64,000 nt of DNA from Lysinibacillus fusiformis. Lineage in GTDB: Bacteria > Bacillota > Bacilli > Bacillales_A > Planococcaceae. The position numbers and the translations under genes were made by a program. Below the pieces are notes generated by a model. That model saw nothing but the letters and a program-made list of their open reading frames with translations, was not told the DNA's origin and did not search any database. This document shows, piece by piece, positions 1-64,000 of the stretch. Numbering within the stretch: the stretch's first letter is position 1; each line of letters starts with the position of its first letter. The DNA lies in assembly GCF_016925635.1 (NCBI RefSeq), contig NZ_CP070490.1, positions 1,488,001-1,552,000 of the forward strand. Reading direction: 5' to 3'.

Positions 1-877
1 CCTTTCTGCCCAGTGAATCGATAACTGTTCTTTCTGGCGTATGAAGATGAATATTTGCATATTCACGTGGGGTGCTTCCAGTTAATTTATGAAAGCACCG
101 ACTGAAATAGTATTCATCTTTAAACCCAATTTGTCGAGCTATTTTGCTCAATGGATCGGTGGTATGACGCAGAAGTTCTTTTGCCTGATTTATACGTAAA
201 TGAGTCAAATAATCAGTCGGCTTTTTGCCAGTCAACGTTTTAAACTTTTGACTATATTGCCATCTGACCATTCCAGCCATGTTAGCCAGTTGTTCTACTG
301 TCAAGTCCTCATCATAATGCTGCTCTATGTACTGTACAGTTTTTTGAACCAATTGTATCTTTTCTTCGTTCAGCAACTGGTTAGCTTGCTCATCTAACTG
401 GACCATCATAGCTAGTATCTGCTGAAGTCTACCTTGCATCAGCGCCATTTCTGATGTGGATAGAGAGGAGCAAAGTTGATTATTTATCCATGCTTCATTT
501 CCTAATACTTGCTTGACTTGAGAAAATAACAGATTATAGGGATAACCACAAAGCAAGGGTGGATGGGCAACCCGGTTCAAAGTCATTCCTTCTACTTTAA
601 AAGTTTCAAAGGTAAAACGCACAAACTGTGCCTCTTTGTTACTTGATTCTACAGTGTAGCTTTGTACAGGTAAAATTAGAATGCAGCTTCCTTGTCGTAG
701 ATCGATAGCCATTTTGTCTACATACAGCCGTATGTCATGACTGAGTGCTATCAATAATGTGCATAAATTTGTTTCATTACCATTTATTCCCTCATCGTAG
801 CTACTGGCTGACATGATCTGATCAATTTGAAATCGATCATACTGTTGTAGCCTAATATATAGGGGTGCTAGATTCAT
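1..877 (-). CDS. AraC-family regulator, siderophore-sensing type (3' end outside window)
   Basis: About 292 N-terminal codons are visible and the gene runs off the left edge. It has a cupin-like N-terminal ligand region, then an AraC helix-turn-helix pair around residues 180-280, and is cut as the linker to a substrate-binding domain begins. The full-length paralogue at 15745-17409 shows the missing part. Such Btr-like fusions are known to sense ferric siderophores and activate uptake genes. The ATG at 877 is chosen because GGAG lies 8 nt upstream; a TTG at 883 is too close. It follows the lipoprotein gene at 1015-2013 and has its own Fur box. Confidence 0.85.
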   Translation of the reverse strand, partial: MNLAPLYIRLQQYDRFQIDQIMSASSYDEGINGNETNLCTLLIALSHDIRLYVDKMAIDLRQGSCILILPVQSYTVESSNKEAQFVRFTFETFKVEGMTLNRVAHPPLLCGYPYNLLFSQVKQVLGNEAWINNQLCSSLSTSEMALMQGRLQQILAMMVQLDEQANQLLNEEKIQLVQKTVQYIEQHYDEDLTVEQLANMAGMVRWQYSQKFKTLTGKKPTDYLTHLRINQAKELLRHTTDPLSKIARQIGFKDEYYFSRCFHKLTGSTPREYANIHLHTPERTVIDSLGRK

Positions 878-896
878 AAGCAACTCTCCAACCATT

Positions 897-915
897 GAAA
901 ATGATTCTCATTACC
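897..915 (-). promoter_or_regulatory. Fur box
   Basis: GAAAATGATTCTCATTACC closely matches the Fur consensus GATAATGATTATCATTATC. It lies about 20 bp upstream of the AraC-type gene start, so iron repression of the regulator itself is likely. Confidence 0.7.
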
Positions 916-1014
916 GTTATTGTAACATATAATGACCCTCTATCAACTATTGTTCGAGTATGTGCTATTTTAGAATACAAACGATTTAAAAAATTGCTTG
1001 GGCAAATACAATTT

Positions 1015-2013
1015 TTACTGTTTGTGCATCCATTTTGGTAACTTTTTATACAATTGCTCCAAAGCTAATAAATTATCTGTGTTCCATTCATTAGGAACAA
1101 CATAAACATTTCCCTTTTTGACTGCAGGCAAAGTTCCCCATACTGGGCTTTGTAGCAGTCGATCAGCTTCTGCTTCACTTTCCTCATCCTCTTGTACAAT
1201 TACAAACAAATGATCACCAGAAAACTCTGGAAGTACCTCTTCGGAAACCTCAAGGAAAGATACCCCTTCTACATCAATAATATTCTTCTGTACAGCTGGT
1301 GGGACAGCAAAACCGTTTTCTCCATATATAATGGCACCAAAGTTACGATCGCCCATAACATAAAGTATTTTACCTAACTGGTAGAATACTGTTGCGGTCT
1401 CCCCTTCTGCTAATTGAAGCTTATCAAACATTTCTTTAGACTGTGTTTCAAACTTAGCAATAATTTTCGTTACTTCTTCCTGTTTACTCAATATATTCCC
1501 CATCTCCTTTATACGTTCTGCATAAGGAAGAGCTGGGTTGAAGGGAATCGTAGTAGCGATTTTTGACAATTCTTCGTTAAGATTTGGATCCGCCTTGTAA
1601 TAACCATTAATAATCAGATCAGGTTTTAAAGTCAGAATCGTCTCTAAGCTAGCAGGATTTCCAATATCAACGATGCCTTCAAGTTTATCTCCATAGTAAC
1701 TAGCAGGATCTTGAGGAAGATTATTACCAACAAGGGGAATATCCATCGCTAAGAAATCACCCGTCGTCTGACCAATATAAACCACTCGTTTTGGATCTGC
1801 AGGTATTTCAACCTGTTCGCCTGTAATCGTTGTATATTGAACTGTTGTCTCACTTTCCTCTGCTTGCACATCAGATTGAGCTGTTTTCTCGTTTTCCTTT
1901 TCCTTCACATCAGATGCGTTGCCATTAGAACTGCATGCCGATAATATCAACATCAATAACAGGAGGAAACTCCCTCCCCATAGTATATTTCGCTTTTCAC
2001 GATGTTTCTTCAC
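1015..2013 (-). CDS. Iron-siderophore ABC transporter substrate-binding lipoprotein
   Basis: 332 aa from a GTG start with AAAGGGG 8 nt upstream; the longer reading from 2136 would pass through the Fur box and is rejected. It has a lipoprotein signal ending in LSAC at about residue 24-27, an acidic linker, then a FhuD/FeuA-type periplasmic-binding fold (ITGEQVEIPADPKRVVYIGQ start). It should bind a ferric siderophore on the outer face of the membrane and hand it to a FecCD-type permease, which is not in this window. A close paralogue is at 17562-18554. Cotranscription with the downstream AraC fusion is plausible, although that gene has its own Fur box. Confidence 0.9.
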   Translation of the reverse strand: MKKHREKRNILWGGSFLLLLMLILSACSSNGNASDVKEKENEKTAQSDVQAEESETTVQYTTITGEQVEIPADPKRVVYIGQTTGDFLAMDIPLVGNNLPQDPASYYGDKLEGIVDIGNPASLETILTLKPDLIINGYYKADPNLNEELSKIATTIPFNPALPYAERIKEMGNILSKQEEVTKIIAKFETQSKEMFDKLQLAEGETATVFYQLGKILYVMGDRNFGAIIYGENGFAVPPAVQKNIIDVEGVSFLEVSEEVLPEFSGDHLFVIVQEDEESEAEADRLLQSPVWGTLPAVKKGNVYVVPNEWNTDNLLALEQLYKKLPKWMHKQ

Positions 2014-2045
2014 AATTATTGCCCCTTTCCTTCTTTCTTTTAATT

Positions 2046-2064
2046 GAAAATGATTATCATTTAC
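2046..2064 (-). promoter_or_regulatory. Fur box
   Basis: GAAAATGATTATCATTTAC, a near-consensus Fur box about 35 bp upstream of the GTG start of the siderophore-binding lipoprotein. An identical box precedes the paralogue at 18554. Confidence 0.75.
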
Positions 2065-2542
2065 AGCATTATTATAGTTGGTATAAAAAGCGTAAACAAT
2101 GGAAAAAACGCAACGATTTATTTGGATAAATGTCAATAGTTATCGCCCAAAAAAACATCTGATCACTTATTTCATTTATAAGCAAACAGATGTAAATTAC
2201 TCATTTATTGAAATTAACCTAAAAAGCTTTATTATCTCCACTCAGCAATGTTGAAATTGACAGATGGGGAAATTAGTAAATTTATCATTACTAGAATTGT
2301 TCATTTCATATGTATAACATAGTCATTAGAAGACACTGTAAAACAACAATCCCTCCTATCACTTATGAATAATACAATACTAACAAAAGGTAAATGATAG
2401 TAATTCAAGTATACACACATTCCCCTACAACTTACGCAATTGATGGCAATTCGTATCGTTTGAAGAATCGCCTCGCTTCAGAATGTGAGTAAAATCATTG
2501 TGCTATACTGATTCTATCATTATTCAAAATGGAGGTAATTCA
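2065..2542. other. Intergenic region between divergent genes
   Basis: Presumably holds the promoters of the lipoprotein (leftward) and TetR gene (rightward). An imperfect hairpin with ACATCTG/CAGATGT outer arms lies at about 2156-2193. No convincing ORF was seen. Confidence 0.4.
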
Positions 2543-3148
2543 ATGAATAAAGAAGATCCAATACGCGACCTTATTATCCAAACTTCTCTAAAATTATTTA
2601 ATAAAAAAGGTTACAATCAAACATCTATTCAAGATATTATGAATGCCACAGCATTACCAAAGGGTGCCATTTATAGACGTTTTGAAAATAAAAATGACAT
2701 TGCCATTGCTTCCTTCAAATATTCTATGAGTATTATTTGGCATCATTATTTTGAAGCAATAAAATCTAAATATACAGCGACAGATAAAATAATTGCTATG
2801 TTTGAAGTTTATCATGATGCTGTTCATACCCCTCCTGTAGACGGTGGTTGCCCACTACTGAATACTGCTATTGAAAGTGATGATGGATTCCCAGAGTTAC
2901 ATGAGATAGCTGCTAACACACATAATGAAACCCTACTTTTTTTACAATCAATTATTGAAGAAGGTATTCATTCAAAAGAATTCAACCAAAATATAAATTC
3001 TTATTCCCTAGCTTCTTTTTTATTCTCTACGTTAGAGGGTGCTGTGATGTCTAGTCGTTTAGCTTTAAATAATGATCATATAAATCACAGCATTGAACAA
3101 ATAAAATACCTTTTACAGCAATACGCATCAAAGAGCCAAGAGGTTTAA
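2543..3148 (+). CDS. TetR/AcrR-family transcriptional regulator
   Basis: 201 aa from the ATG behind GGAGG (12-nt region ggaggtaattca). The N-terminal helix-turn-helix is typical of TetR: TSIQDIMNATALPKGAIYRRFENKNDI. The C-terminal part has the GGCPLLNTAIESDDG stretch seen in QacR/YxaF-like members. It precedes a DJ-1/PfpI gene from which it is separated by a 39-bp perfect palindrome, so it most likely represses that gene, and perhaps itself indirectly. The ligand is unknown. Confidence 0.85.
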   Translation: MNKEDPIRDLIIQTSLKLFNKKGYNQTSIQDIMNATALPKGAIYRRFENKNDIAIASFKYSMSIIWHHYFEAIKSKYTATDKIIAMFEVYHDAVHTPPVDGGCPLLNTAIESDDGFPELHEIAANTHNETLLFLQSIIEEGIHSKEFNQNINSYSLASFLFSTLEGAVMSSRLALNNDHINHSIEQIKYLLQQYASKSQEV

Positions 3149-3220
3149 AATATAATACCTCTTGGTTTTCACTAAAATGTAAGAATTATTTTGTTGAAAT
3201 CAAATTTATTTGCATATAAG

Positions 3221-3259
3221 ATATTCTTACGGACCGGACAGTCCGGTCCGTAAGAATAT
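3221..3259 (+). promoter_or_regulatory. 39-bp palindromic operator, probably for the TetR regulator
   Basis: Two 19-bp arms (ATATTCTTACGGACCGGAC and its exact complement) are separated by one base. The GGACCGGACAGTCCGGTCC core is typical of TetR-family operators. It sits between TetR and the DJ-1 gene, just after a possible promoter (TTGAAA at 3194, TATAAG at 3215; the spacing is short). A transcription terminator is less likely because there is no following T-run. Confidence 0.75.
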
Positions 3260-3282
3260 TAATGTTACTTAAAGGAGAGATG

Positions 3283-3942
3283 ATGTTGGAAATTGCAATT
3301 TTACTTTACGACGGCATTACAGCTTTAGACGCTATTGGTCCATACGAAGTGTTTGCTGCTACACAGCAATGTCATGTGAAATTTGTTGCTAAAGATAAAG
3401 GACTGATTAAACTAGATTCAAAGATGGGCTATTTGCATGCAGACTATAGCTTTTCTGACATTAGTTCTACAGATATACTTGTTGTACCTGGCTGTAGTCC
3501 CCCTAACTACAAAAATCCAATGAATGATGAAATAACACTAAACTGGATTCGTAACATACACCAAACAACTAAGTGGACTACATCCGTTTGCAATGGTTCT
3601 CTTATTTTAAGTGCTGCTAGTCTATTAAATGGAATGAAAGCAACTAGTCACTGGGGTTCCTTTGACATCCTGCAATCGCTTGGAACTATTCCAACTGAAG
3701 AAAGAGTTGTTCGTCAAGATAAAATGGTAACGGCAGCTGGAGTCTCTTCTGGTATTGATATGGCTCTACAAATAGTTGCTTGGGAATTTAGTGACGGTCT
3801 TAGTAAAGGAGTTCAATTAATACTGGAATATGATCCACAGCCACCATTTGATACAGGTTCCGTAAGAAAAGCACCTCAACCTTTAGTTAGAGATATAAAA
3901 AAAATGCTTCAAGAGTTTTCTGAGAAAGAGCCTGATATGTAA
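3283..3942 (+). CDS. DJ-1/PfpI-family (class I glutamine amidotransferase-like) protein
   Basis: 219 aa. The second of two adjacent ATGs (3280, 3283) best suits the AAAGGAG site; the ATG at 3262 lies before it. LYDGITALDAIGPYEVF opens the DJ-1/PfpI fold, with the nucleophile-elbow cysteine in TSVCNGSLIL near residue 102. Members include ThiJ-like proteins, isonitrile hydratase-like enzymes and stress proteins; the substrate cannot be told from sequence. Located downstream of a TetR gene and a strong operator, so expression is probably inducible by the TetR ligand. Confidence 0.85.
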   Translation: MLEIAILLYDGITALDAIGPYEVFAATQQCHVKFVAKDKGLIKLDSKMGYLHADYSFSDISSTDILVVPGCSPPNYKNPMNDEITLNWIRNIHQTTKWTTSVCNGSLILSAASLLNGMKATSHWGSFDILQSLGTIPTEERVVRQDKMVTAAGVSSGIDMALQIVAWEFSDGLSKGVQLILEYDPQPPFDTGSVRKAPQPLVRDIKKMLQEFSEKEPDM

Positions 3943-3960
3943 TTCAATAAGTAACTAAAA

Positions 3961-4000
3961 AAATCATATTTAAGGTGATGCTTACCTTAAATATGATTTT
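3961..4000 (+). terminator. Rho-independent terminator after DJ-1 gene
   Basis: Stem AAATCATATTTAAGG paired with CCTTAAATATGATTT around a 9-nt loop, just after the DJ-1 stop codon. Confidence 0.75.
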
Positions 4001-4262
4001 AAGAATATTTCTTAAGTAATATAGAACTTTATTATTTATAAATACTAGCTATATAGGACAATAAGGCTGGAAATACAATCCATATGAATAAAAAAAGACT
4101 ATAATCGATAAATAACAAACATTATTTGCTCATCTATTCCATCAACATACTGAACTACTTCTTCATCTTCCAAGCTTTCCATATTATTATCCAAAAAGAC
4201 CTTCCCATATAATAATTGGACCTGTTGATTAGTTCAAAGTTGCAGAAGGTTCAACAATGTTA

Positions 4263-4514
4263 TTACAATTTGCCCAACACTTTCTTGAACCTTAGATCGA
4301 GCAGCAAGAGAGGTTCTTCAATAGCTTTGTGATACTCAGCATTAGCATGGGCATCTGCAAGCCAACGTGACATTTCTCCAAATGGTTTAAATCTGTTTTT
4401 TGAGTAGTCACTAACTTGGATGAATCCAACAGCTATATCCCTCTTGAATAGCATCAAACCCAGTGTGTAGCTCCAACATCCATTAATAAACGGCATAGTT
4501 GGCTTAATAAACAT
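4263..4514 (-). CDS. Hypothetical 83-aa ORF, possibly a gene remnant
   Basis: I do not recognise this protein. It starts at an ATG without a convincing ribosome binding site, 30 bp past the stop of the VOC gene. The residues are plausible for a folded protein (WSYTLGLMLFKRDIAVGF, RWLADAHANAEYHKAIEE), with a frame change possibly extending the 3' end, so it may be the tail of a decayed gene. Confidence 0.25.
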   Translation of the reverse strand: MFIKPTMPFINGCWSYTLGLMLFKRDIAVGFIQVSDYSKNRFKPFGEMSRWLADAHANAEYHKAIEEPLLLLDLRFKKVLGKL

Positions 4515-4544
4515 TCAACTTTTTTATAAAAAAGTTTGGTTATT

Positions 4545-5033
4545 CTATTTGATTTCTTCAGCCAGCTCCAAAATAATTCCTTCTGGTCCGCGAACATAGC
4601 ATAATTTATAATCGTTTTCGTAGTTATAGATTTCACCAACAAGTTCTACGCCCTTCTTTGTCAATTTGCTAACAAGGGCTTCAATATCTTCAACATTGAA
4701 GGCAATATGCTGGATACCTAGAGTATTTGCTAAAGGATGCTGGATGCCTATTTCATTTGATGGTGCGTTAAACTTTACTAGTTCAATATTCGTCTCACCG
4801 TCTGGCGTTCGCAACATTACTATTTCTAGATTTGCGTCACTATCTGACGTTCGCAACTTTGCAACGTCCTCTTTAACATCTTGAAGCCCTATTACCCGCT
4901 CCATCCTTTTCACCCATTCACCTTCCACTTTTCCTTCCCCTAGCACCTCAAGGCCAAAGTCAAGAAAAAATGCTTTCGCTGCAGGAAGATCATTTACGAT
5001 TATCCCCACATGATCAATCTTACGGATTTTCAT
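4545..5033 (-). CDS. VOC-superfamily protein (glyoxalase/dioxygenase-like)
   Basis: 162 aa. It opens with IRKIDHVGIIVNDLPAAKAFF, a glyoxalase/bleomycin-resistance fold hallmark, and has the second half-site LGIQHIAFNVEDIEALV and a closing GPEGIILELAEEI. These give the His and Glu metal ligands expected in the paired beta-alpha-beta-beta-beta units. An AGGTGG-type site (complement of accacct) precedes the ATG. The exact substrate is unknown; lactoylglutathione lyase-like, resistance or isomerase roles are all possible. Confidence 0.8.
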   Translation of the reverse strand: MKIRKIDHVGIIVNDLPAAKAFFLDFGLEVLGEGKVEGEWVKRMERVIGLQDVKEDVAKLRTSDSDANLEIVMLRTPDGETNIELVKFNAPSNEIGIQHPLANTLGIQHIAFNVEDIEALVSKLTKKGVELVGEIYNYENDYKLCYVRGPEGIILELAEEIK

Positions 5034-5358
5034 ATTTCATACCACCTTTCTCCTAATTTTAATCATTTCTTTTTGATTGCTGAATAGCTTTTACCCCCTA
5101 TTCAACAAACTATCCACCATTGGCAAATATCTATAACTAACATGAACTAATAATCCTATTTCTTAATCTTTTTTATCGTATATTAGGATGGTCCTTTTTA
5201 CGAACAAAAACGCTTTAAAGTGCCTTTTCTGAAACAACTCTATAAATCTTATAGCTGGCACCCCAATAGCAATACAAAAAAGAAGCCCATTAAAATAAGG
5301 CTTCTTCTACACTTATAAATAAAATTTTTTCGCTAGGTAACCCCATGTGCTATAGCTT
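5034..5358. other. Intergenic, contains terminator
   Basis: Only the terminator hairpin at 5281-5305 stands out; no gene is supported. Confidence 0.5.
5281..5305. terminator. Terminator downstream of citrate transporter gene
   Basis: AGAAGCC/GGCTTCT stem with A/T-rich flanks (run of A before it on the plus strand, so T-run on the minus strand). It would end the leftward citrate operon. Confidence 0.65.
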
Positions 5359-6651
5359 TTAAAGGGGGAAGATCCCCAATACTACACAGACAATAATCAT
5401 GACAATCGTAGAACCGAAAGCCCACTTTAAGAAGATACGTTGTAGCTTGCCGAAGTCCTCTCCAACCATACCTACCAATAAATACGTAGAGGGAACAAGC
5501 GGACTTAGTAGGTGTACTGGCATTCCTAAAAGAGAAGCTCTACCGATTAAGGCTGGGTCGATGCCATATACTGCTCCTGCCTTGGCAAGTAACGGCAGTA
5601 CGCCATAGTAAAAAGCATCATTTGACATAAAGAATGTAAAAGGTGCGCTTAGGATGGCTGTCACAACAGCAAAATGAGAACCCATTTCATCTGGAATATA
5701 ATGAATCACTGAGTTTGCCATCGCATCTACCATCGATGTACCTGAAAGAATGCCTGTAAATATCCCAGCTGCAAAAACCATCGAAACAACAGATAATGCA
5801 TTGTCAGCATAATTCGCAACACGTTCTTTTTGATCTTTCAATTTTGGATAGTTTACAGTAATCGCAATCGCAAAACCAAGCATGAATAATGTAACAGGTG
5901 GTAATAACTCCATAATTAATGCTACTAAAAGAACGATTGTCAGAGCATAGTTAAAGATAATTAGTTTTGGACGTTTCAAATAGTCATCTTCGACTGTAGC
6001 AGCAGGCTGAGCTGCCGCTTCATAATCATATTCTATAATACCAATCCGCTTTCTTTCCTGTCTTCCGAACGTAAATGCCATGAACAGAACAAAGATAGCT
6101 CCGCCAATCATCGCGGGAATCACTGGTGTAAAAACCTCAGACATTTCCAGATTCAAAGCGGTCATAACCCTTGCAGTTGGTCCTCCCCAAGGTAGAAGGT
6201 TCATCACACCTGAAGCTGAAACGGCAATACCTGCTAATACAATTGGTCGCATGCCAATTCTTTTATATAGCGGTAGAAAGGCAGAAATAGTAATCATGTA
6301 TGTTGTCGTGCCATCACCATCTAAAGAAATCAGAAGAGCTAATACCGCTGTTCCGATGGCAATTTTAACAGGATCACCCTTTACTAACCTAAGAATCGTT
6401 TTAATGATTGGATCAAAGACTCCAGCATCAATCAAAATACCAAAGAAAAGAATGGCAAATAAAATCATAATCCCTGTTGGAGCGACACTTTTAATCCCAT
6501 CCAACATCATAGGACCCATCTCGCCTCCGAATCCGCCAATAACTGCAAACGTAATTGGAACTACAATTAATGCAATCATTGCTGTAAGACGGCCAGTCAT
6601 AATCAAAATCATAAAGACTATTATCATTAAAAAGCCTAAAATTGCTAGCAT
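5359..6651 (-). CDS. CitMHS-family citrate/divalent cation transporter
   Basis: 430 aa, about 11-12 membrane segments, length typical of CitM/CitH of Bacillus. Conserved stretches include SLDGDGTTTYMITISAFLPLY and GVMNLLPWGGPTARV. The family moves citrate complexed with a metal ion (Mg2+ or Ca2+ type) with protons. It is the last gene behind the kinase, regulator and receptor genes on the same strand, the same set as the B. subtilis citST-yflP-citM locus. A cre site upstream suggests catabolite repression. Which cation is preferred cannot be read from the sequence, so no symbol is assigned. Confidence 0.9.
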   Translation of the reverse strand: MLAILGFLMIIVFMILIMTGRLTAMIALIVVPITFAVIGGFGGEMGPMMLDGIKSVAPTGIMILFAILFFGILIDAGVFDPIIKTILRLVKGDPVKIAIGTAVLALLISLDGDGTTTYMITISAFLPLYKRIGMRPIVLAGIAVSASGVMNLLPWGGPTARVMTALNLEMSEVFTPVIPAMIGGAIFVLFMAFTFGRQERKRIGIIEYDYEAAAQPAATVEDDYLKRPKLIIFNYALTIVLLVALIMELLPPVTLFMLGFAIAITVNYPKLKDQKERVANYADNALSVVSMVFAAGIFTGILSGTSMVDAMANSVIHYIPDEMGSHFAVVTAILSAPFTFFMSNDAFYYGVLPLLAKAGAVYGIDPALIGRASLLGMPVHLLSPLVPSTYLLVGMVGEDFGKLQRIFLKWAFGSTIVMIIVCVVLGIFPL

Positions 6652-6987
6652 AATACTCCCCCCAATTGCTCCTCAAAATTATTTATCAATTTGATAAATA
6701 ATTAATTTTCCGAATATTACACCTAATAATAAAATAACAATGAGCAAATGTAATCGTTTACAAATTAATGTTTATTAATTTCTTTATAGCTATTTCGTAC
6801 ATTTTGTTCACGAAAAAGCATTCGATTCATGTACCGTCTACTTTAGATGTGCAAAAAAAAGAGGCTAACCTTGGACTATGTATTCTCTCTACCATCTGTA
6901 TGAAACGGTAAAAAAGCAAACACATAGGTCTCAATAGTCAACCTAATAAAGCAAATATATTACTGTGCATAATAAGAATAAATCTAC
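6652..6987 (-). other. Promoter region of the citrate transporter gene
   Basis: A/T-rich 336-bp gap between the receptor gene and the transporter gene. It contains the cre site at 6749-6762 and an inverted repeat TTTATCAATTTGATAAA at about 6680-6696 just upstream of the transporter start, a possible CitT or other operator. No ORF is supported. Confidence 0.45.
6749..6762 (-). promoter_or_regulatory. Catabolite-responsive element (CcpA cre site)
   Basis: TGTAATCGTTTACA fits the cre consensus TGWAARCGYTWNCA except for one position. It lies about 100 bp upstream of the citrate transporter start, matching the known CcpA control of citM in B. subtilis. Confidence 0.6.
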
Positions 6988-7947
6988 TTAGTAAATCTCC
7001 AATAATTTCTCATATTTCTTATTTTCTTCATCAAGAAATCTAGAGGTTTCACTACTGTTCATATAAAAATCTTCCCACATATATTTTTGCAAAATATGTT
7101 TCCATTCTTCGGTTTTGACCATTTTTGCAAATGTCATCTCCCAAAATTCGATTTCCTTTTTTGACATATTAGGAGGTCCCATAATACCGCGCCAATGTTT
7201 AAAAACTACCTCTATTCCTTCATCTGTCCATGTAGGAATTTCGGGGAGCTCCTTTAATCGTTTCTCTGATGAAATGACGAGCAATTGTACTTGATTCAAA
7301 TCATAATATTTTTTAGCCTCGGATAAAGTCATCGTTGCCACATCTATTTGCTTTTTTAATAATGCCTCAACTACTTGTCCACTATTTTCATACACTAAAA
7401 AATCTAGTTTTTCAGGGCGTACTCCAGCCTGTTTACTCGCTAAAACAAAAGAAATTTGATCATCATTGCCTAATCTCGGGGAGACACCTATTTTATAGGC
7501 TTGGGGTGTTTCTTTCAGCTTTTCCATTAAACCTTTTGCACTTTTTATTTCTGAATCCTTCGAGACAATTACAACATCCCATTCTGTAGCCAAAGTGGCA
7601 ATCGGTGTAAAATCTTTATAGGTTAACTTACTTTGCCCCAATAAATGATTGGTAATGAGTAGGCTTGAATTCATTGCTAGCACATGATCCTTTTGCTGTT
7701 TAGTATATTTCCACCCTAGCTCTCCACCCGCACCAATTTTATTCAGTATATGAATGTCCTCATCAATCAAGTTGTTACTCCGTAAAATGTCCCGTATGGC
7801 TCTTGCTGTTTTATCCCAACCTCCGCCAATAGAGCTTGGGGCAATGATTGTTACGGTATCTTTTATCGCTTCTTGCCCCTCATCTTGTGAACACCCCAAG
7901 CAAAGCATGACAACAAGCACGAAAATACTCATTATTTTTTTTCTCAT
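6988..7947 (-). CDS. Bug/TctC-family tricarboxylate-binding lipoprotein (YflP-like)
   Basis: 319 aa. Lipoprotein signal with LCLGCSQ at about residues 16-22, then the TctC/Bug fold (IIAPSSIGGGWDKTARAIRD). In tripartite tricarboxylate systems such proteins bind a carboxylate outside the membrane. Here no TctA/TctB membrane genes follow, and the gene sits between the response regulator and CitMHS gene as yflP does in B. subtilis. A sensory role, presenting citrate to the kinase, is therefore an inference. Confidence 0.85.
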   Translation of the reverse strand: MRKKIMSIFVLVVMLCLGCSQDEGQEAIKDTVTIIAPSSIGGGWDKTARAIRDILRSNNLIDEDIHILNKIGAGGELGWKYTKQQKDHVLAMNSSLLITNHLLGQSKLTYKDFTPIATLATEWDVVIVSKDSEIKSAKGLMEKLKETPQAYKIGVSPRLGNDDQISFVLASKQAGVRPEKLDFLVYENSGQVVEALLKKQIDVATMTLSEAKKYYDLNQVQLLVISSEKRLKELPEIPTWTDEGIEVVFKHWRGIMGPPNMSKKEIEFWEMTFAKMVKTEEWKHILQKYMWEDFYMNSSETSRFLDEENKKYEKLLEIY

Positions 7948-7983
7948 TGTTCATTCCTTGTCCTTATTCTTGAGTCAACCTTT

Positions 7984-8661
7984 TTATTCTTTATAGTAAT
8001 ATTTCCTCTCAGGCCTTCCAACAACTCCATATTCATGTTTTGCCGTACAGACATCTATTGAAACGAGAAACTCTAAATACCTTCTTGCAGTTGTTCGAGA
8101 TGCCCCAATTTGTTCACCCATTTCCTCAATGGAAATGCCGCTTTTCAGTTCTTTCATTACATTTGTCACTTTGTCCAAAGTATGACGATCTACACCTGAG
8201 GGTAAATCCTTTTGAGTTGCAGATGATTGATTAGCGACGCCAAAGTATCGATCAATCAATGTTTGATCCACCTCATCACGATGGCTTAGTAGCCGTTTCT
8301 TTTTTTTATATTCTTCAACGGCTTCCACAAATTTCTCCATTGTCACTGGCTTCAACAAATAGTTACTGACACCATATCTGACTGCCGTCTCAAGCATCGA
8401 TTTTTCCGTTGCAGCAGTCACGATAATAATATCGATTGTTGGATAATGATCCCGTATCTTTGCTAATAAATTTGTTCCAAGATCATCAGGCATATAAATA
8501 TCCAAAAAAAGCAAGTCAACTTCGTATTTCTCTAGTATGTCCATCGTTTCCTTTGCATTCAATGCTTTCTGGACGACCCTTACATCTGGTAGCTTTTGCA
8601 AAAACTGTTCTTGCACTTGTGCAATACGAAAATCATCTTCCGCAATGACAACCTTAATCAT
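7984..8661 (-). CDS. citT: CitT/DctR-type response regulator
   Basis: 225 aa. Receiver domain with acidic DD near residue 10, phospho-acceptor Asp in LLFLDIYMPD (about 54) and Lys in NYLLKPV. The C-terminal part (GISIEEMGEQIGASRTTARRYLEFL) is the helix-turn-helix of the CitB/DcuR/CitT class. It should activate the transporter gene when citrate is sensed. Located directly downstream of its kinase. Confidence 0.88.
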   Translation of the reverse strand: MIKVVIAEDDFRIAQVQEQFLQKLPDVRVVQKALNAKETMDILEKYEVDLLFLDIYMPDDLGTNLLAKIRDHYPTIDIIIVTAATEKSMLETAVRYGVSNYLLKPVTMEKFVEAVEEYKKKKRLLSHRDEVDQTLIDRYFGVANQSSATQKDLPSGVDRHTLDKVTNVMKELKSGISIEEMGEQIGASRTTARRYLEFLVSIDVCTAKHEYGVVGRPERKYYYKE

Positions 8662-8776
8662 TGTTCCCTCTCCTTCTTTTATCTTGCTTTACTGGCATTT
8701 AGACAACCGACTTAGATGGGAGTAAACCCCCAATTTCAACATCAGTAGAACTATAGATAATCTCACTGAGTAAGTT

Positions 8777-10366
8777 TCATTTTTTCGGTAGGAATACCGT
8801 GAAAATGGCCCCACCATTTTTGTCATTTTTTACTTCTACTGTTCCACCTAAAGATTCTACAATTTGTTTAACATTAAATAATCCGTACCCTCTATTTTCT
8901 CCTTTAGATGAACTACGTAAATCAAATATAGAATCTAACATGTCTTCAGCAATTCCCTTGCCGTTATCTGCTACTTCAATAATGATGTCATTCCCAATTC
9001 CTGTAATTGAAAAATTCACCGTTCTCTCTTTTTGATCGGCTACGGCATCAAATGCATTATCAATAAGGTTTCCAATGATTGTAATGATATCCGTGATTTC
9101 AATGTGATTTGGTAAGATATCTACATAACTATCGGGATCAATTTCAAAGGCAATTTTCTTTTCCGATGCATTGCCCAGTTTCCCTAATAATATAGCTTGA
9201 ACATTTATATCATGAATTTGATTGAATAGTATTTGGTTCTGGTGCTGATGATTAGCTGACTCTTTTTGAATAAATTCAAATGCATCCTGATATCTCTCTA
9301 GTTGGATTAACCCTGATAATAAATAAAGTTTATTAGAGTACTCATGCGTTTGCGCACGAAGTCCCTCTGAATATTCACGAACCTCTGTGATCGTATCAAT
9401 AAGCTTTTTAAGCTCCGTTTTATCACGAAAACTCGAAACTACACCTACAATCTGTTCATTTTCGATGATTGGAATAAAATTGAAAATAAATACTTTATCA
9501 TTAATTAATATCTCTACATTATGAATGGGCTTACCTTTCTGTAATACATGATCGATATTAATTGTTGGTGAGACATATTGGATATGTTGACCCATCAAGG
9601 ATTCATCCATGAGGTTCAACATTGACCTTGCAGAATGATTGATTAAAGTTAAGAATCCATTTTGATCGACTGCAATGATTCCTTCCTTGACTGATAATAG
9701 AATGGCACTTCTTTCTCTATATAATGAGGAGATTTCATGCGGTTCCAGCCCCATCGTATCTTTTCTAATACTTTTGGTTAAAAAAATACCACCAATGATT
9801 CCTAAAATTAAAACAATCAGAGATGCAATGAGAATGGATTTAATTCGTTTGTAAATATTTTGATAGATGTCTTTTTCCGCGTATTCAACTGCTACAGTTC
9901 CAATTACACGAGTGTACTCTCCATTGTCTGCAATGATCGGAACCTTCCCTATTAAAACAGAACCACTCTCTCGTTCCACTTCAAAATTATTAGAACCGCC
10001 AAATATTAACCCATAATTATTTGTATGATCAAAATTCTTCTGACCAACTTGACTTGGGTCTTGATGCGAATAAATAATCTTCTCCCGATCTTCAATAATA
10101 ATATTTTCTGCATTTACCTGATCTATTACTTGATCAGCAATTGGGCGAAAACGTAGCTCTAAATCACTTTTTTCAATGGATTCTTTCAGTTCTGGCATAA
10201 GCGAGATAGTCATAGCCGATTGCAATGCCAATTGTTTAACTTGAGTCCTAGCATCTACATATTGCAAATAAGCAAATATGCTGGCGAGAAGAAAAACAAT
10301 AAAAAGAATTAACGTGCTAATTAGTCCCAATATTTTTGTTTGTAATGGAATCTTTTTTTTGTTCAA
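8777..10366 (-). CDS. citS: CitS/DcuS-type sensor histidine kinase
   Basis: 529 aa. Membrane segment at about residues 14-36, an extracytoplasmic sCache domain to about 175, a second membrane segment near 180-198, a cytoplasmic PAS domain (about 215-320), the CitA-type H-box RAQTHEYSNKLY, and an ATPase with N-box NLIDNAFDAV and GKGIAEDMLD. First gene of the four-gene leftward citrate locus. Symbol given by synteny and architecture. Confidence 0.88.
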   Translation of the reverse strand: MNKKKIPLQTKILGLISTLILFIVFLLASIFAYLQYVDARTQVKQLALQSAMTISLMPELKESIEKSDLELRFRPIADQVIDQVNAENIIIEDREKIIYSHQDPSQVGQKNFDHTNNYGLIFGGSNNFEVERESGSVLIGKVPIIADNGEYTRVIGTVAVEYAEKDIYQNIYKRIKSILIASLIVLILGIIGGIFLTKSIRKDTMGLEPHEISSLYRERSAILLSVKEGIIAVDQNGFLTLINHSARSMLNLMDESLMGQHIQYVSPTINIDHVLQKGKPIHNVEILINDKVFIFNFIPIIENEQIVGVVSSFRDKTELKKLIDTITEVREYSEGLRAQTHEYSNKLYLLSGLIQLERYQDAFEFIQKESANHQHQNQILFNQIHDINVQAILLGKLGNASEKKIAFEIDPDSYVDILPNHIEITDIITIIGNLIDNAFDAVADQKERTVNFSITGIGNDIIIEVADNGKGIAEDMLDSIFDLRSSSKGENRGYGLFNVKQIVESLGGTVEVKNDKNGGAIFTVFLPKK

Positions 10367-10851
10367 TATACTTAACCCTTTTCAACTAGTGTAATTCATT
10401 ATTATTAATTTTCACCCTACTTTTATTAAGAATATACCATTGTGCTTAACTAAAAGGATTAAATCCCTTTGTTGCTGCATTTAAGAGAATATAACAGACG
10501 CAGTTCATGGTAATTTGACTGTTATGATTGTTTTAATTAGAAAAATCTAAAGAACTTACTAAAATATCAGTGAAAAGCCTAGTTTGAATCCAGCTTAATT
10601 TCTTGATTATACTATAATTCAAAGGGATTTTTGAATTTATAAAAGCCTTCCACCTAAATCAGTAGAAGGTTTCATATAGAAAGATAACAATGTTTTATTT
10701 GAACTAACGCCCCTAATGATTAAAGTATACCTGATCACTAAATAGGTGCATTTATCTTTATCGAGCTAATTATACAAATCCCCTGATTTTTTCATGGAAT
10801 TTTATGTTAAAATCATTGAGATGAATTGGTTTAATTAAGGAGGTAATACTT
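10367..10851. other. Intergenic between divergent genes
   Basis: 485 bp, A/T-rich. A weak hairpin AAAGCCTTC/GAAGGTTTC lies at about 10643-10672. No gene is supported; it should hold the promoters of citS and of the rightward DUF3267 gene. Confidence 0.4.
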
Positions 10852-11379
10852 ATCATATTTTGGTTTCGACACTTACCACAGATAGATATGGATTTATCAG
10901 ATTGGACTCCTTTCATACAGAATAATTGGTATCGTAAACATTATATGAAGTTTGTCTATCTACTTCAGTTTATCATTTTTTTGATGCCCTTTTTCTTTGA
11001 AACACATTTCACTTATATTAATAATTTTTCTCTCATTATAATCGGTATTATAGTTTTCATCATTCATGAGTATATACATATTGTTACCATAAACAAAAAA
11101 GGCGATATTAGCTTAACTTTCAGTGGATTTTTTTGGCTAAATACCAACGCAGTCTTATCCAAATCGAGATTTTGGTTCTTTATGAGCTTACCCTTTATTG
11201 TATTATCAGTAATCCCTGCCACTATGGCCTTATATGTACCAAGTAATATCAAACCAATCATAGTATTTGTAAGCTGGATTAACGCAGTCATTTCCGCTTC
11301 AGATATCATTAATTCATTTTTAATTGCCATTAAACCGAAAAGCGCTGTTTTTTACAGAGGTTATTATAGAGTTAAATAG
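10852..11379 (+). CDS. DUF3267-like membrane protein (metalloprotease-like HExxH)
   Basis: About 175 aa if translation begins at ATC 10852; the first ATG (10888) has no ribosome binding site, while AGGAGG lies 8 nt before ATC 10852. Residues before the ATG (IIFWFRHLPQID) look like protein. Four or so hydrophobic segments follow, with HEYIH in the second, resembling the zinc motif of the DUF3267 family. Function unknown. The start is uncertain: ATC or ATA. Confidence 0.65.
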   Translation: MIFWFRHLPQIDMDLSDWTPFIQNNWYRKHYMKFVYLLQFIIFLMPFFFETHFTYINNFSLIIIGIIVFIIHEYIHIVTINKKGDISLTFSGFFWLNTNAVLSKSRFWFFMSLPFIVLSVIPATMALYVPSNIKPIIVFVSWINAVISASDIINSFLIAIKPKSAVFYRGYYRVK

Positions 11380-11679
11380 GGTTTATAGAGTTACTCATAC
11401 AATCAAGGTATGTGACAACCTTGCACATACTCTTCAAACAAACCTGTTAGAACAGTATTATAACCTCATCACTAAAAGCTTAAAAAACTCAAACCTATCC
11501 ATATATCTTAAGGTGAGTTTAAGATTTCTTATTCCCATATATTCGCTTTATTAGAAACCTCCCTTTTCATAGGGAGGTTTTTATACATTTCAACGTTCTG
11601 TAATGACTTGCCGCTTTTATGCTGCTGCAGTGATATTCCGTAGTATACTTTTATCACAACGAATTAAAGGAGTATAAAA
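11380..11679. other. Intergenic with terminator
   Basis: Contains the hairpin at 11555-11583 and the promoter of the next gene. The short ORFs here carry no recognisable protein features. Confidence 0.4.
11555..11583 (+). terminator. Rho-independent terminator
   Basis: AAACCTCCC/GGGAGGTTT stem followed by TTTAT; clear terminator between the DUF3267 gene and the AraC fusion. Confidence 0.8.
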
Positions 11680-13281
11680 ATGCTTGATTCTAATCCTAAT
11701 TGGCTGGCACATTGCACAGAAATAAAAGATTTAGCCAAATCATTATTTCAAAAATCAACGATACATCTTGATAGTGCGGCTCTGTTATTGATTACGGATG
11801 GCCAAACCACTCTATCCATTAATGGGCACAATGAACATATTGTATTTGGGCATTTAATTGCCCTTGATAGTGGTGCGGTTATCCAACTTACAAATACAAA
11901 CCGTCTTGACTTTTCAGGCTATTTAATTAGCTTTGATCTGTATGATATAGAAATGAAATCAATCTGTAATTGGTCTATCGATACAATGAATGGTTACTCC
12001 ATTCAACGAGTGCCTGAAACGGTCATCGCAGATATTCGCATGTCGCTCGCTAAAAACAGAGACCCTCTCCCTATCGCCATTAAACAATTTATTTTATACA
12101 GCTTGCTGAAGGAATTACAACAGGAGCGACCAACAGATGAATACACACTTGAGCAAAGAATTGAACAGACTGTCGTTTATATGCAAAATAAATATAATCA
12201 AATGATGACAAGAGATGAACTAGCAGCTATTGCTGGATACAGCCCATGGTATTATTCGAGAAAGTTCATTGAGTTATATGATAAAACACCGATCGCTTAT
12301 TTAATTAGCTATCGTATTTTCCGTGCACAAGAAATGCTATTAACAACAGATGATTTATCACAAAACATCGCAAAGAAAGTTGGCTTTGATGATGTGCAAA
12401 ACTTTAGTCGACAGTTTAAACGCATTGTTGGTCGCCCACCTAAGCAATTCAAAAAGACCATTGGTGATTATCGTGTTTGCTTTCTCTCACCTGCACACGC
12501 AGAAGTTGCGATTGCATTAGGTGTTGCACCTCATTGTGTTACTGTGACTAGCTCCCTAACGCCAACATATCAAAAGATGCTTTTTCATGAAGTTGGTACA
12601 ACCATTTTAGAAATGCCACAATATGTGATTCAACAAGACACCATTGTCCAGCAACAACCCGATTTAATTATCGGTGTCGACTTAACGGAAGAGACCAAAC
12701 AACACTTCCAAACGATCGCCCCTGTTATCACTGGGCTACCTTATGATTTAAAATCACTCATTCGTTATTTTGGTGAATTGTTTCATAAAGAGAAGGAAGC
12801 TATACAAATCATTCGGGAACTTGCGACACATGTAGAGGTTCTAAAAAATAAAATACAACAGCATATTGCAAAGGATGCTACTGTACTTTACTTACGGGTG
12901 GAGGAGTTGGGTTATCGCTATTTCGGTGAGTCTTCTAGTGACTCGGCTATCCTTTTATATCAGGAACTTGGCCTACAAATGCCTGACATATTGCGTGCAA
13001 ATGAAAATAGTTTCAACACATGTTCTTTACAACAATTAGTGGCAGCCAATCCTACCTATTTGTTTATTGAAAAGCGCATAATGGATTATTATACTGCAGA
13101 CCTTAGCTTAGCTACTCTACAAAAAAGTGAGCAATGGGCAACTTTAGATGCTGTGAAAAAGAAGCGTGTTTTTTATGTGGATACTGGTTTATGGATTAAC
13201 AATTGCAGTGTATTTGGCAAAAGGAAAATTATGCAACAGATTGAACAATCAATTTTAGCTGTTTACCCTAAAACACAATAA
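11680..13281 (+). CDS. AraC-family regulator fused to siderophore-binding domain
   Basis: 533 aa. N-terminal cupin-like region (1-150), AraC double helix-turn-helix (about 160-262; MTRDELAAIAGYSPWYYSRKF and the second HTH DLSQNIAKKVGFDDVQNFSRQF), then a FepB/FhuD-type binding domain (about 268-530). This is the Btr-like architecture that senses a ferric siderophore in the cytoplasm. Good AAAGGAG site before the ATG. It precedes a Fur-boxed lipoprotein and reductase pair, its probable target. More diverged from the other two fusions than they are from each other. Confidence 0.9.
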   Translation: MLDSNPNWLAHCTEIKDLAKSLFQKSTIHLDSAALLLITDGQTTLSINGHNEHIVFGHLIALDSGAVIQLTNTNRLDFSGYLISFDLYDIEMKSICNWSIDTMNGYSIQRVPETVIADIRMSLAKNRDPLPIAIKQFILYSLLKELQQERPTDEYTLEQRIEQTVVYMQNKYNQMMTRDELAAIAGYSPWYYSRKFIELYDKTPIAYLISYRIFRAQEMLLTTDDLSQNIAKKVGFDDVQNFSRQFKRIVGRPPKQFKKTIGDYRVCFLSPAHAEVAIALGVAPHCVTVTSSLTPTYQKMLFHEVGTTILEMPQYVIQQDTIVQQQPDLIIGVDLTEETKQHFQTIAPVITGLPYDLKSLIRYFGELFHKEKEAIQIIRELATHVEVLKNKIQQHIAKDATVLYLRVEELGYRYFGESSSDSAILLYQELGLQMPDILRANENSFNTCSLQQLVAANPTYLFIEKRIMDYYTADLSLATLQKSEQWATLDAVKKKRVFYVDTGLWINNCSVFGKRKIMQQIEQSILAVYPKTQ

Positions 13282-13343
13282 TCCAATTTTTAAGGCACTT
13301 TATGCTATATTAGACGCTCTCATTACCTGTTATTATTTGATAG

Positions 13344-13358
13344 TGATAATCATTATCA
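13344..13358 (+). promoter_or_regulatory. Fur box core
   Basis: TGATAATCATTATCA, a perfect 15-bp palindrome, inside a full Fur box at about 13339-13361, upstream of the siderophore-binding lipoprotein. Confidence 0.8.
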
Positions 13359-13380
13359 AATAAAAAAGGAGCTTTAATCA

Positions 13381-14358
13381 ATGAAAAAAACGATGCAATA
13401 TATACTTTTTATGTTAGTTGCTTTAACATTAGTGGCTTGCGCAAGCACTAACAAAGAGAGCGGAAATGAGGCAAAGGAGCAAGAAGAAAAAAGCGAGCCT
13501 ACAACACGTGTTGTGAAAGATGCCTACGGTGATGTCACGATCCCTACCGAACCTAAAAATATGTTAGTCCTTAACTCTAACTATGCTGAAAACTTAATTG
13601 AAATTGGTGTAATGCCTCAAATGGTGACAGTCGTTGAAGAAATTGAACCTGCGTATCGCTTCAAATTATTCAATGACAACAATGTTAAAATCATTCCGAC
13701 TGTGCAATATGAGGAGAATTTAGAAGTTATTCTTGAAGCAGCACCAGATGTCATTATTGCTCAAGGTGCAGCGATTGATGCTAAAAAATACGAAGCTTTA
13801 AGTAAAATTGCCCCTACTGTTGCTGTTGAAGCAGGCGTTGCAATAGATGAATATGTTCCTGTTCTTGGTGAACTGTTCAATAAAGAGAAAGAAGCTACAC
13901 TTGCTCTCGAAAAATTTAGGAAAAAAATAGAAGAAACCAAAGAAAAGCTACAGAATGCTATAGGTGACGAAAAAATTCTCGTATTACGTGTAGAACAAAA
14001 TCAATATCGTGTGCTAGGCACTGAAAAGGGTAGCCCTGGTAGTGACATGCTATACACACAACTTGGATTAAATATTCCAACTATGTTGAAAGATAATAAT
14101 GAGTGGTTCACGCCTATTTCCTTAGAAGTTCTTCCTGAACTTGACGCAGATCATATTTTTGTCGAACAACGTCAAATGCAAAATTATAGTAGTGAACAAT
14201 CCATGAAAGATTTAGAGAATAGCCCAATGTGGCAAGCTATGGATGCTGTGAAAGCAGGCAAGGTTTACCCATTAAAAACAGCAGATTATGTTGTAGGTGA
14301 AGGTCTAATTGGCTCTCCACTATTCCTTGATTATTTAGTTGAAAAGTTGGTGCCTTAA
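13381..14358 (+). CDS. Iron-siderophore substrate-binding lipoprotein
   Basis: 325 aa. Lipoprotein signal ending in LVACAS near residue 18-23, short charged linker, then the periplasmic-binding fold beginning TRVVKDAYGDVTIPTEPKN. Expected to bind a ferric siderophore. Its stop codon abuts the ATG of the reductase gene, so the two are one operon under the Fur box. No permease or ATPase gene follows. Confidence 0.9.
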   Translation: MKKTMQYILFMLVALTLVACASTNKESGNEAKEQEEKSEPTTRVVKDAYGDVTIPTEPKNMLVLNSNYAENLIEIGVMPQMVTVVEEIEPAYRFKLFNDNNVKIIPTVQYEENLEVILEAAPDVIIAQGAAIDAKKYEALSKIAPTVAVEAGVAIDEYVPVLGELFNKEKEATLALEKFRKKIEETKEKLQNAIGDEKILVLRVEQNQYRVLGTEKGSPGSDMLYTQLGLNIPTMLKDNNEWFTPISLEVLPELDADHIFVEQRQMQNYSSEQSMKDLENSPMWQAMDAVKAGKVYPLKTADYVVGEGLIGSPLFLDYLVEKLVP

Positions 14359-15405
14359 ATGAAGCAAGAAATTTATGATGTAATTATTATCGGTGGTGGG
14401 CCAGCTGGCATGTATGCTGCCTTTTACAGTGGCATGCGTGAAATGAAAACAAAAATTATCGAAGTAAAACAGGAATTAGGAGGGTTTATGCGCACCTATC
14501 CTGAGAAGCTAGTCTGGGATGTTGGTGGCATTGAGCCTGTTCGCTGTGAAGATATTATTCACTCCTTAATCAAGCAAGCTATGACATTTAATCCGACAAT
14601 CGTATTTGGTCAAGAAGTTGTTGGCATGGAAAAACGAGATGATGGCATTTTCGTCTTAACAGCTAAAACAGGCGAGAAGCATTATTCGAAAACGATTATT
14701 TTAGCTACAGGACGCGGTATCACACGCATTCAGAAATTAACAGTTGAAGGCGCTGACCGTTATGAACTAAACAACCTTCACTATACGGTAACGAACATCA
14801 ATAGGTTTAAAGATAAACGTGTACTCATTTCTGGTGGAGGTGACTCAGCTGTAGATTGGGCTATTGAAATGGCTCCTATCGCCAAAGAAGTATACGTCGT
14901 TCATAGACGGGATGACTTTAGTGCCTTTGAATCGTCTGTAACACGCATGAAATCTATAGCAACAACCTATGTTCCTTATACGGTTTCGCGTTTACATGGC
15001 AATGGCAATAAAATCGAACATGTTACATTACAGCATGTTGATTCAAATGATACGACAAAGATTGAAGTAGACGAAGTACTTGTTAATCATGGGTTTGACC
15101 GACACTTTGGTGGCGCCATTATGGATTGGGGCTTAGCCACTGAAGAATGGGGCATTTCCGTTACACCAAAAATGTGCACAAGCATGTCAGGCATCTTTGG
15201 CGCAGGTGATATTGTAACGAATGAAGGGAAAATAAGACTGATAGCAGGCGCATTTAATGATGCTGTCCTTGCTGTCAATAGCGCCAAATTGTACATCGAC
15301 CCTACTGAATCAAAAATGGCAGGCGTTTCTTCTCACAATGACCGCTTCGCTGAAAAAAACGAAGCGTTACAACAAAAGAATAAAGCTGTAGCTACACATA
15401 AGTGA
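14359..15405 (+). CDS. Ferredoxin/flavodoxin-NADP+ reductase, thioredoxin-reductase-like (YumC/YcgT type)
   Basis: 348 aa, usual length for type 2 FNR. FAD motif GGGPAGMYAAFYSGMR at the start and an NADPH motif SGGGDSAVDWA at about 155; no CxxC redox pair, which separates it from thioredoxin reductase. In an iron-regulated operon right after a siderophore-binding protein, a role in reductive release of iron from the siderophore (directly or through ferredoxin) is likely but inferred. Confidence 0.88.
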   Translation: MKQEIYDVIIIGGGPAGMYAAFYSGMREMKTKIIEVKQELGGFMRTYPEKLVWDVGGIEPVRCEDIIHSLIKQAMTFNPTIVFGQEVVGMEKRDDGIFVLTAKTGEKHYSKTIILATGRGITRIQKLTVEGADRYELNNLHYTVTNINRFKDKRVLISGGGDSAVDWAIEMAPIAKEVYVVHRRDDFSAFESSVTRMKSIATTYVPYTVSRLHGNGNKIEHVTLQHVDSNDTTKIEVDEVLVNHGFDRHFGGAIMDWGLATEEWGISVTPKMCTSMSGIFGAGDIVTNEGKIRLIAGAFNDAVLAVNSAKLYIDPTESKMAGVSSHNDRFAEKNEALQQKNKAVATHK

Positions 15406-15420
15406 TTGGCTAATATCTTC

Positions 15421-15463
15421 CCCATTAGATAAACAAATCATCTGTTTATCTAATGGGTTTTTT
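15421..15463 (+). terminator. Rho-independent terminator after the reductase gene
   Basis: 15-bp stem CCCATTAGATAAACA/TGTTTATCTAATGGG followed by TTTTTT. Confidence 0.9.
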
Positions 15464-15577
15464 ATCTAAAACGTTGTACACATCCACTAGAAGGCACATC
15501 TTGAATTGTTAACTTATGGCTTATCAAGAGATTGTTGCCGCAGCCCAACCAGTTTGTTGTTGCGCAATAATAAAAAA

Positions 15578-15603
15578 AATCCTGCATAGTAAACACAGGA
15601 TTT
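15578..15603 (-). terminator. Terminator of the leftward siderophore module
   Basis: AAATCCTG/CAGGATTT stem with an A-run on its left (T-run on the minus strand), about 140 bp past the stop of the AraC fusion. Confidence 0.65.
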
Positions 15604-15744
15604 CTATTAATGTAATTATTTTTACAGATTTACAAGTCACATTGAGAATTAGATTTTCAAGCTGTGAAAGTTGAGTGAATAATAATTAGTAAATCAAGTA
15701 TAACTCAGCATGCTTAGTATGTACCTTTTTGATGCTAAATCTAA

Positions 15745-17409
15745 TCACATCGTTTTCTTCTTAAAAATATACGGCAATACCTCTAACAATCGTCCACGTG
15801 TAATGGGATCATCATAATTCCATGTAGCATCCATAAAGTGATTTTTACCAGGAGTTAACGTGGTGATAGTCGCAATCTGTGGACAATGAGTGGCTGTTTG
15901 CAATTCTTGTGGAGAAACCAAGATGAAATTATGATCTCCAACATAATGATTCATTTGATGCTGCTGAATTTCTATCCATGCTTGCCCTTTCTCGATTAAG
16001 TGCTTTACTTTGGCAGAGGGACGAAAACCAAGCGATTCATACAAGGTTGCAGCCAATCCGTTCTGGCCCATAATATAAAGTTTTTCACCTAACTTGAGAT
16101 AAACAGTAGCCGTCTCCCCAGTAACATAAGCATCGGCTAATTCCCTACGTACCAATCTTACTTTGTCCTCATATGTAGTAATCCACTTTTCCGCCTCTTT
16201 ACTACGTTCAACTAGTTTAGCGATATACCGTAACCGCTCAAATAATCTAAATTTACTGTTCAGTATAACAGTAGGAGCAATCGCATCCAGTTCCTGTAAA
16301 TCCTGTGCTCGATAATTGCTAACCAATAATAACTCAGGCTGCAGTTCTGATATTTTTTCTGGATCTGCCCAATACCCGATATTATGGATATTTCGCAACT
16401 TATTGTGATAAATCACTTGATTTTTCATGATAGAGATGGCCGCTCCTAAAGGGGATATGCCTAGAACGAGTAATTCTCCAAGTGTGTCTGTTCCGGCAGT
16501 TACAATACGTGTTGCATCCTTAGGGACATGAATCTCTCTGCCAAGTGAATCAACAACTGTCTTTTGCTGATTATGAAGATGGATATTCGCATATTCACGC
16601 GGAGTGTTTCCAGTTAATTTATGAAAGCACCGGCTGAAATAAGATTCATCCTTAAACCCAATTTGCCGAGATATTTTTCTTAATGGCTCGGCAGAATTAC
16701 ACAGCAGCTCTTTAGCCTGATTTATACGTAAATGGGCCAAATAATCAGTTGGCTTTTTGCCAGTTAATATTTTAAACTGTTGACTATATTGCCATCTAAC
16801 CATTCCCGCCATGTTAGCTAGTTGTTCTACTGTCAAGTCTTCATCATAATGCTGTTCCATATACTGTACAGTCTTTTGTATCATTTTTAGCTTTTCTTCG
16901 TTCTGAAAATGGGCAGGTTGCTGATCTAGCTGGGTCATCATACTTAGAATAAGCTGAAGTCTACTTTGCATCATAGCCATTTCTAATGCGGACAGTGAGG
17001 AACAGAACGGATTCCTCATCCATGCTTCATTCCCTAATACTCGCTTAACTTGAGAAAATAACAGTCTATAGGGATAACCACAAAGTAAGGGAGGATGTGC
17101 AATGGGATTTAAAGTCATTCCTTCTACTTTAAAGGTTTCAAAGGTAAACCGCACAAGCTGTGCCTCTTTGTTACTTGATTCCACAGTGTAACTCTGTACA
17201 GGGGAAATTAAAATGCAGCTCCCTTGTTGCAGATCGATTGCAATTTTGTCTATATATAGCCGTATGCCATGGCTATGTGCTATCAATAATGTGCATAAAT
17301 TTGTTTCATTGTAGTTTATTTCCTCATTATGGCTAATCGCCGGCATCATTTGGTCAACTTGAAACCGATCATAATGTTGTAGCCTAATAAACAGCGACGC
17401 TAGATTCAT
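15745..17409 (-). CDS. AraC-family regulator fused to siderophore-binding domain
   Basis: 554 aa from the ATG at 17409, chosen because GGAGG lies 7 nt upstream; a TTG two codons earlier is too close. Cupin-like region, AraC HTH at about 180-282, then from VVDSLGREIHVPKDATRIV a substrate-binding domain. Nearly the same sequence as the truncated gene at 1-877, so the two are recent duplicates. Preceded by a Fur box and lying downstream of its partner lipoprotein gene. Confidence 0.9.
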   Translation of the reverse strand: MNLASLFIRLQHYDRFQVDQMMPAISHNEEINYNETNLCTLLIAHSHGIRLYIDKIAIDLQQGSCILISPVQSYTVESSNKEAQLVRFTFETFKVEGMTLNPIAHPPLLCGYPYRLLFSQVKRVLGNEAWMRNPFCSSLSALEMAMMQSRLQLILSMMTQLDQQPAHFQNEEKLKMIQKTVQYMEQHYDEDLTVEQLANMAGMVRWQYSQQFKILTGKKPTDYLAHLRINQAKELLCNSAEPLRKISRQIGFKDESYFSRCFHKLTGNTPREYANIHLHNQQKTVVDSLGREIHVPKDATRIVTAGTDTLGELLVLGISPLGAAISIMKNQVIYHNKLRNIHNIGYWADPEKISELQPELLLVSNYRAQDLQELDAIAPTVILNSKFRLFERLRYIAKLVERSKEAEKWITTYEDKVRLVRRELADAYVTGETATVYLKLGEKLYIMGQNGLAATLYESLGFRPSAKVKHLIEKGQAWIEIQQHQMNHYVGDHNFILVSPQELQTATHCPQIATITTLTPGKNHFMDATWNYDDPITRGRLLEVLPYIFKKKTM

Positions 17410-17428
17410 AAGCAACCCTCCGACAAAC

Positions 17429-17447
17429 GAAAATGATTCTCATTATC
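17429..17447 (-). promoter_or_regulatory. Fur box
   Basis: GAAAATGATTCTCATTATC, same position relative to the gene start as the box at 897-915 in the other module copy. Confidence 0.75.
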
Positions 17448-17561
17448 ATTAATATAACATATAATGATCTACTTTCAAGTACAGCGGAGCTTTAATAGTT
17501 CAATCATGCATCATGCTGGAAAATTAACTGTTTAAAGAACTTAATGGGTAGTTACAATTTC

Positions 17562-18554
17562 TTACTGCCGTTGCATCCATTGTGGCAACTCTTCAAGCAA
17601 TTGCCCCAAAGCTAACAAGTCATCTGTATTCCAATCGGCAGATGCAGTATACACATTTCCCTTTTGAACTGCAGGCAGAGTCCCCCATAGTCGGCTTTCT
17701 AGCATTCGATTAGCTTCTGTTTGACTTTCTTCATTATCGAGTATAAGTACAAACAAATGATCACCAGCATACTCTGGAAGCAACTCTTCTGAAATCGCAA
17801 GGAAAGTCTGCTCTTCATCAATAATATTCTCCTGTACAGCGGGTGGGATGACAAATCCTTGCTCTTCATAAATAATAGCACCAAGTGAACGATTGCCCAT
17901 AACATAAAACGTTTTACCTAACTGTAAGAAAACTGTTGCTGTCTCCCCTTCTGCCAATTGAATCTTATCCCACATTTTTTGCGACTGTGCTTCAAATTTA
18001 GCTATCCACCCAGCTGCCTCCTCCTGTTGTCCAAAGATATTTCCAATCTCAATTATACGTTCTTTATAAGGAAGCGCTGAGTTGAACGGAACAGTAGGAG
18101 CAATTTTCGCAAATGCCTCACTTTGGTTTGAATCCCCCTTGTAATAACCATTAATTATCAAGTCGGGTTTTAAAGACAGAATCAACTCTAAATCACCAGG
18201 ATTTCCAACATCAATTATTCCTTCCGTTTTACCTTCATAGAATTTACCGGTAGCATGGATAAGATTACTACCAATAATTGGAATATCCATCACCAAGAAA
18301 TCGCCAAGCGTCGAACCCAAATAAACCACTCGTTTTGGATCTGCAGGTATTTCAACCTGTTCACCTGTAATTGTTGTATATTGAACAGTTGTCGCACTTT
18401 CCTCTTTTGACTCATCAGATTGAACTGTTTCCTGACTATCCTCTACCTTCTCATCAGACACGTTTCCATTAGAGCTGCTGCATGCCGATAATATCAACAG
18501 CAGGGATAACACCCCTGCCCATAATATAATTCGCTTTGCAAGTAATTTCTTCAC
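17562..18554 (-). CDS. Iron-siderophore substrate-binding lipoprotein
   Basis: 330 aa, GTG start with AAGGGG about 11 nt upstream. Lipobox LSAC near residue 22-25, then the binding fold with ITGEQVEIPADPKRVVYLGS. Closely related to 1015-2013, with substitutions spread through the mature domain, so the two may have begun to differ in siderophore preference. Probably cotranscribed with the AraC fusion that follows. Confidence 0.9.
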   Translation of the reverse strand: MKKLLAKRIILWAGVLSLLLILSACSSSNGNVSDEKVEDSQETVQSDESKEESATTVQYTTITGEQVEIPADPKRVVYLGSTLGDFLVMDIPIIGSNLIHATGKFYEGKTEGIIDVGNPGDLELILSLKPDLIINGYYKGDSNQSEAFAKIAPTVPFNSALPYKERIIEIGNIFGQQEEAAGWIAKFEAQSQKMWDKIQLAEGETATVFLQLGKTFYVMGNRSLGAIIYEEQGFVIPPAVQENIIDEEQTFLAISEELLPEYAGDHLFVLILDNEESQTEANRMLESRLWGTLPAVQKGNVYTASADWNTDDLLALGQLLEELPQWMQRQ

Positions 18555-18587
18555 ACTTTGTTGCCCCTTTCCTTCTAATCCTTAATT

Positions 18588-18606
18588 GAAAATGATTATC
18601 ATTTAC
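18588..18606 (-). promoter_or_regulatory. Fur box
   Basis: GAAAATGATTATCATTTAC, identical to the box at 2046-2064. Confidence 0.75.
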
Positions 18607-18801
18607 AGCATTATTATAGCTTGTACAAAAAGGGGAAACAATAAAGAAAACGCAACTATTTAATTGAATAAATGTCAATAGCCACAGCGTTTGTATAGGA
18701 GTAATGGACGGGCCATCCGCACGATTATCACCTCCATAAATATTAAATGGGAAAGTATGAATCAATTAACGATATCAACCTTGATATGAGAACAAAACTA
18801 A

Positions 18802-18840
18802 AGAGCATGTTTTGAAAAAAGATTGATCAAAACATGCTCT
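18802..18840. terminator. Strong hairpin with TTGATC-containing loop
   Basis: 14-bp perfect stem AGAGCATGTTTTGA/TCAAAACATGCTCT, followed by TATTT. It may be a terminator for the leftward 89-aa gene, whose stop is just to the right. The loop carries AAAAAGATTGATC, resembling the iterons at 26.5-27.0 kb. Confidence 0.55.
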
Positions 18841-18893
18841 TATTTAATGGGATTGATTAAATTTTTTATAAAAAAGTTCGATAATTTTTAAAC

Positions 18894-18938
18894 CCTTGTT
18901 GCACTAAAGCACCCCATTAGCTCAATTAGTAATACATT
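18894..18938 (+). repeat. Dispersed intergenic repeat (GCACTAAAGCACC family), copy 1
   Basis: CCTTGTTGCACTAAAGCACC and the following 25 bases match 21112-21155 and, inverted, 28745-28776. It overlaps the 3' end of the 89-aa gene. Confidence 0.6.
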
Positions 18939-19203
18939 ATTTAACCAACGTTTGAAGACTTATTAACACGGGGGTATACACAATTAGTGGAATAAGCAAA
19001 ATTACCGCACCAATTTTTTTATTCCCCTTTTGTAATAATAAAAGAGAAGTCAAGAAAAATAATGGATAAATAATAAAAGTAATTATTAATACACCATCAA
19101 CTACTTGATACAGTTTTCCTGTAAATGCACTTATGAATGGGATTGATATCCATTCTAGTACGCTAAACATAATAACCAATATCCACAACCATTTAAGTGT
19201 CAT
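18937..19203 (-). CDS. Small membrane protein of unknown function
   Basis: 88 aa from the ATG at 19203, with AGGGGTGA upstream; a GTG one codon earlier is an alternative. Three hydrophobic stretches (LWILVIMFSVLEWI, VVDGVLIITFIIYPLFFLTSLLLL, AVILLIPLIVYTPVLI) suggest three membrane spans. Not recognised. Confidence 0.55.
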   Translation of the reverse strand: MTLKWLWILVIMFSVLEWISIPFISAFTGKLYQVVDGVLIITFIIYPLFFLTSLLLLQKGNKKIGAVILLIPLIVYTPVLISLQTLVK

Positions 19204-19476
19204 CACGAATCACCCCTAAACTTTTGATTGCTCAAAAAGTAAAAGCTCATTTCCCACTTTGTCATCCATTATATTTCAATTTCTTTTATTAATTTTACCA
19301 AATATACCCGATTTTTATCTAATGAATCTGCATCATTAGTTAATATTTAAATAATCCTAGCTTACATTAGTTGCTCTTCGTATTTCAATATCCATACCTG
19401 TTTACCTAATTTAAATAAACTTTCTCTTCAATCACTCTCTTATAAAGTACGGGGGTTATTATTGTTTACTGAAGCG

Positions 19477-20496
19477 CTAGAATAATTTCAAACTGTAGAA
19501 TTGTCCTTCATAATTAATCACTTCATAATACGTTGTTAAATCTAAATTAGTTAAAAGGAAAGAATCTTTTGCGACTAAATAATTATGAATCGATAAAGAG
19601 GCTTTATAATAATCCTTAAAAGTCTCTTCGTTTAAATTATTTTTATACGCTGAAAGTATATTTTCATATTCTTCAATAGTTTTCAATTGACTGATGAATT
19701 CATAATCTTTTTTAGCATATTTATTTTCTAGGTGATCTTCTAAAATTGCTTTCACATCACTTGTATATGCCAATAAATCGGCATATTTCTCAAGTGGTAA
19801 CATTGGTTTGACGTTTATATTCCATATATCTTCTGAATAAAGAGAGTATTTGTCTTTTAATTGTGACGGAATCATTTTTTTATATTCTATGAAATCCTTC
19901 ACATCTTCTTCGGAAACATCAAAAGTATTCACGATTGCAATTTCCAATCGTAAAATATTTTCTTTTTCCGTATCAATTATTTTGATCATTTCATTTAACA
20001 ATTCTTTGTAACGAGTTAAATCTTTTTCTTCAGGTTCTGCTTTAAGCATAAGACCATATCCGCCATCTTTAAAAACTTTAGGTTCTAATTCAATTAACTC
20101 TAAATTCTTTTTGTTTAATTGAATCGCAGCGTCCTTTAAAGAAGCCTGATAATTTTGCAGTATTTTGTCATCGATCATGCTTAGATTGCTTAAATGTTGA
20201 TAAATTCGTTTTATTTTTTGTATACGCTCTTCTTCTGTTAATACTTTAGCATTTTCAAAGACTGTTGTATTTTCAAAATTGTAACTCCCGTATCTTTTGT
20301 AATCCCAAACAAAATCAAGCAAACTGTTTCTTAAATTACTTAATTCCACGACTTCTTGATTTGTAACTGCTTCCTGAGAAAGTTCTGATTGTGTATCGGT
20401 TAACTCTTTCCCATCTTTTGTTTCGGTATCTGAACACCCTACAAGTAATGTAGCGCCTAAGCCACATAATACTAAAAATTTGCTTTTGAATTTCAT
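19477..20496 (-). CDS. Putative lipoprotein of unknown function
   Basis: 339 aa from the ATG at 20496 with AAAGGGG upstream; the longer frame to 20622 lacks a site and is rejected. Clear lipoprotein signal (MKFKSKFLVLCGLGATLLVGCS). The rest is hydrophilic, helix-rich and charged, with many Leu-Glu-Lys stretches, and resembles an exported coiled-coil protein. No family recognised. It stands alone on the strand. Confidence 0.7.
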   Translation of the reverse strand: MKFKSKFLVLCGLGATLLVGCSDTETKDGKELTDTQSELSQEAVTNQEVVELSNLRNSLLDFVWDYKRYGSYNFENTTVFENAKVLTEEERIQKIKRIYQHLSNLSMIDDKILQNYQASLKDAAIQLNKKNLELIELEPKVFKDGGYGLMLKAEPEEKDLTRYKELLNEMIKIIDTEKENILRLEIAIVNTFDVSEEDVKDFIEYKKMIPSQLKDKYSLYSEDIWNINVKPMLPLEKYADLLAYTSDVKAILEDHLENKYAKKDYEFISQLKTIEEYENILSAYKNNLNEETFKDYYKASLSIHNYLVAKDSFLLTNLDLTTYYEVINYEGQFYSLKLF

Positions 20497-21058
20497 GATT
20501 GTACCCCTTTTAAATATATAACGAAAAATATTTCTTCTTTCACTAGAAAATCGGTTAAGTATATATTGTATAAATTTGCGATGTATTCCTAGACCACCTA
20601 TAAAGCAACATAGTAAAATCATTACTTTATAGCATTTTTCCGAAGTTTGTTGTTGTATTTTTATTAATCAACTTTCCTTTTCGTGGTAGGTATTTACTAC
20701 ATTTCCGTTCAAAGTCTATCATTCTTTTATTTTTTTCTCAACACCTTAATCTATCTTTAGGGCCTTGAAAAAAGTGCCAATCAGCCATAGTTGACTACCG
20801 CTTTATTCATTGTTGTTTAATGCTGAAACAAGCCAACTTTTATTATTCGCTTGCTATTCCCCTATGTAATAAAACTATTTCTTTTATTAATCTGCTTCGT
20901 TAGTTAAAGTACTTTTCTTCACAATCTCAGCATTCAATAATTATTATATTTTATTCAATTAAATGGCCCTTTTCATGAAAAAGGACACTCTCCTATTCAA
21001 GGAAAGCGCCCTTTAGATAGAATAACTAAACTTCATTTTGTGGCTTTTTCATGTGTTT
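20497..21058. other. Intergenic, no gene seen
   Basis: A/T-rich. A weak imperfect hairpin lies near 20963-21015 (AAAGG ... CCCTTT). Confidence 0.4.
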
Positions 21059-21112
21059 CCAAACTTTCATTTGGGAATGTTTATTATGATTGTTTTGTAT
21101 AGCTTATAAGTC
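21059..21112 (+). repeat. Dispersed TTTGGGAACG repeat, copy A
   Basis: About 54 bp, direct partner of 21886-21939 with no gaps needed in a hand alignment and roughly three quarters of positions equal. The core CCAAA...TTTGGGAA can form a small hairpin. Directly joined to the next repeat family at 21112. Confidence 0.6.
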
Positions 21113-21155
21113 CTTGTTGCACTAAAGTACCACGTTAGTTAATTAATAATATATT
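21112..21155 (+). repeat. Dispersed GCACTAAAG repeat, copy 2
   Basis: CCTTGTTGCACTAAAGTACC and following bases match 18894-18938. It sits just past the stop of the CPBP gene, the same position as copy 1 after the 89-aa gene. Confidence 0.6.
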
Positions 21156-21161
21156 TTTTCA

Positions 21162-21842
21162 CTAAATAATAGTAACAAAAAAATTATGCAACGCGTGCAA
21201 CAACACAACCGACCATAATGAACCTGTCTTTTTATAGACAAAACCAAAAAGTAAACCTATTGCAAAAACATATATATGGGTCCCAGCTATAAAGAAATCA
21301 TAGAATCCATCATTGTAAATCCAAATTGGGTAGTGAATGACCAAAAATAGTAAAGCAGTTACAATATTTGCTTTCCAAAAAGCCATTTTTTTATTGATTT
21401 CTTGTAAAATTAATCCCCTGAAAACAATTTCTTCGGCTAACCCTGCCATAAGAAAACCATTAAGGTAATCATCAATGGATAATGAAAATTGAAATGATTG
21501 CTGATTAATGATATATGTTTCAAAAGCAAAATATAAGCCAACTAACAGTGAAAGAACTACTCCCCAAAATAAACCTTTTTTAACATTAACGTTTACTCTT
21601 AAGTAGTCAAATGGGTTAGTATGTAAATAATATTTTATGTATAACCAAGTTGGAACAATCCATACGAACCCCTTAACCAACGCCTCTAATAATGGGGAGA
21701 TTATTTCACCGAATGAATAAATGTAGTCAATTAACCATAATTCTTTAATTGTCCATACCAAATAAAATATGAGTAGAAACCCTATCATTGCTATTACATC
21801 ATTATTTTTCACTTTACTTTCAACCCTTAATTGCGATTCCAT
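21162..21842 (-). CDS. CPBP-family intramembrane metalloprotease (CAAX protease-like)
   Basis: 226 aa from the ATG at 21842 behind GGAGGTAGAA; an upstream in-frame ATG overlaps this site. About six membrane spans. The family motifs are present: EExxxR in LAEEIVFRGLIL, FxxxH in FLVIHY, and a later HALHN. In Gram-positives such proteins are often linked to bacteriocin self-immunity or peptide processing. Its neighbour is an ABC exporter operon on the same strand, but a 130-bp gap with repeat copy B separates them. Confidence 0.82.
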   Translation of the reverse strand: MESQLRVESKVKNNDVIAMIGFLLIFYLVWTIKELWLIDYIYSFGEIISPLLEALVKGFVWIVPTWLYIKYYLHTNPFDYLRVNVNVKKGLFWGVVLSLLVGLYFAFETYIINQQSFQFSLSIDDYLNGFLMAGLAEEIVFRGLILQEINKKMAFWKANIVTALLFLVIHYPIWIYNDGFYDFFIAGTHIYVFAIGLLFGFVYKKTGSLWSVVLLHALHNFFVTII

Positions 21843-21885
21843 TTCTACCTCCATTAATGTAGTTATTTCTATTTTTGAATATTTA

Positions 21886-21939
21886 CCAAGATTGCATTTG
21901 GGAACGTTATTTAGGTTTATTATGTATATCTTATAAATC
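21886..21939 (+). repeat. Dispersed TTTGGGAACG repeat, copy B
   Basis: CCAAGATTGCATTTGGGAAC onward; direct copy of 21059-21112. The two flank the CPBP gene. Confidence 0.6.
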
Positions 21940-21969
21940 ACTTTTTCCGGTAATTGCTGAAACCTAAAC

Positions 21970-22728
21970 TTAGGCATCTCGTTTACGGAAAAATACAATA
22001 GCTACTGTAATAATAATCAGTGTCCATAACATTGAAACACCTGTCCCTTGCATTGGTGTAAGGACATTTATTTCATCAGAGGAAGGCGGCATAAACATAT
22101 AATATCCTGCCGTATCCGGAAAATAATTTTTAATACTGGGTAAAAAATCTTTCAATAATGGACTGACAATGAAATAATGACCAAGCAGTACCACTAAAGC
22201 AGGAGTGGTTCGTCTGAGTAGAGCACCTATAGCTGCACTGAGAAGGGTGGTTAATGTTAGATAGCTGGTTGCACCTACTAAAGTTTTTATCATAGCGTCT
22301 ATTTCAATCACTAATGCTGTGTCTTTCATCATAATAAAAGCATATAGTACACCTGATGCAGCAATAATAAACGCCATAGGAATGGTTACAATTGCCAAAG
22401 CTAAATGCTTCGTGAATAGTTGAAACCCTCGCCAAGGGATCGTAGTTAAAGTAGTTCGAATCTGTCCACCCGTATACTCTGAACAAGTAGCTAAGATACC
22501 TAGAATAATGAACCCTGCTTGAAGATATCCCATAGAAGCAAGTCCTATTTTCAGTATACTTTGCGTTCCTGCTGCCCCTTGTAGACCAGCAGAAGTAAAA
22601 GCTGCTGCTAAAACTAAATTTAGAATGAATGTCCCCATAAGAGTGAGCCATACCAATGGTAATGTAACTAATTTTTCCAGTTCAGCTCCAAGGATTAGTG
22701 TTATCTTTCTACTAGAAGAGACACTCAT
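21970..22728 (-). CDS. ABC-2 type transporter permease subunit
   Basis: 252 aa with about six membrane spans (ABC-2 fold, BcrB/LanE-G type). Its start overlaps the stop of the preceding permease by 4 bp. The two permeases are unlike in sequence apart from the general fold, so the exporter is probably a heteromer. The last gene of the TCS-ABC cluster. Confidence 0.85.
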   Translation of the reverse strand: MSVSSSRKITLILGAELEKLVTLPLVWLTLMGTFILNLVLAAAFTSAGLQGAAGTQSILKIGLASMGYLQAGFIILGILATCSEYTGGQIRTTLTTIPWRGFQLFTKHLALAIVTIPMAFIIAASGVLYAFIMMKDTALVIEIDAMIKTLVGATSYLTLTTLLSAAIGALLRRTTPALVVLLGHYFIVSPLLKDFLPSIKNYFPDTAGYYMFMPPSSDEINVLTPMQGTGVSMLWTLIIITVAIVFFRKRDA

Positions 22729-23474
22729 GATGTAACGTCCCTCCTATGGAATACAATGGCTGCGACAATGAAAAGAACAGCTACCCAAGCAAACATGATT
22801 AAACCACCTTTGAATGGGGTGTGAAAACTGTCGCTCGTAAACATAAACATATCAACGCCAGCCTTATCTGGTAAGTAAAACGCTAATTTTGTAACCTTAG
22901 CAAGGAGGTAAGAGACTGTAACAACTGATGAATTTATTATGAGCACAGCAAGCGGGATAATGCCATTCTTAGTTAGAACCGTAATCCCAAATGCTAAAAG
23001 AGCAGTAAATATCCAGTAACAAACCGCGCCGATCAGTCTAGATGCTTCAAATGCAGGGGCGTATTCACCAAGAATAAGATTTGTTGCTGACACAGTTGTT
23101 AGAATAGCAACAACGGAAAGCAGTATGCTGATCACTGTCACTGCACTTGCTTTTGCTAGCAAAAAGTGGAAACGGGATGAAACAACAGTTAAACTCGTTG
23201 TAATCTGATTCCCTCCACCAGATTCACTGCTCTCTGTCAAATACTCACTGCTGACAGCAAGCACACCAAGAATAATGACACCTTGTACACCAAGACCTAA
23301 ACCAATATAGCCAACTTCCGATAGACGTGTGCTAACTCCAGCTATAATCTTCTCTTTTTGTGCTGTACTGTCCAAGGCAGCAATGACCGCTGGGGCAAAT
23401 GCTCCAATAAGAAAGGCAAGCCAAATACTTGGCAGGGAGAACAATTTAGATAGTTCCGCGTTAAATGCTCTCAT
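22725..23474 (-). CDS. ABC-2 type transporter permease subunit
   Basis: 249 aa, about six membrane spans; opens MRAFNAELSKLFSLPSIWLA, typical of these exporters. Overlaps its neighbours by 4 bp on both sides, so translation is probably coupled. Likely substrate: an antimicrobial peptide or other envelope-active compound, inferred from the attached two-component system. Confidence 0.85.
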   Translation of the reverse strand: MRAFNAELSKLFSLPSIWLAFLIGAFAPAVIAALDSTAQKEKIIAGVSTRLSEVGYIGLGLGVQGVIILGVLAVSSEYLTESSESGGGNQITTSLTVVSSRFHFLLAKASAVTVISILLSVVAILTTVSATNLILGEYAPAFEASRLIGAVCYWIFTALLAFGITVLTKNGIIPLAVLIINSSVVTVSYLLAKVTKLAFYLPDKAGVDMFMFTSDSFHTPFKGGLIMFAWVAVLFIVAAIVFHRRDVTS

Positions 23475-24184
23475 ACAACATCACCTGCATTTTTAGATGT
23501 CAGGGCAAAAAAAGCTTCCTCCAGCGTGGAATGATTACCTATTACTTCTTTCAATGTTCCATTCGCAACGATTTTTCCATGATTAATAATCACCACATCA
23601 TCAACAGTCTCTTCAAGCTCTCCCATTAGATGACTGGATAGTAACACCGTGTTTCCAGACTCAGCGCGTTCACGTAAAAATGTCCGAATCCAACGAATTC
23701 CTTCTGGGTCGAGCCCGTTTACAGGTTCATCTAAAACCAATATTTTTGGATCACCAAGTAGTGCAGCTGCCATTCCAAGTCTTCTTCCCATACCTAGGGA
23801 ATAATTTCCAATTATTTTACCAGCTACATTCGTAAGACCTACTATTTCCAAAACTTCCTCGACACGTGAGCGAGATAATCCTGAGGCACGAGCAATCCAA
23901 CGCAGATGTGCTCGTCCTGTTCGCATACGATGAGCTCCAAATCCATCAAGTGCGGCACCTACTGTTACTAGAGGATTATGTAATTCTGCGAATGGCTTTC
24001 CATTAATTAGTGCACTCCCTGAGGTGGCACGATCTAATCCAAGCAGGATGCGAAGTGTAGAACTTTTACCTGCCCCATTCGGACCTAAAAAACCGGTTAC
24101 TCTACCTGGTCTAGCTTTAAAACTGATACCTGATAAGATTTCTTGAGTTCCGCGATGTTTGACTAAGTTATTTATCGTAAGCAA
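23471..24184 (-). CDS. ABC transporter ATP-binding protein (BcrA/LanF-like)
   Basis: 237 aa from a TTG at 24184 with AGGGAG 8 nt upstream; earlier GTG/TTG codons abut the site. Walker A GPNGAGKSS, signature-like NYSLGMGRRLG, Walker B ILVLDEPVNGLDPEG, and the H-loop SSHLMGELE. Pairs with the two downstream permeases. The Q-to-signature part (GLSRSRVEEVLEIVGL) is of the drug/antibiotic exporter class. Confidence 0.88.
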   Translation of the reverse strand: MLTINNLVKHRGTQEILSGISFKARPGRVTGFLGPNGAGKSSTLRILLGLDRATSGSALINGKPFAELHNPLVTVGAALDGFGAHRMRTGRAHLRWIARASGLSRSRVEEVLEIVGLTNVAGKIIGNYSLGMGRRLGMAAALLGDPKILVLDEPVNGLDPEGIRWIRTFLRERAESGNTVLLSSHLMGELEETVDDVVIINHGKIVANGTLKEVIGNHSTLEEAFFALTSKNAGDVV

Positions 24185-24254
24185 CCACAACACTCCCTTT
24201 CTGTTATGGTTCTAATTATAAAAAAGCAAAGTTAAATCTCGGTTATCTTGCTGT

Positions 24255-25280
24255 TTACTTCTTGGTTAACTTTAGGTTAACTCTACCAATAGCTACTCTT
24301 GTACCATTTTCATTTGATGTAAAGTCAGCTTTCAGCTTCATTTTTTTTAACATATAATTTGAAGCCGATAAACCAATCCCCGCCCCACCCTCGTAGGAAG
24401 AGTTATCCATACCTGGACCTCTGTCTGCAACAATGATCAGTTCTTTTTCTACATCAACCACAATGTTTGTATATTCTCCCTCTGCTGCATGGCGAAGAAT
24501 ATTCTGAAATAAATTATCCAGAACTCGTGTCATCCATTTAGGATCTGCTTCCCAATAAAAAGTCTTCTCTGTTGGTAAATCAACATCTAACTGAATTTCT
24601 TTTTCTTCAAATGCAGGATACCACTCAGCGACAGATGCTCTTACTAATCGTACAATATCTGTTGAAGTGGGATGAAAAGGATGTTTCCCTGATGTAAGTA
24701 ATGTATAGGAAAGTAAATCATCCATTAGATCTCCGACTCTTGTAATTGTATGGTTCATCTCTGCTAATGAGTCTTGCTCTTCAAAACTCATTGATTTTTT
24801 ATTTAATCTGGTGATATGTCCTCTCAAAATGGTAAGTGGCGTTCGTAAGTCGTGAGATAAATTCGCAATGAGTCGATGGCGTAATAATTCCTCTTCATAT
24901 TCTCGCTTGCGACTGTATTCAAGCTGCTGAATCATCCAATTAAAAGAACTTCCTAACTGGTCTATTTCATCCATACGATCCGTTTGAACAGATATTGATT
25001 TAGGAAATGAATTATTATTAGCTGAAAATGACATGACTTCCTGTAAGCGGGTGAGACGTTTACGAAGTCTCAAGAAGAACAGCCAAGAACTTACAACAAA
25101 TGCGACAATAATAAAGCCAAACAAAAGTACGGTAAAGTAAAACAGATTTAACATATTCATTTCTATTTCATTGCTAACAGGAACGAACGCAGTGAAGAAA
25201 ATAAGCACAAGAAGAGGAAAAAAGATAAATAGAAAATGGACTTTTAGAAAACGACGAAATAATGATCTATTCTGTTTCAT
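24255..25280 (-). CDS. Sensor histidine kinase
   Basis: 341 aa. Two close membrane spans (about 12-32 and 44-68), a HAMP-like linker, the H-box LIANLSHDLRTPLTILRGH and ATPase boxes (NLFQNILRHA, DRGPGMD, GIGLSASNYML). The short extracytoplasmic loop is typical of kinases that sense through a partner transporter or in the membrane. ATG overlaps the regulator stop. Confidence 0.88.
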   Translation of the reverse strand: MKQNRSLFRRFLKVHFLFIFFPLLVLIFFTAFVPVSNEIEMNMLNLFYFTVLLFGFIIVAFVVSSWLFFLRLRKRLTRLQEVMSFSANNNSFPKSISVQTDRMDEIDQLGSSFNWMIQQLEYSRKREYEEELLRHRLIANLSHDLRTPLTILRGHITRLNKKSMSFEEQDSLAEMNHTITRVGDLMDDLLSYTLLTSGKHPFHPTSTDIVRLVRASVAEWYPAFEEKEIQLDVDLPTEKTFYWEADPKWMTRVLDNLFQNILRHAAEGEYTNIVVDVEKELIIVADRGPGMDNSSYEGGAGIGLSASNYMLKKMKLKADFTSNENGTRVAIGRVNLKLTKK

Positions 25281-25954
25281 AGTTTCACCCGATAGCCTAT
25301 TCCCTTCAATGTTTCAATAATTTCTGGGGAATCTGGATGACGTTCCAACTTTTGACGCAATCGATGGATATGCACCAGTATTGTTTTATCACCAGTTATG
25401 TAAGTTTCGTTCCAAATCGCTTCATAAATTTGCTCTTTTGGTAACACTTGATTAGGGTGGCGTAAGAAATACATTAAAATTTGATGTTGTTTCCCTGTCA
25501 ATATAATTTCTTCTCCTGTGTACTTGTCATATACCATTTGGACTTCTGGATCTACTTCAATATGATTTCCTAATGCAATTCGTTCGGAATGTATACCACC
25601 ACTTCGACGGATTAATACTTCTAATCTTGCAACTAATTCATCCGTATGGAATGGTTTCGTTAAATAGTCATCAGCAAATTGTAAACCATCTACCTTATCA
25701 TCTATTGATGTTCTGGCAGATAATAGCAATATCGGAACAGCAGGAGCTGCCTTTTTTAATCGTTTTCCCACAGTAAATCCGTCTAAACCGGGTAACATGA
25801 TATCCAAGATAACTATTTCATGCTGATTTACTTCTTTTTCAGCTCCTTCGCCAGAAAGCAGCCACTGAACTGAAAATCCTCGCTGTTCCAATTCTCCTTT
25901 TACCCAACTGCCTATTTTCTCATTATCTTCAATATATAACACGCTTCTTTTCAA
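25277..25954 (-). CDS. OmpR/PhoB-family response regulator
   Basis: 225 aa. Receiver with the phospho-acceptor Asp in ILDIMLPG and a Lys in DDYLTKPF, then a winged-helix domain ending in ETLKGIGYRVKL. First gene of a five-gene leftward cluster (regulator, kinase, ATPase, two permeases); it probably controls the exporter genes. Confidence 0.9.
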   Translation of the reverse strand: MKRSVLYIEDNEKIGSWVKGELEQRGFSVQWLLSGEGAEKEVNQHEIVILDIMLPGLDGFTVGKRLKKAAPAVPILLLSARTSIDDKVDGLQFADDYLTKPFHTDELVARLEVLIRRSGGIHSERIALGNHIEVDPEVQMVYDKYTGEEIILTGKQHQILMYFLRHPNQVLPKEQIYEAIWNETYITGDKTILVHIHRLRQKLERHPDSPEIIETLKGIGYRVKL

Positions 25955-25982
25955 GTAACATTTCCCTCTCTAAATTTCAAAT

Positions 25983-26270
25983 TTATCTTGCATCATTTAC
26001 AGTAACAATTGGATGCTTTTGTGTGCCTTTGAAATTGCTTTCTATTTTTTTCTGAAAATTAATCTTGCATTCTTCATAATCTGTATCATTTTTAAAAAGT
26101 AATGAATCTGTATTTATAATCCAAGTTAATGATTCCATGTTCAACTTATATCTTTTTGTATCGCTCCAAAATTTTTTTCTCCCAATAGCCATTTTAGCAT
26201 CAATAATTTTTTGTAACTTCATATCTAAAATTTCTACACTTTTCTTCATTCTAAGCCTAAAATCAGTCAT
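25983..26270 (-). CDS. Hypothetical 95-aa protein
   Basis: Hydrophilic, lysine-rich, helix-rich (MTDFRLRMKKSVEILDMKLQ onward). AAGGGG precedes the ATG by about 11 nt. No family recognised. It lies just upstream of the response regulator and may be read with it, but no link in function is visible. Confidence 0.5.
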   Translation of the reverse strand: MTDFRLRMKKSVEILDMKLQKIIDAKMAIGRKKFWSDTKRYKLNMESLTWIINTDSLLFKNDTDYEECKINFQKKIESNFKGTQKHPIVTVNDAR

Positions 26271-26591
26271 AAATAATAATTCCCCTTTGCTTAATATTTT
26301 ATTTGAATAAAGTGTATTCCCACCACTATTCTACCGAAAGTATGTATGGTAAAAAAAGTGAAGAAAAATAATTATATACTTCTATACAAAATATAAGTAT
26401 GTTCATTATAAGTAGACTCTAGCTAAACAAGCTTGAATGTAGTAATACTAAGGTTTAGGATGTTTACTTTAAGTTGTTCAATTGTTACTTAGAATAGAGT
26501 TTGATTATGGATGTTTTATCAAGATTTGTTGTAGCTTTTGAATAAAGTTTGATAAAAGATAAGTTGCAAACGCTGATTTTATACAGAAAGA

Positions 26592-26633
26592 AACCAACTG
26601 TTTTGAAACAAAGTTTGATCAAAATAGTTGGTT
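26592..26633. other. Hairpin enclosing an iteron
   Basis: AACCAACTGTTTTGA pairs with TCAAAATAGTTGGTT with one mismatch; the loop holds AACAAAGTTTGA. Followed by TCTTTATTTAT, so it may double as a terminator. Confidence 0.55.
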
Positions 26634-26689
26634 CTTTATTTATCTAGTTTGGTCTTTATAATAAAGATTGTTTATTTCGGTATGCGAAT

Positions 26690-26725
26690 CTTCAATTAAA
26701 GCACTACACTATATTGAATAACAAC
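26690..26725 (+). repeat. Degenerate GCACTAAAG-type repeat
   Basis: CTTCAATTAAAGCACTACAC then TATATTGAATAACAAC; the ending ATATTGAATAACAA reads ATTATTGAATAACAA at about 27031-27045. Confidence 0.35.
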
Positions 26726-27062
26726 ATTCTTTTAGAAAACAGCCTTATAAAAAGTTTATACATACGAAAGCCTAATGAAAACCCTTAGGGACCCCCAATT
26801 AAAATTGAACCGAGATAACCTTTAGGGCGGCGCTTAAATTGAAATTTTTTCTCCGAAAGCAAAAAGTCAAATTTCAAAATACCTATACTTACTAGACTGA
26901 AAAAGGCCATGATAATGGCTGTGGTCTTTTAATAAAGTTTGATAATTTATAAATAAATTTGATCGTTTATAATAAAGTTTGATAAAAAACCTGTATGGAA
27001 TGCAGTTTTCTTATTCCACAATCGGGCCATATTATTGAATAACAATTTTTAAAGATGTATTA

Positions 27063-27090
27063 CCAAACGACGCTTTGGGAACGTGTTTTT
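27063..27090 (+). repeat. Dispersed TTTGGGAACG repeat, copy C
   Basis: CCAAACGACGCTTTGGGAAC onward; inverted partner at 28541-28569. The pair brackets the AraC gene cassette. Confidence 0.55.
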
Positions 27091-27313
27091 ATTAAAACAA
27101 ACAAAATTACCTTTCGACACAATAAGAGCATTCCTTTTCTATTTTAGTTACGAAGAACAGAAAAGTTTTGTGAAGATATAGCTAGCCCCCTTAGATAATG
27201 GTTGTCTTCACCATATTTTAATCTCTCCTATTACCCTTATACTTACATTAGTGCAATAATTATCAAAAAAATTCCTAATCTCTCCTGTATACTTAGTCTT
27301 GAGGTGAGCAGTT

Positions 27314-28192
27314 ATGTATAGTGAAACCGTTCAAAAAATTGTGGATACATTAGAGGAGAACTTATTAACAACGTGGCAGTTGGAGCATTACGCAACAAAA
27401 ATTGGCTATTCGAAATTTTATTTGACGCGTCAGTTTAAAAAAGAAACTGGTTTAACGATTGGCGAGTATATTCGAAAAAGACGTCTGGCCGTATCTGCTT
27501 TTCTATTGCTTCATACTGATTACACAATCCTTGATATTTCGTTCGAATGTCAATTTCAATCGCAAGAAGCTTTTACACGTGCATTTAAAGAGCTATACAG
27601 CATGCCACCCGGTAAATACCGCCATATGATGCGTTCTTTATACACAAAGGAGGAACAGGAAATGACAACAATAAACGAGGTAAAAGGTTGGTTATTAACG
27701 GGGACAAACCCATCTGCTTATACAATGAAAGCCGACCACGAAGTGTTTTATACAGGCTCAAAATCTGGTTATCTTGGCTCTACACGTCCTGCTGAGGAAG
27801 GGCTATTTGGTACGATGATGCAAGTATTTTCCTCTGAAAATTGGATTGGTAAGCGAATGAAAATGTCCTGCTTCATCAAAACAAAAGATGCAATGAAATG
27901 CGGGGCTTGGTGCCGAATTGATACAAAAAATGGTGATTTGGTGCAGTTTGATAATATGGACAATCGTTCTATCCATGGTACGACAGACTGGAATTATTAC
28001 TCCATTGTGTTAGATGTACCTGAAGAAAGCGCCGCTATTAATTTTGGAATTTTACTTGTTGGTTCAGGTGAAGCATGGATTGATGGAATTGCCTTTGAGG
28101 AAGTGGACGATTCAGTACCATCCACTAATATAGCAGGCTATGCTGGTGAATTACCGTTAGAGCCAGTGAATTTAGGGTTTGATGATTTATGA
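27314..28192 (+). CDS. AraC-family regulator with a C-terminal jelly-roll-like domain
   Basis: 292 aa; ATG with GAGGTGAG 9 nt upstream. The AraC HTH pair fills residues 8-105 (LTRQFKKETGLTIGEYIRKRR; DYTILDISFECQFQSQEAFTRAF). The remainder (120-290) is beta-rich with many Trp, Phe and Gly, like a carbohydrate- or ligand-binding sandwich; I cannot name the ligand. An internal AGGAGG is followed by an in-frame ATG at 27662 (residue 117), precisely at the domain border, so the C-terminal domain may also be made alone. Confidence 0.8.
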   Translation: MYSETVQKIVDTLEENLLTTWQLEHYATKIGYSKFYLTRQFKKETGLTIGEYIRKRRLAVSAFLLLHTDYTILDISFECQFQSQEAFTRAFKELYSMPPGKYRHMMRSLYTKEEQEMTTINEVKGWLLTGTNPSAYTMKADHEVFYTGSKSGYLGSTRPAEEGLFGTMMQVFSSENWIGKRMKMSCFIKTKDAMKCGAWCRIDTKNGDLVQFDNMDNRSIHGTTDWNYYSIVLDVPEESAAINFGILLVGSGEAWIDGIAFEEVDDSVPSTNIAGYAGELPLEPVNLGFDDL

Positions 28193-28467
28193 TGCTACTC
28201 GATATACTATTTGATATCTACATCAACATCTACATCAACATCCATACGTCGTTAGGCTATGGAACAAAGGAACATAAAATTGAGTCAAAGATGGGAAAAA
28301 TCAAATCCGATCATCCACAAGCCTATGTAATCTACATGCAAAACCAAGCCCTATTCGAAACAGATGCAGAGCTAAGTAAAAAGGTTTTGGACTTAGATGT
28401 GAAAAACAAAATGGCGGTCAACAACACAGTCAATGAGATTTACGCACTTTTTGCGGTTGCAGCTTAA
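28189..28467 (+). CDS. Hypothetical 92-aa ORF overlapping the AraC gene end
   Basis: Its ATG overlaps the AraC stop (ATGATG region). The 5' part encodes a low-complexity run from tandem ATCTACATCAAC units; the 3' part (SDHPQAYVIYMQNQALF ...) looks more protein-like. No family recognised, no own ribosome binding site. May be a decayed gene or chance ORF. Confidence 0.3.
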   Translation: MMLLDILFDIYINIYINIHTSLGYGTKEHKIESKMGKIKSDHPQAYVIYMQNQALFETDAELSKKVLDLDVKNKMAVNNTVNEIYALFAVAA

Positions 28468-28501
28468 CGGCAACTGGCCAGATTTATAACGTTAAGAAAA
28501 A

Positions 28502-28525
28502 GCGCCACCAAAGTGGGCGGTTTTA
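28502..28525 (+). terminator. Probable terminator after the AraC cassette
   Basis: GCGCCACC/GTGGGCGG imperfect stem followed by TTTTAT. Confidence 0.45.
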
Positions 28526-28540
28526 TATACATTCAAATTC

Positions 28541-28569
28541 AAAATAACGTTCCCAAACGCAAGTTTTGG
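28541..28569 (-). repeat. Dispersed TTTGGGAACG repeat, copy D
   Basis: On the minus strand CCAAAACTTGCGTTTGGGAA onward, continuing to TGTATAT at the same distance as in copy B. Confidence 0.55.
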
Positions 28570-28744
28570 CGTACATTTAAAAGCCATCAATGTTGTTAAA
28601 ACAACGTTTCGCGGCTTTTCTTATAAACATTATTTATACAGTTTTTTATACATGAAGCGTAAACACTTGATACACCAATATTTACACGATTATGGCTTAA
28701 CGTTTAAATCGTGTATATTTCCTAAGATTGTAATCAGCACTTTT

Positions 28745-28776
28745 CTGGCGCTAACGGGGCAGTTTAATACAACAAG
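28745..28776 (-). repeat. Dispersed GCACTAAAG-type repeat, inverted copy
   Basis: On the minus strand CTTGTTGTATTAAACTGCCC then CGTTAGCGCC; clearly related to 18894-18938. Confidence 0.5.
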
Positions 28777-28854
28777 CATTCTTGTTAAGATTTGAATGGA
28801 AAATCACAGGAATCAATATTCGTATAATCGACTTACGAAATATCAAAACTAAAA

Positions 28855-28888
28855 AGAGTCAATCTACAAACATTTGTAGATTAACTCT
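28855..28888. terminator. Hairpin, possible terminator
   Basis: AGAGTCAATCTACAAA/TTTGTAGATTAACTCT with one mismatch and a 2-nt loop, A-run on the left side. No gene ends near it on the minus strand now, perhaps because DNA was inserted at 29047. Confidence 0.45.
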
Positions 28889-28937
28889 GCCATTATGATT
28901 GAACAGTAACAATTTTAAAAAACAGCCATAATTTAAA

Positions 28938-28970
28938 AGTGCCTTCCTTTATACAATAGAGGAAGGCACT
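28938..28970. terminator. Hairpin, possible terminator
   Basis: AGTGCCTTCC/GGAAGGCACT stem followed by AGCTTTTT; about 75 bp left of the transposon end. Confidence 0.6.
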
Positions 28971-29041
28971 AGCTTTTTAAGCCTAAAATCAACTAATTTT
29001 ATTTTATATACCAGCCCTACATAAATTAGCTACTAACTTAA

Positions 29042-29046
29042 ATATA
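29042..29046. repeat. Candidate target-site duplication, left copy
   Basis: ATATA directly before CTAGGGT; the same five bases follow ACCCTAG at 58196-58200. Tn7-type transposition makes 5-bp duplications. A low-complexity 5-mer alone is weak support. Confidence 0.4.
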
Positions 29047-29053
29047 CTAGGGT

Positions 29054-29230
29054 ACAATTAAGTTGTGTACACACACAACAATTGAAGAGTTTCAATAAAG
29101 TTGTATACTAACAAATGTTCAAACCCGCATTCTTGTGTCTTTCTTATCTTTAAAATGACAATAAAGTCGTATACTTATTTTCATCAAATTAACTTATTTT
29201 GCAATAAACTGTTACAAAAAAGTTGTATAC
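29054..29230 (+). repeat. TnsB-type binding sites at the left transposon end (four copies)
   Basis: ACAATTAAGTTGTGTAC (29054), TCAATAAAGTTGTATAC (29092), ACAATAAAGTCGTATAC (29158) and ACAAAAAAGTTGTATAC (29214), all on the plus strand reading into the element. The third resembles the Tn7 site ACAATAAAGTCTTAAAC. The spacings are unequal, as at the Tn7 left end. Confidence 0.75.
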
Positions 29231-29288
29231 CAATACGAAAATTATGTACTTACATTATAGTTTAAATATGTTTCTTCACAGCTTTATT

Positions 29289-31175
29289 CTATAAGAATTT
29301 GTTATTATGGATAGTTACTAAATCCTCTATATATTTTAGTAATTTTTCTCGTTTCTCTATATTAATTCTAATATAGTTTTTAAGATTAGCTGCTTCAATA
29401 ACCATATTTTTTGTTACAATCTCGTCTTTATATTTGGTATCCATAACAATTTTTATTCTTCTATGCCGAAAATCCTCAACCGTCTCTATATTCGAATTGA
29501 TATACTTAGTAGTAAGTGGGTATTTTCCACTGAACAAACTATAACTTGCTTTGACATCAAGTAAATTTATTATCCCTGTCCTACTTTTCCTAACCAATCT
29601 CTTTAAATTTCCTTCATGTTCTGACCAACTATCTATTATTAATTTTGCTTTGCTTAGTAATTCTTTATCTCTCTCTAAGTAATCTATTTTTTCTCTATTA
29701 CCAGTACTCCTCAAGTAAGGAGAATTGCGAATTAACCATTCTTTATCATATTGTAAAAGCCATCCGTATATTTTAGTATATGCTTTACCTAAGTCAGAGC
29801 GTGAATATTCTGGATTTTCTTTTCGGATTTTTAGAAATTCCTCTTTGTAGTACTCCGTTTTTAATTTTTGTTTGTTCATTAATCCTTCTTTGTTTTTTAA
29901 TTGAACTGAAGAAAGATGCCCCCTATTCTTAATCCTTATTACTGTATCCCTAGATATATTTGCTAATTCCGCTATTTTGTTCAGTGTTAGATCTTGTTTA
30001 AGTAATTCATTAAAATTAAGTTCCCATACTCGGCCTCGCTTTACTATTCTTCTATGGAAATCCCTTATATCAAAAGGAGATTTTTCCCCTTCCTTAATTA
30101 TGTACTCAAAACCGCAATTACACTTTATGATACCTTGAATTTTCCTATCTGAATTATTTACTCTAACATTCACATTTTTTATATTCTCTTTTAAATAATT
30201 CTTGCAAAACGGGTTCATACAAACCCAAGGTCCTTCACCAAAAGGTTTAAATGAGTTCTCCTTTTCAAAATAATTTTTGGCTGATCCACTTAATAATCTC
30301 ATTAATAATAAGTGTCTTATCGGATGTAACGACCTATTTTCTTCAATATTTATTAAACTAGGAACCCAAGAAAACTTGTCACTTATCTTGAAAAATGAAT
30401 CTAATAACTCTAGAAAATCTGTTGGATAATATTCAATTATTAACTTTTGTAAGTATTCTCTTCGCTTTTTAATGGGATATGCAAACCCTTTCTTACCTAA
30501 TAAATCTACATATTTGCTAATATAATACTCTTCAGAAAACGATTTGTAATTCATTCTAATAATGTATTCAACGTCCTCTGCTAGATCGATCAAATATTTC
30601 ATTAGTTCCTCACTATAGCTCCTAAGTGGTTCTCTAATATCTTCAATTGTTGGAATTAAATAATTTATAAAGCCCATCTCGGATATTTTTAACGAATACT
30701 CTAATAACGGAGTCTTATGCCTAGTACAAACAAAAATCCCTGGAATTTGATGAATCCTGTTCCAAAATCCTTCACCATTTGACTTAAGCTGTTCCTTTAA
30801 GCATTCTGCACAATAATATAAATATTTCTTGTTTTTTACATTGTATTTACTGTAACTAAATAAAAAAATATATAAATTTTTAAAATCACTTTTATAAATT
30901 TTCTCATTCCATTCTTCACTTTTAAAGGGTTTTACAAACGGTATCACTGTATGCTGGTTAATAAAATACTCTTTAGTAAATTCTTTCGAGAATATATTGA
31001 TTTGGGATACTAAATGAGCGAGTCCCATTGGTAATTCTAAATTAATATTTACCTTCTTTCCAAATAGTTCTTTATTTGTATGTTTTCTACTCAAGTTACC
31101 TACATGAATGTGATAACGAGCTATTATACTGTAATATAGTTCATCTTCATATGGCGTTGGAAAATAACCTATCAT
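29289..31175 (-). CDS. TniQ/TnsD-family target-selection protein (left-end copy)
   Basis: 628 aa, ATG with GAGGAG upstream. N-terminal TniQ domain (YFPTPYEDELYYSIIARYHIHVGN; zinc residues YCAECLK ... VCTRH), a second Cys cluster (CMNPFCKNY ... CNCGFEY) and a C-terminal DNA-binding region with an HTH-like stretch (LTLNKIAELANISRDTVIRI). It is a diverged paralogue of 51139-52980, of similar length. TnsD proteins bind a specific chromosomal site and recruit TnsC. It lies alone beside the left end, reading outward. Confidence 0.85.
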   Translation of the reverse strand: MIGYFPTPYEDELYYSIIARYHIHVGNLSRKHTNKELFGKKVNINLELPMGLAHLVSQINIFSKEFTKEYFINQHTVIPFVKPFKSEEWNEKIYKSDFKNLYIFLFSYSKYNVKNKKYLYYCAECLKEQLKSNGEGFWNRIHQIPGIFVCTRHKTPLLEYSLKISEMGFINYLIPTIEDIREPLRSYSEELMKYLIDLAEDVEYIIRMNYKSFSEEYYISKYVDLLGKKGFAYPIKKRREYLQKLIIEYYPTDFLELLDSFFKISDKFSWVPSLINIEENRSLHPIRHLLLMRLLSGSAKNYFEKENSFKPFGEGPWVCMNPFCKNYLKENIKNVNVRVNNSDRKIQGIIKCNCGFEYIIKEGEKSPFDIRDFHRRIVKRGRVWELNFNELLKQDLTLNKIAELANISRDTVIRIKNRGHLSSVQLKNKEGLMNKQKLKTEYYKEEFLKIRKENPEYSRSDLGKAYTKIYGWLLQYDKEWLIRNSPYLRSTGNREKIDYLERDKELLSKAKLIIDSWSEHEGNLKRLVRKSRTGIINLLDVKASYSLFSGKYPLTTKYINSNIETVEDFRHRRIKIVMDTKYKDEIVTKNMVIEAANLKNYIRINIEKREKLLKYIEDLVTIHNNKFL

Positions 31176-31395
31176 ATCCTTACTCCTCTTATTTATTACA
31201 ATGTTTTTTCAGTAAAGCTTTTTTCATAAGTAAAAACGCTACCTAAAGTATATTTCAATTAGTAATGATGTCTGTCATCCCAAATCTGTTCCATAAGTTT
31301 GTCCATCCCATTTCCCTTAGTATTTTAAAAAGACTGCTAGCTTTCACTAACAGTCAATTAATTAAACTTTATAGAATTCTCCACATTAGACTTAC

Positions 31396-31602
31396 CTATT
31401 TTACATTTGTATTAGGTATGTTGTTTTTCTTATCCCAAATAATATATATGGTGAATGCTATAGGTCCAGTTAAAAAAACACAAATCAACCATATTAAATA
31501 ACATTGCTTACTAAACTTATTTTCCAGATATTCATGTGTAATATATGATAACATTAAGATAATTAATATATATACTCCCACTATAAATAACTGATTTAAC
31601 AA
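31396..31602 (-). CDS. Small membrane protein
   Basis: About 68 aa from a TTG at 31602 with GGGGG upstream; an earlier TTG at 31617 is possible. Two hydrophobic spans (LFIVGVYILIILMLSYI and LIWLICVFLTGPIAFTIYIIW), ending in charged residues, like the N-terminal tail domain of PLD-type proteins. Function unknown. It follows the flavoprotein gene by 15 bp, so it may be the last gene of the arsenic operon. Confidence 0.5.
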   Translation of the reverse strand: MLNQLFIVGVYILIILMLSYITHEYLENKFSKQCYLIWLICVFLTGPIAFTIYIIWDKKNNIPNTNVK

Positions 31603-31617
31603 AACATATCCCCCCAA

Positions 31618-32973
31618 TTAGCAACATGTATTTGATTGATTGACAAGATTAATACTACATACGCCTGTTTCTGGTAATTCTAATTCAACACGTTTCGACG
31701 CTTCTTCATCTCCTGATAAATAAGCTGTTATTGAACGAACCTGTTCGTAGCCGGTTGCCATTAAAAATGTTGGTGCGCGTCCATAACTTTTAGCTCCGAC
31801 TATATAGAAGTCCTTTTCAGGTTGGCGTAGTATTTCTTCACCATGCGCTCTGACTGTGCCACAACTATGCTCATTAGGATCAATTAGTGGCGCTAATGCT
31901 TGCACACTTTCTGTTGCTGTATCAATAGATAAACGCAGTTCATTGTTCATGGTAAAATCAGGTCGATTTCCTGCATTAACAATAAGTTCATCGAATCCTG
32001 TAAGTACTTTTTGTTCTCCATTAATAGTACCTACAATATGGATATTCTCTTCTTTTTTCACCTGTGAAATATAGAAAGGTGTTACTACCTCAATCTTTCC
32101 TGTATCTACTAATTCATGGATGCGAATACCGAGTGCGCCACGTGCTGCCAACGCATCTTTTTCCTCCCCGCCATAGGCTTCTTCTACAGATCTTTTACGC
32201 ATAATCCACACAAGCTTTGTTGAAGGATTATCTTTTTGTAATTCAGCCAAAGCTAATAAGGTATTGATCGCTGAATGACCACCACCAATGACAGCAACCT
32301 TCTTATTTGCATATCTCTTAGGATTCGTATTTATATCTGGAATACCATACTCAATGTGATCTGCTAATACTTTCTCATTTTTCAGCCAAACACCTGTAGA
32401 ATTTGCTGGGTTTGGGTTCCCCCATGTACCCGTTGCATCGATAACTGCTTTTGCCTCAATAATATCGATGTCATCCTCTTTTTCAACATATATATTAAAG
32501 AACTGATTTAATCGATTTTTTGATTTCATTTTATCATTTAATTGTCTTGAAATACCTACTACTTTTGAGTTCAATCGGATACTAGGTTTTATTTGTGTTA
32601 ACTCTGCCAAAGGTTTTAAATAAAGATCAATTAACTCATGCCCTGTAGGTATTGTTTCTAAGTTAGGTTCTACCCAATCAGACCCCTCTAATAATGATTT
32701 AGCAGCTCTATTGATGTTATAACGCCATGGAGAAAATAATGTGACATGCCCCCAAGTACGAATATTGTGTGCTATTTCATTGCCAGCTTCAAGTAAAATA
32801 AATGACTGGTTTTGCTCTACTAAATGAGCAGCAGTAGCTAACCCGATAGGACCTGCACCAATTATGACAATCGGTAAATTCTTATTGGAATTATTAACAG
32901 TCTCTTGGACTTCAATGTCCTGAACAGGAGTACAACAAGATTGATTTTGATTGATTACTTTTAGTGTTTTCAT
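31618..32973 (-). CDS. FAD-dependent oxidoreductase / flavin monooxygenase of the ars cluster
   Basis: 451 aa. FAD motif IIGAGPIGLATAAHL after a Cys-containing leader (NQSCCTPVQD); second nucleotide motif VIGGGHSAINTLLALA; ends in NTCC. The Cys pairs at both termini are suggestive of metal(loid) handling, but that is inference. Similar flavoproteins (ArsO-like) are known in ars operons of Bacillota. It reads with the upstream ArsR-Acr3-ArsC-ArsD-ArsA genes. Confidence 0.82.
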   Translation of the reverse strand: MKTLKVINQNQSCCTPVQDIEVQETVNNSNKNLPIVIIGAGPIGLATAAHLVEQNQSFILLEAGNEIAHNIRTWGHVTLFSPWRYNINRAAKSLLEGSDWVEPNLETIPTGHELIDLYLKPLAELTQIKPSIRLNSKVVGISRQLNDKMKSKNRLNQFFNIYVEKEDDIDIIEAKAVIDATGTWGNPNPANSTGVWLKNEKVLADHIEYGIPDINTNPKRYANKKVAVIGGGHSAINTLLALAELQKDNPSTKLVWIMRKRSVEEAYGGEEKDALAARGALGIRIHELVDTGKIEVVTPFYISQVKKEENIHIVGTINGEQKVLTGFDELIVNAGNRPDFTMNNELRLSIDTATESVQALAPLIDPNEHSCGTVRAHGEEILRQPEKDFYIVGAKSYGRAPTFLMATGYEQVRSITAYLSGDEEASKRVELELPETGVCSINLVNQSNTCC

Positions 32974-33078
32974 ATAAACTTCTCCTCTTTTTTCTTTATA
33001 TAAGCATTCCCTTATATAAAATATATTTTTTACGTCTAGCAGTAAGCTAGACGTAATTTATTTAAGCTTTTGTGATAG

Positions 33079-33303
33079 TTATGAACACACTTCCATTTCA
33101 CACATGATTTTATCAATTTCTTTTATAGCTTTTTCAAATTGCAACCATGTAGAAGTGCCGTAACGATCCATATCTCCTTTAAAGAAGAAATCAAAAGCAA
33201 ACTCTTTAGCCTGTATCAATGTGTATTCTCTACTATTCATTATTAACTTTAAATAAGCGATAAAATAATCTTTAGTTAATTCGCTAGCATGGTTTACTGT
33301 CAT
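33079..33303 (-). CDS. Hypothetical 74-aa protein of the ars operon
   Basis: Start at the ATG with GGAGG 8 nt upstream; an ATG five codons earlier overlaps that site. Soluble, acidic, helix-rich (ASELTKDYFIAYLKLIMNS ... IKEIDKIMCEMEVCS), two C-terminal Cys. No family recognised. Located between the HesB-like gene and the flavoprotein gene on the same strand. Confidence 0.65.
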   Translation of the reverse strand: MTVNHASELTKDYFIAYLKLIMNSREYTLIQAKEFAFDFFFKGDMDRYGTSTWLQFEKAIKEIDKIMCEMEVCS

Positions 33304-33368
33304 TATTGCATCCTCCATTCAACGGATTGAATAATTGCTACGACAGACAGTATATTTAGGATCACTTG

Positions 33369-33650
33369 TTAGCAAGATGTCGGTGAGTATCCAACTAATA
33401 CTAAACCTAGCTCACCATTCTCTTCTTCTGCATGGATCGTAACATCTGTTAATTGCGGTGCAATATCAGGATGAATTGCGACTTCGATACCTTCAATTGT
33501 TTGAATTGCATCTTCTTCTGCTGGTGCTTCTAAGCCTACACCTAAATTAACCCCACAGCAGCCTGCAATACCAAAGAAACGAAGCGTTTTAACCTCTGAA
33601 TCAGCTAATACCTGTTCTAAATAATTTTTACCTTCTAGACTCATTTTCAT
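33369..33650 (-). CDS. HesB/IscA-like protein of the ars operon
   Basis: 93 aa with the layout of the IscA/HesB fold: start SLEGKNYLEQVLADSEVKTL, a Cys pair in FFGIAGCCGVNLGVGL and a C-terminal Cys in YSPTSC. Such small proteins are often annotated as adhesin or HesB-like. Three cysteines could bind an Fe-S cluster or arsenite. Start overlaps the ArsA stop (ATGA), so it is translationally coupled to the pump ATPase. Confidence 0.75.
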   Translation of the reverse strand: MKMSLEGKNYLEQVLADSEVKTLRFFGIAGCCGVNLGVGLEAPAEEDAIQTIEGIEVAIHPDIAPQLTDVTIHAEEENGELGLVLVGYSPTSC

Positions 33651-35416
33651 TTGATTTTCTCTCCTTTTAATTCATGTAAGCCTTGTGTTCCAACCGGTGG
33701 CGTTTTTACCCATGGAATGGCCACAAATTGATTATTGCTGATGGATCTAACTTCTTTTAGCCATTTCGTTTCAGCTTGTTGTTTTTGAATTAATGTTGGA
33801 CTTGTTGTATAGATAGATGAAAACGTTTGATTAACAACCCACCAATCAACAGATAATCCAGCACGGTGTAAATCTTCTTGTAAGCGCGAAGCTTCATAAA
33901 CAGGTGTTGCTTCAGGAAGAGTTACAATGGCAACACTCGTATAAGAGGCATCACGCAACCTTGGTAACAGGTTAGAAACAGCTGGAGGAATATCCCCTTG
34001 TGAACGGCTTATTTCCCGATGATAAGCTTCTGTTGCGTCTAGTAAAAGCAACGTATGCCCTGTTGGTGCGGTATCAATAATAATGACTTCATCTTGATGA
34101 TTTTCTACAACGTTAGCAAATGCTTTGAATACAGCTATTTCCTCTGTACAAGGAGAAGCCAAATCCTCTTTCACAAATGCTAAACCTTCCTCATTCATCG
34201 TTTCACTTGCCTTTGCAAGCACTTCTGCTTCATAGTTTGCCACTTCTGCTTTTGGATCAATACGACTGATCGTTAAATTATTAACGTTGTCATCTCCGAA
34301 TGTCCAATCGAGGTGTGCGGCGGGATCTGTTGTAGTTAAATGTACATGAGTATCCTCTTCTGCTAATCGTAATGCAATATAAGAAGCCACAGTTGTTTTT
34401 CCAACCCCACCTTTCCCCATCGTAAAAATGAGTTTCGGTTTACGTTCTAAATAATCTGCAATCATTTCTTCTATCTCAGGAATCTTAGTTTCTTCATTTG
34501 ATTCATCTGCATGTATAACTTCTTTGTCAGTCATCCATGCTTGCATACGCTCAATACTTGATAATGAGTACGGTACAAAAGGTAAGTAGAAATGCTCAAA
34601 TTGATTTAGTTCTTCAGGAATTCTTGCTATTGCATCAGCTTGACGCGCAATGAAAGCCTCTTCGATATCATCAGTAGAATTGGCATTGCTCATATATCCA
34701 TTAATTAGTAGAGTCTGATTTTGAATGCCTATTTCAAACAATTCGTGAGAAGCACGTGCAGCTTCCTTTAAAGGATTTTCTTCTGGGCGTGTCACTAACA
34801 TTAACGTTGTTTGATTAGCATTCTTTAAACGTTCAACTGCCTCTTTATAGACTTCACGTTGTGGTTCTAGCCCTTTTAAAGGACCTAAACATGAAGTGCC
34901 AGTCGTGTTATCGTCTAGAAACGTAGACCATGCAGAAGGCAACTGTAATAATCGTAACGTATGCCCTGTAGGGGCTGTATCAAACACCACAGTGTCAAAA
35001 TTCCCAATCACTGAAGTATCAGTCAATAGTGAAGCAAATTCATTAAAGGCAGCAATTTCTACTGTGCAAGCACCAGAAAGTTGTTCCTCCATATTTTGTA
35101 ATACCACTTCAGGTAGTTTTCCACGGTACGGACCAACCATTTGCTCTTTGTAATGTTGTGCTGCCTGTTCAGGGTCCAAATTTATCGCAAATAAATTGTC
35201 TATGCCTTCAATTTTTGTTGGACTATTAGAAAGCGTTTGGCCAAAAATATCTTGTAAGTTGGATGCGGGGTCTGTACTAATTAAAAGTACCTTTTTCCCT
35301 TCCCTTGCAATGGCTATTGATAGGCTACAAGCAACCGATGTTTTCCCAACGCCCCCTTTCCCCGTGAAAAACAGGAATGGGGTGTCAGGGAAATGAATTC
35401 TTGTAAAGCGTTCCAT
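33647..35416 (-). CDS. arsA: ArsA arsenite-transporting ATPase
   Basis: 589 aa from the ATG with GGAG 9 nt upstream; the ATG three codons earlier abuts it. Two homologous halves, each with a deviant P-loop (FFTGKGGVGKTS near 20; FTMGKGGVGKTT near 330) and DTAPTGHTLRLL / DTAPTGHTLLLL switch motifs. Arsenite-binding cysteines are present in SGACTVEIAAF, TTGTSCLG and ASPCTEEIAVF. Hydrolyses ATP to drive arsenite out, usually through ArsB; here the membrane partner is Acr3. ArsD gene lies immediately upstream. Confidence 0.95.
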   Translation of the reverse strand: MERFTRIHFPDTPFLFFTGKGGVGKTSVACSLSIAIAREGKKVLLISTDPASNLQDIFGQTLSNSPTKIEGIDNLFAINLDPEQAAQHYKEQMVGPYRGKLPEVVLQNMEEQLSGACTVEIAAFNEFASLLTDTSVIGNFDTVVFDTAPTGHTLRLLQLPSAWSTFLDDNTTGTSCLGPLKGLEPQREVYKEAVERLKNANQTTLMLVTRPEENPLKEAARASHELFEIGIQNQTLLINGYMSNANSTDDIEEAFIARQADAIARIPEELNQFEHFYLPFVPYSLSSIERMQAWMTDKEVIHADESNEETKIPEIEEMIADYLERKPKLIFTMGKGGVGKTTVASYIALRLAEEDTHVHLTTTDPAAHLDWTFGDDNVNNLTISRIDPKAEVANYEAEVLAKASETMNEEGLAFVKEDLASPCTEEIAVFKAFANVVENHQDEVIIIDTAPTGHTLLLLDATEAYHREISRSQGDIPPAVSNLLPRLRDASYTSVAIVTLPEATPVYEASRLQEDLHRAGLSVDWWVVNQTFSSIYTTSPTLIQKQQAETKWLKEVRSISNNQFVAIPWVKTPPVGTQGLHELKGEKIK

Positions 35417-35417
35417 C

Positions 35418-35777
35418 TTACGCATCTCCTTTTAGTGACAAGCGTACTTTTGGCTTTTGTAGTAATTCGTCTTCTGAAAGTCCTGACCACTGTGAAAATT
35501 GTTCATTTGTTGGATAGATTCCTTTGCAAAGTAATTCTCCATCCACAAACGTTGCAGGTAAGGCATCCATTCCTTCTGACACTAATAGTTGATTGATTGC
35601 TTCGTTTTCTACAAAAGCATTTGGCTCGTTTGTAAGATTAAATCTTTCAGCTTCTATGTTTGTTTTCTTTAAATTATTCATAATAAATGACATTCGCAAT
35701 AATTCTGGGTCTATAGAAGGTCCACATAAGCCTGTAGAACAGCACATTGCTGGCTCATAGATATGAATTTTTTTCAA
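35418..35777 (-). CDS. arsD: ArsD arsenite metallochaperone
   Basis: 119 aa, TTG start with GAGGAG about 10 nt upstream, usual length. The essential cysteines are in EPAMCCSTGLCGP (residues 12, 13, 18). A later YPTNEQFSQWSGL is conserved. ArsD passes As(III) to ArsA, in keeping with its place just before arsA. Confidence 0.93.
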   Translation of the reverse strand: MKKIHIYEPAMCCSTGLCGPSIDPELLRMSFIMNNLKKTNIEAERFNLTNEPNAFVENEAINQLLVSEGMDALPATFVDGELLCKGIYPTNEQFSQWSGLSEDELLQKPKVRLSLKGDA

Positions 35778-35778
35778 T

Positions 35779-36198
35779 TTATTTCAGCTCCTCAGCTACA
35801 AATTGTTCAATGCGTTTACCAATTGCATCACGAACATTTTGGAATACAGCCCACTTCTCTTCATCAGTACCTGTCGCTTTCGCTGGATCTTCAAATCCCC
35901 AATGCTCACGACGAACGTGAGGAGGTGTCATTGGGCATTTATCAGCTGCATCCCCACATAAAGTGACAACTAATGTTGCATTGTTTAATGTCTCAAAATC
36001 AATTAAATCGGATGTATGATTTGAAATATCAACCCCTACCTCCGCCATCGCTTTAGTAGCATTCGGATTTACGCCATGTGCTTCAATACCAGCACTTTTA
36101 ACTGTCCAATTGGTAGGTAGTAATTTCTTTGCCCATCCTTCAGCCATCTGACTTCGACATGAGTTTCCTGTACATAAGAAATAAAGTGTATTTGTCAT
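35779..36198 (-). CDS. arsC: Arsenate reductase ArsC (thioredoxin-dependent, LMW-PTP fold)
   Basis: 139 aa. P-loop [16 protein letters not shown] with nucleophile Cys10 and CX5R; the redox cysteines of the shuttle are in [11 protein letters not shown] (about 82 and 89). This is the S. aureus pI258 / B. subtilis type, which reduces arsenate using thioredoxin; a thioredoxin reductase gene lies upstream on the same strand. Good AAGGAG site. Confidence 0.95.
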
Positions 36199-36210
36199 AG
36201 TAATTGCTCC

Positions 36211-37269
36211 TTATAATTTAATGGTTTTAAAGTATTTTTTCTGCCAACGTAAGGCAACCCATACAAGTCCAATGAGGACTGGTACTTCCACTAGTGGTCC
36301 AATAACAGCGGCAAATGCCACGCCACTATGCAAGCCAAACACACCCACTGCAACAGCAATTGCTAACTCGAAGTTGTTGCTTGCAGCTGTAAAAGAAAGA
36401 GCTGCTGTGACAGGATAAGATGCACCTACTTTACGGGAAGAGAAGAATGACACAGCAAACATGATCACAAAGTAAATAAATAATGGAATAGCAATTCGCA
36501 CTACATCAAGTGGCAGTTCTACTAATTGCTCACCCTTTAAAGCAAACATCAACACAATCGTGAACAGCAGTGCAATTAAAGTAAGTGGTGAAATTTTCGG
36601 TAAGAACTTTTCTTCATACCACTGTTTTCCTTTTGCTTTAATTCCTATCCATCGTGTGAGGAATCCTGCTGCAAATGGTATCCCTAAGTAAATTAGAACG
36701 CTCTTTGTAATCTCCCACATAGAAATGGATACATTGAAATTCTCTAAACCAAACCAACCAGGTAATACATTTAAGAAAAAGTAAGCAAAAATTGAATACG
36801 TCACAATTTGAAAAATGGAGTTAAAGGCAACTAAACCAGCTACATATTCACGATCTCCACGCGCTAAATCATTCCACACAATCACCATGGCAATACATCG
36901 AGCTAAGCCAATCATAATGAGTCCAGCCATATATTCTGGGTAATCTTGTAAGAAGATAATCGCTAAAAAGAACATGAGGAACGGGCCGAGTAACCAGTTT
37001 TGTAAAAGTGATAGTAAAAGCACTTTCCAATCCTTAAACACTCGCCACATTTCCTCATATTTCACTTTCGCTAATGGTGGGTACATCATGACAATTAACC
37101 CTATCGCAATCGGTATCGATGTTGTTCCAATTGACATAGATTCTAATGCTTCACCAATATTGGGCATTGTGATACTTAATACAACACCTATTCCCATTGC
37201 AACAAAAATCCATAGTGTAAGGTAACGATCTAGAAAAGAAAGCTGTTTGGTTAAAGATTCATTACTCAT
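36211..37269 (-). CDS. acr3: Acr3-family arsenite efflux permease
   Basis: 352 aa with 10 membrane spans. Opens with [20 protein letters not shown], and has the Acr3 Cys in [19 protein letters not shown] and Glu in [18 protein letters not shown]. Exports As(III). ATG overlaps the ArsR stop. Because arsA and arsD are present, it may work as an ATP-coupled pump. Confidence 0.94.
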
Positions 37270-37588
37270 TTATATTTCCCCCTACATGACAGCAATCGGT
37301 TTCACAATTGCACCCCTTTAAAAGCTGAATCTGTTCTAAAATGCCCTTCATCAATGGGGTTTGCTCCTCCACTAATCGATAATGTTTCCAAGTCCCTACT
37401 TTTCGTTCCGTAATAATGCCTGCCTCCTTTAATTTTCGTAGATGCTGACTAACAGCTGGTTGTGATATGCCTAGCACATCCACAAAATCACATACACATA
37501 CCTCCCCATTTTTCATGCATGCAAGTAATTTAATTCGATTTAAATCTGCAGCTGCTTTTAATTGTTTTTCTATTAGTGTATTTTCCAT
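37262..37588 (-). CDS. arsR: ArsR arsenic-responsive repressor
   Basis: 108 aa winged-helix protein of the ArsR/SmtB family. Metal-site ECVCDF motif appears as [11 protein letters not shown] on alpha-3; the HTH is [19 protein letters not shown]; a C-terminal CNCETDCC tail adds further Cys. First gene of the ars operon with Acr3 coupled to it; expected to repress the operon until As(III)/Sb(III) binds. Confidence 0.92.
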
Positions 37589-37657
37589 TTATTTATCTGC
37601 ACTCCTTATATAATTATTTGCATACCTTTTTTAAAATTATTCCGGTAATAGATACCC

Positions 37658-37686
37658 AAAACATCTGTATATAACTATACACTTAT
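37658..37686 (-). promoter_or_regulatory. Candidate ArsR operator / promoter of the ars operon
   Basis: AAAACATCTGTATATAACTA then TACACTTAT; almost the same sequence lies before trxB at 38781-38809, suggesting shared control. A further A/T-rich motif CCTTATATAATTATTT lies at about 37604 and at 40030 before the ArsC-HTH gene. Confidence 0.45.
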
Positions 37687-37805
37687 GTTATGTTCTTTGA
37701 ATTAGACATTCAAGAGACATTTACCCAATATTAAAAATTTTATGTCTTTTATTCAATTTCAATTCAATAAAATATTCTTTATATTCTTTATATTCTTTAA
37801 AATAC

Positions 37806-38759
37806 TTATTGGCTATTCCTCTCCATCCAATCACTAACAGTAATTCCTTCTATATATCTTTCTACTTCAAGCGCAGCCATACATCCTGTACCAGCAGCTG
37901 TAATTGCTTGGCGGTATTTATTATCTTGTACGTCTCCACAAGCGAAGATCCCTGGAATATTTGTTTCTGTTGTACCCGGCTTAACCTTGATATATCCCAT
38001 GTCATCTGTATTAATTAGTCCATTCAAAAAAGATGTATTTGGGGTATGACCAATAGCGATAAAGATTCCATCCGTTTGAATAACTTTTTCTTCATTCGTT
38101 TCATTATTTATCACTTTTAAACCAGTAACTCCATTTTCATTTGCCATTACTTCTGTTGGTGTCATATTAAGTTCCCAAGATATTTTGGAATTTTCTCTTG
38201 CCCTAATTTGCATGATTTTGGATGCACGTAGTTCATTTCTTCGATGTACTACAATTACTTCACTTGCAAACTTTGTTAAGTAATTCGCTTCTTCCATAGC
38301 TGAGTCGCCACCGCCAACAATAATAACTTTTTTGTTACGGAAAAAAAATCCATCGCATGTGGCACAAGTACTAACTCCTCTCCCTATGTTTTCTTTTTCT
38401 CCTGGTATGTTCAAAAGTTTTGCAGAAGCACCTGTAGAAACAATCATAGATTTAGTCTCAATTTCACCTAACCCTTGAACCTGTAATTGAATATATCCTT
38501 TTGAACAATCTATATTTGTTACCCACCCACGTTTAAATTTAGCACCAAAACGCTCGGCTTGTTTCCTCATATTATCCATTAATTCTGAACCTGATATTCC
38601 ATTTATGAAACCTGGGAAGTTTTCAATATCTGTTGTTAAAGTCAGTTGTCCACCAGGTTGTTCTCCTTCAATTACAATTGGTTCCATATTTGCTCTTGCC
38701 AAATAAATAGCTGCAGTTAGTCCAGCTGGTCCTGTTCCTAAAACAACAGTTTTTTTCAT
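37806..38759 (-). CDS. trxB: Thioredoxin reductase
   Basis: 317 aa, usual length. FAD motif GTGPAGLTAAIYLARA, active-site CATC (TCATCDGFFF), NADPH motif VGGGDSAMEEANYL. Keeps thioredoxin reduced, the electron donor of ArsC-type arsenate reductases. It is probably a cargo copy additional to the housekeeping gene. Strong AGGAGG site. Shares an upstream motif with arsR. Confidence 0.92.
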   Translation of the reverse strand: MKKTVVLGTGPAGLTAAIYLARANMEPIVIEGEQPGGQLTLTTDIENFPGFINGISGSELMDNMRKQAERFGAKFKRGWVTNIDCSKGYIQLQVQGLGEIETKSMIVSTGASAKLLNIPGEKENIGRGVSTCATCDGFFFRNKKVIIVGGGDSAMEEANYLTKFASEVIVVHRRNELRASKIMQIRARENSKISWELNMTPTEVMANENGVTGLKVINNETNEEKVIQTDGIFIAIGHTPNTSFLNGLINTDDMGYIKVKPGTTETNIPGIFACGDVQDNKYRQAITAAGTGCMAALEVERYIEGITVSDWMERNSQ

Positions 38760-38780
38760 AATTACCCTCCTAAATAGTCA

Positions 38781-38809
38781 AAAACATTAGTATATAACTA
38801 TAATCTTAT
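38781..38809 (-). promoter_or_regulatory. Shared arsR/trxB upstream motif
   Basis: AAAACATTAGTATATAACTA then TAATCTTAT; compare 37658-37686. Confidence 0.45.
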
Positions 38810-38852
38810 ATTAAGCTTCGCTACATAATTTTGCAATAGTTATTTAGCCTGT

Positions 38853-39269
38853 TTAAAAAATTCTTTTTAGTGCTGCTTTCATTTCGGGTTTTAACTTAAT
38901 ATTAGAACGAGCGTTTCTTGCAATTTCTTCAGCTTCTTCAATGGTATTGGCTTTACTTAAAGTAATAAGTGTACCTACAGCCACAGCACCGGTACGATTA
39001 CTTCCATGATTACAATGAAAATATATATTTTTCCCATCATTATAAGCATTTACAACTGTATTAATAGATTTTCTTACAGATGCATCTTGTTGAGTAAAAT
39101 CATCAACAATAGGACAATGCAATCGAGTATTATTAAATTTCACATTGGGTGCTTCAGCTCTCAAATCAATTATTAAGTCTATTTTTTCGTTTTTCACGAC
39201 ACTTTCTACAGCATCAGCACTCCCAATATAAATTCGATCTTTAATCAATTCATCATAAGGTTTAGGCAC
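38853..39269 (-). CDS. Dual-specificity-type protein phosphatase
   Basis: 138 aa from a GTG with AGAGGTG upstream; an ATG 12 codons earlier has no site. The signature loop is HCNHGSNRTGA (HCX5R), preceded by a general-acid region (LIIDLRAEAPN ... PIVDDFTQQD). In this operon, with a thioredoxin reductase and an ArsC fusion, it could act on arsenate, arsenate esters or a regulator; that is inference. Known arsenate reductases of the Acr2/Cdc25 group use a related CX5R loop. Confidence 0.8.
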   Translation of the reverse strand: MPKPYDELIKDRIYIGSADAVESVVKNEKIDLIIDLRAEAPNVKFNNTRLHCPIVDDFTQQDASVRKSINTVVNAYNDGKNIYFHCNHGSNRTGAVAVGTLITLSKANTIEEAEEIARNARSNIKLKPEMKAALKRIF

Positions 39270-39341
39270 CGTAATCACCTCTTTACTAATATCATTTCTT
39301 ATCATGAGCTTTTAACTATAAATAAATACTATAAGTTAAAG

Positions 39342-40019
39342 TCAATTTATTTTATATAGACTGTTAATCAAATCATCATATTCCATTTGAAAAGCGTTCG
39401 CTAAGCGATGAATAAAAAACCTAGAAGGCTTTGTTTGATTTTTCTCGGTTTTTATAATGTAGTCTTCTGTTATTGCTGCCTGAATAGACAATTGCTTAAC
39501 ACTCATTCCTTTTTGTTGTCGAATGAATTGAATTAATTCTCCAAAATCTTCTTTTGGTTCATAGAATTGATTTTGATTTAAAGCTAAACTGTAATATCCA
39601 CCTATATTCCCTTCCATAAATTTTAAAATAGCTATTTCAATTTCATCTCTAACCTTTCGAAAAGCATCAAGTATTTCTTCATCTGTACCATGAGCTTTTG
39701 TAGGATCCTCGAATGACCAATGTAAATGTGAAGAACGAGGTAACAAAATTGGACATCTTTCCTTTGCATCTCTACACAAAGTAATGACTATGTCTGCTTT
39801 ATTTAATAATTTAAAGTCAACTACCTTTGATGATTGATTAGATATATCAATACCTTTTTCCTCCATCACTTGAAATACAATAGGATTAATTTCTTTCGCT
39901 TCTATGCCAGCACTTAGTATTTCAAATTTGTTTTTTAAATAGTGTTTTGCCAAACCTTCGGCCATTTGGCTTCTACATGAATTTCCAGTACAAAGAAAAT
40001 AAATTATAGGTCCACTCAT
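39342..40019 (-). CDS. ArsC-type arsenate reductase fused to an XRE helix-turn-helix domain
   Basis: 225 aa, against about 139 for normal ArsC. Residues 1-137 keep the full catalytic set ([27 protein letters not shown]). Residues 155-222 ([20 protein letters not shown], then [17 protein letters not shown] and [17 protein letters not shown]) form a Cro/CI-type HTH. The Gly of the usual CGDA motif is Arg here. Possible roles: a reductase that also regulates, or an arsenate/redox-sensing regulator. Good AAGGAG before the ATG. Confidence 0.85.
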
Positions 40020-40110
40020 GATTTCACTCCTTATATAATTATTTACTTATATATTAATTGCATAATATATTGTTAGCAAGATATATATTGTTAACAATTT
40101 GTAAAAAATC

Positions 40111-40142
40111 AAGAGTACACCTAGTTATCTAAGTGTACTCTT
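40111..40142. terminator. Rho-independent terminator
   Basis: AAGAGTACAC/GTGTACTCTT stem between the resolvase-like gene and the ArsC fusion gene; A-run on the left suits the minus strand. Confidence 0.7.
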
Positions 40143-40167
40143 CAAATGTTCATTAAAGCTATTTGCT

Positions 40168-40716
40168 TTAATCTTCTACTGATTCTAAATATCTATATAG
40201 TGTTGATTTACTTATTCCTGTTTCATTTTTAATATCCAGCAATGTAAAGTTACCCGCATAGTACATAGAGACAGCCTTTTGGATATTTTCATCTGGTTTT
40301 TTCGGTCTACCAATCACCTTACCTTGCTCTCTAGCATTTATTATCCCATTTTTTGCGGACTGTTTAGCTACGTCAGTTTGGAATCGTATATAATGCTCCA
40401 TCATTTCTTGTAAAGCACAAGTTAAAGATTGATTACTACAGATATCCTCGCTTTTAAACTGAATAGATACCCCATCTTTTTTACATAATTTTATTAATTC
40501 ATTTAGGTGTCGGGTTGTATCCGCTAAAACAAACATACGTTCAACAATAATTGTATCTCCTGGTTTCAATGCCATAAGCAACTCTTCTAATACAGTTCGT
40601 TTTTTGGGTTTGGCGTGTAACTCATGATAAATTTTATCGCACTCTTTAGGCATTGCTCTAATCTGTTTTTCACATGTTTCATCATCATATAAAGGTCGTA
40701 TATAACCGTAAATCAT
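40168..40716 (-). CDS. Serine-recombinase-like protein lacking the catalytic serine
   Basis: 182 aa, ATG with GGAGGT 6 nt upstream. Resolvase fold with the expected GYIR start, LEELLMALKPGDTIIVERMFVLA in place of the usual D-RL-R segment, a GRPKK linker and a C-terminal HTH (FTLLDIKNETGISKSTLYRYL). The active-site serine of the usual YxRVSTxxQ motif is missing: the sequence is YIRPLYDDETCEKQ. It therefore probably does not recombine DNA in the normal way and may be a regulator or inactive relic. Confidence 0.75.
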   Translation of the reverse strand: MIYGYIRPLYDDETCEKQIRAMPKECDKIYHELHAKPKKRTVLEELLMALKPGDTIIVERMFVLADTTRHLNELIKLCKKDGVSIQFKSEDICSNQSLTCALQEMMEHYIRFQTDVAKQSAKNGIINAREQGKVIGRPKKPDENIQKAVSMYYAGNFTLLDIKNETGISKSTLYRYLESVED

Positions 40717-40809
40717 CAATTTACCTCCAGTTCATGTCCCGAAAAGGTTCCCTTTTAGGAATATAGGTGTTATGATACTCATAGAATTTTAATAATAAAG
40801 GAGAATATC

Positions 40810-42243
40810 ATGCAAAGTTTAAAACAACAATGGTTCGGAAACATCCGAGGCGATATATTGGCAGGAATCGTCGTTGCACTTGCTCTAATACCCGAGGCCA
40901 TAGCTTTTTCTATCATCGCAGGTGTGGACCCTATGGTAGGGTTATATGCATCATTTTGCATCGCTGTTATTATAGCATTTGTCGGCGGTAGACCAGGTAT
41001 GATTTCAGCTGCCACGGGTGCCATGGCTCTTCTAATGGTGCCTTTAGTAAAAGAATATGGACTTGATTATTTACTAGCGGCTACTATCTTAACAGGCATT
41101 ATACAGATACTATTCGGCTTGTTCAAGGTAGCTAAGGTAATGAAATTTATTCCAAATGCTGTGATGATTGGTTTTGTTAACTCATTAGCTATTTTAATTT
41201 TTTTAGCACAAGTACCTCATTTTATCGGCATTTCTACAATGACATATGCTTTTGTGGCCGTTACCCTTTTACTTGTGTATACATTACCAAGGTTTATTAA
41301 GGTAATTCCAGCACCACTTATAGCAATTGTTGTATTAACAGCTGTAGCAATCTTTAGTGGAGTGGAATTAAGAACCATAGGAGATTTAGGGAACATTACA
41401 AAATCACTACCTACTTTTCTCATCCCTAATGTGCCTTTTACTTTTGAAACACTTCAAATAATTTTCCCCTATTCATTAGCATTAGCGATTGTCGGTCTAC
41501 TTGAATCTTTATTAACTGCACAAATCGTAGATGATATGACAGGAACTGAAAGTGAGAAAAATAAAGAAGCAAGAGGACAAGGGATTGCTAACTTTATTAA
41601 CGGGTTCTTTGGTGGCATGGCTGGTTGTGCAATGATAGGTCAATCTGTTATCAATGTGAAGTCTGGTGGTAGAGGGCGTTTATCTACCCTTGTAGCAGGA
41701 TTATTCTTAATCTTTTTAATCATTGTGTTAGGCGACTTGGTTGTAAAGATTCCAATGCCTGTATTAGTAGGTATCATGATTATGGTAAGTATCGGTACTT
41801 TTGATTGGAGTTCTTTTAAATATTTAGTGAAGGCACCTCGAACTGATGCCATTGTTATGTTAGTTACGGTAATCATTGTTGTTTACACACATGATTTATC
41901 AAAAGGAGTTATTGCAGGCGTTATTTTAAGTGCAATTTTCTTTGTCGTAAAAATCTCAACATTGAAAGTATTAGAAAAGGGGAACATTTATATCGTAGAA
42001 GGGCAATTGTTTTTTGCATCTACGGATAACTTTATTAACTACTTTAAAAATGCTGAGTTTAGTTCTTCTAAGATCACGATAGATTTTTCAAATAGCCATA
42101 TTTGGGATGATTCAGGTGTAGGTGCTTTGTTTAAAGTAAAAGATTTACTGCAAGAAAAAGGAGTTGTTATCGAAGTTACAGGACTAGATACAGCAAGTCA
42201 AAAAGTTATGGATCGATTAGACGGAATGTCATCATCTCATTAG
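40810..42243 (+). CDS. SulP-family inorganic anion transporter
   Basis: 477 aa. About 10-12 membrane spans with the SulP opening [21 protein letters not shown] and [18 protein letters not shown], and a short C-terminal STAS domain from about 395. Transports sulfate, bicarbonate or a related oxyanion. Followed 12 bp later by a universal stress protein, a pair often seen together. Confidence 0.88.
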
Positions 42244-42255
42244 AGGAGGAAAAGT

Positions 42256-42675
42256 ATGTATAATCACATTTTATTAGCTGCAGATGGTTCAGAGAACGCC
42301 TTACGAGCAGCTAAAGAAGCTGTTAAAATCGCCTTAAATAATAAGGAATCGTTAATAGATATTGTCTACGTTGCAGACTTTGAAAAATCTAAATCTGATG
42401 TTTTACATGCGGGCTCTAGCGAAGCTTTACATTTTGAACGTCGTAAAAAGGTTCAAAACATTGAAAAGCTATTAACCGAAGCCAATCTTAATCATAAAGT
42501 AACAATATTACACGGAATACCAGGTCCAGAAATCGTTAAATATGCAAATAATTCAAAAGTTGATCTAGTTGTTATTGGCAGTCGTGGGCTGAATGGTCTA
42601 CAGGAAATGGTACTCGGTAGTGTTAGTCATAAGGTAATGAAACGTGTTAACTGCCCTGCTTTAATAGTTAAATAA
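42256..42675 (+). CDS. Universal stress protein (UspA family)
   Basis: 139 aa. Opens NHILLAADGSENALRAAKEA and ends with the ATP-binding loop VIGSRGLNGLQEMVLGSVSHKVMKRVNCPALIVK, showing the GxRG...GSVS motif. GAGGAGG site; cotranscribed with SulP. Probably a nucleotide-dependent modulator. Confidence 0.9.
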   Translation: MYNHILLAADGSENALRAAKEAVKIALNNKESLIDIVYVADFEKSKSDVLHAGSSEALHFERRKKVQNIEKLLTEANLNHKVTILHGIPGPEIVKYANNSKVDLVVIGSRGLNGLQEMVLGSVSHKVMKRVNCPALIVK

Positions 42676-42729
42676 AAAGCAATATAGTTTAGTGACATCT
42701 CTAATGGATTAATAGTTGATTCTTTTAGT

Positions 42730-42772
42730 CATTTCAACAATCCCTTTGTTTTATATGAGGATTGTTGAAATG
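42730..42772 (+). terminator. Rho-independent terminator
   Basis: CATTTCAACAATCC/GGATTGTTGAAATG 14-bp stem between the SulP-Usp operon and the convergent MarR gene. Confidence 0.75.
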
Positions 42773-42813
42773 CTAAATAAAAGATTAAATTACTTCATAC
42801 ATAAAAAGAATAA

Positions 42814-43260
42814 TCACGAAGATGGTGTACAACAAATATTCGATTTCGCCATTGCTTTATTTAATAATTCAATTGAACGTAAAACCGTATCTTTTTCAAA
42901 ATCATTTAAGTGTGAAAAGACTTCATTTAAGTAATTGTTTATCATTTGATCAATTGTAGTGGCGGCAAATGTACCTTCAACGGTTAATGATAAAATGTAC
43001 ACTCTTTTATCTGATTGTAGAGAGTTTTTTTTGACAAGATTCATCTTAATAAGAGATTGAATCTGTCTACTAAATGTAGTAATATCCATTCCTATTGCCT
43101 CTGCTATTTGTTGCATAGAGGGGTTATTTTGTTTGTCTATCTCATATAGGATATGGCTCTGTATTGGCGTGATATCAATCGAGCCTACAGTACAACAAGT
43201 TTTATTTAGTAAAGCAAACTTTTGAGTTAAAACTTGAAAAAGTTCACGTTTATTATCCAT
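42814..43260 (-). CDS. MarR-family transcriptional regulator
   Basis: 148 aa. Winged helix at about 35-100 (SMQQIAEAIGMDITTFSRQIQSLI). An N-terminal Cys pair (NKTCCTVGSIDI) and C-terminal CC (SNICCTPSS) could sense metal(loid) or redox stress. It reads after the flavin monooxygenase, and motifs ATTTGCAAAATGC before both genes suggest self-control and control of that gene. Confidence 0.85.
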   Translation of the reverse strand: MDNKRELFQVLTQKFALLNKTCCTVGSIDITPIQSHILYEIDKQNNPSMQQIAEAIGMDITTFSRQIQSLIKMNLVKKNSLQSDKRVYILSLTVEGTFAATTIDQMINNYLNEVFSHLNDFEKDTVLRSIELLNKAMAKSNICCTPSS

Positions 43261-43294
43261 TCAATCATCTCCTATTAAGACATATATATTATTT

Positions 43295-43307
43295 ATTTGC
43301 AAAATGC
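43295..43307 (-). promoter_or_regulatory. Candidate MarR operator upstream of marR
   Basis: ATTTGCAAAATGC, half of the palindrome found before the monooxygenase gene; about 35 bp before the MarR start. Confidence 0.5.
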
Positions 43308-43350
43308 CACTAAAATATATTTAACTTTGTTTGAAGATGTTTTTCCACCT

Positions 43351-44415
43351 TCAAAAGTTTTTACTTTTCAAGTGGTGAAGTAACTTTTTCACAACATACT
43401 CGGCATCTTCTCCCACACCTCTTAAAGTCGCAGATGCAAATGATCGTTGTCCTTCTAATCCCACAAAATATAATCCAGGGATACTGCTAATACCTGCCTT
43501 TTGTAAAGGCATTCCTTCCCTATCTAATGCACCAAGTAATTTCATATAGGGTAAATGTGGTCTGAATCCTGTAGCATAGATAATGGTATCTACAGGCTCC
43601 CTTTCTCCATCCGGCCAAATAACTCCATCTTGATAAAAAGAAGTAAACATTAAACGTTGTTCCGGATTCCCCTTACTAATTCGATCTTTATATCCTCCTG
43701 TATCATTCACGGCATTTGATCTGGGTGCCGTTTTTCCAAAGCGCCAGAAAGGAAAGGTATCAAAACCAATTATTTTCAACCAGTAATGTATATCCAAACC
43801 TAATAATCGTTGTTTTACAAATTTTATTGGTTGTCGTACTGAAAGAGTAGTTTTGCTAACTTCAGACAATTCAACAGCAATCTGCACAGCCGAATTTCCT
43901 CCTCCAACTACGATTACCCTTTGGTTGTGAAATGGCTTTGTATTTCGATACTCTGAAGAGTGAAGTGTTTTTCCTTGAAAAACTTCTCTTCCTTGAATGT
44001 TAGGAATAAAAGGATTATTAAATGAGCCTGTAGCATTTATGATTGTTCTAACTTGAAATTTATCGCCTGTGACAGTTCGAACAATAAAACCTATGTTATT
44101 TTTCTCAATCATATCTACTCTCTGATTAATTAAAACAGGTAATTGGAACTTTTTTTTATAATCTTGTAAGTATCGAATAACTTCATCCCTTTTCGGATAG
44201 AGATTCTGGTTTCCAGGAAACTTCATGCCGGGCATAGAGGAAAACCCTGCTGGAGAAAACAATTTAAGACTGTCATAATAATTTGGCCAAGAACCCCCGA
44301 TCTGATTACTTTCTTCTAATATTAAAAATCGTAGACCTTTTTTCAGTAAATGATAGCCTGCTGCAAGTCCAGCCTGCCCTCCCCCAATAACGATTGTATC
44401 AAGAATCCCTTTCAT
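43351..44415 (-). CDS. Flavin-containing monooxygenase-like oxidoreductase (CzcO type)
   Basis: 354 aa. FAD motif VIGGGQAGLAAGYHLLKKG, NADPH motif VVGGGNSAVQIAVELS, and ATGFRPHLPYM near the end. Annotated relatives are often called CzcO and accompany metal resistance genes, but no substrate is established. Regulated probably by the downstream MarR protein. Confidence 0.83.
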   Translation of the reverse strand: MKGILDTIVIGGGQAGLAAGYHLLKKGLRFLILEESNQIGGSWPNYYDSLKLFSPAGFSSMPGMKFPGNQNLYPKRDEVIRYLQDYKKKFQLPVLINQRVDMIEKNNIGFIVRTVTGDKFQVRTIINATGSFNNPFIPNIQGREVFQGKTLHSSEYRNTKPFHNQRVIVVGGGNSAVQIAVELSEVSKTTLSVRQPIKFVKQRLLGLDIHYWLKIIGFDTFPFWRFGKTAPRSNAVNDTGGYKDRISKGNPEQRLMFTSFYQDGVIWPDGEREPVDTIIYATGFRPHLPYMKLLGALDREGMPLQKAGISSIPGLYFVGLEGQRSFASATLRGVGEDAEYVVKKLLHHLKSKNF

Positions 44416-44433
44416 TTTTTATCCCCCTTCATT

Positions 44434-44450
44434 ATTTGCATTTTGCAAAT
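44434..44450 (-). promoter_or_regulatory. Candidate MarR operator upstream of the monooxygenase
   Basis: ATTTGCATTTTGCAAAT: 7-bp arms around 3 bases. A second near copy, ATTTGCAATTTGCAACT, lies at 44540-44556. Confidence 0.6.
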
Positions 44451-44539
44451 ATAAATTCATTAAAAATAATAGCTGTAATTAATAAAACTAAGTAAAACAC
44501 AAAAATATTCTATCCTTAATAAATATATATAGCAATTTT

Positions 44540-44556
44540 ATTTGCAATTTGCAACT
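44540..44556 (-). promoter_or_regulatory. Second candidate MarR operator
   Basis: ATTTGCAATTTGCAACT, related to 44434-44450. The rest of 44416-44714 holds no gene. Confidence 0.45.
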
Positions 44557-44714
44557 ATTATTCAAACTAATAATTATTATATTCAATAGCTAACCTCTAA
44601 TTTAATGATCTACATTTCTTTTTCCATACATATCCAAAAAAATTAACTTTTTTCAAGCTTAGGCTTTTGCATATACTTTTCTGGTCAAAAATAATAAATT
44701 GCATTAAATAAATA

Positions 44715-44750
44715 AAACATTCAAATAACTGTTTGACTATTTGAATGTTT
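44715..44750 (+). promoter_or_regulatory. Inverted repeat upstream of cadC (possible operator)
   Basis: AAACATTCAAATA and its exact complement, separated by 10 bases. The TCAAATA/TATTTGA halves match those of the known CadC operator of plasmid pI258; a terminator role is an alternative. Confidence 0.55.
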
Positions 44751-44766
44751 AAGTTTATTATAAAAA

Positions 44767-44799
44767 CAATCAAATAATCGTTTGAACGTTTGAATGATA
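44767..44799 (+). promoter_or_regulatory. Candidate CadC operator
   Basis: CAATCAAATAATCGTTTGAA then CGTTTGAATGATA, directly before the ribosome binding site of cadC. Confidence 0.6.
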
Positions 44800-44814
44800 A
44801 CTGGAGGAAAATAT

Positions 44815-45177
44815 ATGAAAGAAATATGTGAAATCACCTGTATTCATGAGGATAAAGTAAACTATGTTCAAGACAAGTTAAAAGAAAAAAAATCAATGGA
44901 TGTTGCTAAAGTTTTTAAAGCACTTTCGGATGATACACGTGTAAAAATTGCCTATGCGCTAACACTAGAAGATGAATTATGTGTTTGCGATATCGCTAAT
45001 ATTATTGGGTCAACAACAGCAACTGCGTCGCACCATTTGCGTTTACTACGAAATTTAGGATTAGCTGAATATCGTAAAGAAGGGAAATTGGTTTATTACG
45101 CTATTCATGACCCATATTTTAAGAATTTAATCAGTGTTGCATTTGAAGAACATAAAGAAGGTGAAATTAATGACTGA
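44815..45177 (+). CDS. cadC: CadC-type ArsR/SmtB metal-responsive repressor
   Basis: 120 aa from the ATG behind GGAGG; a longer reading from 44794 is rejected. The four metal-site cysteines of CadC are present: CEITC near the N-terminus (residues 4 and 8 region) and [40 protein letters not shown]. Stop overlaps the start of cadA. Expected to release DNA on Cd(II), Pb(II) or Zn(II). Confidence 0.92.
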
Positions 45178-47548
45178 GGAAAAACAGGTATTCCGCGTGA
45201 ACGGTTTCTCTTGTGCCAACTGTGCAAGTAAATTTGAACGTAATGTAAAAGAAATACCTGGTGTTCAAGATGCAAAGGTGAACTTTGGGGCATCTAAAAT
45301 ATCAGTTACAGGCGATGCGACCGTGGAGGAGTTAGAAAAGGCTGGAGCTTTCGAAAACTTAAAAGTAACGCCAGAAAAACAAAAACGTGTTACTCCACCC
45401 CAAACAGATACTACCTATAGAATTGAAGGCTTCTCGTGTGCAAACTGTGCAGGTAAATTTGAACGTAATGTAAAAGAGCTTCCAGGGGTTCAAGATGCAA
45501 AAGTAAACTTCGGTGCTTCTAAAATTTCCGTAACTGGCGAAACAACTATTGCGGAACTTGAAAAAGCTGGAGCTTTTGAAAATTTAAAAGTATCAATGGA
45601 TACACCTTCATACAGATCTAAAGCTCCATCTTCTGACAATAGTGAGGGGCAAGTTGAAAAGAAAGTACCATTTTACAAAAAACATAGCACACTTTTATAC
45701 GCAAGCTTATTTATCGTATTCGGTTATCTATCTCAATACGTAAACGGTGAAGAAAATCTTATTACCTCCCTATTATTTATAGCTTCAATTGTAATCGGTG
45801 GTTTCAATCTATTCAAAGTTGGTTTCAAAAATTTAACTCGCTTTGATTTTGACATGAAAACATTAATGACGGTAGCTGTCATTGGTGCTGCATTTATAGG
45901 AGAATGGGCAGAAGCATCCATAGTTGTTATCCTATTCGCTATTAGTGAAGCTTTAGAGCGTTATTCAATGGATAAAGCACGTCAATCAATTCGCTCATTA
46001 ATGGATATTGCACCAAAAGAAGCTTTAATTCGTCGAAATGGTCAAGAAATCATGGTACACGTAGATGATATAGAGATTGGCGATATTATGATTGTTATAC
46101 CTGGGCAAAAAATTGCAATGGATGGCATCGTGGTTAGCGGTCTTTCTGCAGTCAACCAAGCAGCTATTACAGGGGAATCAGTACCAGTTTCAAAAACAGT
46201 AGATGATGAGGTATTCGCTGGAACACTAAATGAAGAGGGTTTATTAGAAGTTAAAATTACAAAATACGTTGAAGATACAACGATTTCAAAAATTATACAT
46301 CTAGTTGAAGAAGCTCAAGGTGAACGCGCTCCTTCACAAGCATTTGTTGATAAATTTGCGAAATATTATACACCAATTATCATGGTCATTGCAGGGCTTG
46401 TAGTAATTGTTCCCCCACTGTTCTTCGATGGTAGTTGGGAAACTTGGGTTTATCAAGGTTTATCAGTACTTGTAGTTGGATGTCCATGTGCGCTTGTTAT
46501 TTCAACACCAATTTCAATTGTTTCAGCTATAGGTAATGCTGCTAAAAAAGGGGTTTTAATTAAAGGTGGCATTTATTTAGAGGAAATGGGTTCGCTTAAG
46601 GCAATTGCTTTTGATAAAACAGGTACGCTTACAAAAGGTGTTCCAGTGGTTACAAACTTTGATGTAATGAATACCCAAAAAGATTCAAAAAAGATTCTAG
46701 CCATAATTACGGCTTTAGAATATCGATCTCAGCACCCTTTAGCTTCTGCGATTATTAAAAGAGCCGAAGAAGAAAATGTTTCATTCAAAAATATCAACGT
46801 TGATGCTTTCGCAGCCATTACTGGCAAAGGAATAAAAGGTGAAGTAGATGGTACTTTGTATTACATCGGTAGCCCAAAATTGTTCCAAGAGTTAAATGTA
46901 CCTATTCCAGAGAATTTAGAAGGAAACATCCTTAAGTTACAAAATGAAGGCAAAACTGCCATGATATTAGGAACTGAAAAAGAGATTCAAGCAATCATTG
47001 CCGTAGCTGATGAGGTACGTGAATCTAGCCAAGAAATTATTGAGAAATTGCATAACATGGGTGTTAAGAAAACAATCATGTTAACTGGTGATAATAAAGG
47101 GACTGCGAATGCAATTGGTCATCATGTAGGGGTTTCTGAAATTCAAGCTGAATTAATGCCTGAAGACAAACTTTCCTATATAAAACAACTTCGAAAAGAC
47201 TATGGCAATGTTGCGATGGTCGGTGATGGTGTCAACGATGCTCCTGCTTTAGCAGCTTCTACAGTCGGTATCGCCATGGGTGGTGCTGGTACAGACACTG
47301 CATTAGAGACTGCAGATGTTGCTTTAATGGCAGATGATCTACGGAAATTACCGTTTACAATAAAGCTAAGTCGTAAGGCCTTAAATATTATCAAGGCAAA
47401 TATAGCATTTGCCATTTTAATTAAACTAGCTGCATTACTATTAGTTATTCCAGGTTGGCTAACACTTTGGATTGCCATTGTCTCAGATATGGGAGCAACA
47501 TTGTTAGTAGCATTAAACAGCTTACGTTTAATGCGTGTTAAAGAATGA
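45170..47548 (+). CDS. cadA: CadA cadmium/zinc/lead-exporting P1B-ATPase
   Basis: 792 aa. Starts at the ATG overlapping the cadC stop. Two N-terminal HMA domains ([11 protein letters not shown] and [11 protein letters not shown]) almost identical to each other, eight membrane spans, the CPC ion site in [11 protein letters not shown], phosphorylation motif [13 protein letters not shown] loop, HP motif in SQHPLASAI and [12 protein letters not shown]. Pumps divalent soft metals outwards. Typical length for a two-HMA CadA. Confidence 0.95.
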
Positions 47549-47568
47549 ATTAACGCACTTTATTCAAT

Positions 47569-47604
47569 AGATGGGCTTTTTATATGAAAGTCCATCTTTT
47601 TATT
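47569..47604 (+). terminator. Terminator after cadA
   Basis: AGATGGGCTTT/AAAGTCCATCT stem followed by TTTTATTT. Confidence 0.75.
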
Positions 47605-47662
47605 TCTAGTACTTTACTTTCTTAAAATAGCACTTAATTCATTATAGAAAGAAGAGATAAAA

Positions 47663-48277
47663 ATGGAACTGGTAAATGTTTTTTCATTGATTCTGTTTGC
47701 TTTGTTTTTATTTTCCTATTCATTAAAGCTAGTTATTCTAAATAAGAAATCAGGGATAAAAGCAAATGTGTTAGGAAAAGGAAATAAGGGGACATCCGTC
47801 GATTCTTCCGAAATGTTTGTTAAAATTTCAACTTTCGTATGGGGAATTGCATGGCTTTTAGAGTCAATATTTGATAATTCGATTGATAATATTTTACCTA
47901 AACTATTCACCAATGAGGTTATGCATTACTTTGGATTAATGACAATTACCATTGGTTTACTGTTTTTTATTTTATCAATGATAACAATGAAAACCTCTTG
48001 GAGAGTTGGTATAGATAAAGAAACAAAAACCTCGCTAATCACCAATGGTTTATACAAATATAGTCGAAATCCTGCATTTGTTGGATTCAATTTAATGTTT
48101 ATAGGTCTATTTTTGACATTCCCTAACTTAGTTACATTAATTATTTGTTTACTAAATATAGTTTCAATTCATAACCTTATTCTTCAAGAAGAAAAACACT
48201 TAGAGAATATGCTTAAAGTAGAATATCTCTCGTATAAGAATAAAACCCCACGATACTTATTTTTTAAATCTACATAA
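47663..48277 (+). CDS. Isoprenylcysteine methyltransferase-like membrane protein
   Basis: 204 aa, about five membrane spans. The C-terminal block (TNGLYKYSRNPAFVGF ... EEKHLENMLKVEYLSYKNKTPRYL) is the ICMT/PEMT fold that binds S-adenosylmethionine. The substrate is unknown; such genes recur beside metal-resistance genes. Follows cadA with its own ribosome site after a terminator. Confidence 0.8.
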   Translation: MELVNVFSLILFALFLFSYSLKLVILNKKSGIKANVLGKGNKGTSVDSSEMFVKISTFVWGIAWLLESIFDNSIDNILPKLFTNEVMHYFGLMTITIGLLFFILSMITMKTSWRVGIDKETKTSLITNGLYKYSRNPAFVGFNLMFIGLFLTFPNLVTLIICLLNIVSIHNLILQEEKHLENMLKVEYLSYKNKTPRYLFFKST

Positions 48278-48304
48278 GTAAAGAAATTTTAAAGGTGAAA
48301 CTAA

Positions 48305-48340
48305 AACAAAGCACAGACTCTTAATGGCTGTGCTTTGTTT
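48305..48340. terminator. Bidirectional terminator
   Basis: AACAAAGCACAG/CTGTGCTTTGTT stem between convergent genes. Confidence 0.8.
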
Positions 48341-48352
48341 CGTTGTTATCCA

Positions 48353-49237
48353 TTATTCAACTATTATCTTTCCAAAATACATATTCATTCCACAATGAAA
48401 CGTATATATACCCGGTTTTTCTGGTGTGAATTCGACCAAGTTATCACCTTTATCAAGATCTTTTTCTATTTGGAAATCCTCTATTATTAAGTATGATAAG
48501 CATCCACCTGAAAAACTCTTTTGAAAATGAAGTTGAACTGGGATTCCAGCTTTTACTTTTACATTCTCAGGTGTATATCCAAATGGCTCTACCATTATGA
48601 CGGCTTCCTGATAACCGTCTTTTTGCTCTGCTTTTACTTCATTTATTTTTGTAGAAGAATCGTCTGAAACCGGAGTTGTATCACCCAAAAGATCTCTGAA
48701 GTAATGAGAAATGGGTTTAAAGAATACAACAGAAACAACTAATAATACGGCAATTACACAAAAAATAACTTTACTCCATTTATTTTTATTTGATATTACC
48801 GTTATTGTATCTGTTCCCTTAACTTCTTGTCTAATTAATTTCAATATAAGAATCATGACAATGATAAAAATTGCATCCACAAATATCATCATAACGACAG
48901 GATCTTGAGAAAAAACCATTACCCCCAACATTGCACCCATCATGCCGCCCATGATACCTGCTAATAGTCCATCTAATGAAGCCAATAAACTAAAGGGACG
49001 CCCAATAACATATCCAATTATCATGCCAAAAAGTACTGAGGAGATTACTGGGACAGTCATTTTCCCTACTAATATTACTCCTAATATGGTTCCTACTACT
49101 ATGCTAGCCATCATAGAAACAGCCATTGCAATCATCATAGCAGTCATTTCTGATAAGAACGATTTGGCACGATAGGTAGAAAAAATGACGTAACCGGTTA
49201 ACAAAAAAATAATACTAAAACTAAATATATATATCAT
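48353..49237 (-). CDS. Membrane protein with C-terminal cupredoxin domain
   Basis: 294 aa; ATG with AAGGGA upstream (a TTG-started extension is rejected). About five spans, including a Gly/Met-rich one (LLAGIMGGMMGAMLGVM), then a linker and an exposed cupredoxin domain with FSGGCLSYLII and FHCGMNMYFGKI, giving Cys, His and Met ligands typical of a mono-copper site. Downstream of a TauE/SafE gene and a DeoR-NosL regulator. A paralogue lies at 62958-63884. Confidence 0.78.
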   Translation of the reverse strand: MIYIFSFSIIFLLTGYVIFSTYRAKSFLSEMTAMMIAMAVSMMASIVVGTILGVILVGKMTVPVISSVLFGMIIGYVIGRPFSLLASLDGLLAGIMGGMMGAMLGVMVFSQDPVVMMIFVDAIFIIVMILILKLIRQEVKGTDTITVISNKNKWSKVIFCVIAVLLVVSVVFFKPISHYFRDLLGDTTPVSDDSSTKINEVKAEQKDGYQEAVIMVEPFGYTPENVKVKAGIPVQLHFQKSFSGGCLSYLIIEDFQIEKDLDKGDNLVEFTPEKPGIYTFHCGMNMYFGKIIVE

Positions 49238-49251
49238 AAACAAATTCCCTT

Positions 49252-50004
49252 CTATCCTATCCAAGCATTTAAAGTTTCGAATAATCCTGACAATATAAAG
49301 AAGATTGCAGAAATATTCCTTGATACATTATGGAATGAATACAAAGTCTTCTTCATTGGATTTAATAACCGTTCACTAATAGTCAGTAGTATCACATATA
49401 AAATGAGTGGCATTGCTGTTCCAATTGCAAAAAAAATGGGACCTATCAAATTAAATTCTCCATTTCCTGTCGGCAATAACAAGACAAAAAATAACCAAAA
49501 CAACGTAGGACAGAATAAAAAACCCATAGCCAACCCAAAAGAAAGAGATGTATTTTTCAATTTCAATCCTTTTTGGACTTTTTGGAAGATACGTTGTGAT
49601 GCAGAGGAATGTACTGAAATATTTCCAAGGAGAGCTAATCCAATTAGAATAAGAGTAAGGCCAAATAATTTACGGAAAAACATTGTTCCAATGAAAGGAA
49701 TATCAGCAACTGTACTACCGATGAATACAGACATTATGCCTAACAATATGTACACTAAAGATTTGCCTGTAATATAACTCCCTACATTCAACCACCTTTT
49801 ATTTTTTTCAGTCTCATATGTAATCAAAGCAACAGCAGTAGAATTAGATGTAAGTTGACATGGTGCAGTTGCCCCAACCAACCCTAATAAGAAAGCCTTC
49901 ATTCCCCATACATCTAGTTTTAGTGCTAATGTATAAATTGGTTCTGCTACTAAATTGGCTAACTGACTTAACCACACATGTATCTGAAGAAGTACCTCAT
50001 TCAT
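49252..50004 (-). CDS. TauE/SafE-family (CcdA-like) membrane protein
   Basis: 250 aa, six or seven spans. LLGLVGATAPCQLTSNSTAVALI is the first repeat motif; FCPTLFWLFFVLLLP is the second. Proteins of this kind are placed with sulfite exporters or with copper/thiol transfer systems. Between a DeoR-NosL regulator and a membrane cupredoxin, a role in copper movement is favoured but not proven. Confidence 0.75.
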   Translation of the reverse strand: MNEVLLQIHVWLSQLANLVAEPIYTLALKLDVWGMKAFLLGLVGATAPCQLTSNSTAVALITYETEKNKRWLNVGSYITGKSLVYILLGIMSVFIGSTVADIPFIGTMFFRKLFGLTLILIGLALLGNISVHSSASQRIFQKVQKGLKLKNTSLSFGLAMGFLFCPTLFWLFFVLLLPTGNGEFNLIGPIFFAIGTAMPLILYVILLTISERLLNPMKKTLYSFHNVSRNISAIFFILSGLFETLNAWIG

Positions 50005-50018
50005 TTAAATTCCCCTCT

Positions 50019-50588
50019 TCAACTGTTCTTACAGGACAATTTAAGGTGTTGAGGAAATGATTTCATTATTTCGGAAAATGTAAGGACTTTACCTCCGAAT
50101 CCTTTTACAAAGTTCTCTGCATATTCTTTAGTCTCAAATACCAACACTTGTGGGTAACAACAACGAATATGGACAGTAGTGTCTAAAACAAACCAAGCTA
50201 GATGAGCGCTAATCGTTGTCCCTGTTAAAAAATCGGTACAAATTGCTTGTGCTACCTCATCACCTAACTGTCGATGCCGCAGTATTCCACAATGGCTGCA
50301 ACAAGCATTTTCACGTTCTCCATTTAAAAGAATTATCCTGTAAACCAATCGATCATCACACTTACGATGACAATACACACACTCGTCTTCCTCAACACGA
50401 TGTATAGATTGATCCCTTATAAGTGTAATCCCACCATATGTCTTCATAATAAGCCCTTCTTCAATCAGAGGTTTTATATCTCGATGTATTGTCATCTCTG
50501 ATACCTCAAGTGTTTGACTTAATTCTGAGATTTTCAAATTGTGTCTATATAGAATCATGTCACGTATAAGTTGTTGTCTCTCTGAAAG
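50019..50588 (-). CDS. DeoR-type helix-turn-helix regulator fused to a NosL-like domain
   Basis: 189 aa from the ATG behind AGGAGG. Residues 1-57 are a DeoR HTH (LKISELSQTLEVSEMTIHRDI). The rest has a Cys cluster (CVYCHRKC, CCSHCG) then DFLTGTTISAHLAWFVLDT and ETKEYAENFVKGFGGKVL, a pattern like NosL, a copper chaperone fold. The classic DeoR sugar-phosphate domain is absent. I infer a Cu-sensing repressor of the two downstream genes. Confidence 0.72.
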   Translation of the reverse strand, partial: LSERQQLIRDMILYRHNLKISELSQTLEVSEMTIHRDIKPLIEEGLIMKTYGGITLIRDQSIHRVEEDECVYCHRKCDDRLVYRIILLNGERENACCSHCGILRHRQLGDEVAQAICTDFLTGTTISAHLAWFVLDTTVHIRCCYPQVLVFETKEYAENFVKGFGGKVLTFSEIMKSFPQHLKLSCKNS

Positions 50589-50604
50589 CATAGTTTCCTC
50601 CTGA

Positions 50605-50631
50605 ATGTTATAACTTAACAAGATATAACAT
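50605..50631 (-). promoter_or_regulatory. Inverted repeat upstream of the DeoR-NosL gene
   Basis: ATGTTATA and TATAACAT separated by 11 bases, about 17 bp before the start codon: a possible autoregulatory operator. Confidence 0.45.
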
Positions 50632-50773
50632 CATTTTATTACAGCAATTAGAATAATCAATATAAACCTCGGGATATTTTGTTACATAGTTATGTCAATT
50701 ATCTATAAAATCTTCTGTAGATGCTCCCCCCACATGAATATGAGAGGTTGCATAGTATGTATTGAACTAAAAA

Positions 50774-50809
50774 ACAGAAGCACAGTAGTTTCAATTACTG
50801 TGCTTCTGT
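50774..50809 (+). terminator. Strong hairpin in decayed region
   Basis: 14-bp stem ACAGAAGCACAGTA/TACTGTGCTTCTGT. No T-run follows closely. Upstream gene on the plus strand not seen; perhaps the end of a lost gene. Confidence 0.5.
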
Positions 50810-50918
50810 TGCTAAATAGAAGAATAAATATTGCTTTGATTACAAACTTGTTCACTGTTCAAGTTCTTCTAGTCAATATGATTTGCACAGCATGCAACGT
50901 CTTTTTCCAGACAAAAAG

Positions 50919-51042
50919 TCATCTCATTATGAGCATTGGTGGATGGTTAATGATAGTAATGGGTGTGCTACTCTATTTTGACATGATGACAAAAATTATT
51001 GCTTGGTTTACTCCCTTCTTTGGTGGATTCACAGGATTTTAA
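50919..51042 (+). pseudogene. C-terminal remnant of a CcdA-type cytochrome c biogenesis protein
   Basis: The last codons read SIGGWLMIVMGVLLYFDMMT then KIIAWFTPFFGGFTGF and a stop, closely like the C-terminus of CcdA proteins of Bacillales. The upstream frame lacks the rest of the protein. Thus a truncated gene left next to the transposition genes. Confidence 0.55.
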
Positions 51043-51084
51043 TTTTTCGATTTCAAAGATGAACAACACCATTATGACTACAAC

Positions 51085-51122
51085 AAAAAAAGCCGTGTTT
51101 TCAGCTATGAACACGGCTTTTT
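51085..51122. terminator. Bidirectional terminator after the tns operon
   Basis: AAAAAAGCCGTGTT/AACACGGCTTTTT stem, 16 bp past the tnsD-like stop; also serves the CcdA remnant. Confidence 0.88.
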
Positions 51123-51138
51123 GGTATCATTCTTTATA

Positions 51139-52980
51139 TCAGAATTTTTGCTTCGCACTTATTATCTGCCTTTTTATTTCTATCTCTAACCCAGAATAAA
51201 ATCTTTCACTGATTCCTGCTTTTCGCATTATTTTCCAAACTTCAAGTTCTTCATCTTTTAATTGATCTATAGCCCAACTAATACGCCTCTTTTGAAAATT
51301 GGTCGTATTTTCTTTAACACTCTCAATATACTTCATCGTATTGGGCAGTTTATTTACTCTTTTTTCTAACAACGATTTATTATTAATCATTTTACCTATA
51401 CTGCTTACGGTTATTCTAACTGGTTTTTCTTTAGCACTTATATCTTCCACTGCTTTTTTTACCATGCCCAAGATGTGAAGGTCTCTCTGTACCCAATCAA
51501 CTCTTTTATTAGTAACCCTATTTACTTTAACAACTGGGGAATGTTCCTTTAACCATTCCTTATCATTTCTATAAATTCGCATATAAAGTGATGGGTCTTT
51601 TTTTCTAAGTTCTGTTCTTGATAATATGGGGTATTGGTTAATTAAATCAAGCCATTTTTGCTTCAAATCACTTTTAATATGATTTTCCTTGTTCATAGGC
51701 TTACTATTTCTTTGCTTAGAATACTTAATAATTGTTTTGGTGTCGACTTTTAATATTTTTGAGCATGCTTTATAACTCAACTGTTCTATTTCAACCAATT
51801 GATGGAGTTTGCTCAACCAAGTATCACCTAACATCTTAATACGCCCTATATTTGTTTTATCCTCTTCTGTTTTATCTGGCCCCTTACGAGAATAAACAAA
51901 GCCACAGGCACAGGAGAAGGTTCCTACCGGCCTTTTAGTATCATAGCAACGAGTAACCTTTAAATTAGTTATTACAGGCTGTAGAAAGTGTTCTGCCGCA
52001 GGATTCAAACATAGATATGGCTCTTCACCAAATGGACTATATCGTTTATTTGCATACTGTTCAATTGTATCAACCGATTCACCTAAAAAATAAATGAACA
52101 GTAAATGCCGTACAGGATGAAAAGACTTTCGATGTTTTCTTGTTATTGCCCTTAACCAACACTGTCCTTCTACACCACTTGGAAATGATTGCATCAATAT
52201 TAAAAAATCGACCTTAAACTTCTTAATAAAGTCTTCTTCTAATCGCCTTTGGTCGATTGTGCCGTTTGATTTTACATACCCTTCGCGATCCAATAGGTAA
52301 TGATAAATCTCTAATAAATTTAACTGATCAAATTTATAATCCTTTTGATTTAAGTTGCTACTTTCTACAGCAAAATGACGTAGCAAATCAAAGTTTACTT
52401 TTGAAACATCACTTTTATTGCCCTTCTCTAAACTGTTTTCAATGTTTGAATAAAAATACGAAGAGTTTCCTTGCCTAATTAAGATTGAACTGTCTACAAG
52501 CAAGACAGAATGCTTTAAACAAATAAATACACTTGGTAATTGGTGATATGTCCGCCAATATGTTTCTCCATTCACTTGAATATCTTCTTCAAAGCAGTTA
52601 GGACAATAGCGAAAATACATAGGCTCTTTTACTGTCCCAGCCATTTGACCTGTTGAATAATGCAAGGAAGTATTGCCACAGCCATATAACATTTTATTTC
52701 GAACACTCTGTTTTATTTCTTTTGAAGTAAAATTTGTATAGTAGTTATACAATGTATGATAATTTATCCATTCATCAATACTCGAATTTAAAAAAGGATT
52801 TACTTTTTCTAATAATATCTCTAAATCAGTAGGTAAATCAGGAATAATATATGCTTTCTTTTTTCCAAACAAATCTAAAGTTGAATGTTTATTACTTAAA
52901 TTCCCTGAACGTTTATGGTATCTAGCCAACACACTATATAATAGTTCATCTTTATAAATTGAAGGAAAAAATGCTAACAT
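51139..52980 (-). CDS. TnsD/TniQ-family target-site selection protein (operon copy)
   Basis: 613 aa. TniQ domain at 1-200 (FFPSIYKDELLYSVLARYHKRSGN; zinc ligands YCPNCFEED ... CLKHS), a second Cys group (CLNPAAEHFLQ ... CACGFVYSR) and a C-terminal DNA-binding region with LSYKACSKILKVDTKTIIKYS. Fourth gene behind tnsA-B-C with 19 bp spacing. Should bind the attachment site and bring TnsC. Paralogue: 29289-31175. Confidence 0.88.
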   Translation of the reverse strand: MLAFFPSIYKDELLYSVLARYHKRSGNLSNKHSTLDLFGKKKAYIIPDLPTDLEILLEKVNPFLNSSIDEWINYHTLYNYYTNFTSKEIKQSVRNKMLYGCGNTSLHYSTGQMAGTVKEPMYFRYCPNCFEEDIQVNGETYWRTYHQLPSVFICLKHSVLLVDSSILIRQGNSSYFYSNIENSLEKGNKSDVSKVNFDLLRHFAVESSNLNQKDYKFDQLNLLEIYHYLLDREGYVKSNGTIDQRRLEEDFIKKFKVDFLILMQSFPSGVEGQCWLRAITRKHRKSFHPVRHLLFIYFLGESVDTIEQYANKRYSPFGEEPYLCLNPAAEHFLQPVITNLKVTRCYDTKRPVGTFSCACGFVYSRKGPDKTEEDKTNIGRIKMLGDTWLSKLHQLVEIEQLSYKACSKILKVDTKTIIKYSKQRNSKPMNKENHIKSDLKQKWLDLINQYPILSRTELRKKDPSLYMRIYRNDKEWLKEHSPVVKVNRVTNKRVDWVQRDLHILGMVKKAVEDISAKEKPVRITVSSIGKMINNKSLLEKRVNKLPNTMKYIESVKENTTNFQKRRISWAIDQLKDEELEVWKIMRKAGISERFYSGLEIEIKRQIISAKQKF

Positions 52981-52999
52981 CTATTTTATTTACACACCC

Positions 53000-54628
53000 T
53001 TACATTATTAAGTCATCTAAAGGATTTTTAATATATCCTTCTTCACATAATGCCTCATAAGCAGAGCGTTTATTCTTCTTTCCTATATCAACTATTGATT
53101 GAAGTTTATTTACTGAAATATTGCCTTTCGCTTCATTTTTCTTTTCTTTCTTTCCCTCAATGTATTGGAGTGATAGAGTCATTAGTTGTGGAATTGTTGA
53201 CTCAGGTGAATTTTTCAGTGCATATTTAGCAGCGTTTTCAGCAATTTTTTCTGAAACATCTAAATTAATTAAGGATAGGATTAATTTTTCTAGTATTGGA
53301 AGTTCTTTATTTGTACGATCTTGTGCCATCTTTTCTTTTTTCGCCTGAACCCTGGCCTTAAGGTCTAATACTGGCAATCTATTTAGAATATAATCTTCAA
53401 TATCCATTGGAACAATATCTTCGTATTTTGCAATGTCGCTTTGATTTCCGGATTTAAGAGCCTCCAACATAGGTTGAAGAAGTTTCAAATCTTCTTTCAC
53501 TACCTTTTGTATAAGTTTAGGGGTTATTTTTTCAAGGCCAGAATTGATTGCCCTCGCTTGTGCGAGTAAATACAACTTAACAGCAACATCCACAATTCCT
53601 TGGCTCTCTTCGTAAATCGTGTTTAATAATTCTTCTGTCAGTTCCGTATATTCATTCGTCCACTGATAATCCCACATACTTGTGATTAATACTTCCCAAT
53701 CATCATCTTGTTTCATTTGCTGCCATACCATGTCGCCTTGGCCACTGCTTCTACGTGCTTGTCTGAAATCCTTTTGTAATAATGCCTTGGCTTTCATGGT
53801 TCCAATAAACATTACTGGTACTCCTATTTCATTCACTAGCGTTACAAAAAAATTCATCATCATTTCTGATGCAGCACCTGATGCAGATAACGAGTGCTGA
53901 ACCTCATCAATGATTAGAGCGCCTATTGAGTGTAAACGAGCGACTTGCCCCATACGAGTTACCATTGAACTAACTGAATTTGATGGCTTACCATACTTTT
54001 CAAAATAATTAGTACCTGTCAACGAATCAACTTTTTTGAAAAAGTCCATACAAAGAGTTTTTAATGATCCATCATGTGGACAATCCAATTTTAACCATAC
54101 AATTTGAATCAAATTGATTGGATTTTGATGCAATATTACTTGCGGATAAAGAGATAGTACCCTTTCTATCGCAGATGTTTTACCTATTCCTGGATATCCC
54201 ATTAAAGTGAAACTTGAAGCAGAAGAACGTATATCTGGCGGTAATCCAATTTCCTCTTTATTAACAAGCTTGTTGTGTAAATCAAGTAATGCTTGAACAT
54301 GTTTTTTATGTAATGGATTTCGATTAACATATCCATACCTAATGAAACCTGAAAAACGCTGTTCTAGATTTAAGGTTTGATTTATAGGCTGATAAAATCT
54401 TGATAATCTTAGTAAAGCATGGTAACGATGATGACTTGATAAATTTCTTTCACTATTATGAAACATAGGTATAAAGCTAAGTTGATCAAACGCTTCTTCT
54501 TTAGAGAGTATCGGAGGTAACGCTTCAATAAGGGGATTCCCTTTATAATCAATTATTTCTTGTTCACGATACTCTGCCAATAGAACTTCAATACCACTCT
54601 CTAATTCAATTGTCTTCCCATTTTTCAT
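53000..54628 (-). CDS. tnsC: TnsC-type AAA+ ATPase
   Basis: 542 aa, near the length of Tn7 TnsC. Walker A GYPGIGKTS at about 144-152 and Walker B ALIIDEVQHSL at about 230-240, sensor segment VPVMFIGTMKA. ATP-dependent switch that links the target selector to the TnsAB transposase. ATG overlaps the tnsB stop by 4 bp. Confidence 0.92.
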   Translation of the reverse strand: MKNGKTIELESGIEVLLAEYREQEIIDYKGNPLIEALPPILSKEEAFDQLSFIPMFHNSERNLSSHHRYHALLRLSRFYQPINQTLNLEQRFSGFIRYGYVNRNPLHKKHVQALLDLHNKLVNKEEIGLPPDIRSSASSFTLMGYPGIGKTSAIERVLSLYPQVILHQNPINLIQIVWLKLDCPHDGSLKTLCMDFFKKVDSLTGTNYFEKYGKPSNSVSSMVTRMGQVARLHSIGALIIDEVQHSLSASGAASEMMMNFFVTLVNEIGVPVMFIGTMKAKALLQKDFRQARRSSGQGDMVWQQMKQDDDWEVLITSMWDYQWTNEYTELTEELLNTIYEESQGIVDVAVKLYLLAQARAINSGLEKITPKLIQKVVKEDLKLLQPMLEALKSGNQSDIAKYEDIVPMDIEDYILNRLPVLDLKARVQAKKEKMAQDRTNKELPILEKLILSLINLDVSEKIAENAAKYALKNSPESTIPQLMTLSLQYIEGKKEKKNEAKGNISVNKLQSIVDIGKKNKRSAYEALCEEGYIKNPLDDLIM

Positions 54629-56775
54629 TCCTTCTTCTTCCTTCTTTGCTTTTTAAATAATTCCATTATCGTAGATGTTTCAGTTTTTTCATCTTTCTGC
54701 TCAGAAGGTGCAAAAGAAATAATGTTTTTATCATTATCAATCTCAGTTACACCTATTTGAAATGCCTCATACTCTCTTCGTAAACTTTTTTCAACTTCCC
54801 GATTTTCTCTAATATTTTTTATTTTTTCCGTTTTAGTGATTTTATTATTTTCATCTTGATTTGGTGTCTTAATTGCCTCATCCACTATTCCTTCAATTTT
54901 AGAATAAAAATTAATTTCTTCTTGTAACAAACTATGACTTTCAATTTTATATGTGTTTTGTTCAATCATTAATAATTGTTCAATTTCTTCAAGTACTTTA
55001 TTTTTGTATCTCTCCTGATGATCTAAAAGGAAGCAACTTTCAAAAAGTGATTTATCATTAATGTGCAGATAAATAATGTCCATGTTTCGAGGATCGTATG
55101 AAATATCAACTGTCCAACTTTTCTTTGTTCTAGCTTGTACAAACCAAGATTCCTTTATAGCTGTTTCACAGCTAAATAACCTATTTTTAAACTTTATTCC
55201 CTTTGAGGTTACTGTAGCTGTATCTCGTGGCAATAAGTAAAACTTTATAGTATTAGGATGTTCCTTCCTTAGCTTACCTGCTCTATTTTTAATGCCCCAA
55301 TTCCAGAGTTTAAGAGGAGTCGGTTTTACATTTTCCCGTATCATCTGCTCATCTCTTAGATAATCCTTCATATAGTGATTTTTGTTATAAAATAAAACAA
55401 AATTGATTAGAATTTTTGTATATTGATCTATAGTTAACTTAGCTTCTAAACGATAATCACTAGCCCCACGTTCCCTAAAATCACTCTGTATGTAACCTGG
55501 TAAGAACGGCTTTATTTTACTTTGTGAAGTATCGAACAATTTTTCCACAATTCCCTTCCAATCTGGTCGAAAAGCAGGATTATTCTCCACTACCAAATCC
55601 AACCCTTCAATTAAACTATTCACGTTATATCCCTCCAACTCACCTCTATCCCCTAGAATAATTTCAGGAAGATGCGCAGATGGCCACATTTCATTTGAAA
55701 TTTCTATACCATATCTACTGCAATATTCCTTTTTATCTGATGCTGCATTTGCTATTGCCATCATCATTCCTGCCCAAGAAGGACCTTCAAATCCGATATA
55801 CATTCCTGTAATCATATGTGTATATACGTCCACCACAAAATATATAATTGGTTTACCTACAATATAATCAGAATTAAAACTAGATACCAGATACACATTA
55901 CCAATAGTCGCATCTATTTGATATCGTGATCCTGGCCCCATGACTTCATAAGTTGAAGATCCTAATATTGCTCGATGATCTCGTTCAAATTTTTTCTCAC
56001 CTTCTCGACTTACTATTTTTTGTTCAATACCAAATTCTTTGTTGTGCCAATATCTAAATTGTCTTAATGAAGGAATTTTATTTTCATCCTGTATTACTAT
56101 ATATTTTGTTCCGTTTTCGTAACGAACTTCATCTGCATAGAACTCCTTTATCATCATTTTATATGCGAATGACAATGAGTTTCTCTTGCTTGTAAAATAG
56201 TACCTTTTAATCGATTTACGAAATATTTCCCTTGTTTCATCGGTTACATTTATTCCTACACTGTTAGTGGTTCTAGGTTTTCCCCTTTTCAAAGTACCAC
56301 TTTTTTTATTTCTTCCCTTACCTCCAGAGTTACTATAATCCGGAAGCAAACTATTCATAGTTTTTCCTCTCTGCCAGTACTTTCTCAAATATTTATAAGC
56401 AGTCATTTTTGTACATACTTTATTATTTACAAGTTCATTTATTAGCTGCCCACGTTCTTTTTTCTTATAAATTGAAGGTTCATCATTCACTAAGTTTTTG
56501 ATAATTGCCCACGCTGTGTCTCTCTTTTGTTTCATTCCCTCAGGTAAATTAATGTGGTTAATTAGTATGTTTGTGTGATCAGATTCGAATTTGGAGTATG
56601 AATTTTCTATAAATCCTTGATGTATATCTTTAACTTTTAAAAGGAATGGTAAGGCATTGGAATCTTCTATATCAATTGCATATGTAACGATGTTACTTTC
56701 ATCAATCCAAAGTAGACGATATACTTTATTACACGTCAAGTCTTTAATTAATTCATTAACTGATATTGTAATCAA
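54625..56775 (-). CDS. tnsB: TnsB-type DDE transposase
   Basis: 716 aa from a TTG with AGGAGG 6 nt upstream, inside the end of tnsA; the upstream ATG precedes that site. N-terminal HTH domains, then an RNase H-fold integrase core with catalytic D288 (YQIDATIGN), D376 (LGDRGELEG) and E411 (DWKGIVEKLFD), and a C-terminal part with a TnsC-contacting tail. Cuts and joins the 3' ends of the element and recognises the end sites. Confidence 0.93.
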   Translation of the reverse strand: MITISVNELIKDLTCNKVYRLLWIDESNIVTYAIDIEDSNALPFLLKVKDIHQGFIENSYSKFESDHTNILINHINLPEGMKQKRDTAWAIIKNLVNDEPSIYKKKERGQLINELVNNKVCTKMTAYKYLRKYWQRGKTMNSLLPDYSNSGGKGRNKKSGTLKRGKPRTTNSVGINVTDETREIFRKSIKRYYFTSKRNSLSFAYKMMIKEFYADEVRYENGTKYIVIQDENKIPSLRQFRYWHNKEFGIEQKIVSREGEKKFERDHRAILGSSTYEVMGPGSRYQIDATIGNVYLVSSFNSDYIVGKPIIYFVVDVYTHMITGMYIGFEGPSWAGMMMAIANAASDKKEYCSRYGIEISNEMWPSAHLPEIILGDRGELEGYNVNSLIEGLDLVVENNPAFRPDWKGIVEKLFDTSQSKIKPFLPGYIQSDFRERGASDYRLEAKLTIDQYTKILINFVLFYNKNHYMKDYLRDEQMIRENVKPTPLKLWNWGIKNRAGKLRKEHPNTIKFYLLPRDTATVTSKGIKFKNRLFSCETAIKESWFVQARTKKSWTVDISYDPRNMDIIYLHINDKSLFESCFLLDHQERYKNKVLEEIEQLLMIEQNTYKIESHSLLQEEINFYSKIEGIVDEAIKTPNQDENNKITKTEKIKNIRENREVEKSLRREYEAFQIGVTEIDNDKNIISFAPSEQKDEKTETSTIMELFKKQRRKKKE

Positions 56776-57589
56776 TGTTATCCTCCTTAGAAACATTCAT
56801 AATAATTTGATCTAAAGTTAGATTGCTTGGGTTAATTTTCTTACTCATATCAATCGAAATATATTTTCGAGCTATAAAATGTTTTATATAACTTAAAGAT
56901 GAGCCTGTTTCTAAGTTATAATCCTCATCAAATTTATTACAAACTACTAATAAACTCTCTTCGCTATCTTTTTTTAAAATCAATAAATGCAATAATAAAG
57001 TAGAATAGCTTATATCTTCTTCTGCTAAATAATAAGATTTATGTATCCATAGAATATTGTTTGCTAGTTGTTTAGGAATTTCCTTTTCAGTTATGACCCC
57101 CCAACTTATTCCTTGTATCTCCCAATACTCTCGTTCAATTTCAAACTTTTCAATTACTCGTTTATCTTCAAGTTGTTCACTTGGTTTTACAGTTCTAGCG
57201 ATATATTTTCTTTCAGAGTTTTTTACTACTGTTATAAAGAAATCTGTTGTCATATCTATCGGTATACCTGAACTATTATCTTTAGAGTGCTTAATTCCTT
57301 TCTCTTCAGCTATACGAATAGTTGTTTCAACATTTAAAGGAAACTGTTCTCTTATGTCTACCACTGTATCTTCCCAATCTAATAAGAGAAAAAAGTCTCT
57401 TTCCAAGTTAGACAACAATTCATGCTGTCTCTTCGCGGTCCACCCTATTAATCGAGAAGCATTTCCTTGTGACGATATATCTTGTATTTTAATCCAAGGT
57501 ATATAATTTGATAGTTCCCCTTGACCTCGTCCTTCTTTAATATAGTCATTTCTTTTTTTCTCAGACCAACCGTATTTCCTTTTAGACAT
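56756..57589 (-). CDS. tnsA: TnsA-type endonuclease
   Basis: 277 aa from the ATG at 57589; a longer frame from 57625 is possible. Restriction-like nuclease with acidic residues in NLERDFFLLLDWED and MTTDFFITV and the Lys in ARTVKPSEQL, followed by the C-terminal TnsC-binding helices. Makes the 5' cuts so that the element moves by cut and paste. First gene of the operon, outermost as in Tn7. Confidence 0.9.
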   Translation of the reverse strand: MSKRKYGWSEKKRNDYIKEGRGQGELSNYIPWIKIQDISSQGNASRLIGWTAKRQHELLSNLERDFFLLLDWEDTVVDIREQFPLNVETTIRIAEEKGIKHSKDNSSGIPIDMTTDFFITVVKNSERKYIARTVKPSEQLEDKRVIEKFEIEREYWEIQGISWGVITEKEIPKQLANNILWIHKSYYLAEEDISYSTLLLHLLILKKDSEESLLVVCNKFDEDYNLETGSSLSYIKHFIARKYISIDMSKKINPSNLTLDQIIMNVSKEDNIDYNIS

Positions 57590-57793
57590 GTAAAGCACCG
57601 CCTCGTCGACATAATTATGGTTCAAAAAAATAATTTCTAAAATTATTATAACTTTTTGACTTACTTGTAGTTTAATTTATTCCATTTTATAAAAGTATTT
57701 ATATTACAATCGTTTACACATAAAAAACGTCCTTTAAAGAGTGGACGTTTGCTAATTTTAGTAAGAAAAATACTATACTTTCTTCGATTCACA
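57590..57793. other. Region outside tnsA, possible right-end sequences
   Basis: Reading on the minus strand there are weak relatives of the left-end sites: GTCAAAAAGTTATAATA (about 57660-57644) and GAATAAATTAAACTA (about 57682-57668). TGTGTAAAC starts at 57720 on the minus strand and could be an alternative terminus. A hairpin AAACGTCC/GGACGTTT lies at 57726-57750. Confidence 0.35.
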
Positions 57794-57997
57794 TTATGTT
57801 TTTAACAGCCCTTGATTATATACAATCCACTTCTCCAATTCTCTTTCTACCGCTCGATTTTGCCATTCAAACCAAATCCCAATACACTCACTACAATGAC
57901 TGTCAACACCGATTTTATTATGCAAATCCTTACATGTAAAAATGGTCTTTTTACGACACTTATAACAGTAGATTTCAATCTCTTTATAAAATTCCAT
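57794..57997 (-). CDS. Small zinc-ribbon-like protein
   Basis: 67 aa, ATG with AAAGGT upstream. Two CxxC pairs (CYKCRKK, CSECIGI) plus an additional Cys and His. Located outside tnsA but inside the inferred right boundary. No known family recognised; a DNA- or metal-binding role is possible. Confidence 0.6.
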   Translation of the reverse strand: MEFYKEIEIYCYKCRKKTIFTCKDLHNKIGVDSHCSECIGIWFEWQNRAVERELEKWIVYNQGLLKT

Positions 57998-58188
57998 AAA
58001 TATTACCTTTCATTTTATTTATATTCATTTCCATTAAAGGGACAAAAAATACATAAAATCATTAAGGTATTCTTTTGTATTAACTAAATAAAAATGTTGT
58101 TAAGTTGTTAAAAATTTCAATTGAAATTTTAGAAAAAAGATTGAGTATTTCTATAGGGTAGGTTATTTAATATGAACCACGACCAATA
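57998..58188. other. Outer right-end region
   Basis: A/T-rich, no gene. AAAATTTCAATTGAAATTTT at about 58111-58130 is a perfect palindrome. Candidate weak TnsB-type site GTATTAACTAAAT near 58077. Confidence 0.35.
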
Positions 58189-58195
58189 ACCCTAG

Positions 58196-58200
58196 ATATA
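58196..58200. repeat. Candidate target-site duplication, right copy
   Basis: ATATA directly after ACCCTAG, equal to 29042-29046. Confidence 0.4.
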
Positions 58201-58227
58201 AGAGTTATGTAATAGAAACCAATAAAA

Positions 58228-58253
58228 AAACCTCCATGGTATTTGGAGGTTTT
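58228..58253. terminator. Terminator of the multicopper oxidase gene
   Basis: AAACCTCC/GGAGGTTT stem, A-run on the left, just past the oxidase stop codon and 28 bp from the inferred transposon insertion site. Confidence 0.8.
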
Positions 58254-58269
58254 AATAATCTATTTATAT

Positions 58270-59805
58270 TTAATTTACTTCAACTTGCCCCATCATACCA
58301 TTTTCTTCATGTTCAAGGACATGGCAGTGGAACATGTATATGCCCTTATTATTAAACTTCACTGCTAATTTAACTGTTTGACCAGCTTCAATTGAGACAG
58401 TATCCTTCCACCCTTTTAAATTTAAAGGAGGTTCTTGACCATCAATCGACACGATTTTAAATTGAGTGCCATGTATGTGGAAAGGATGTGTCATACCACC
58501 CATCATATCAGGTTTATTATAAATTTCCCAAATTTCAGTCTCACCCTGCTTTTGAGTGAAATCAATGCGATTCATATCAAACTGGTTTCCATTTATAGAA
58601 ACCATTGTCCCCATACCAAATAGTTCAAGCTTCTTAGAAATTGGTAAATTTTTCTCTTCTTCAGTAACACTAAAATCATTTAATTTTTCTGAAATTTTAC
58701 TTGTACTTGTAGTCTTTTGTTCAATTTTAAATGGTAAAAGGGTAGTACCTTCATCATTTATTAATGCTATATCAGTCTTGTCATCCATTTTTGAAAAGTC
58801 CACTATTACCTCTGCTCGCTCACCTGGTGTTAAGGTAATTTCTTTCATATCAGTTGGTTGATTTAAGAAACCACCATCAGTAGCAATTTGTTGGAATGTA
58901 TCTCCGGTATTCAATTTAAAAGTATAATTACGAGCATTAGAACCGTTTAATAAACGAAGTCTTACTTTTTCTTTACCAACTGTAAGTTTAGGATTCAACG
59001 TACCATTAATTAATAAAGTATCTCCAATTGTACCATCTTCATTAAGGACTGCTTGATAATTTAATTGCTTTTCTTCAGTAAATTGTCTATCTTGGAATAC
59101 TAATGGAAAATCATTCACACCATATTCATTTGGTACATTGATTTCTTGTGAGTTTTCATCATCTATATAAATTAAACCAGCTAAACCTTTATATACTTGC
59201 TCTGCTGTAGCACCTTCTGGATGTGGATGGAACCACAGCGTAGATGCTCCCTGATTAACTGTAAAATTTACATCTTCTGTTACACCTGGCTCTAGGACTT
59301 GATGTGGGCCGCCATCACCATTTCCAGGGATTTCTAATCCATGCCAGTGAAATGTTGTTGGTTCAGATAAATCATTTTTAGTTCTAAACGTTACCGTTTG
59401 ATCTTTATTAATACGAATGATTGGCCCTAAAAAGGAACCATTATATCCATATGTCTCTGTTTTAGTTCCCTTAAAGATTTCTGTTGTTCCTTGTTGAGCA
59501 GTAATATCAACAATTCCATTTTTAGGTTCAATAATAGGTGGGAGCGCAAGCTCATTTTCCCCATTTGAATTATTTAATGCTAATGGATTGTTATGACTCG
59601 CATGACCATTTTCCATGCTACTATCTTTATTATCCATACCCTCCATGTTTTTCATTTCTTCATCACTCATATTGGAATGGTCCATACCAGACATATTAGA
59701 ATGGTCCATATTTGAATTATTATTAGATTCCGAATTACCCGCACTACATCCTCCAATTATAATAGCGCCTACTAATAATGAAGTAATCAAAAGTTTAGAT
59801 TTCAT
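58270..59805 (-). CDS. Multicopper oxidase lipoprotein
   Basis: 511 aa. Lipoprotein signal (LLVGAIIIGGCSAG), then a Met/His-rich leader with repeated DHSNMSG units, and three cupredoxin domains. All four copper motifs are present: FHWHGLEI, WFHPHPEG, HPFHIHGTQF and MFHCHVLEHEENGMMG. Probably oxidises Cu(I) outside the cell, protecting the envelope. AAGGAGG precedes the ATG. The upstream direct repeat at 59840-59870 is shared with the C39 gene. Confidence 0.92.
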   Translation of the reverse strand: MKSKLLITSLLVGAIIIGGCSAGNSESNNNSNMDHSNMSGMDHSNMSDEEMKNMEGMDNKDSSMENGHASHNNPLALNNSNGENELALPPIIEPKNGIVDITAQQGTTEIFKGTKTETYGYNGSFLGPIIRINKDQTVTFRTKNDLSEPTTFHWHGLEIPGNGDGGPHQVLEPGVTEDVNFTVNQGASTLWFHPHPEGATAEQVYKGLAGLIYIDDENSQEINVPNEYGVNDFPLVFQDRQFTEEKQLNYQAVLNEDGTIGDTLLINGTLNPKLTVGKEKVRLRLLNGSNARNYTFKLNTGDTFQQIATDGGFLNQPTDMKEITLTPGERAEVIVDFSKMDDKTDIALINDEGTTLLPFKIEQKTTSTSKISEKLNDFSVTEEEKNLPISKKLELFGMGTMVSINGNQFDMNRIDFTQKQGETEIWEIYNKPDMMGGMTHPFHIHGTQFKIVSIDGQEPPLNLKGWKDTVSIEAGQTVKLAVKFNNKGIYMFHCHVLEHEENGMMGQVEVN

Positions 59806-59839
59806 TATGTTTCCTCCTTTTATTCTTTACATAGGCACT

Positions 59840-59870
59840 ATAACAAATAAATATGGAGAATTTATGGATT
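59840..59870 (-). promoter_or_regulatory. Direct-repeat element before the oxidase gene
   Basis: On the minus strand AATCCATAAATTCTCCATAT then TTATTTGTTAT. Two TCCATAA-type units with an 11-bp period, as bound by OmpR-family regulators. Same as 61520-61550. Confidence 0.5.
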
Positions 59871-59929
59871 TGAAATTAAATGAGACAAATATTAACCACT
59901 CTATCTAAGAAAACTTTGAATAACTTTTT

Positions 59930-60469
59930 TTATTTCTTAACTTTCCAAATCAAAATGATAATTGAAATTAATAAGATACTTATTACAATTTTCCATATTA
60001 AATTTACTTGCATAAAACCATATACTGCACCTGCTTCAAAGATTAAAGCTGGTATTTTTCCAATCGTACTAGCAAGCGTAAATGTGCCTAAAGACACCTT
60101 AGAAAATGCACTAGTAAAAGTCACAAGACCTGATGACATAAAAGGTAAAATCCTTAAACTGACAATTATCCAAAATGCATCAGAACCTTCCAACTCCTTT
60201 AATTTTAAAAGTTTAGGGTGCAATACGAACGGTCTTTTCCATTTATTGATTCCTTTTCTATATAAAATAAAGCTAATAACTGCACCAATTGATTCACCGA
60301 TAATAGAAATCAGCAAACCGTTGAATACTCCAAAAAACACAAGGTTAGTGGCTGTAACAAAAACACTTGGTAGTACACCTATAATACTAACCAAAGTATT
60401 TATCATTAAACTAACCAAAATTGCAAATAATCCAGATTGTTCTAGTAAATGAAGTAATTTTTCTTCCAT
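59930..60469 (-). CDS. TVP38/TMEM64-family (DedA-like) membrane protein
   Basis: 179 aa with five or six hydrophobic spans. GESIGAVISFILYRKGINKW and FTLASTIGKIPALIFEAGAVYG fit the VTT domain. Function in bacteria is not fixed; lipid or small-ion movement has been suggested. Lies 50 bp after the C39 gene on the same strand, so probably the same transcript. Confidence 0.8.
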   Translation of the reverse strand: MEEKLLHLLEQSGLFAILVSLMINTLVSIIGVLPSVFVTATNLVFFGVFNGLLISIIGESIGAVISFILYRKGINKWKRPFVLHPKLLKLKELEGSDAFWIIVSLRILPFMSSGLVTFTSAFSKVSLGTFTLASTIGKIPALIFEAGAVYGFMQVNLIWKIVISILLISIIILIWKVKK

Positions 60470-60519
60470 GATTAAACGCTATCTTTTTTAACCTATTACT
60501 TGCATATAATGAACTATTG

Positions 60520-61476
60520 TTAATAAACAACAACTGCCTGTTCGCCTAATGCTTCATAACTATTAAAAAATGCTCCCTTATCCAATGTTATAATTCCCTT
60601 ACGTGGATCCATTACTTCCACAGTAGTATCTCCCACAGATAATAGTACCATTGTATGTAAATTTTGATACATTTGATGGTATTCACCTGTTTCTTCAATA
60701 ATCCATCCCCCTTTAACCTTTGGTGGTGAGAGGTCCAATGTTACCCATGTAATAACTGGTATTCCCTGTCTAATATAATTTGTTATTTCTTTTATTGTTC
60801 TTCCACTAATATTTTTTGCTTGTAAATCTAACTTTCTCTCTGTGATAAAATTATTAGCTGCTTTGACAATTGGTTCGGCAAAAACATATGTACCCGTTTC
60901 TAGATTACTTGGCTCGCCGCCATATGCTTGATTAGGATTTGGCCCATACTTTTTTTTCATTTTGTATTCAAAAGATTGTTTAGGTAAATAATTTTGATCC
61001 ATTTCTAATTTAGATGTTTCTGCACCATAGTAATTAAGTACTGCTGTAAGAGTAGTTATTTCACACCCATTTGGTAGTTCAGGATTTTGTAGAATTACAG
61101 GTACTCCAAATCCTTTATTATGATTTACTGCATATGTTTGAACCAATATGGATTGTGTAGATGACGTATACGTAAATTTTTTTTCTGTTAAATACATCCC
61201 TGTTGTAAAATTGTCTGGACTCCCTACTTTTACTGTATAAGTTTCATTTGGTTGTAAATTATAAAATTCTGCCTCACCTTTATCCAAACTAATTGTTGAA
61301 TCTATTTCTTTCCCTTCTTCATCGAGTAATTCCACATATAGATCATTAAGTGGATCTCCACTAAAATATTCAACTGTTAAAACTGCTATTTTATTTGAAT
61401 TGATATTTTCGTTTGTACAACCCTTTAAAAAAACTACTAATACTCCCAAAGTGAAGATAATTCCTCTCTTTCTAAT
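60520..61476 (-). CDS. C39-family peptidase-like lipoprotein (apparent ATT start)
   Basis: 318 aa if it begins at ATT 61476, which has GGAGG 8 nt upstream and yields a proper lipoprotein signal (IRKRGIIFTLGVLVVFLKGC). The first standard start, TTG at 61449, would cut that signal. N-terminal beta domain (30-115), then C39 peptidase-like fold with catalytic Cys in PELPNGCEITTLTAVLNYYG and His in QNLHTMVLLSVG. Probably an exported cysteine peptidase or binding domain. Confidence 0.75.
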   Translation of the reverse strand: MRKRGIIFTLGVLVVFLKGCTNENINSNKIAVLTVEYFSGDPLNDLYVELLDEEGKEIDSTISLDKGEAEFYNLQPNETYTVKVGSPDNFTTGMYLTEKKFTYTSSTQSILVQTYAVNHNKGFGVPVILQNPELPNGCEITTLTAVLNYYGAETSKLEMDQNYLPKQSFEYKMKKKYGPNPNQAYGGEPSNLETGTYVFAEPIVKAANNFITERKLDLQAKNISGRTIKEITNYIRQGIPVITWVTLDLSPPKVKGGWIIEETGEYHQMYQNLHTMVLLSVGDTTVEVMDPRKGIITLDKGAFFNSYEALGEQAVVVY

Positions 61477-61519
61477 TTCCCACGCCTCCTCAGTTATTGT
61501 TATATTATTAAAAATGAAT

Positions 61520-61550
61520 ATAACGAATAATTATGGAGAAATTATGGATT
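61520..61550 (-). promoter_or_regulatory. Direct-repeat element before the C39 gene
   Basis: On the minus strand AATCCATAATTTCTCCATAA then TTATTCGTTAT; matches 59840-59870 at almost every base. Confidence 0.5.
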
Positions 61551-61586
61551 AAAATTAAAGGATATTATAGAATTTCTAAAACTAAA

Positions 61587-61628
61587 AAAGATGTCCAATT
61601 TGTCAAAATTGACTCGTCGAACATCTTT
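61587..61628 (-). terminator. Possible terminator after the YdhK-like gene
   Basis: AAAGATGT/ACATCTTT outer stem with an inner AATTTTGAC/GTCAAAATT-like pairing. Preceded by an A-run, so a T-run on the minus strand. Confidence 0.5.
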
Positions 61629-61641
61629 AAGTATTTAATTT

Positions 61642-62223
61642 TTATGGAGAAGATAATTCACTTTCCGTTAGCCATTTATGATTTTTTATTTTTTCACCAT
61701 TAGTAGAAGTGTAGTCAACCACATACACAGTAGTTTCTTCTGCGGAATCAATTTTTGCAGTTACCCCTTCCATACCCTCCATATGATTAGCATTTATAAT
61801 AACCTGTGTTCCTGGTTCAAATGGCTCTGAACCAGCACCTTCTATTTCTTCTTGAATGACCCACTTATGATTTGTTACTCGATTTCCACCATTTGTAGGA
61901 GCGTAAGATATAGTATAGACTATTGTATCGTATGCCCCTACAATTGTTGCTTCAGCTCCATCCATGCCTTTCATGTGATCTGCATGAATTATTGCTTTTG
62001 TCCCAACTCCAAACTTAGGATTTTCAGCTTCTTTTAAACCTTCAGGAAGTTCATTTGAACTAGGATTCATTTCAGAATGGTCCATACCTTCCATATCTTT
62101 CTCGGCCATTTCATTTGTCTGCATTTCTTGTTGACTTTCTTTCTTATTTGTATTTCCTGTACATGCAGAAAGCATTAATGCAGCAACTATAGTAACAAGA
62201 CTCATTATAATTTTTTTCTCCAT
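61642..62223 (-). CDS. YdhK-like lipoprotein with two DUF1541 domains
   Basis: 193 aa; ATG at 62223 with AGGAGG 6 nt upstream. Lipobox LSACTG, a Met/His-rich linker (MEGMDHSEMNPSS), then two copies of a domain each with HADHMKGMDGAEATIVGAYD / NANHMEGMEGVTAKIDSAEE. The linker and repeated HM-GM motifs hint at copper binding. Usual companion of CopA/multicopper genes in Bacillota. Confidence 0.82.
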   Translation of the reverse strand: MEKKIIMSLVTIVAALMLSACTGNTNKKESQQEMQTNEMAEKDMEGMDHSEMNPSSNELPEGLKEAENPKFGVGTKAIIHADHMKGMDGAEATIVGAYDTIVYTISYAPTNGGNRVTNHKWVIQEEIEGAGSEPFEPGTQVIINANHMEGMEGVTAKIDSAEETTVYVVDYTSTNGEKIKNHKWLTESELSSP

Positions 62224-62477
62224 CATAGTCCTCCTACTCGCAGGCTTGAATTTTTGTATTCCCAATCATCATAAATTTACTTTAGGGATATTTCATACGA
62301 GTTTTTCTTTATTTAGAATCACCAAGAAAATTTAATATATACATTTTAAAGATACCTTCCTTATTCATTTTTAAAACCTGGATTGTCAAAAATGTTGAAA
62401 CAGCAAAAGGGGTAAGGAGCTTTTTTTAAATTAATTCATATAATGAGATTAACCAATTTTTTAAGGAGTAGATAACC

Positions 62478-62735
62478 ATTGATAACGAAGCTTTTAAAAC
62501 ATTTTCTGATTCTCAATTATTAATTGAATCTATTGAAAAACTAGGTGATGAATTATTTGCATTAACTGTGGAAATTGCATTGAATGTCTTAAAGACTGTA
62601 AGTAGTGAAGATGGCCAATTTACAAGCGATTTTTCTTCGCCATCAAGTTACTTGCAACAACAGATAGATTATTTGATTTCTGAATTAAAAATGGTAAACG
62701 AAATTATACAAAGTAATGAAAACGAAGCAAAATAA
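62478..62735 (+). CDS. Small 85-aa protein with apparent ATT start
   Basis: The open frame begins at ATT with AAGGAG 9 nt upstream; a stop codon lies in frame just 9 bp further up, and no ATG, GTG or TTG is available near that site. It reads IDNEAFKTFSDSQLLIESIE then KLGDELFALTVEIALNVLKT, acidic and helical. Not recognised. A terminator follows at 62864. Confidence 0.55.
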   Translation: MDNEAFKTFSDSQLLIESIEKLGDELFALTVEIALNVLKTVSSEDGQFTSDFSSPSSYLQQQIDYLISELKMVNEIIQSNENEAK

Positions 62736-62863
62736 TATTTGTGATTGTATCCATATGCTTCAAAATTAATACCCTACTTTTATTTGAGACTAAACATTTT
62801 TTATTTCACCGTCATCTTATTTATCAAAAAATAGAGCTTATCTAAATATATAGATATACCTTA

Positions 62864-62892
62864 TGCCCTGTTAATAATAACTGGGCATTTTC
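62864..62892 (+). terminator. Terminator after the small gene
   Basis: TGCCC/GGGCA stem followed by TTTT on the plus strand. Confidence 0.5.
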
Positions 62893-62957
62893 AAATAAGT
62901 ATCATTGTATTTAATTTGACAACTCCATTTGTATATCAATTACAAAATCAAAGCTAA

Positions 62958-63884
62958 TTACTTAATTATAAACTTGCCAACCATACCAAGCTCCTTATGT
63001 CCTGGAATAGTACAAACAAATTGATATTCTCCTGTATTAATGGGAGTAAAACTCATTTTTTCTGTATTTTTAGGCCCAACATGGAGATGAATCATATTCT
63101 CCTCCTTTTTGTGATGTACATGATTATTACTACTAATAGTATTTGATGTTGGTATTGTAACTTCAATATCATGTTCTATATTATCTTTATTAATTAATTC
63201 TAATGAAACCGGTTGATTCTTCTCCAAAATTACTTCAGAGGGCGAATACTTCATATTTTCTGTTTCTATAGAAATAATCTTAATCTCTTTCTTTTCTAAT
63301 TTATTTTGAGCGTTCGAGTGTAGATTATGATCCACTAAAGAAGAGTCTTTAATAAAGTTTATTTGTTTTTCGGCAAAAGGAATGCCCCCAAAAAAGTAGA
63401 AGAGTATAAAAACCGAAAAGAAGAAGGGTGTTAAAAAGCCCATTTGACTTTGGAATGTTTTTTGACTTTTACTTGGAAGTAGCGCAAATAAAAAAATAGT
63501 GAAAATTGATAGCAACAGAAAAATTCTTATTAATACAATGGATTGCCCGCCATCCACCATTTCACCTAACATTGCCCCCATCATACCAGCCATTAAACCT
63601 GCCATTAAACCTTCTAACATAGGTAATAATCCAAAGTTGCAACCACTTAAAAAGCCAATGCTTGCACCGAGAATAATTGAAATAATCGTTGAGTAAAACA
63701 AGTTCCCTTGAAAGGTAACTCCAAAAAGTATTCCTAATGTTAGCCCTACATTCATACTAAAAAACATTGAAATAGTCATACCTTGCATAGGCTTAATAGT
63801 CTTTTTCATAATTCTTGAAACCATTATGACAATTAACAATAAAAACATTAGTGATACTAAGACAAACATTTGATAAAATCCCAC
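62958..63884 (-). CDS. Membrane protein with C-terminal cupredoxin domain
   Basis: 308 aa from a GTG with AAGGATGG upstream; ATG at 63869 and an earlier GTG at 63929 are other choices. About six spans, a Gly/Met-rich pair (MLEGLMAGLMAGMMGAMLGEM), then an exposed His-rich cupredoxin domain (NNIEHD-like ligand region, HVHHKKEE, FVCTIPGHKELGMVG), which has the Cys, His and Met of a type 1 copper site. Paralogue of 48353-49237 in the transposon. Confidence 0.8.
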   Translation of the reverse strand: MGFYQMFVLVSLMFLLLIVIMVSRIMKKTIKPMQGMTISMFFSMNVGLTLGILFGVTFQGNLFYSTIISIILGASIGFLSGCNFGLLPMLEGLMAGLMAGMMGAMLGEMVDGGQSIVLIRIFLLLSIFTIFLFALLPSKSQKTFQSQMGFLTPFFFSVFILFYFFGGIPFAEKQINFIKDSSLVDHNLHSNAQNKLEKKEIKIISIETENMKYSPSEVILEKNQPVSLELINKDNIEHDIEVTIPTSNTISSNNHVHHKKEENMIHLHVGPKNTEKMSFTPINTGEYQFVCTIPGHKELGMVGKFIIK

Positions 63885-63932
63885 ATATCCATCCTTTAAC
63901 AATTTAATTAGCCTGTCTAAAATACACACCGT

Positions 63933-63949
63933 ATACCTTATATAGGTAT
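63933..63949 (-). promoter_or_regulatory. Palindrome before the cupredoxin gene
   Basis: ATACCTTATATAGGTAT, 5-bp arms around 7 bases, recalling CsoR- or MerR-type metal operators. It lies about 50 bp upstream of the chosen start. Confidence 0.4.
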
Positions 63950-64000
63950 GCTCGAAAGAGAGTATTTATTTTATTATTACTTGATTTAAGTTTTATTTAT

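Follow-up and report, generated by a model that had tools for sequence, protein, structure and literature searches.

A Predicted 54-kb Tn7-like Transposon with Metal-Resistance Cargo and a Second TnsD Gene Downstream of glmS in Lysinibacillus fusiformis

Results

Comparison of three Lysinibacillus genomes leaves us nearly certain that a Tn7-like transposon of 54,010 bp, with ends at 29083 and 83092, is inserted downstream of glmS in Lysinibacillus fusiformis. The window, the whole stretch of 64,000 nucleotides analysed, does not contain its last 19 kb, and positions past 64000 continue the window numbering (contig coordinate on G000:C1, the L. fusiformis genome, is window number + 1488000). 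TnsA and TnsB, TnsC and TniQ/TnsD, site arrays at both ends and a 5-bp target duplication, the features expected of a Tn7-like element, are all present. The termini are TG...CA; read inward, the right end starts with TGT and the left with TGA (TGAAGAG...). The left end (29083-29230, plus strand) carries three TnsB-type sites (29092-29108, 29158-29174 and 29214-29230), and the right end (83007-83092, minus strand) carries four closely spaced ones, so that the two arrays are mutually inverted. The 17-base consensus used for the scan was derived from the end sites themselves; at ≤3 mismatches it occurs nine times in 124 kb, seven of them inside the left and right ends, with a further one in the older flank at 29054 and a stray at 4019, and ten simulated sequences gave zero to two sites each in the same scan. 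This excess was obtained when the 17-base site was scanned across the longer sequence that spans both ends, whereas AAGTTGTATAC with ≤2 mismatches showed none window-wide (30 found, 30.9 expected).

The duplicated target bases, ACAAT, lie at 29078-29082 and, outside the window, at 83093-83097. Tn7 classically inserts immediately past the end of glmS and turns its right end to the gene. Indeed, glmS follows the right end (83117-84919, minus strand), the duplication is 19 bp from its stop codon, and the right end points to it, as expected of glmS homing at attTn7 (insertion about 20 bp downstream of glmS in this orientation). Judged by eye, the element is immediately preceded on its left by a further Tn7-like end in L. 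boronitolerans (G002) and in CP031730, and by an older end-like sequence in L. fusiformis and L. macroides (G011).

A near-identical element occupies the same place in L. boronitolerans and L. macroides. The sequence common to the three species ends exactly at 29083 and 83092, and each copy has its own duplication (ACAAT/ACAAT in L. fusiformis, AACAA/AACAA in L. boronitolerans and CTTAC/CTTAC in L. macroides), giving three insertions with three exact duplications. The whole element is on a single contig only in L. fusiformis; because the assemblies break near 76.1 kb in L. boronitolerans and between 56.8 and 59.8 kb in L. macroides, the two ends there are linked only through the matching duplications and the identity. 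Outside approximately 37.0-44.6 kb, the blocks of the element are 99.9-100% identical among the copies (15,204 bp without a mismatch in L. boronitolerans and 19,482 bp with 3 mismatches in L. macroides, for example, and 99.99% from 44628 onward), whereas about 11.8 kb of glmS-side chromosome is 94.7% and 86.7% identical to L. fusiformis, respectively, which argues for recent transfer between species. Related elements are found in CP031730 (32,427 bp, CACAT/CACAT; homology to the L. fusiformis element ends at 58034) and in genome G166 (43,351 bp, ATAGC/ATAGC). Together, these junctions fix both ends of a large metal-resistance transposon exactly and in independent replicates; the transposon appears to have moved recently between Lysinibacillus species.

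The sequence-only reading had likewise seen one Tn7-like element loaded with metal-resistance genes, which the metal genes and tns homologues support, and TnsB-type sites on the side away from the tns genes, which are those starting at 29092, 29158 and 29214. Its ends were placed elsewhere, at CTAGGGT (29047) and ACCCTAG (58189-58195), as a 29-kb element with ATATA duplications and host chromosome beyond 58201. Both 7-mers exist with ATATA outside each, and a tnsA gene close to the right end would fit the canonical arrangement, but we give this version virtually no chance. ACCCTAG also occurs at 7713; no TnsB-type site with ≤3 mismatches lies near 58195, the nearest being 4-mismatch sites at 56992 and 57499, a level also reached elsewhere by chance; and L. 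boronitolerans is continuous and nearly identical across 58195, which is therefore internal (the L. macroides assembly gap there has no bearing), while the three junction pairs place the ends at 29083 and 83092. Furthermore, genome G021, in which no TnsB match was found, carries the left flank through 29066, CTAGGGT included, beside glmS, with the glmS stop about 95 bases later; by this comparison, 29047 belongs to older glmS-side sequence present there without the element, although G021 is another species whose glmS-adjacent bases do not match those of L. fusiformis. Of that proposal, the 5-bp duplication survives with other letters, the junctions fall elsewhere, the genes beyond 58.2 kb lie inside the element, and the remark that the ends lack the usual TGT concerned the wrong ends. 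A right end at 57720, where the sequence ends in ACA, was also rejected, being without a site array and lying where L. boronitolerans is nearly identical straight across.

The tns genes are all on the minus strand: tnsA endonuclease (56756-57625; Pfam; Tn7 TnsA, PDB 1t0f, 1.5e-48), tnsB transposase (54625-56796; Pfam; Tn7 TnsB, PDB 7pik, 8.4e-111, aligned over residues 20-716), tnsC, a TniB-like AAA ATPase (53000-54628; Pfam AAA_22/TniB), and tnsD1, encoding 613 aa (51139-52980; Pfam TnsD 4.1e-105 and TniQ 9.3e-21; Tn7 TnsD in PDB, 8.5e-22). These genes had been recognized earlier from sequence alone and are confirmed by Pfam, but their position is central and not at an end of the element: 25,467 bp separate the tnsA start from the right end, which tnsA adjoins in canonical Tn7. 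Both ends of the element lie farther off (27.7 and 26.3 kb) than a published closeness criterion allows, and a survey applying it would miss the true pair of ends. The element thus shows that a tns operon can be central. In a survey of the best 64 of 78 tnsA matches (14 weaker ones left out), tnsA was less than 2 kb from glmS in 29 of 44 contigs with glmS among the matches listed, 2-6 kb in 8, 6-12 kb in 2, 12-60 kb in 2 (L. fusiformis and G256) and farther in 3; the distance is 10.9 kb in G132 and 8.8 kb in G163. G256 (34.8 kb) was set aside as a parallel case, since by eye another end type lies at its glmS and it is probably a stack.

Cargo occupies both sides of the operon. Between tnsD2 and tnsD1 we find a FAD/NAD(P) oxidoreductase from the profile search (31618-32973, minus strand; the ArsO-like score is weak, below cut-off); an arsenic cluster by NCBIfam (33369-37588), in minus-strand order arsR, acr3, arsC, arsD, arsA and a small HesB-like gene, the last scoring below cut-off and without a Pfam match; a segment with thioredoxin reductase, phosphatase, arsC-HTH protein, serine resolvase, SulP-type transporter and Usp (37738-42819; profile search), absent from the L. 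boronitolerans and L. macroides copies; a MarR regulator with a flavin monooxygenase-like oxidoreductase (42814-44415, minus; profile search); an ArsR-type regulator with a cadmium-family P-type ATPase (44794-47548, plus; Pfam and profile search); and, at 47663-50621, an isoprenylcysteine methyltransferase-like gene (plus) with a cupredoxin, a DsbD-like membrane protein and a DeoR/NosL-type protein (minus). The right-hand cargo begins, by Pfam, with a multicopper oxidase (58270-59805), a VTT protein, a C39-like peptidase, DUF1541 and a cupredoxin (58035-64000) and continues to approximately 82718; this block between tnsA and the right end holds copper-type and probable mercury genes. Elsewhere in G003 and in L. 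boronitolerans (G002:C33) there is a block that is related to the right cargo at both of its edges. No cas gene family was among the best matches of the ORFs scanned (part of the element's ORFs), and Rfam at gathering thresholds gave no matches in 28400-64000.

A similar layout could arise if an inner 29-kb Tn7-like element and a distinct copper island (58.2-82.7 kb) had stacked up at glmS as neighbours, and both the stacking seen by eye at this gene and the related block elsewhere speak for such an arrangement. We consider it very improbable, since in each of the three species the outer termini carry matching duplications whose letters differ from one species to the next, the two ends use a single type of site, and the scan revealed no array inside the element. 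One insertion event now joins both parts, although the right cargo could have been acquired beforehand.

Beside the left end lies tnsD2 (29289-31175, minus strand), encoding a TniQ/TnsD-domain protein of 628 aa (Pfam TniQ 8.7e-14, TnsD 6.8e-64) that is only about 30% identical to TnsD1. The TnsD2 search covered 261 genomes at family level, and an order-wide search gave the same number and the same genomes, so that it reached no wider. In a tree of the 44 frames collected (9 shorter than 480 aa dropped, the window TnsD1 added, one short TnsD2 piece from L. macroides kept), TnsD2 proteins, from four lineages, form a supported clade of their own, and the TnsD1 proteins of these lineages cluster too. 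A full-length frame is found in L. fusiformis, L. boronitolerans, G133, G166 and CP031730, and the gene is beside the left end in L. fusiformis, L. boronitolerans, CP031730 and G166, and in pieces in L. macroides. CxxC and CxxH are conserved in its TniQ region, and dN/dS is about 0.29 at a dS of 1.5 (L. fusiformis versus G014, 495 codons); on these grounds tnsD2 looks selected.

Discussion

The tns homologues suggest how the element would move. TnsA and TnsB would cut both ends, TnsC would link them to the target, and TnsD1 would recognize the glmS 3′ end, so that the element is presumably cut and pasted as one unit, right end towards glmS, carrying an arsenic/cadmium block between tnsD2 and tnsD1 and a copper-type, probably mercury, block between tnsA and the right end.

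Tn7 uses TnsE as an alternative target selector. With much less confidence, we infer that TnsD2 might do an analogous job as a second selector, for a target other than glmS. More generally, we suggest tentatively, at well under an even chance, that a Bacillales glmS-homing Tn7-like lineage has retained an additional, fast-diverging TnsD, in most cases encoded at the opposite end, for a second targeting pathway of its own (directed at plasmids or another attachment site, for instance) that fills the TnsE role, and that cargo capture between tnsA and the right end is compatible with transposition, so that surveys requiring an end near tnsB overlook elements of this kind. That TnsD2 instead duplicates the selection of glmS or is a relic in decay, with no second pathway, falls only somewhat short of an even chance. 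The gene is split in G014 and interrupted in L. macroides, where tnsB is interrupted as well, and is therefore not needed for upkeep; all placeable tnsD2-bearing elements sit at glmS, with no other TnsD2 site seen among them; and PMC10293859 describes tandem pairs of tnsD as common among Tn7-like loci. Against such redundancy or decay stand the five intact frames, the retained CxxC and CxxH with the low dN/dS, and the divergence from TnsD1. The location of tnsD2 far from the operon makes the second-target question directly testable.

Full-text literature searches, which were not thorough, named no Lysinibacillus element of this kind among the matches listed. The element resembles Tn7 of Escherichia coli in its TnsA, B, C and D homologues, its 5-bp duplication and its location directly behind glmS, to which its right end points, and its three left and four right TnsB-type sites are the numbers given for Tn7 in the relevant part of PMC8649781; it differs in the second TnsD beside the left end, the 25.5 kb that separate tnsA from the right end, and the metal cargo. 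By their descriptions in the sources, three further systems can be compared. Island BCEGI-1 of Bacillus cereus ATCC 10987 (PMC2359905) likewise has Tn7-type tnsABCD directly after glmS in a Bacillales chromosome, but is described with two tnsABCD sets. The enterobacterial Tn7/pco/sil element (PMC8417528) shares the Tn7 type and copper resistance, but is described with tnsABCDE, silver cargo and a length of about 33.7 kb. Finally, the 'dual tniQ-tnsD' elements, for which the survey section of PMC10293859 gives 1,048 loci with tandem tniQ-tnsD, also hold two tnsD-type genes in one element; there, as described, the genes are in tandem, whereas here the tns operon contains one of them and the other sits about 20 kb away, at the opposite end.

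The Element Ends beside glmS

The element is a genuine Tn7-like, glmS-homing transposon of 54,010 bp with exact ends established, lying in a 5.01-Mb single-contig genome (G000; the window's coordinates are carried on past 64000, G000:C1 being the coordinate + 1488000). glmS lies at genome 1571120-1572925, 19 kb past the window. Directly before it stand four inverted copies of the left-end site (83007, 83027, 83047 and 83067), and after the terminus CTGAACA comes ACAAT, which also immediately precedes 29083. Because these right-hand features match the left side, the element is placed at 29083-83092, instead of the 29 kb ending at 58195 and the ATATA duplication proposed in the sequence-only reading. 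The duplication at 83093-83097 is 19 bp from the glmS stop codon.

The left end had been put at 29047. Window 28526-29066 is 97.8% identical over 542 bp to the compared genome G021, where the glmS stop codon is reached ~95 bases past this flank; position 29047 is host-side sequence, since the left flank occurs in G021, running to that stop codon. The sequence shared by G000, G002 (L. boronitolerans) and G011 (L. macroides) starts at 29083, preceded by T, A and C, respectively. An empty site had been predicted to join 29001-29046 to 58201 with one ATATA; the G021 flank instead runs through 29066 to glmS. With the G000 flanks joined through a single ACAAT, 26 bases separate GTGTACACACA from TTACTC (the glmS end), and G021 also has 26 bases in this interval, with mostly different letters.

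glmS was found in 32/32 genus genomes, and the adjacent sequences, inspected by eye, often carry arrays of site-like units about equally far from the gene, which fits a hot spot beside glmS. A similar right-end array stands beside glmS in genome G018 (L130 12686-12762); it is perhaps a remnant, the TnsB search of the 32 genus genomes giving no match in G018 and TnsA being present there only in part, on a different contig.

An Older Flank

Judged by eye, the repeated units around 29047 look like an older transposon end. The glmS-side stretch 28526-29066 (L056 7974-8514 in G021), which in G021 lies beside glmS with GTACAATTAAGTTGTACAGG-like units repeated at its end, seems to be what remains of one end of an earlier Tn7-like element; the present element inserted between this stretch and glmS. 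In G021 a stop-containing TnsA fragment lies a few kb from the flank, and the TnsB search of the 32 genus genomes gave no match there. Windows 28524-28652 and 28824-28948 (~130 and ~125 bp) are dispersed repeats, recurring many times in these genomes at ~70-90% identity; from 28400 onwards there were no Rfam matches. Farther left, 21038-26791 encodes an ABC transporter, a two-component system and a CAAX protease. Its orientation is opposite to that of the 28.5-29.0 kb flank when compared with G021 and G011, which suggests an inversion in the 21038-28526 region.

Recent Spread among Lysinibacillus Species

Spread of the element among species is recent. Copies were found in G002 (AACAA both sides) and G011 (CTTAC both sides), sharing the start at 29083 and not 29047. 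Outside ~37.0-44.6 kb, their aligned element blocks are 99.9-100% identical to G000; the glmS-side chromosome adjoining the element is 94.7% (G002, 11,892 bp) and 86.7% (G011, 11,729 bp) identical. TnsB homologues occur in 12/32 genus genomes, with 100% identity in G000 and G002, 100% over residues 49-723 plus a separate 93% piece over 2-57 in G011, and <=65% in the others. In the G011 copy, insertions of 2.2 kb and 2.4 kb interrupt tnsB and tnsD2, respectively; by Pfam the tnsD2 insert encodes an IS66 transposase, and the tnsB insert opens with the same protein start. Only G000 holds the whole element on one contig.

Segment 37002-44628 in G000 is a swapped cargo segment: its left block is 88% and 96% identical, identity is lower just past 42.8 kb, and 37738-42819 is absent from G002 and G011. 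The ~5 kb extra includes a serine resolvase and a second arsC-type gene. In G002, a further Tn7-like element borders this one on the left with its tnsA end (L050 11626-12000; tblastn 43%, Pfam just below cut-off), forming a stack at glmS.

Related Elements and Cargo

CP031730, filed as a Stenotrophomonas rhizophila plasmid, carries a 32,427-bp element flanked on each side by CACAT, with 1.9 kb between tnsA and the right end. Its TnsA, B and C share 91.7-93.8% identity with those of G000, and homology to the element ends at 58034. On this record glmS, phosphoglucosamine mutase, a TIGR00159-family gene and sigW are consecutive, an order typical of Bacillales; because of this order, whose glmS/mutase part is common to G021, the stretch (L120, L177) is probably Bacillales DNA, possibly placed there by mis-assembly or contamination. 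In genome G166 the element measures 43,351 bp, lies between two copies of ATAGC and has tnsA beside the right end.

The metal-resistance load noted earlier includes ars and cad stretches (96% nucleotide identity to CP031730). Past the window, Pfam domains point to a pair of P-type ATPases, one of which has HMA domains, along with MerR and a MerA-like reductase; naming the right cargo as copper and mercury genes is putative, following Pfam domains. Also encoded there are an ISL3 transposase, a D-Ala carboxypeptidase, a two-component system and DsbD-like and redoxin proteins. Because 58225-61748 adjoining 81302-82718 occurs elsewhere in genome G003 as a 92-94% identical block, and nearly the same in G002:C33, this block was probably acquired as cargo and enlarged afterwards.

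A Putative Second Target Selector

TnsD2 (29289-31175; TniQ and TnsD domains) is a putative second target selector, 29.6% identical to TnsD1 and retaining CxxC and CxxH in the TniQ region. Relatives are found close to the left end in CP031730 (44%) and G166 (32%), and between glmS and tnsA in G133 (34%). In CP031730, a SIR2-domain gene, possibly a defense gene, stands between left end and tnsD2 (L177 25774-27207). A 36-row TnsD tree, made from rows other than CP031730, groups TnsD2 of G000/G002, G011, G014, G133 and G166 (support 100/100) and TnsD1 of G000, G014, G166 and G133 (97/94); the joining point of the TnsD2 clade is unsure, because its long branch meets an outlier (tool warning). The TnsD2 query matched below 1e-75 in 7/261 family genomes: the six of its clade and G244, outside it. 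For tnsD2, dN/dS between G000 and G014 is ~0.29, which speaks for past selection only, because the G014 copy is split and dS is 1.5.

Comparison with Known Systems

The layout is a new variant. As first proposed, tnsA, tnsB, tnsC and tnsD are present (51.1-57.6 kb, minus strand; Pfam), and the element's TnsA and TnsB match the solved structures of their Tn7 counterparts (1.5e-48 and 8.4e-111). The genes do not sit at one end as had been thought: tnsA is 25.5 kb from glmS in G000, and is <2 kb from it in 29/44 contigs (among the best 64 of 78 tnsA rows and the glmS matches listed). The methods of PMC8649781 required a transposon end <20 kb from tnsB; both ends here lie >20 kb from tnsB.
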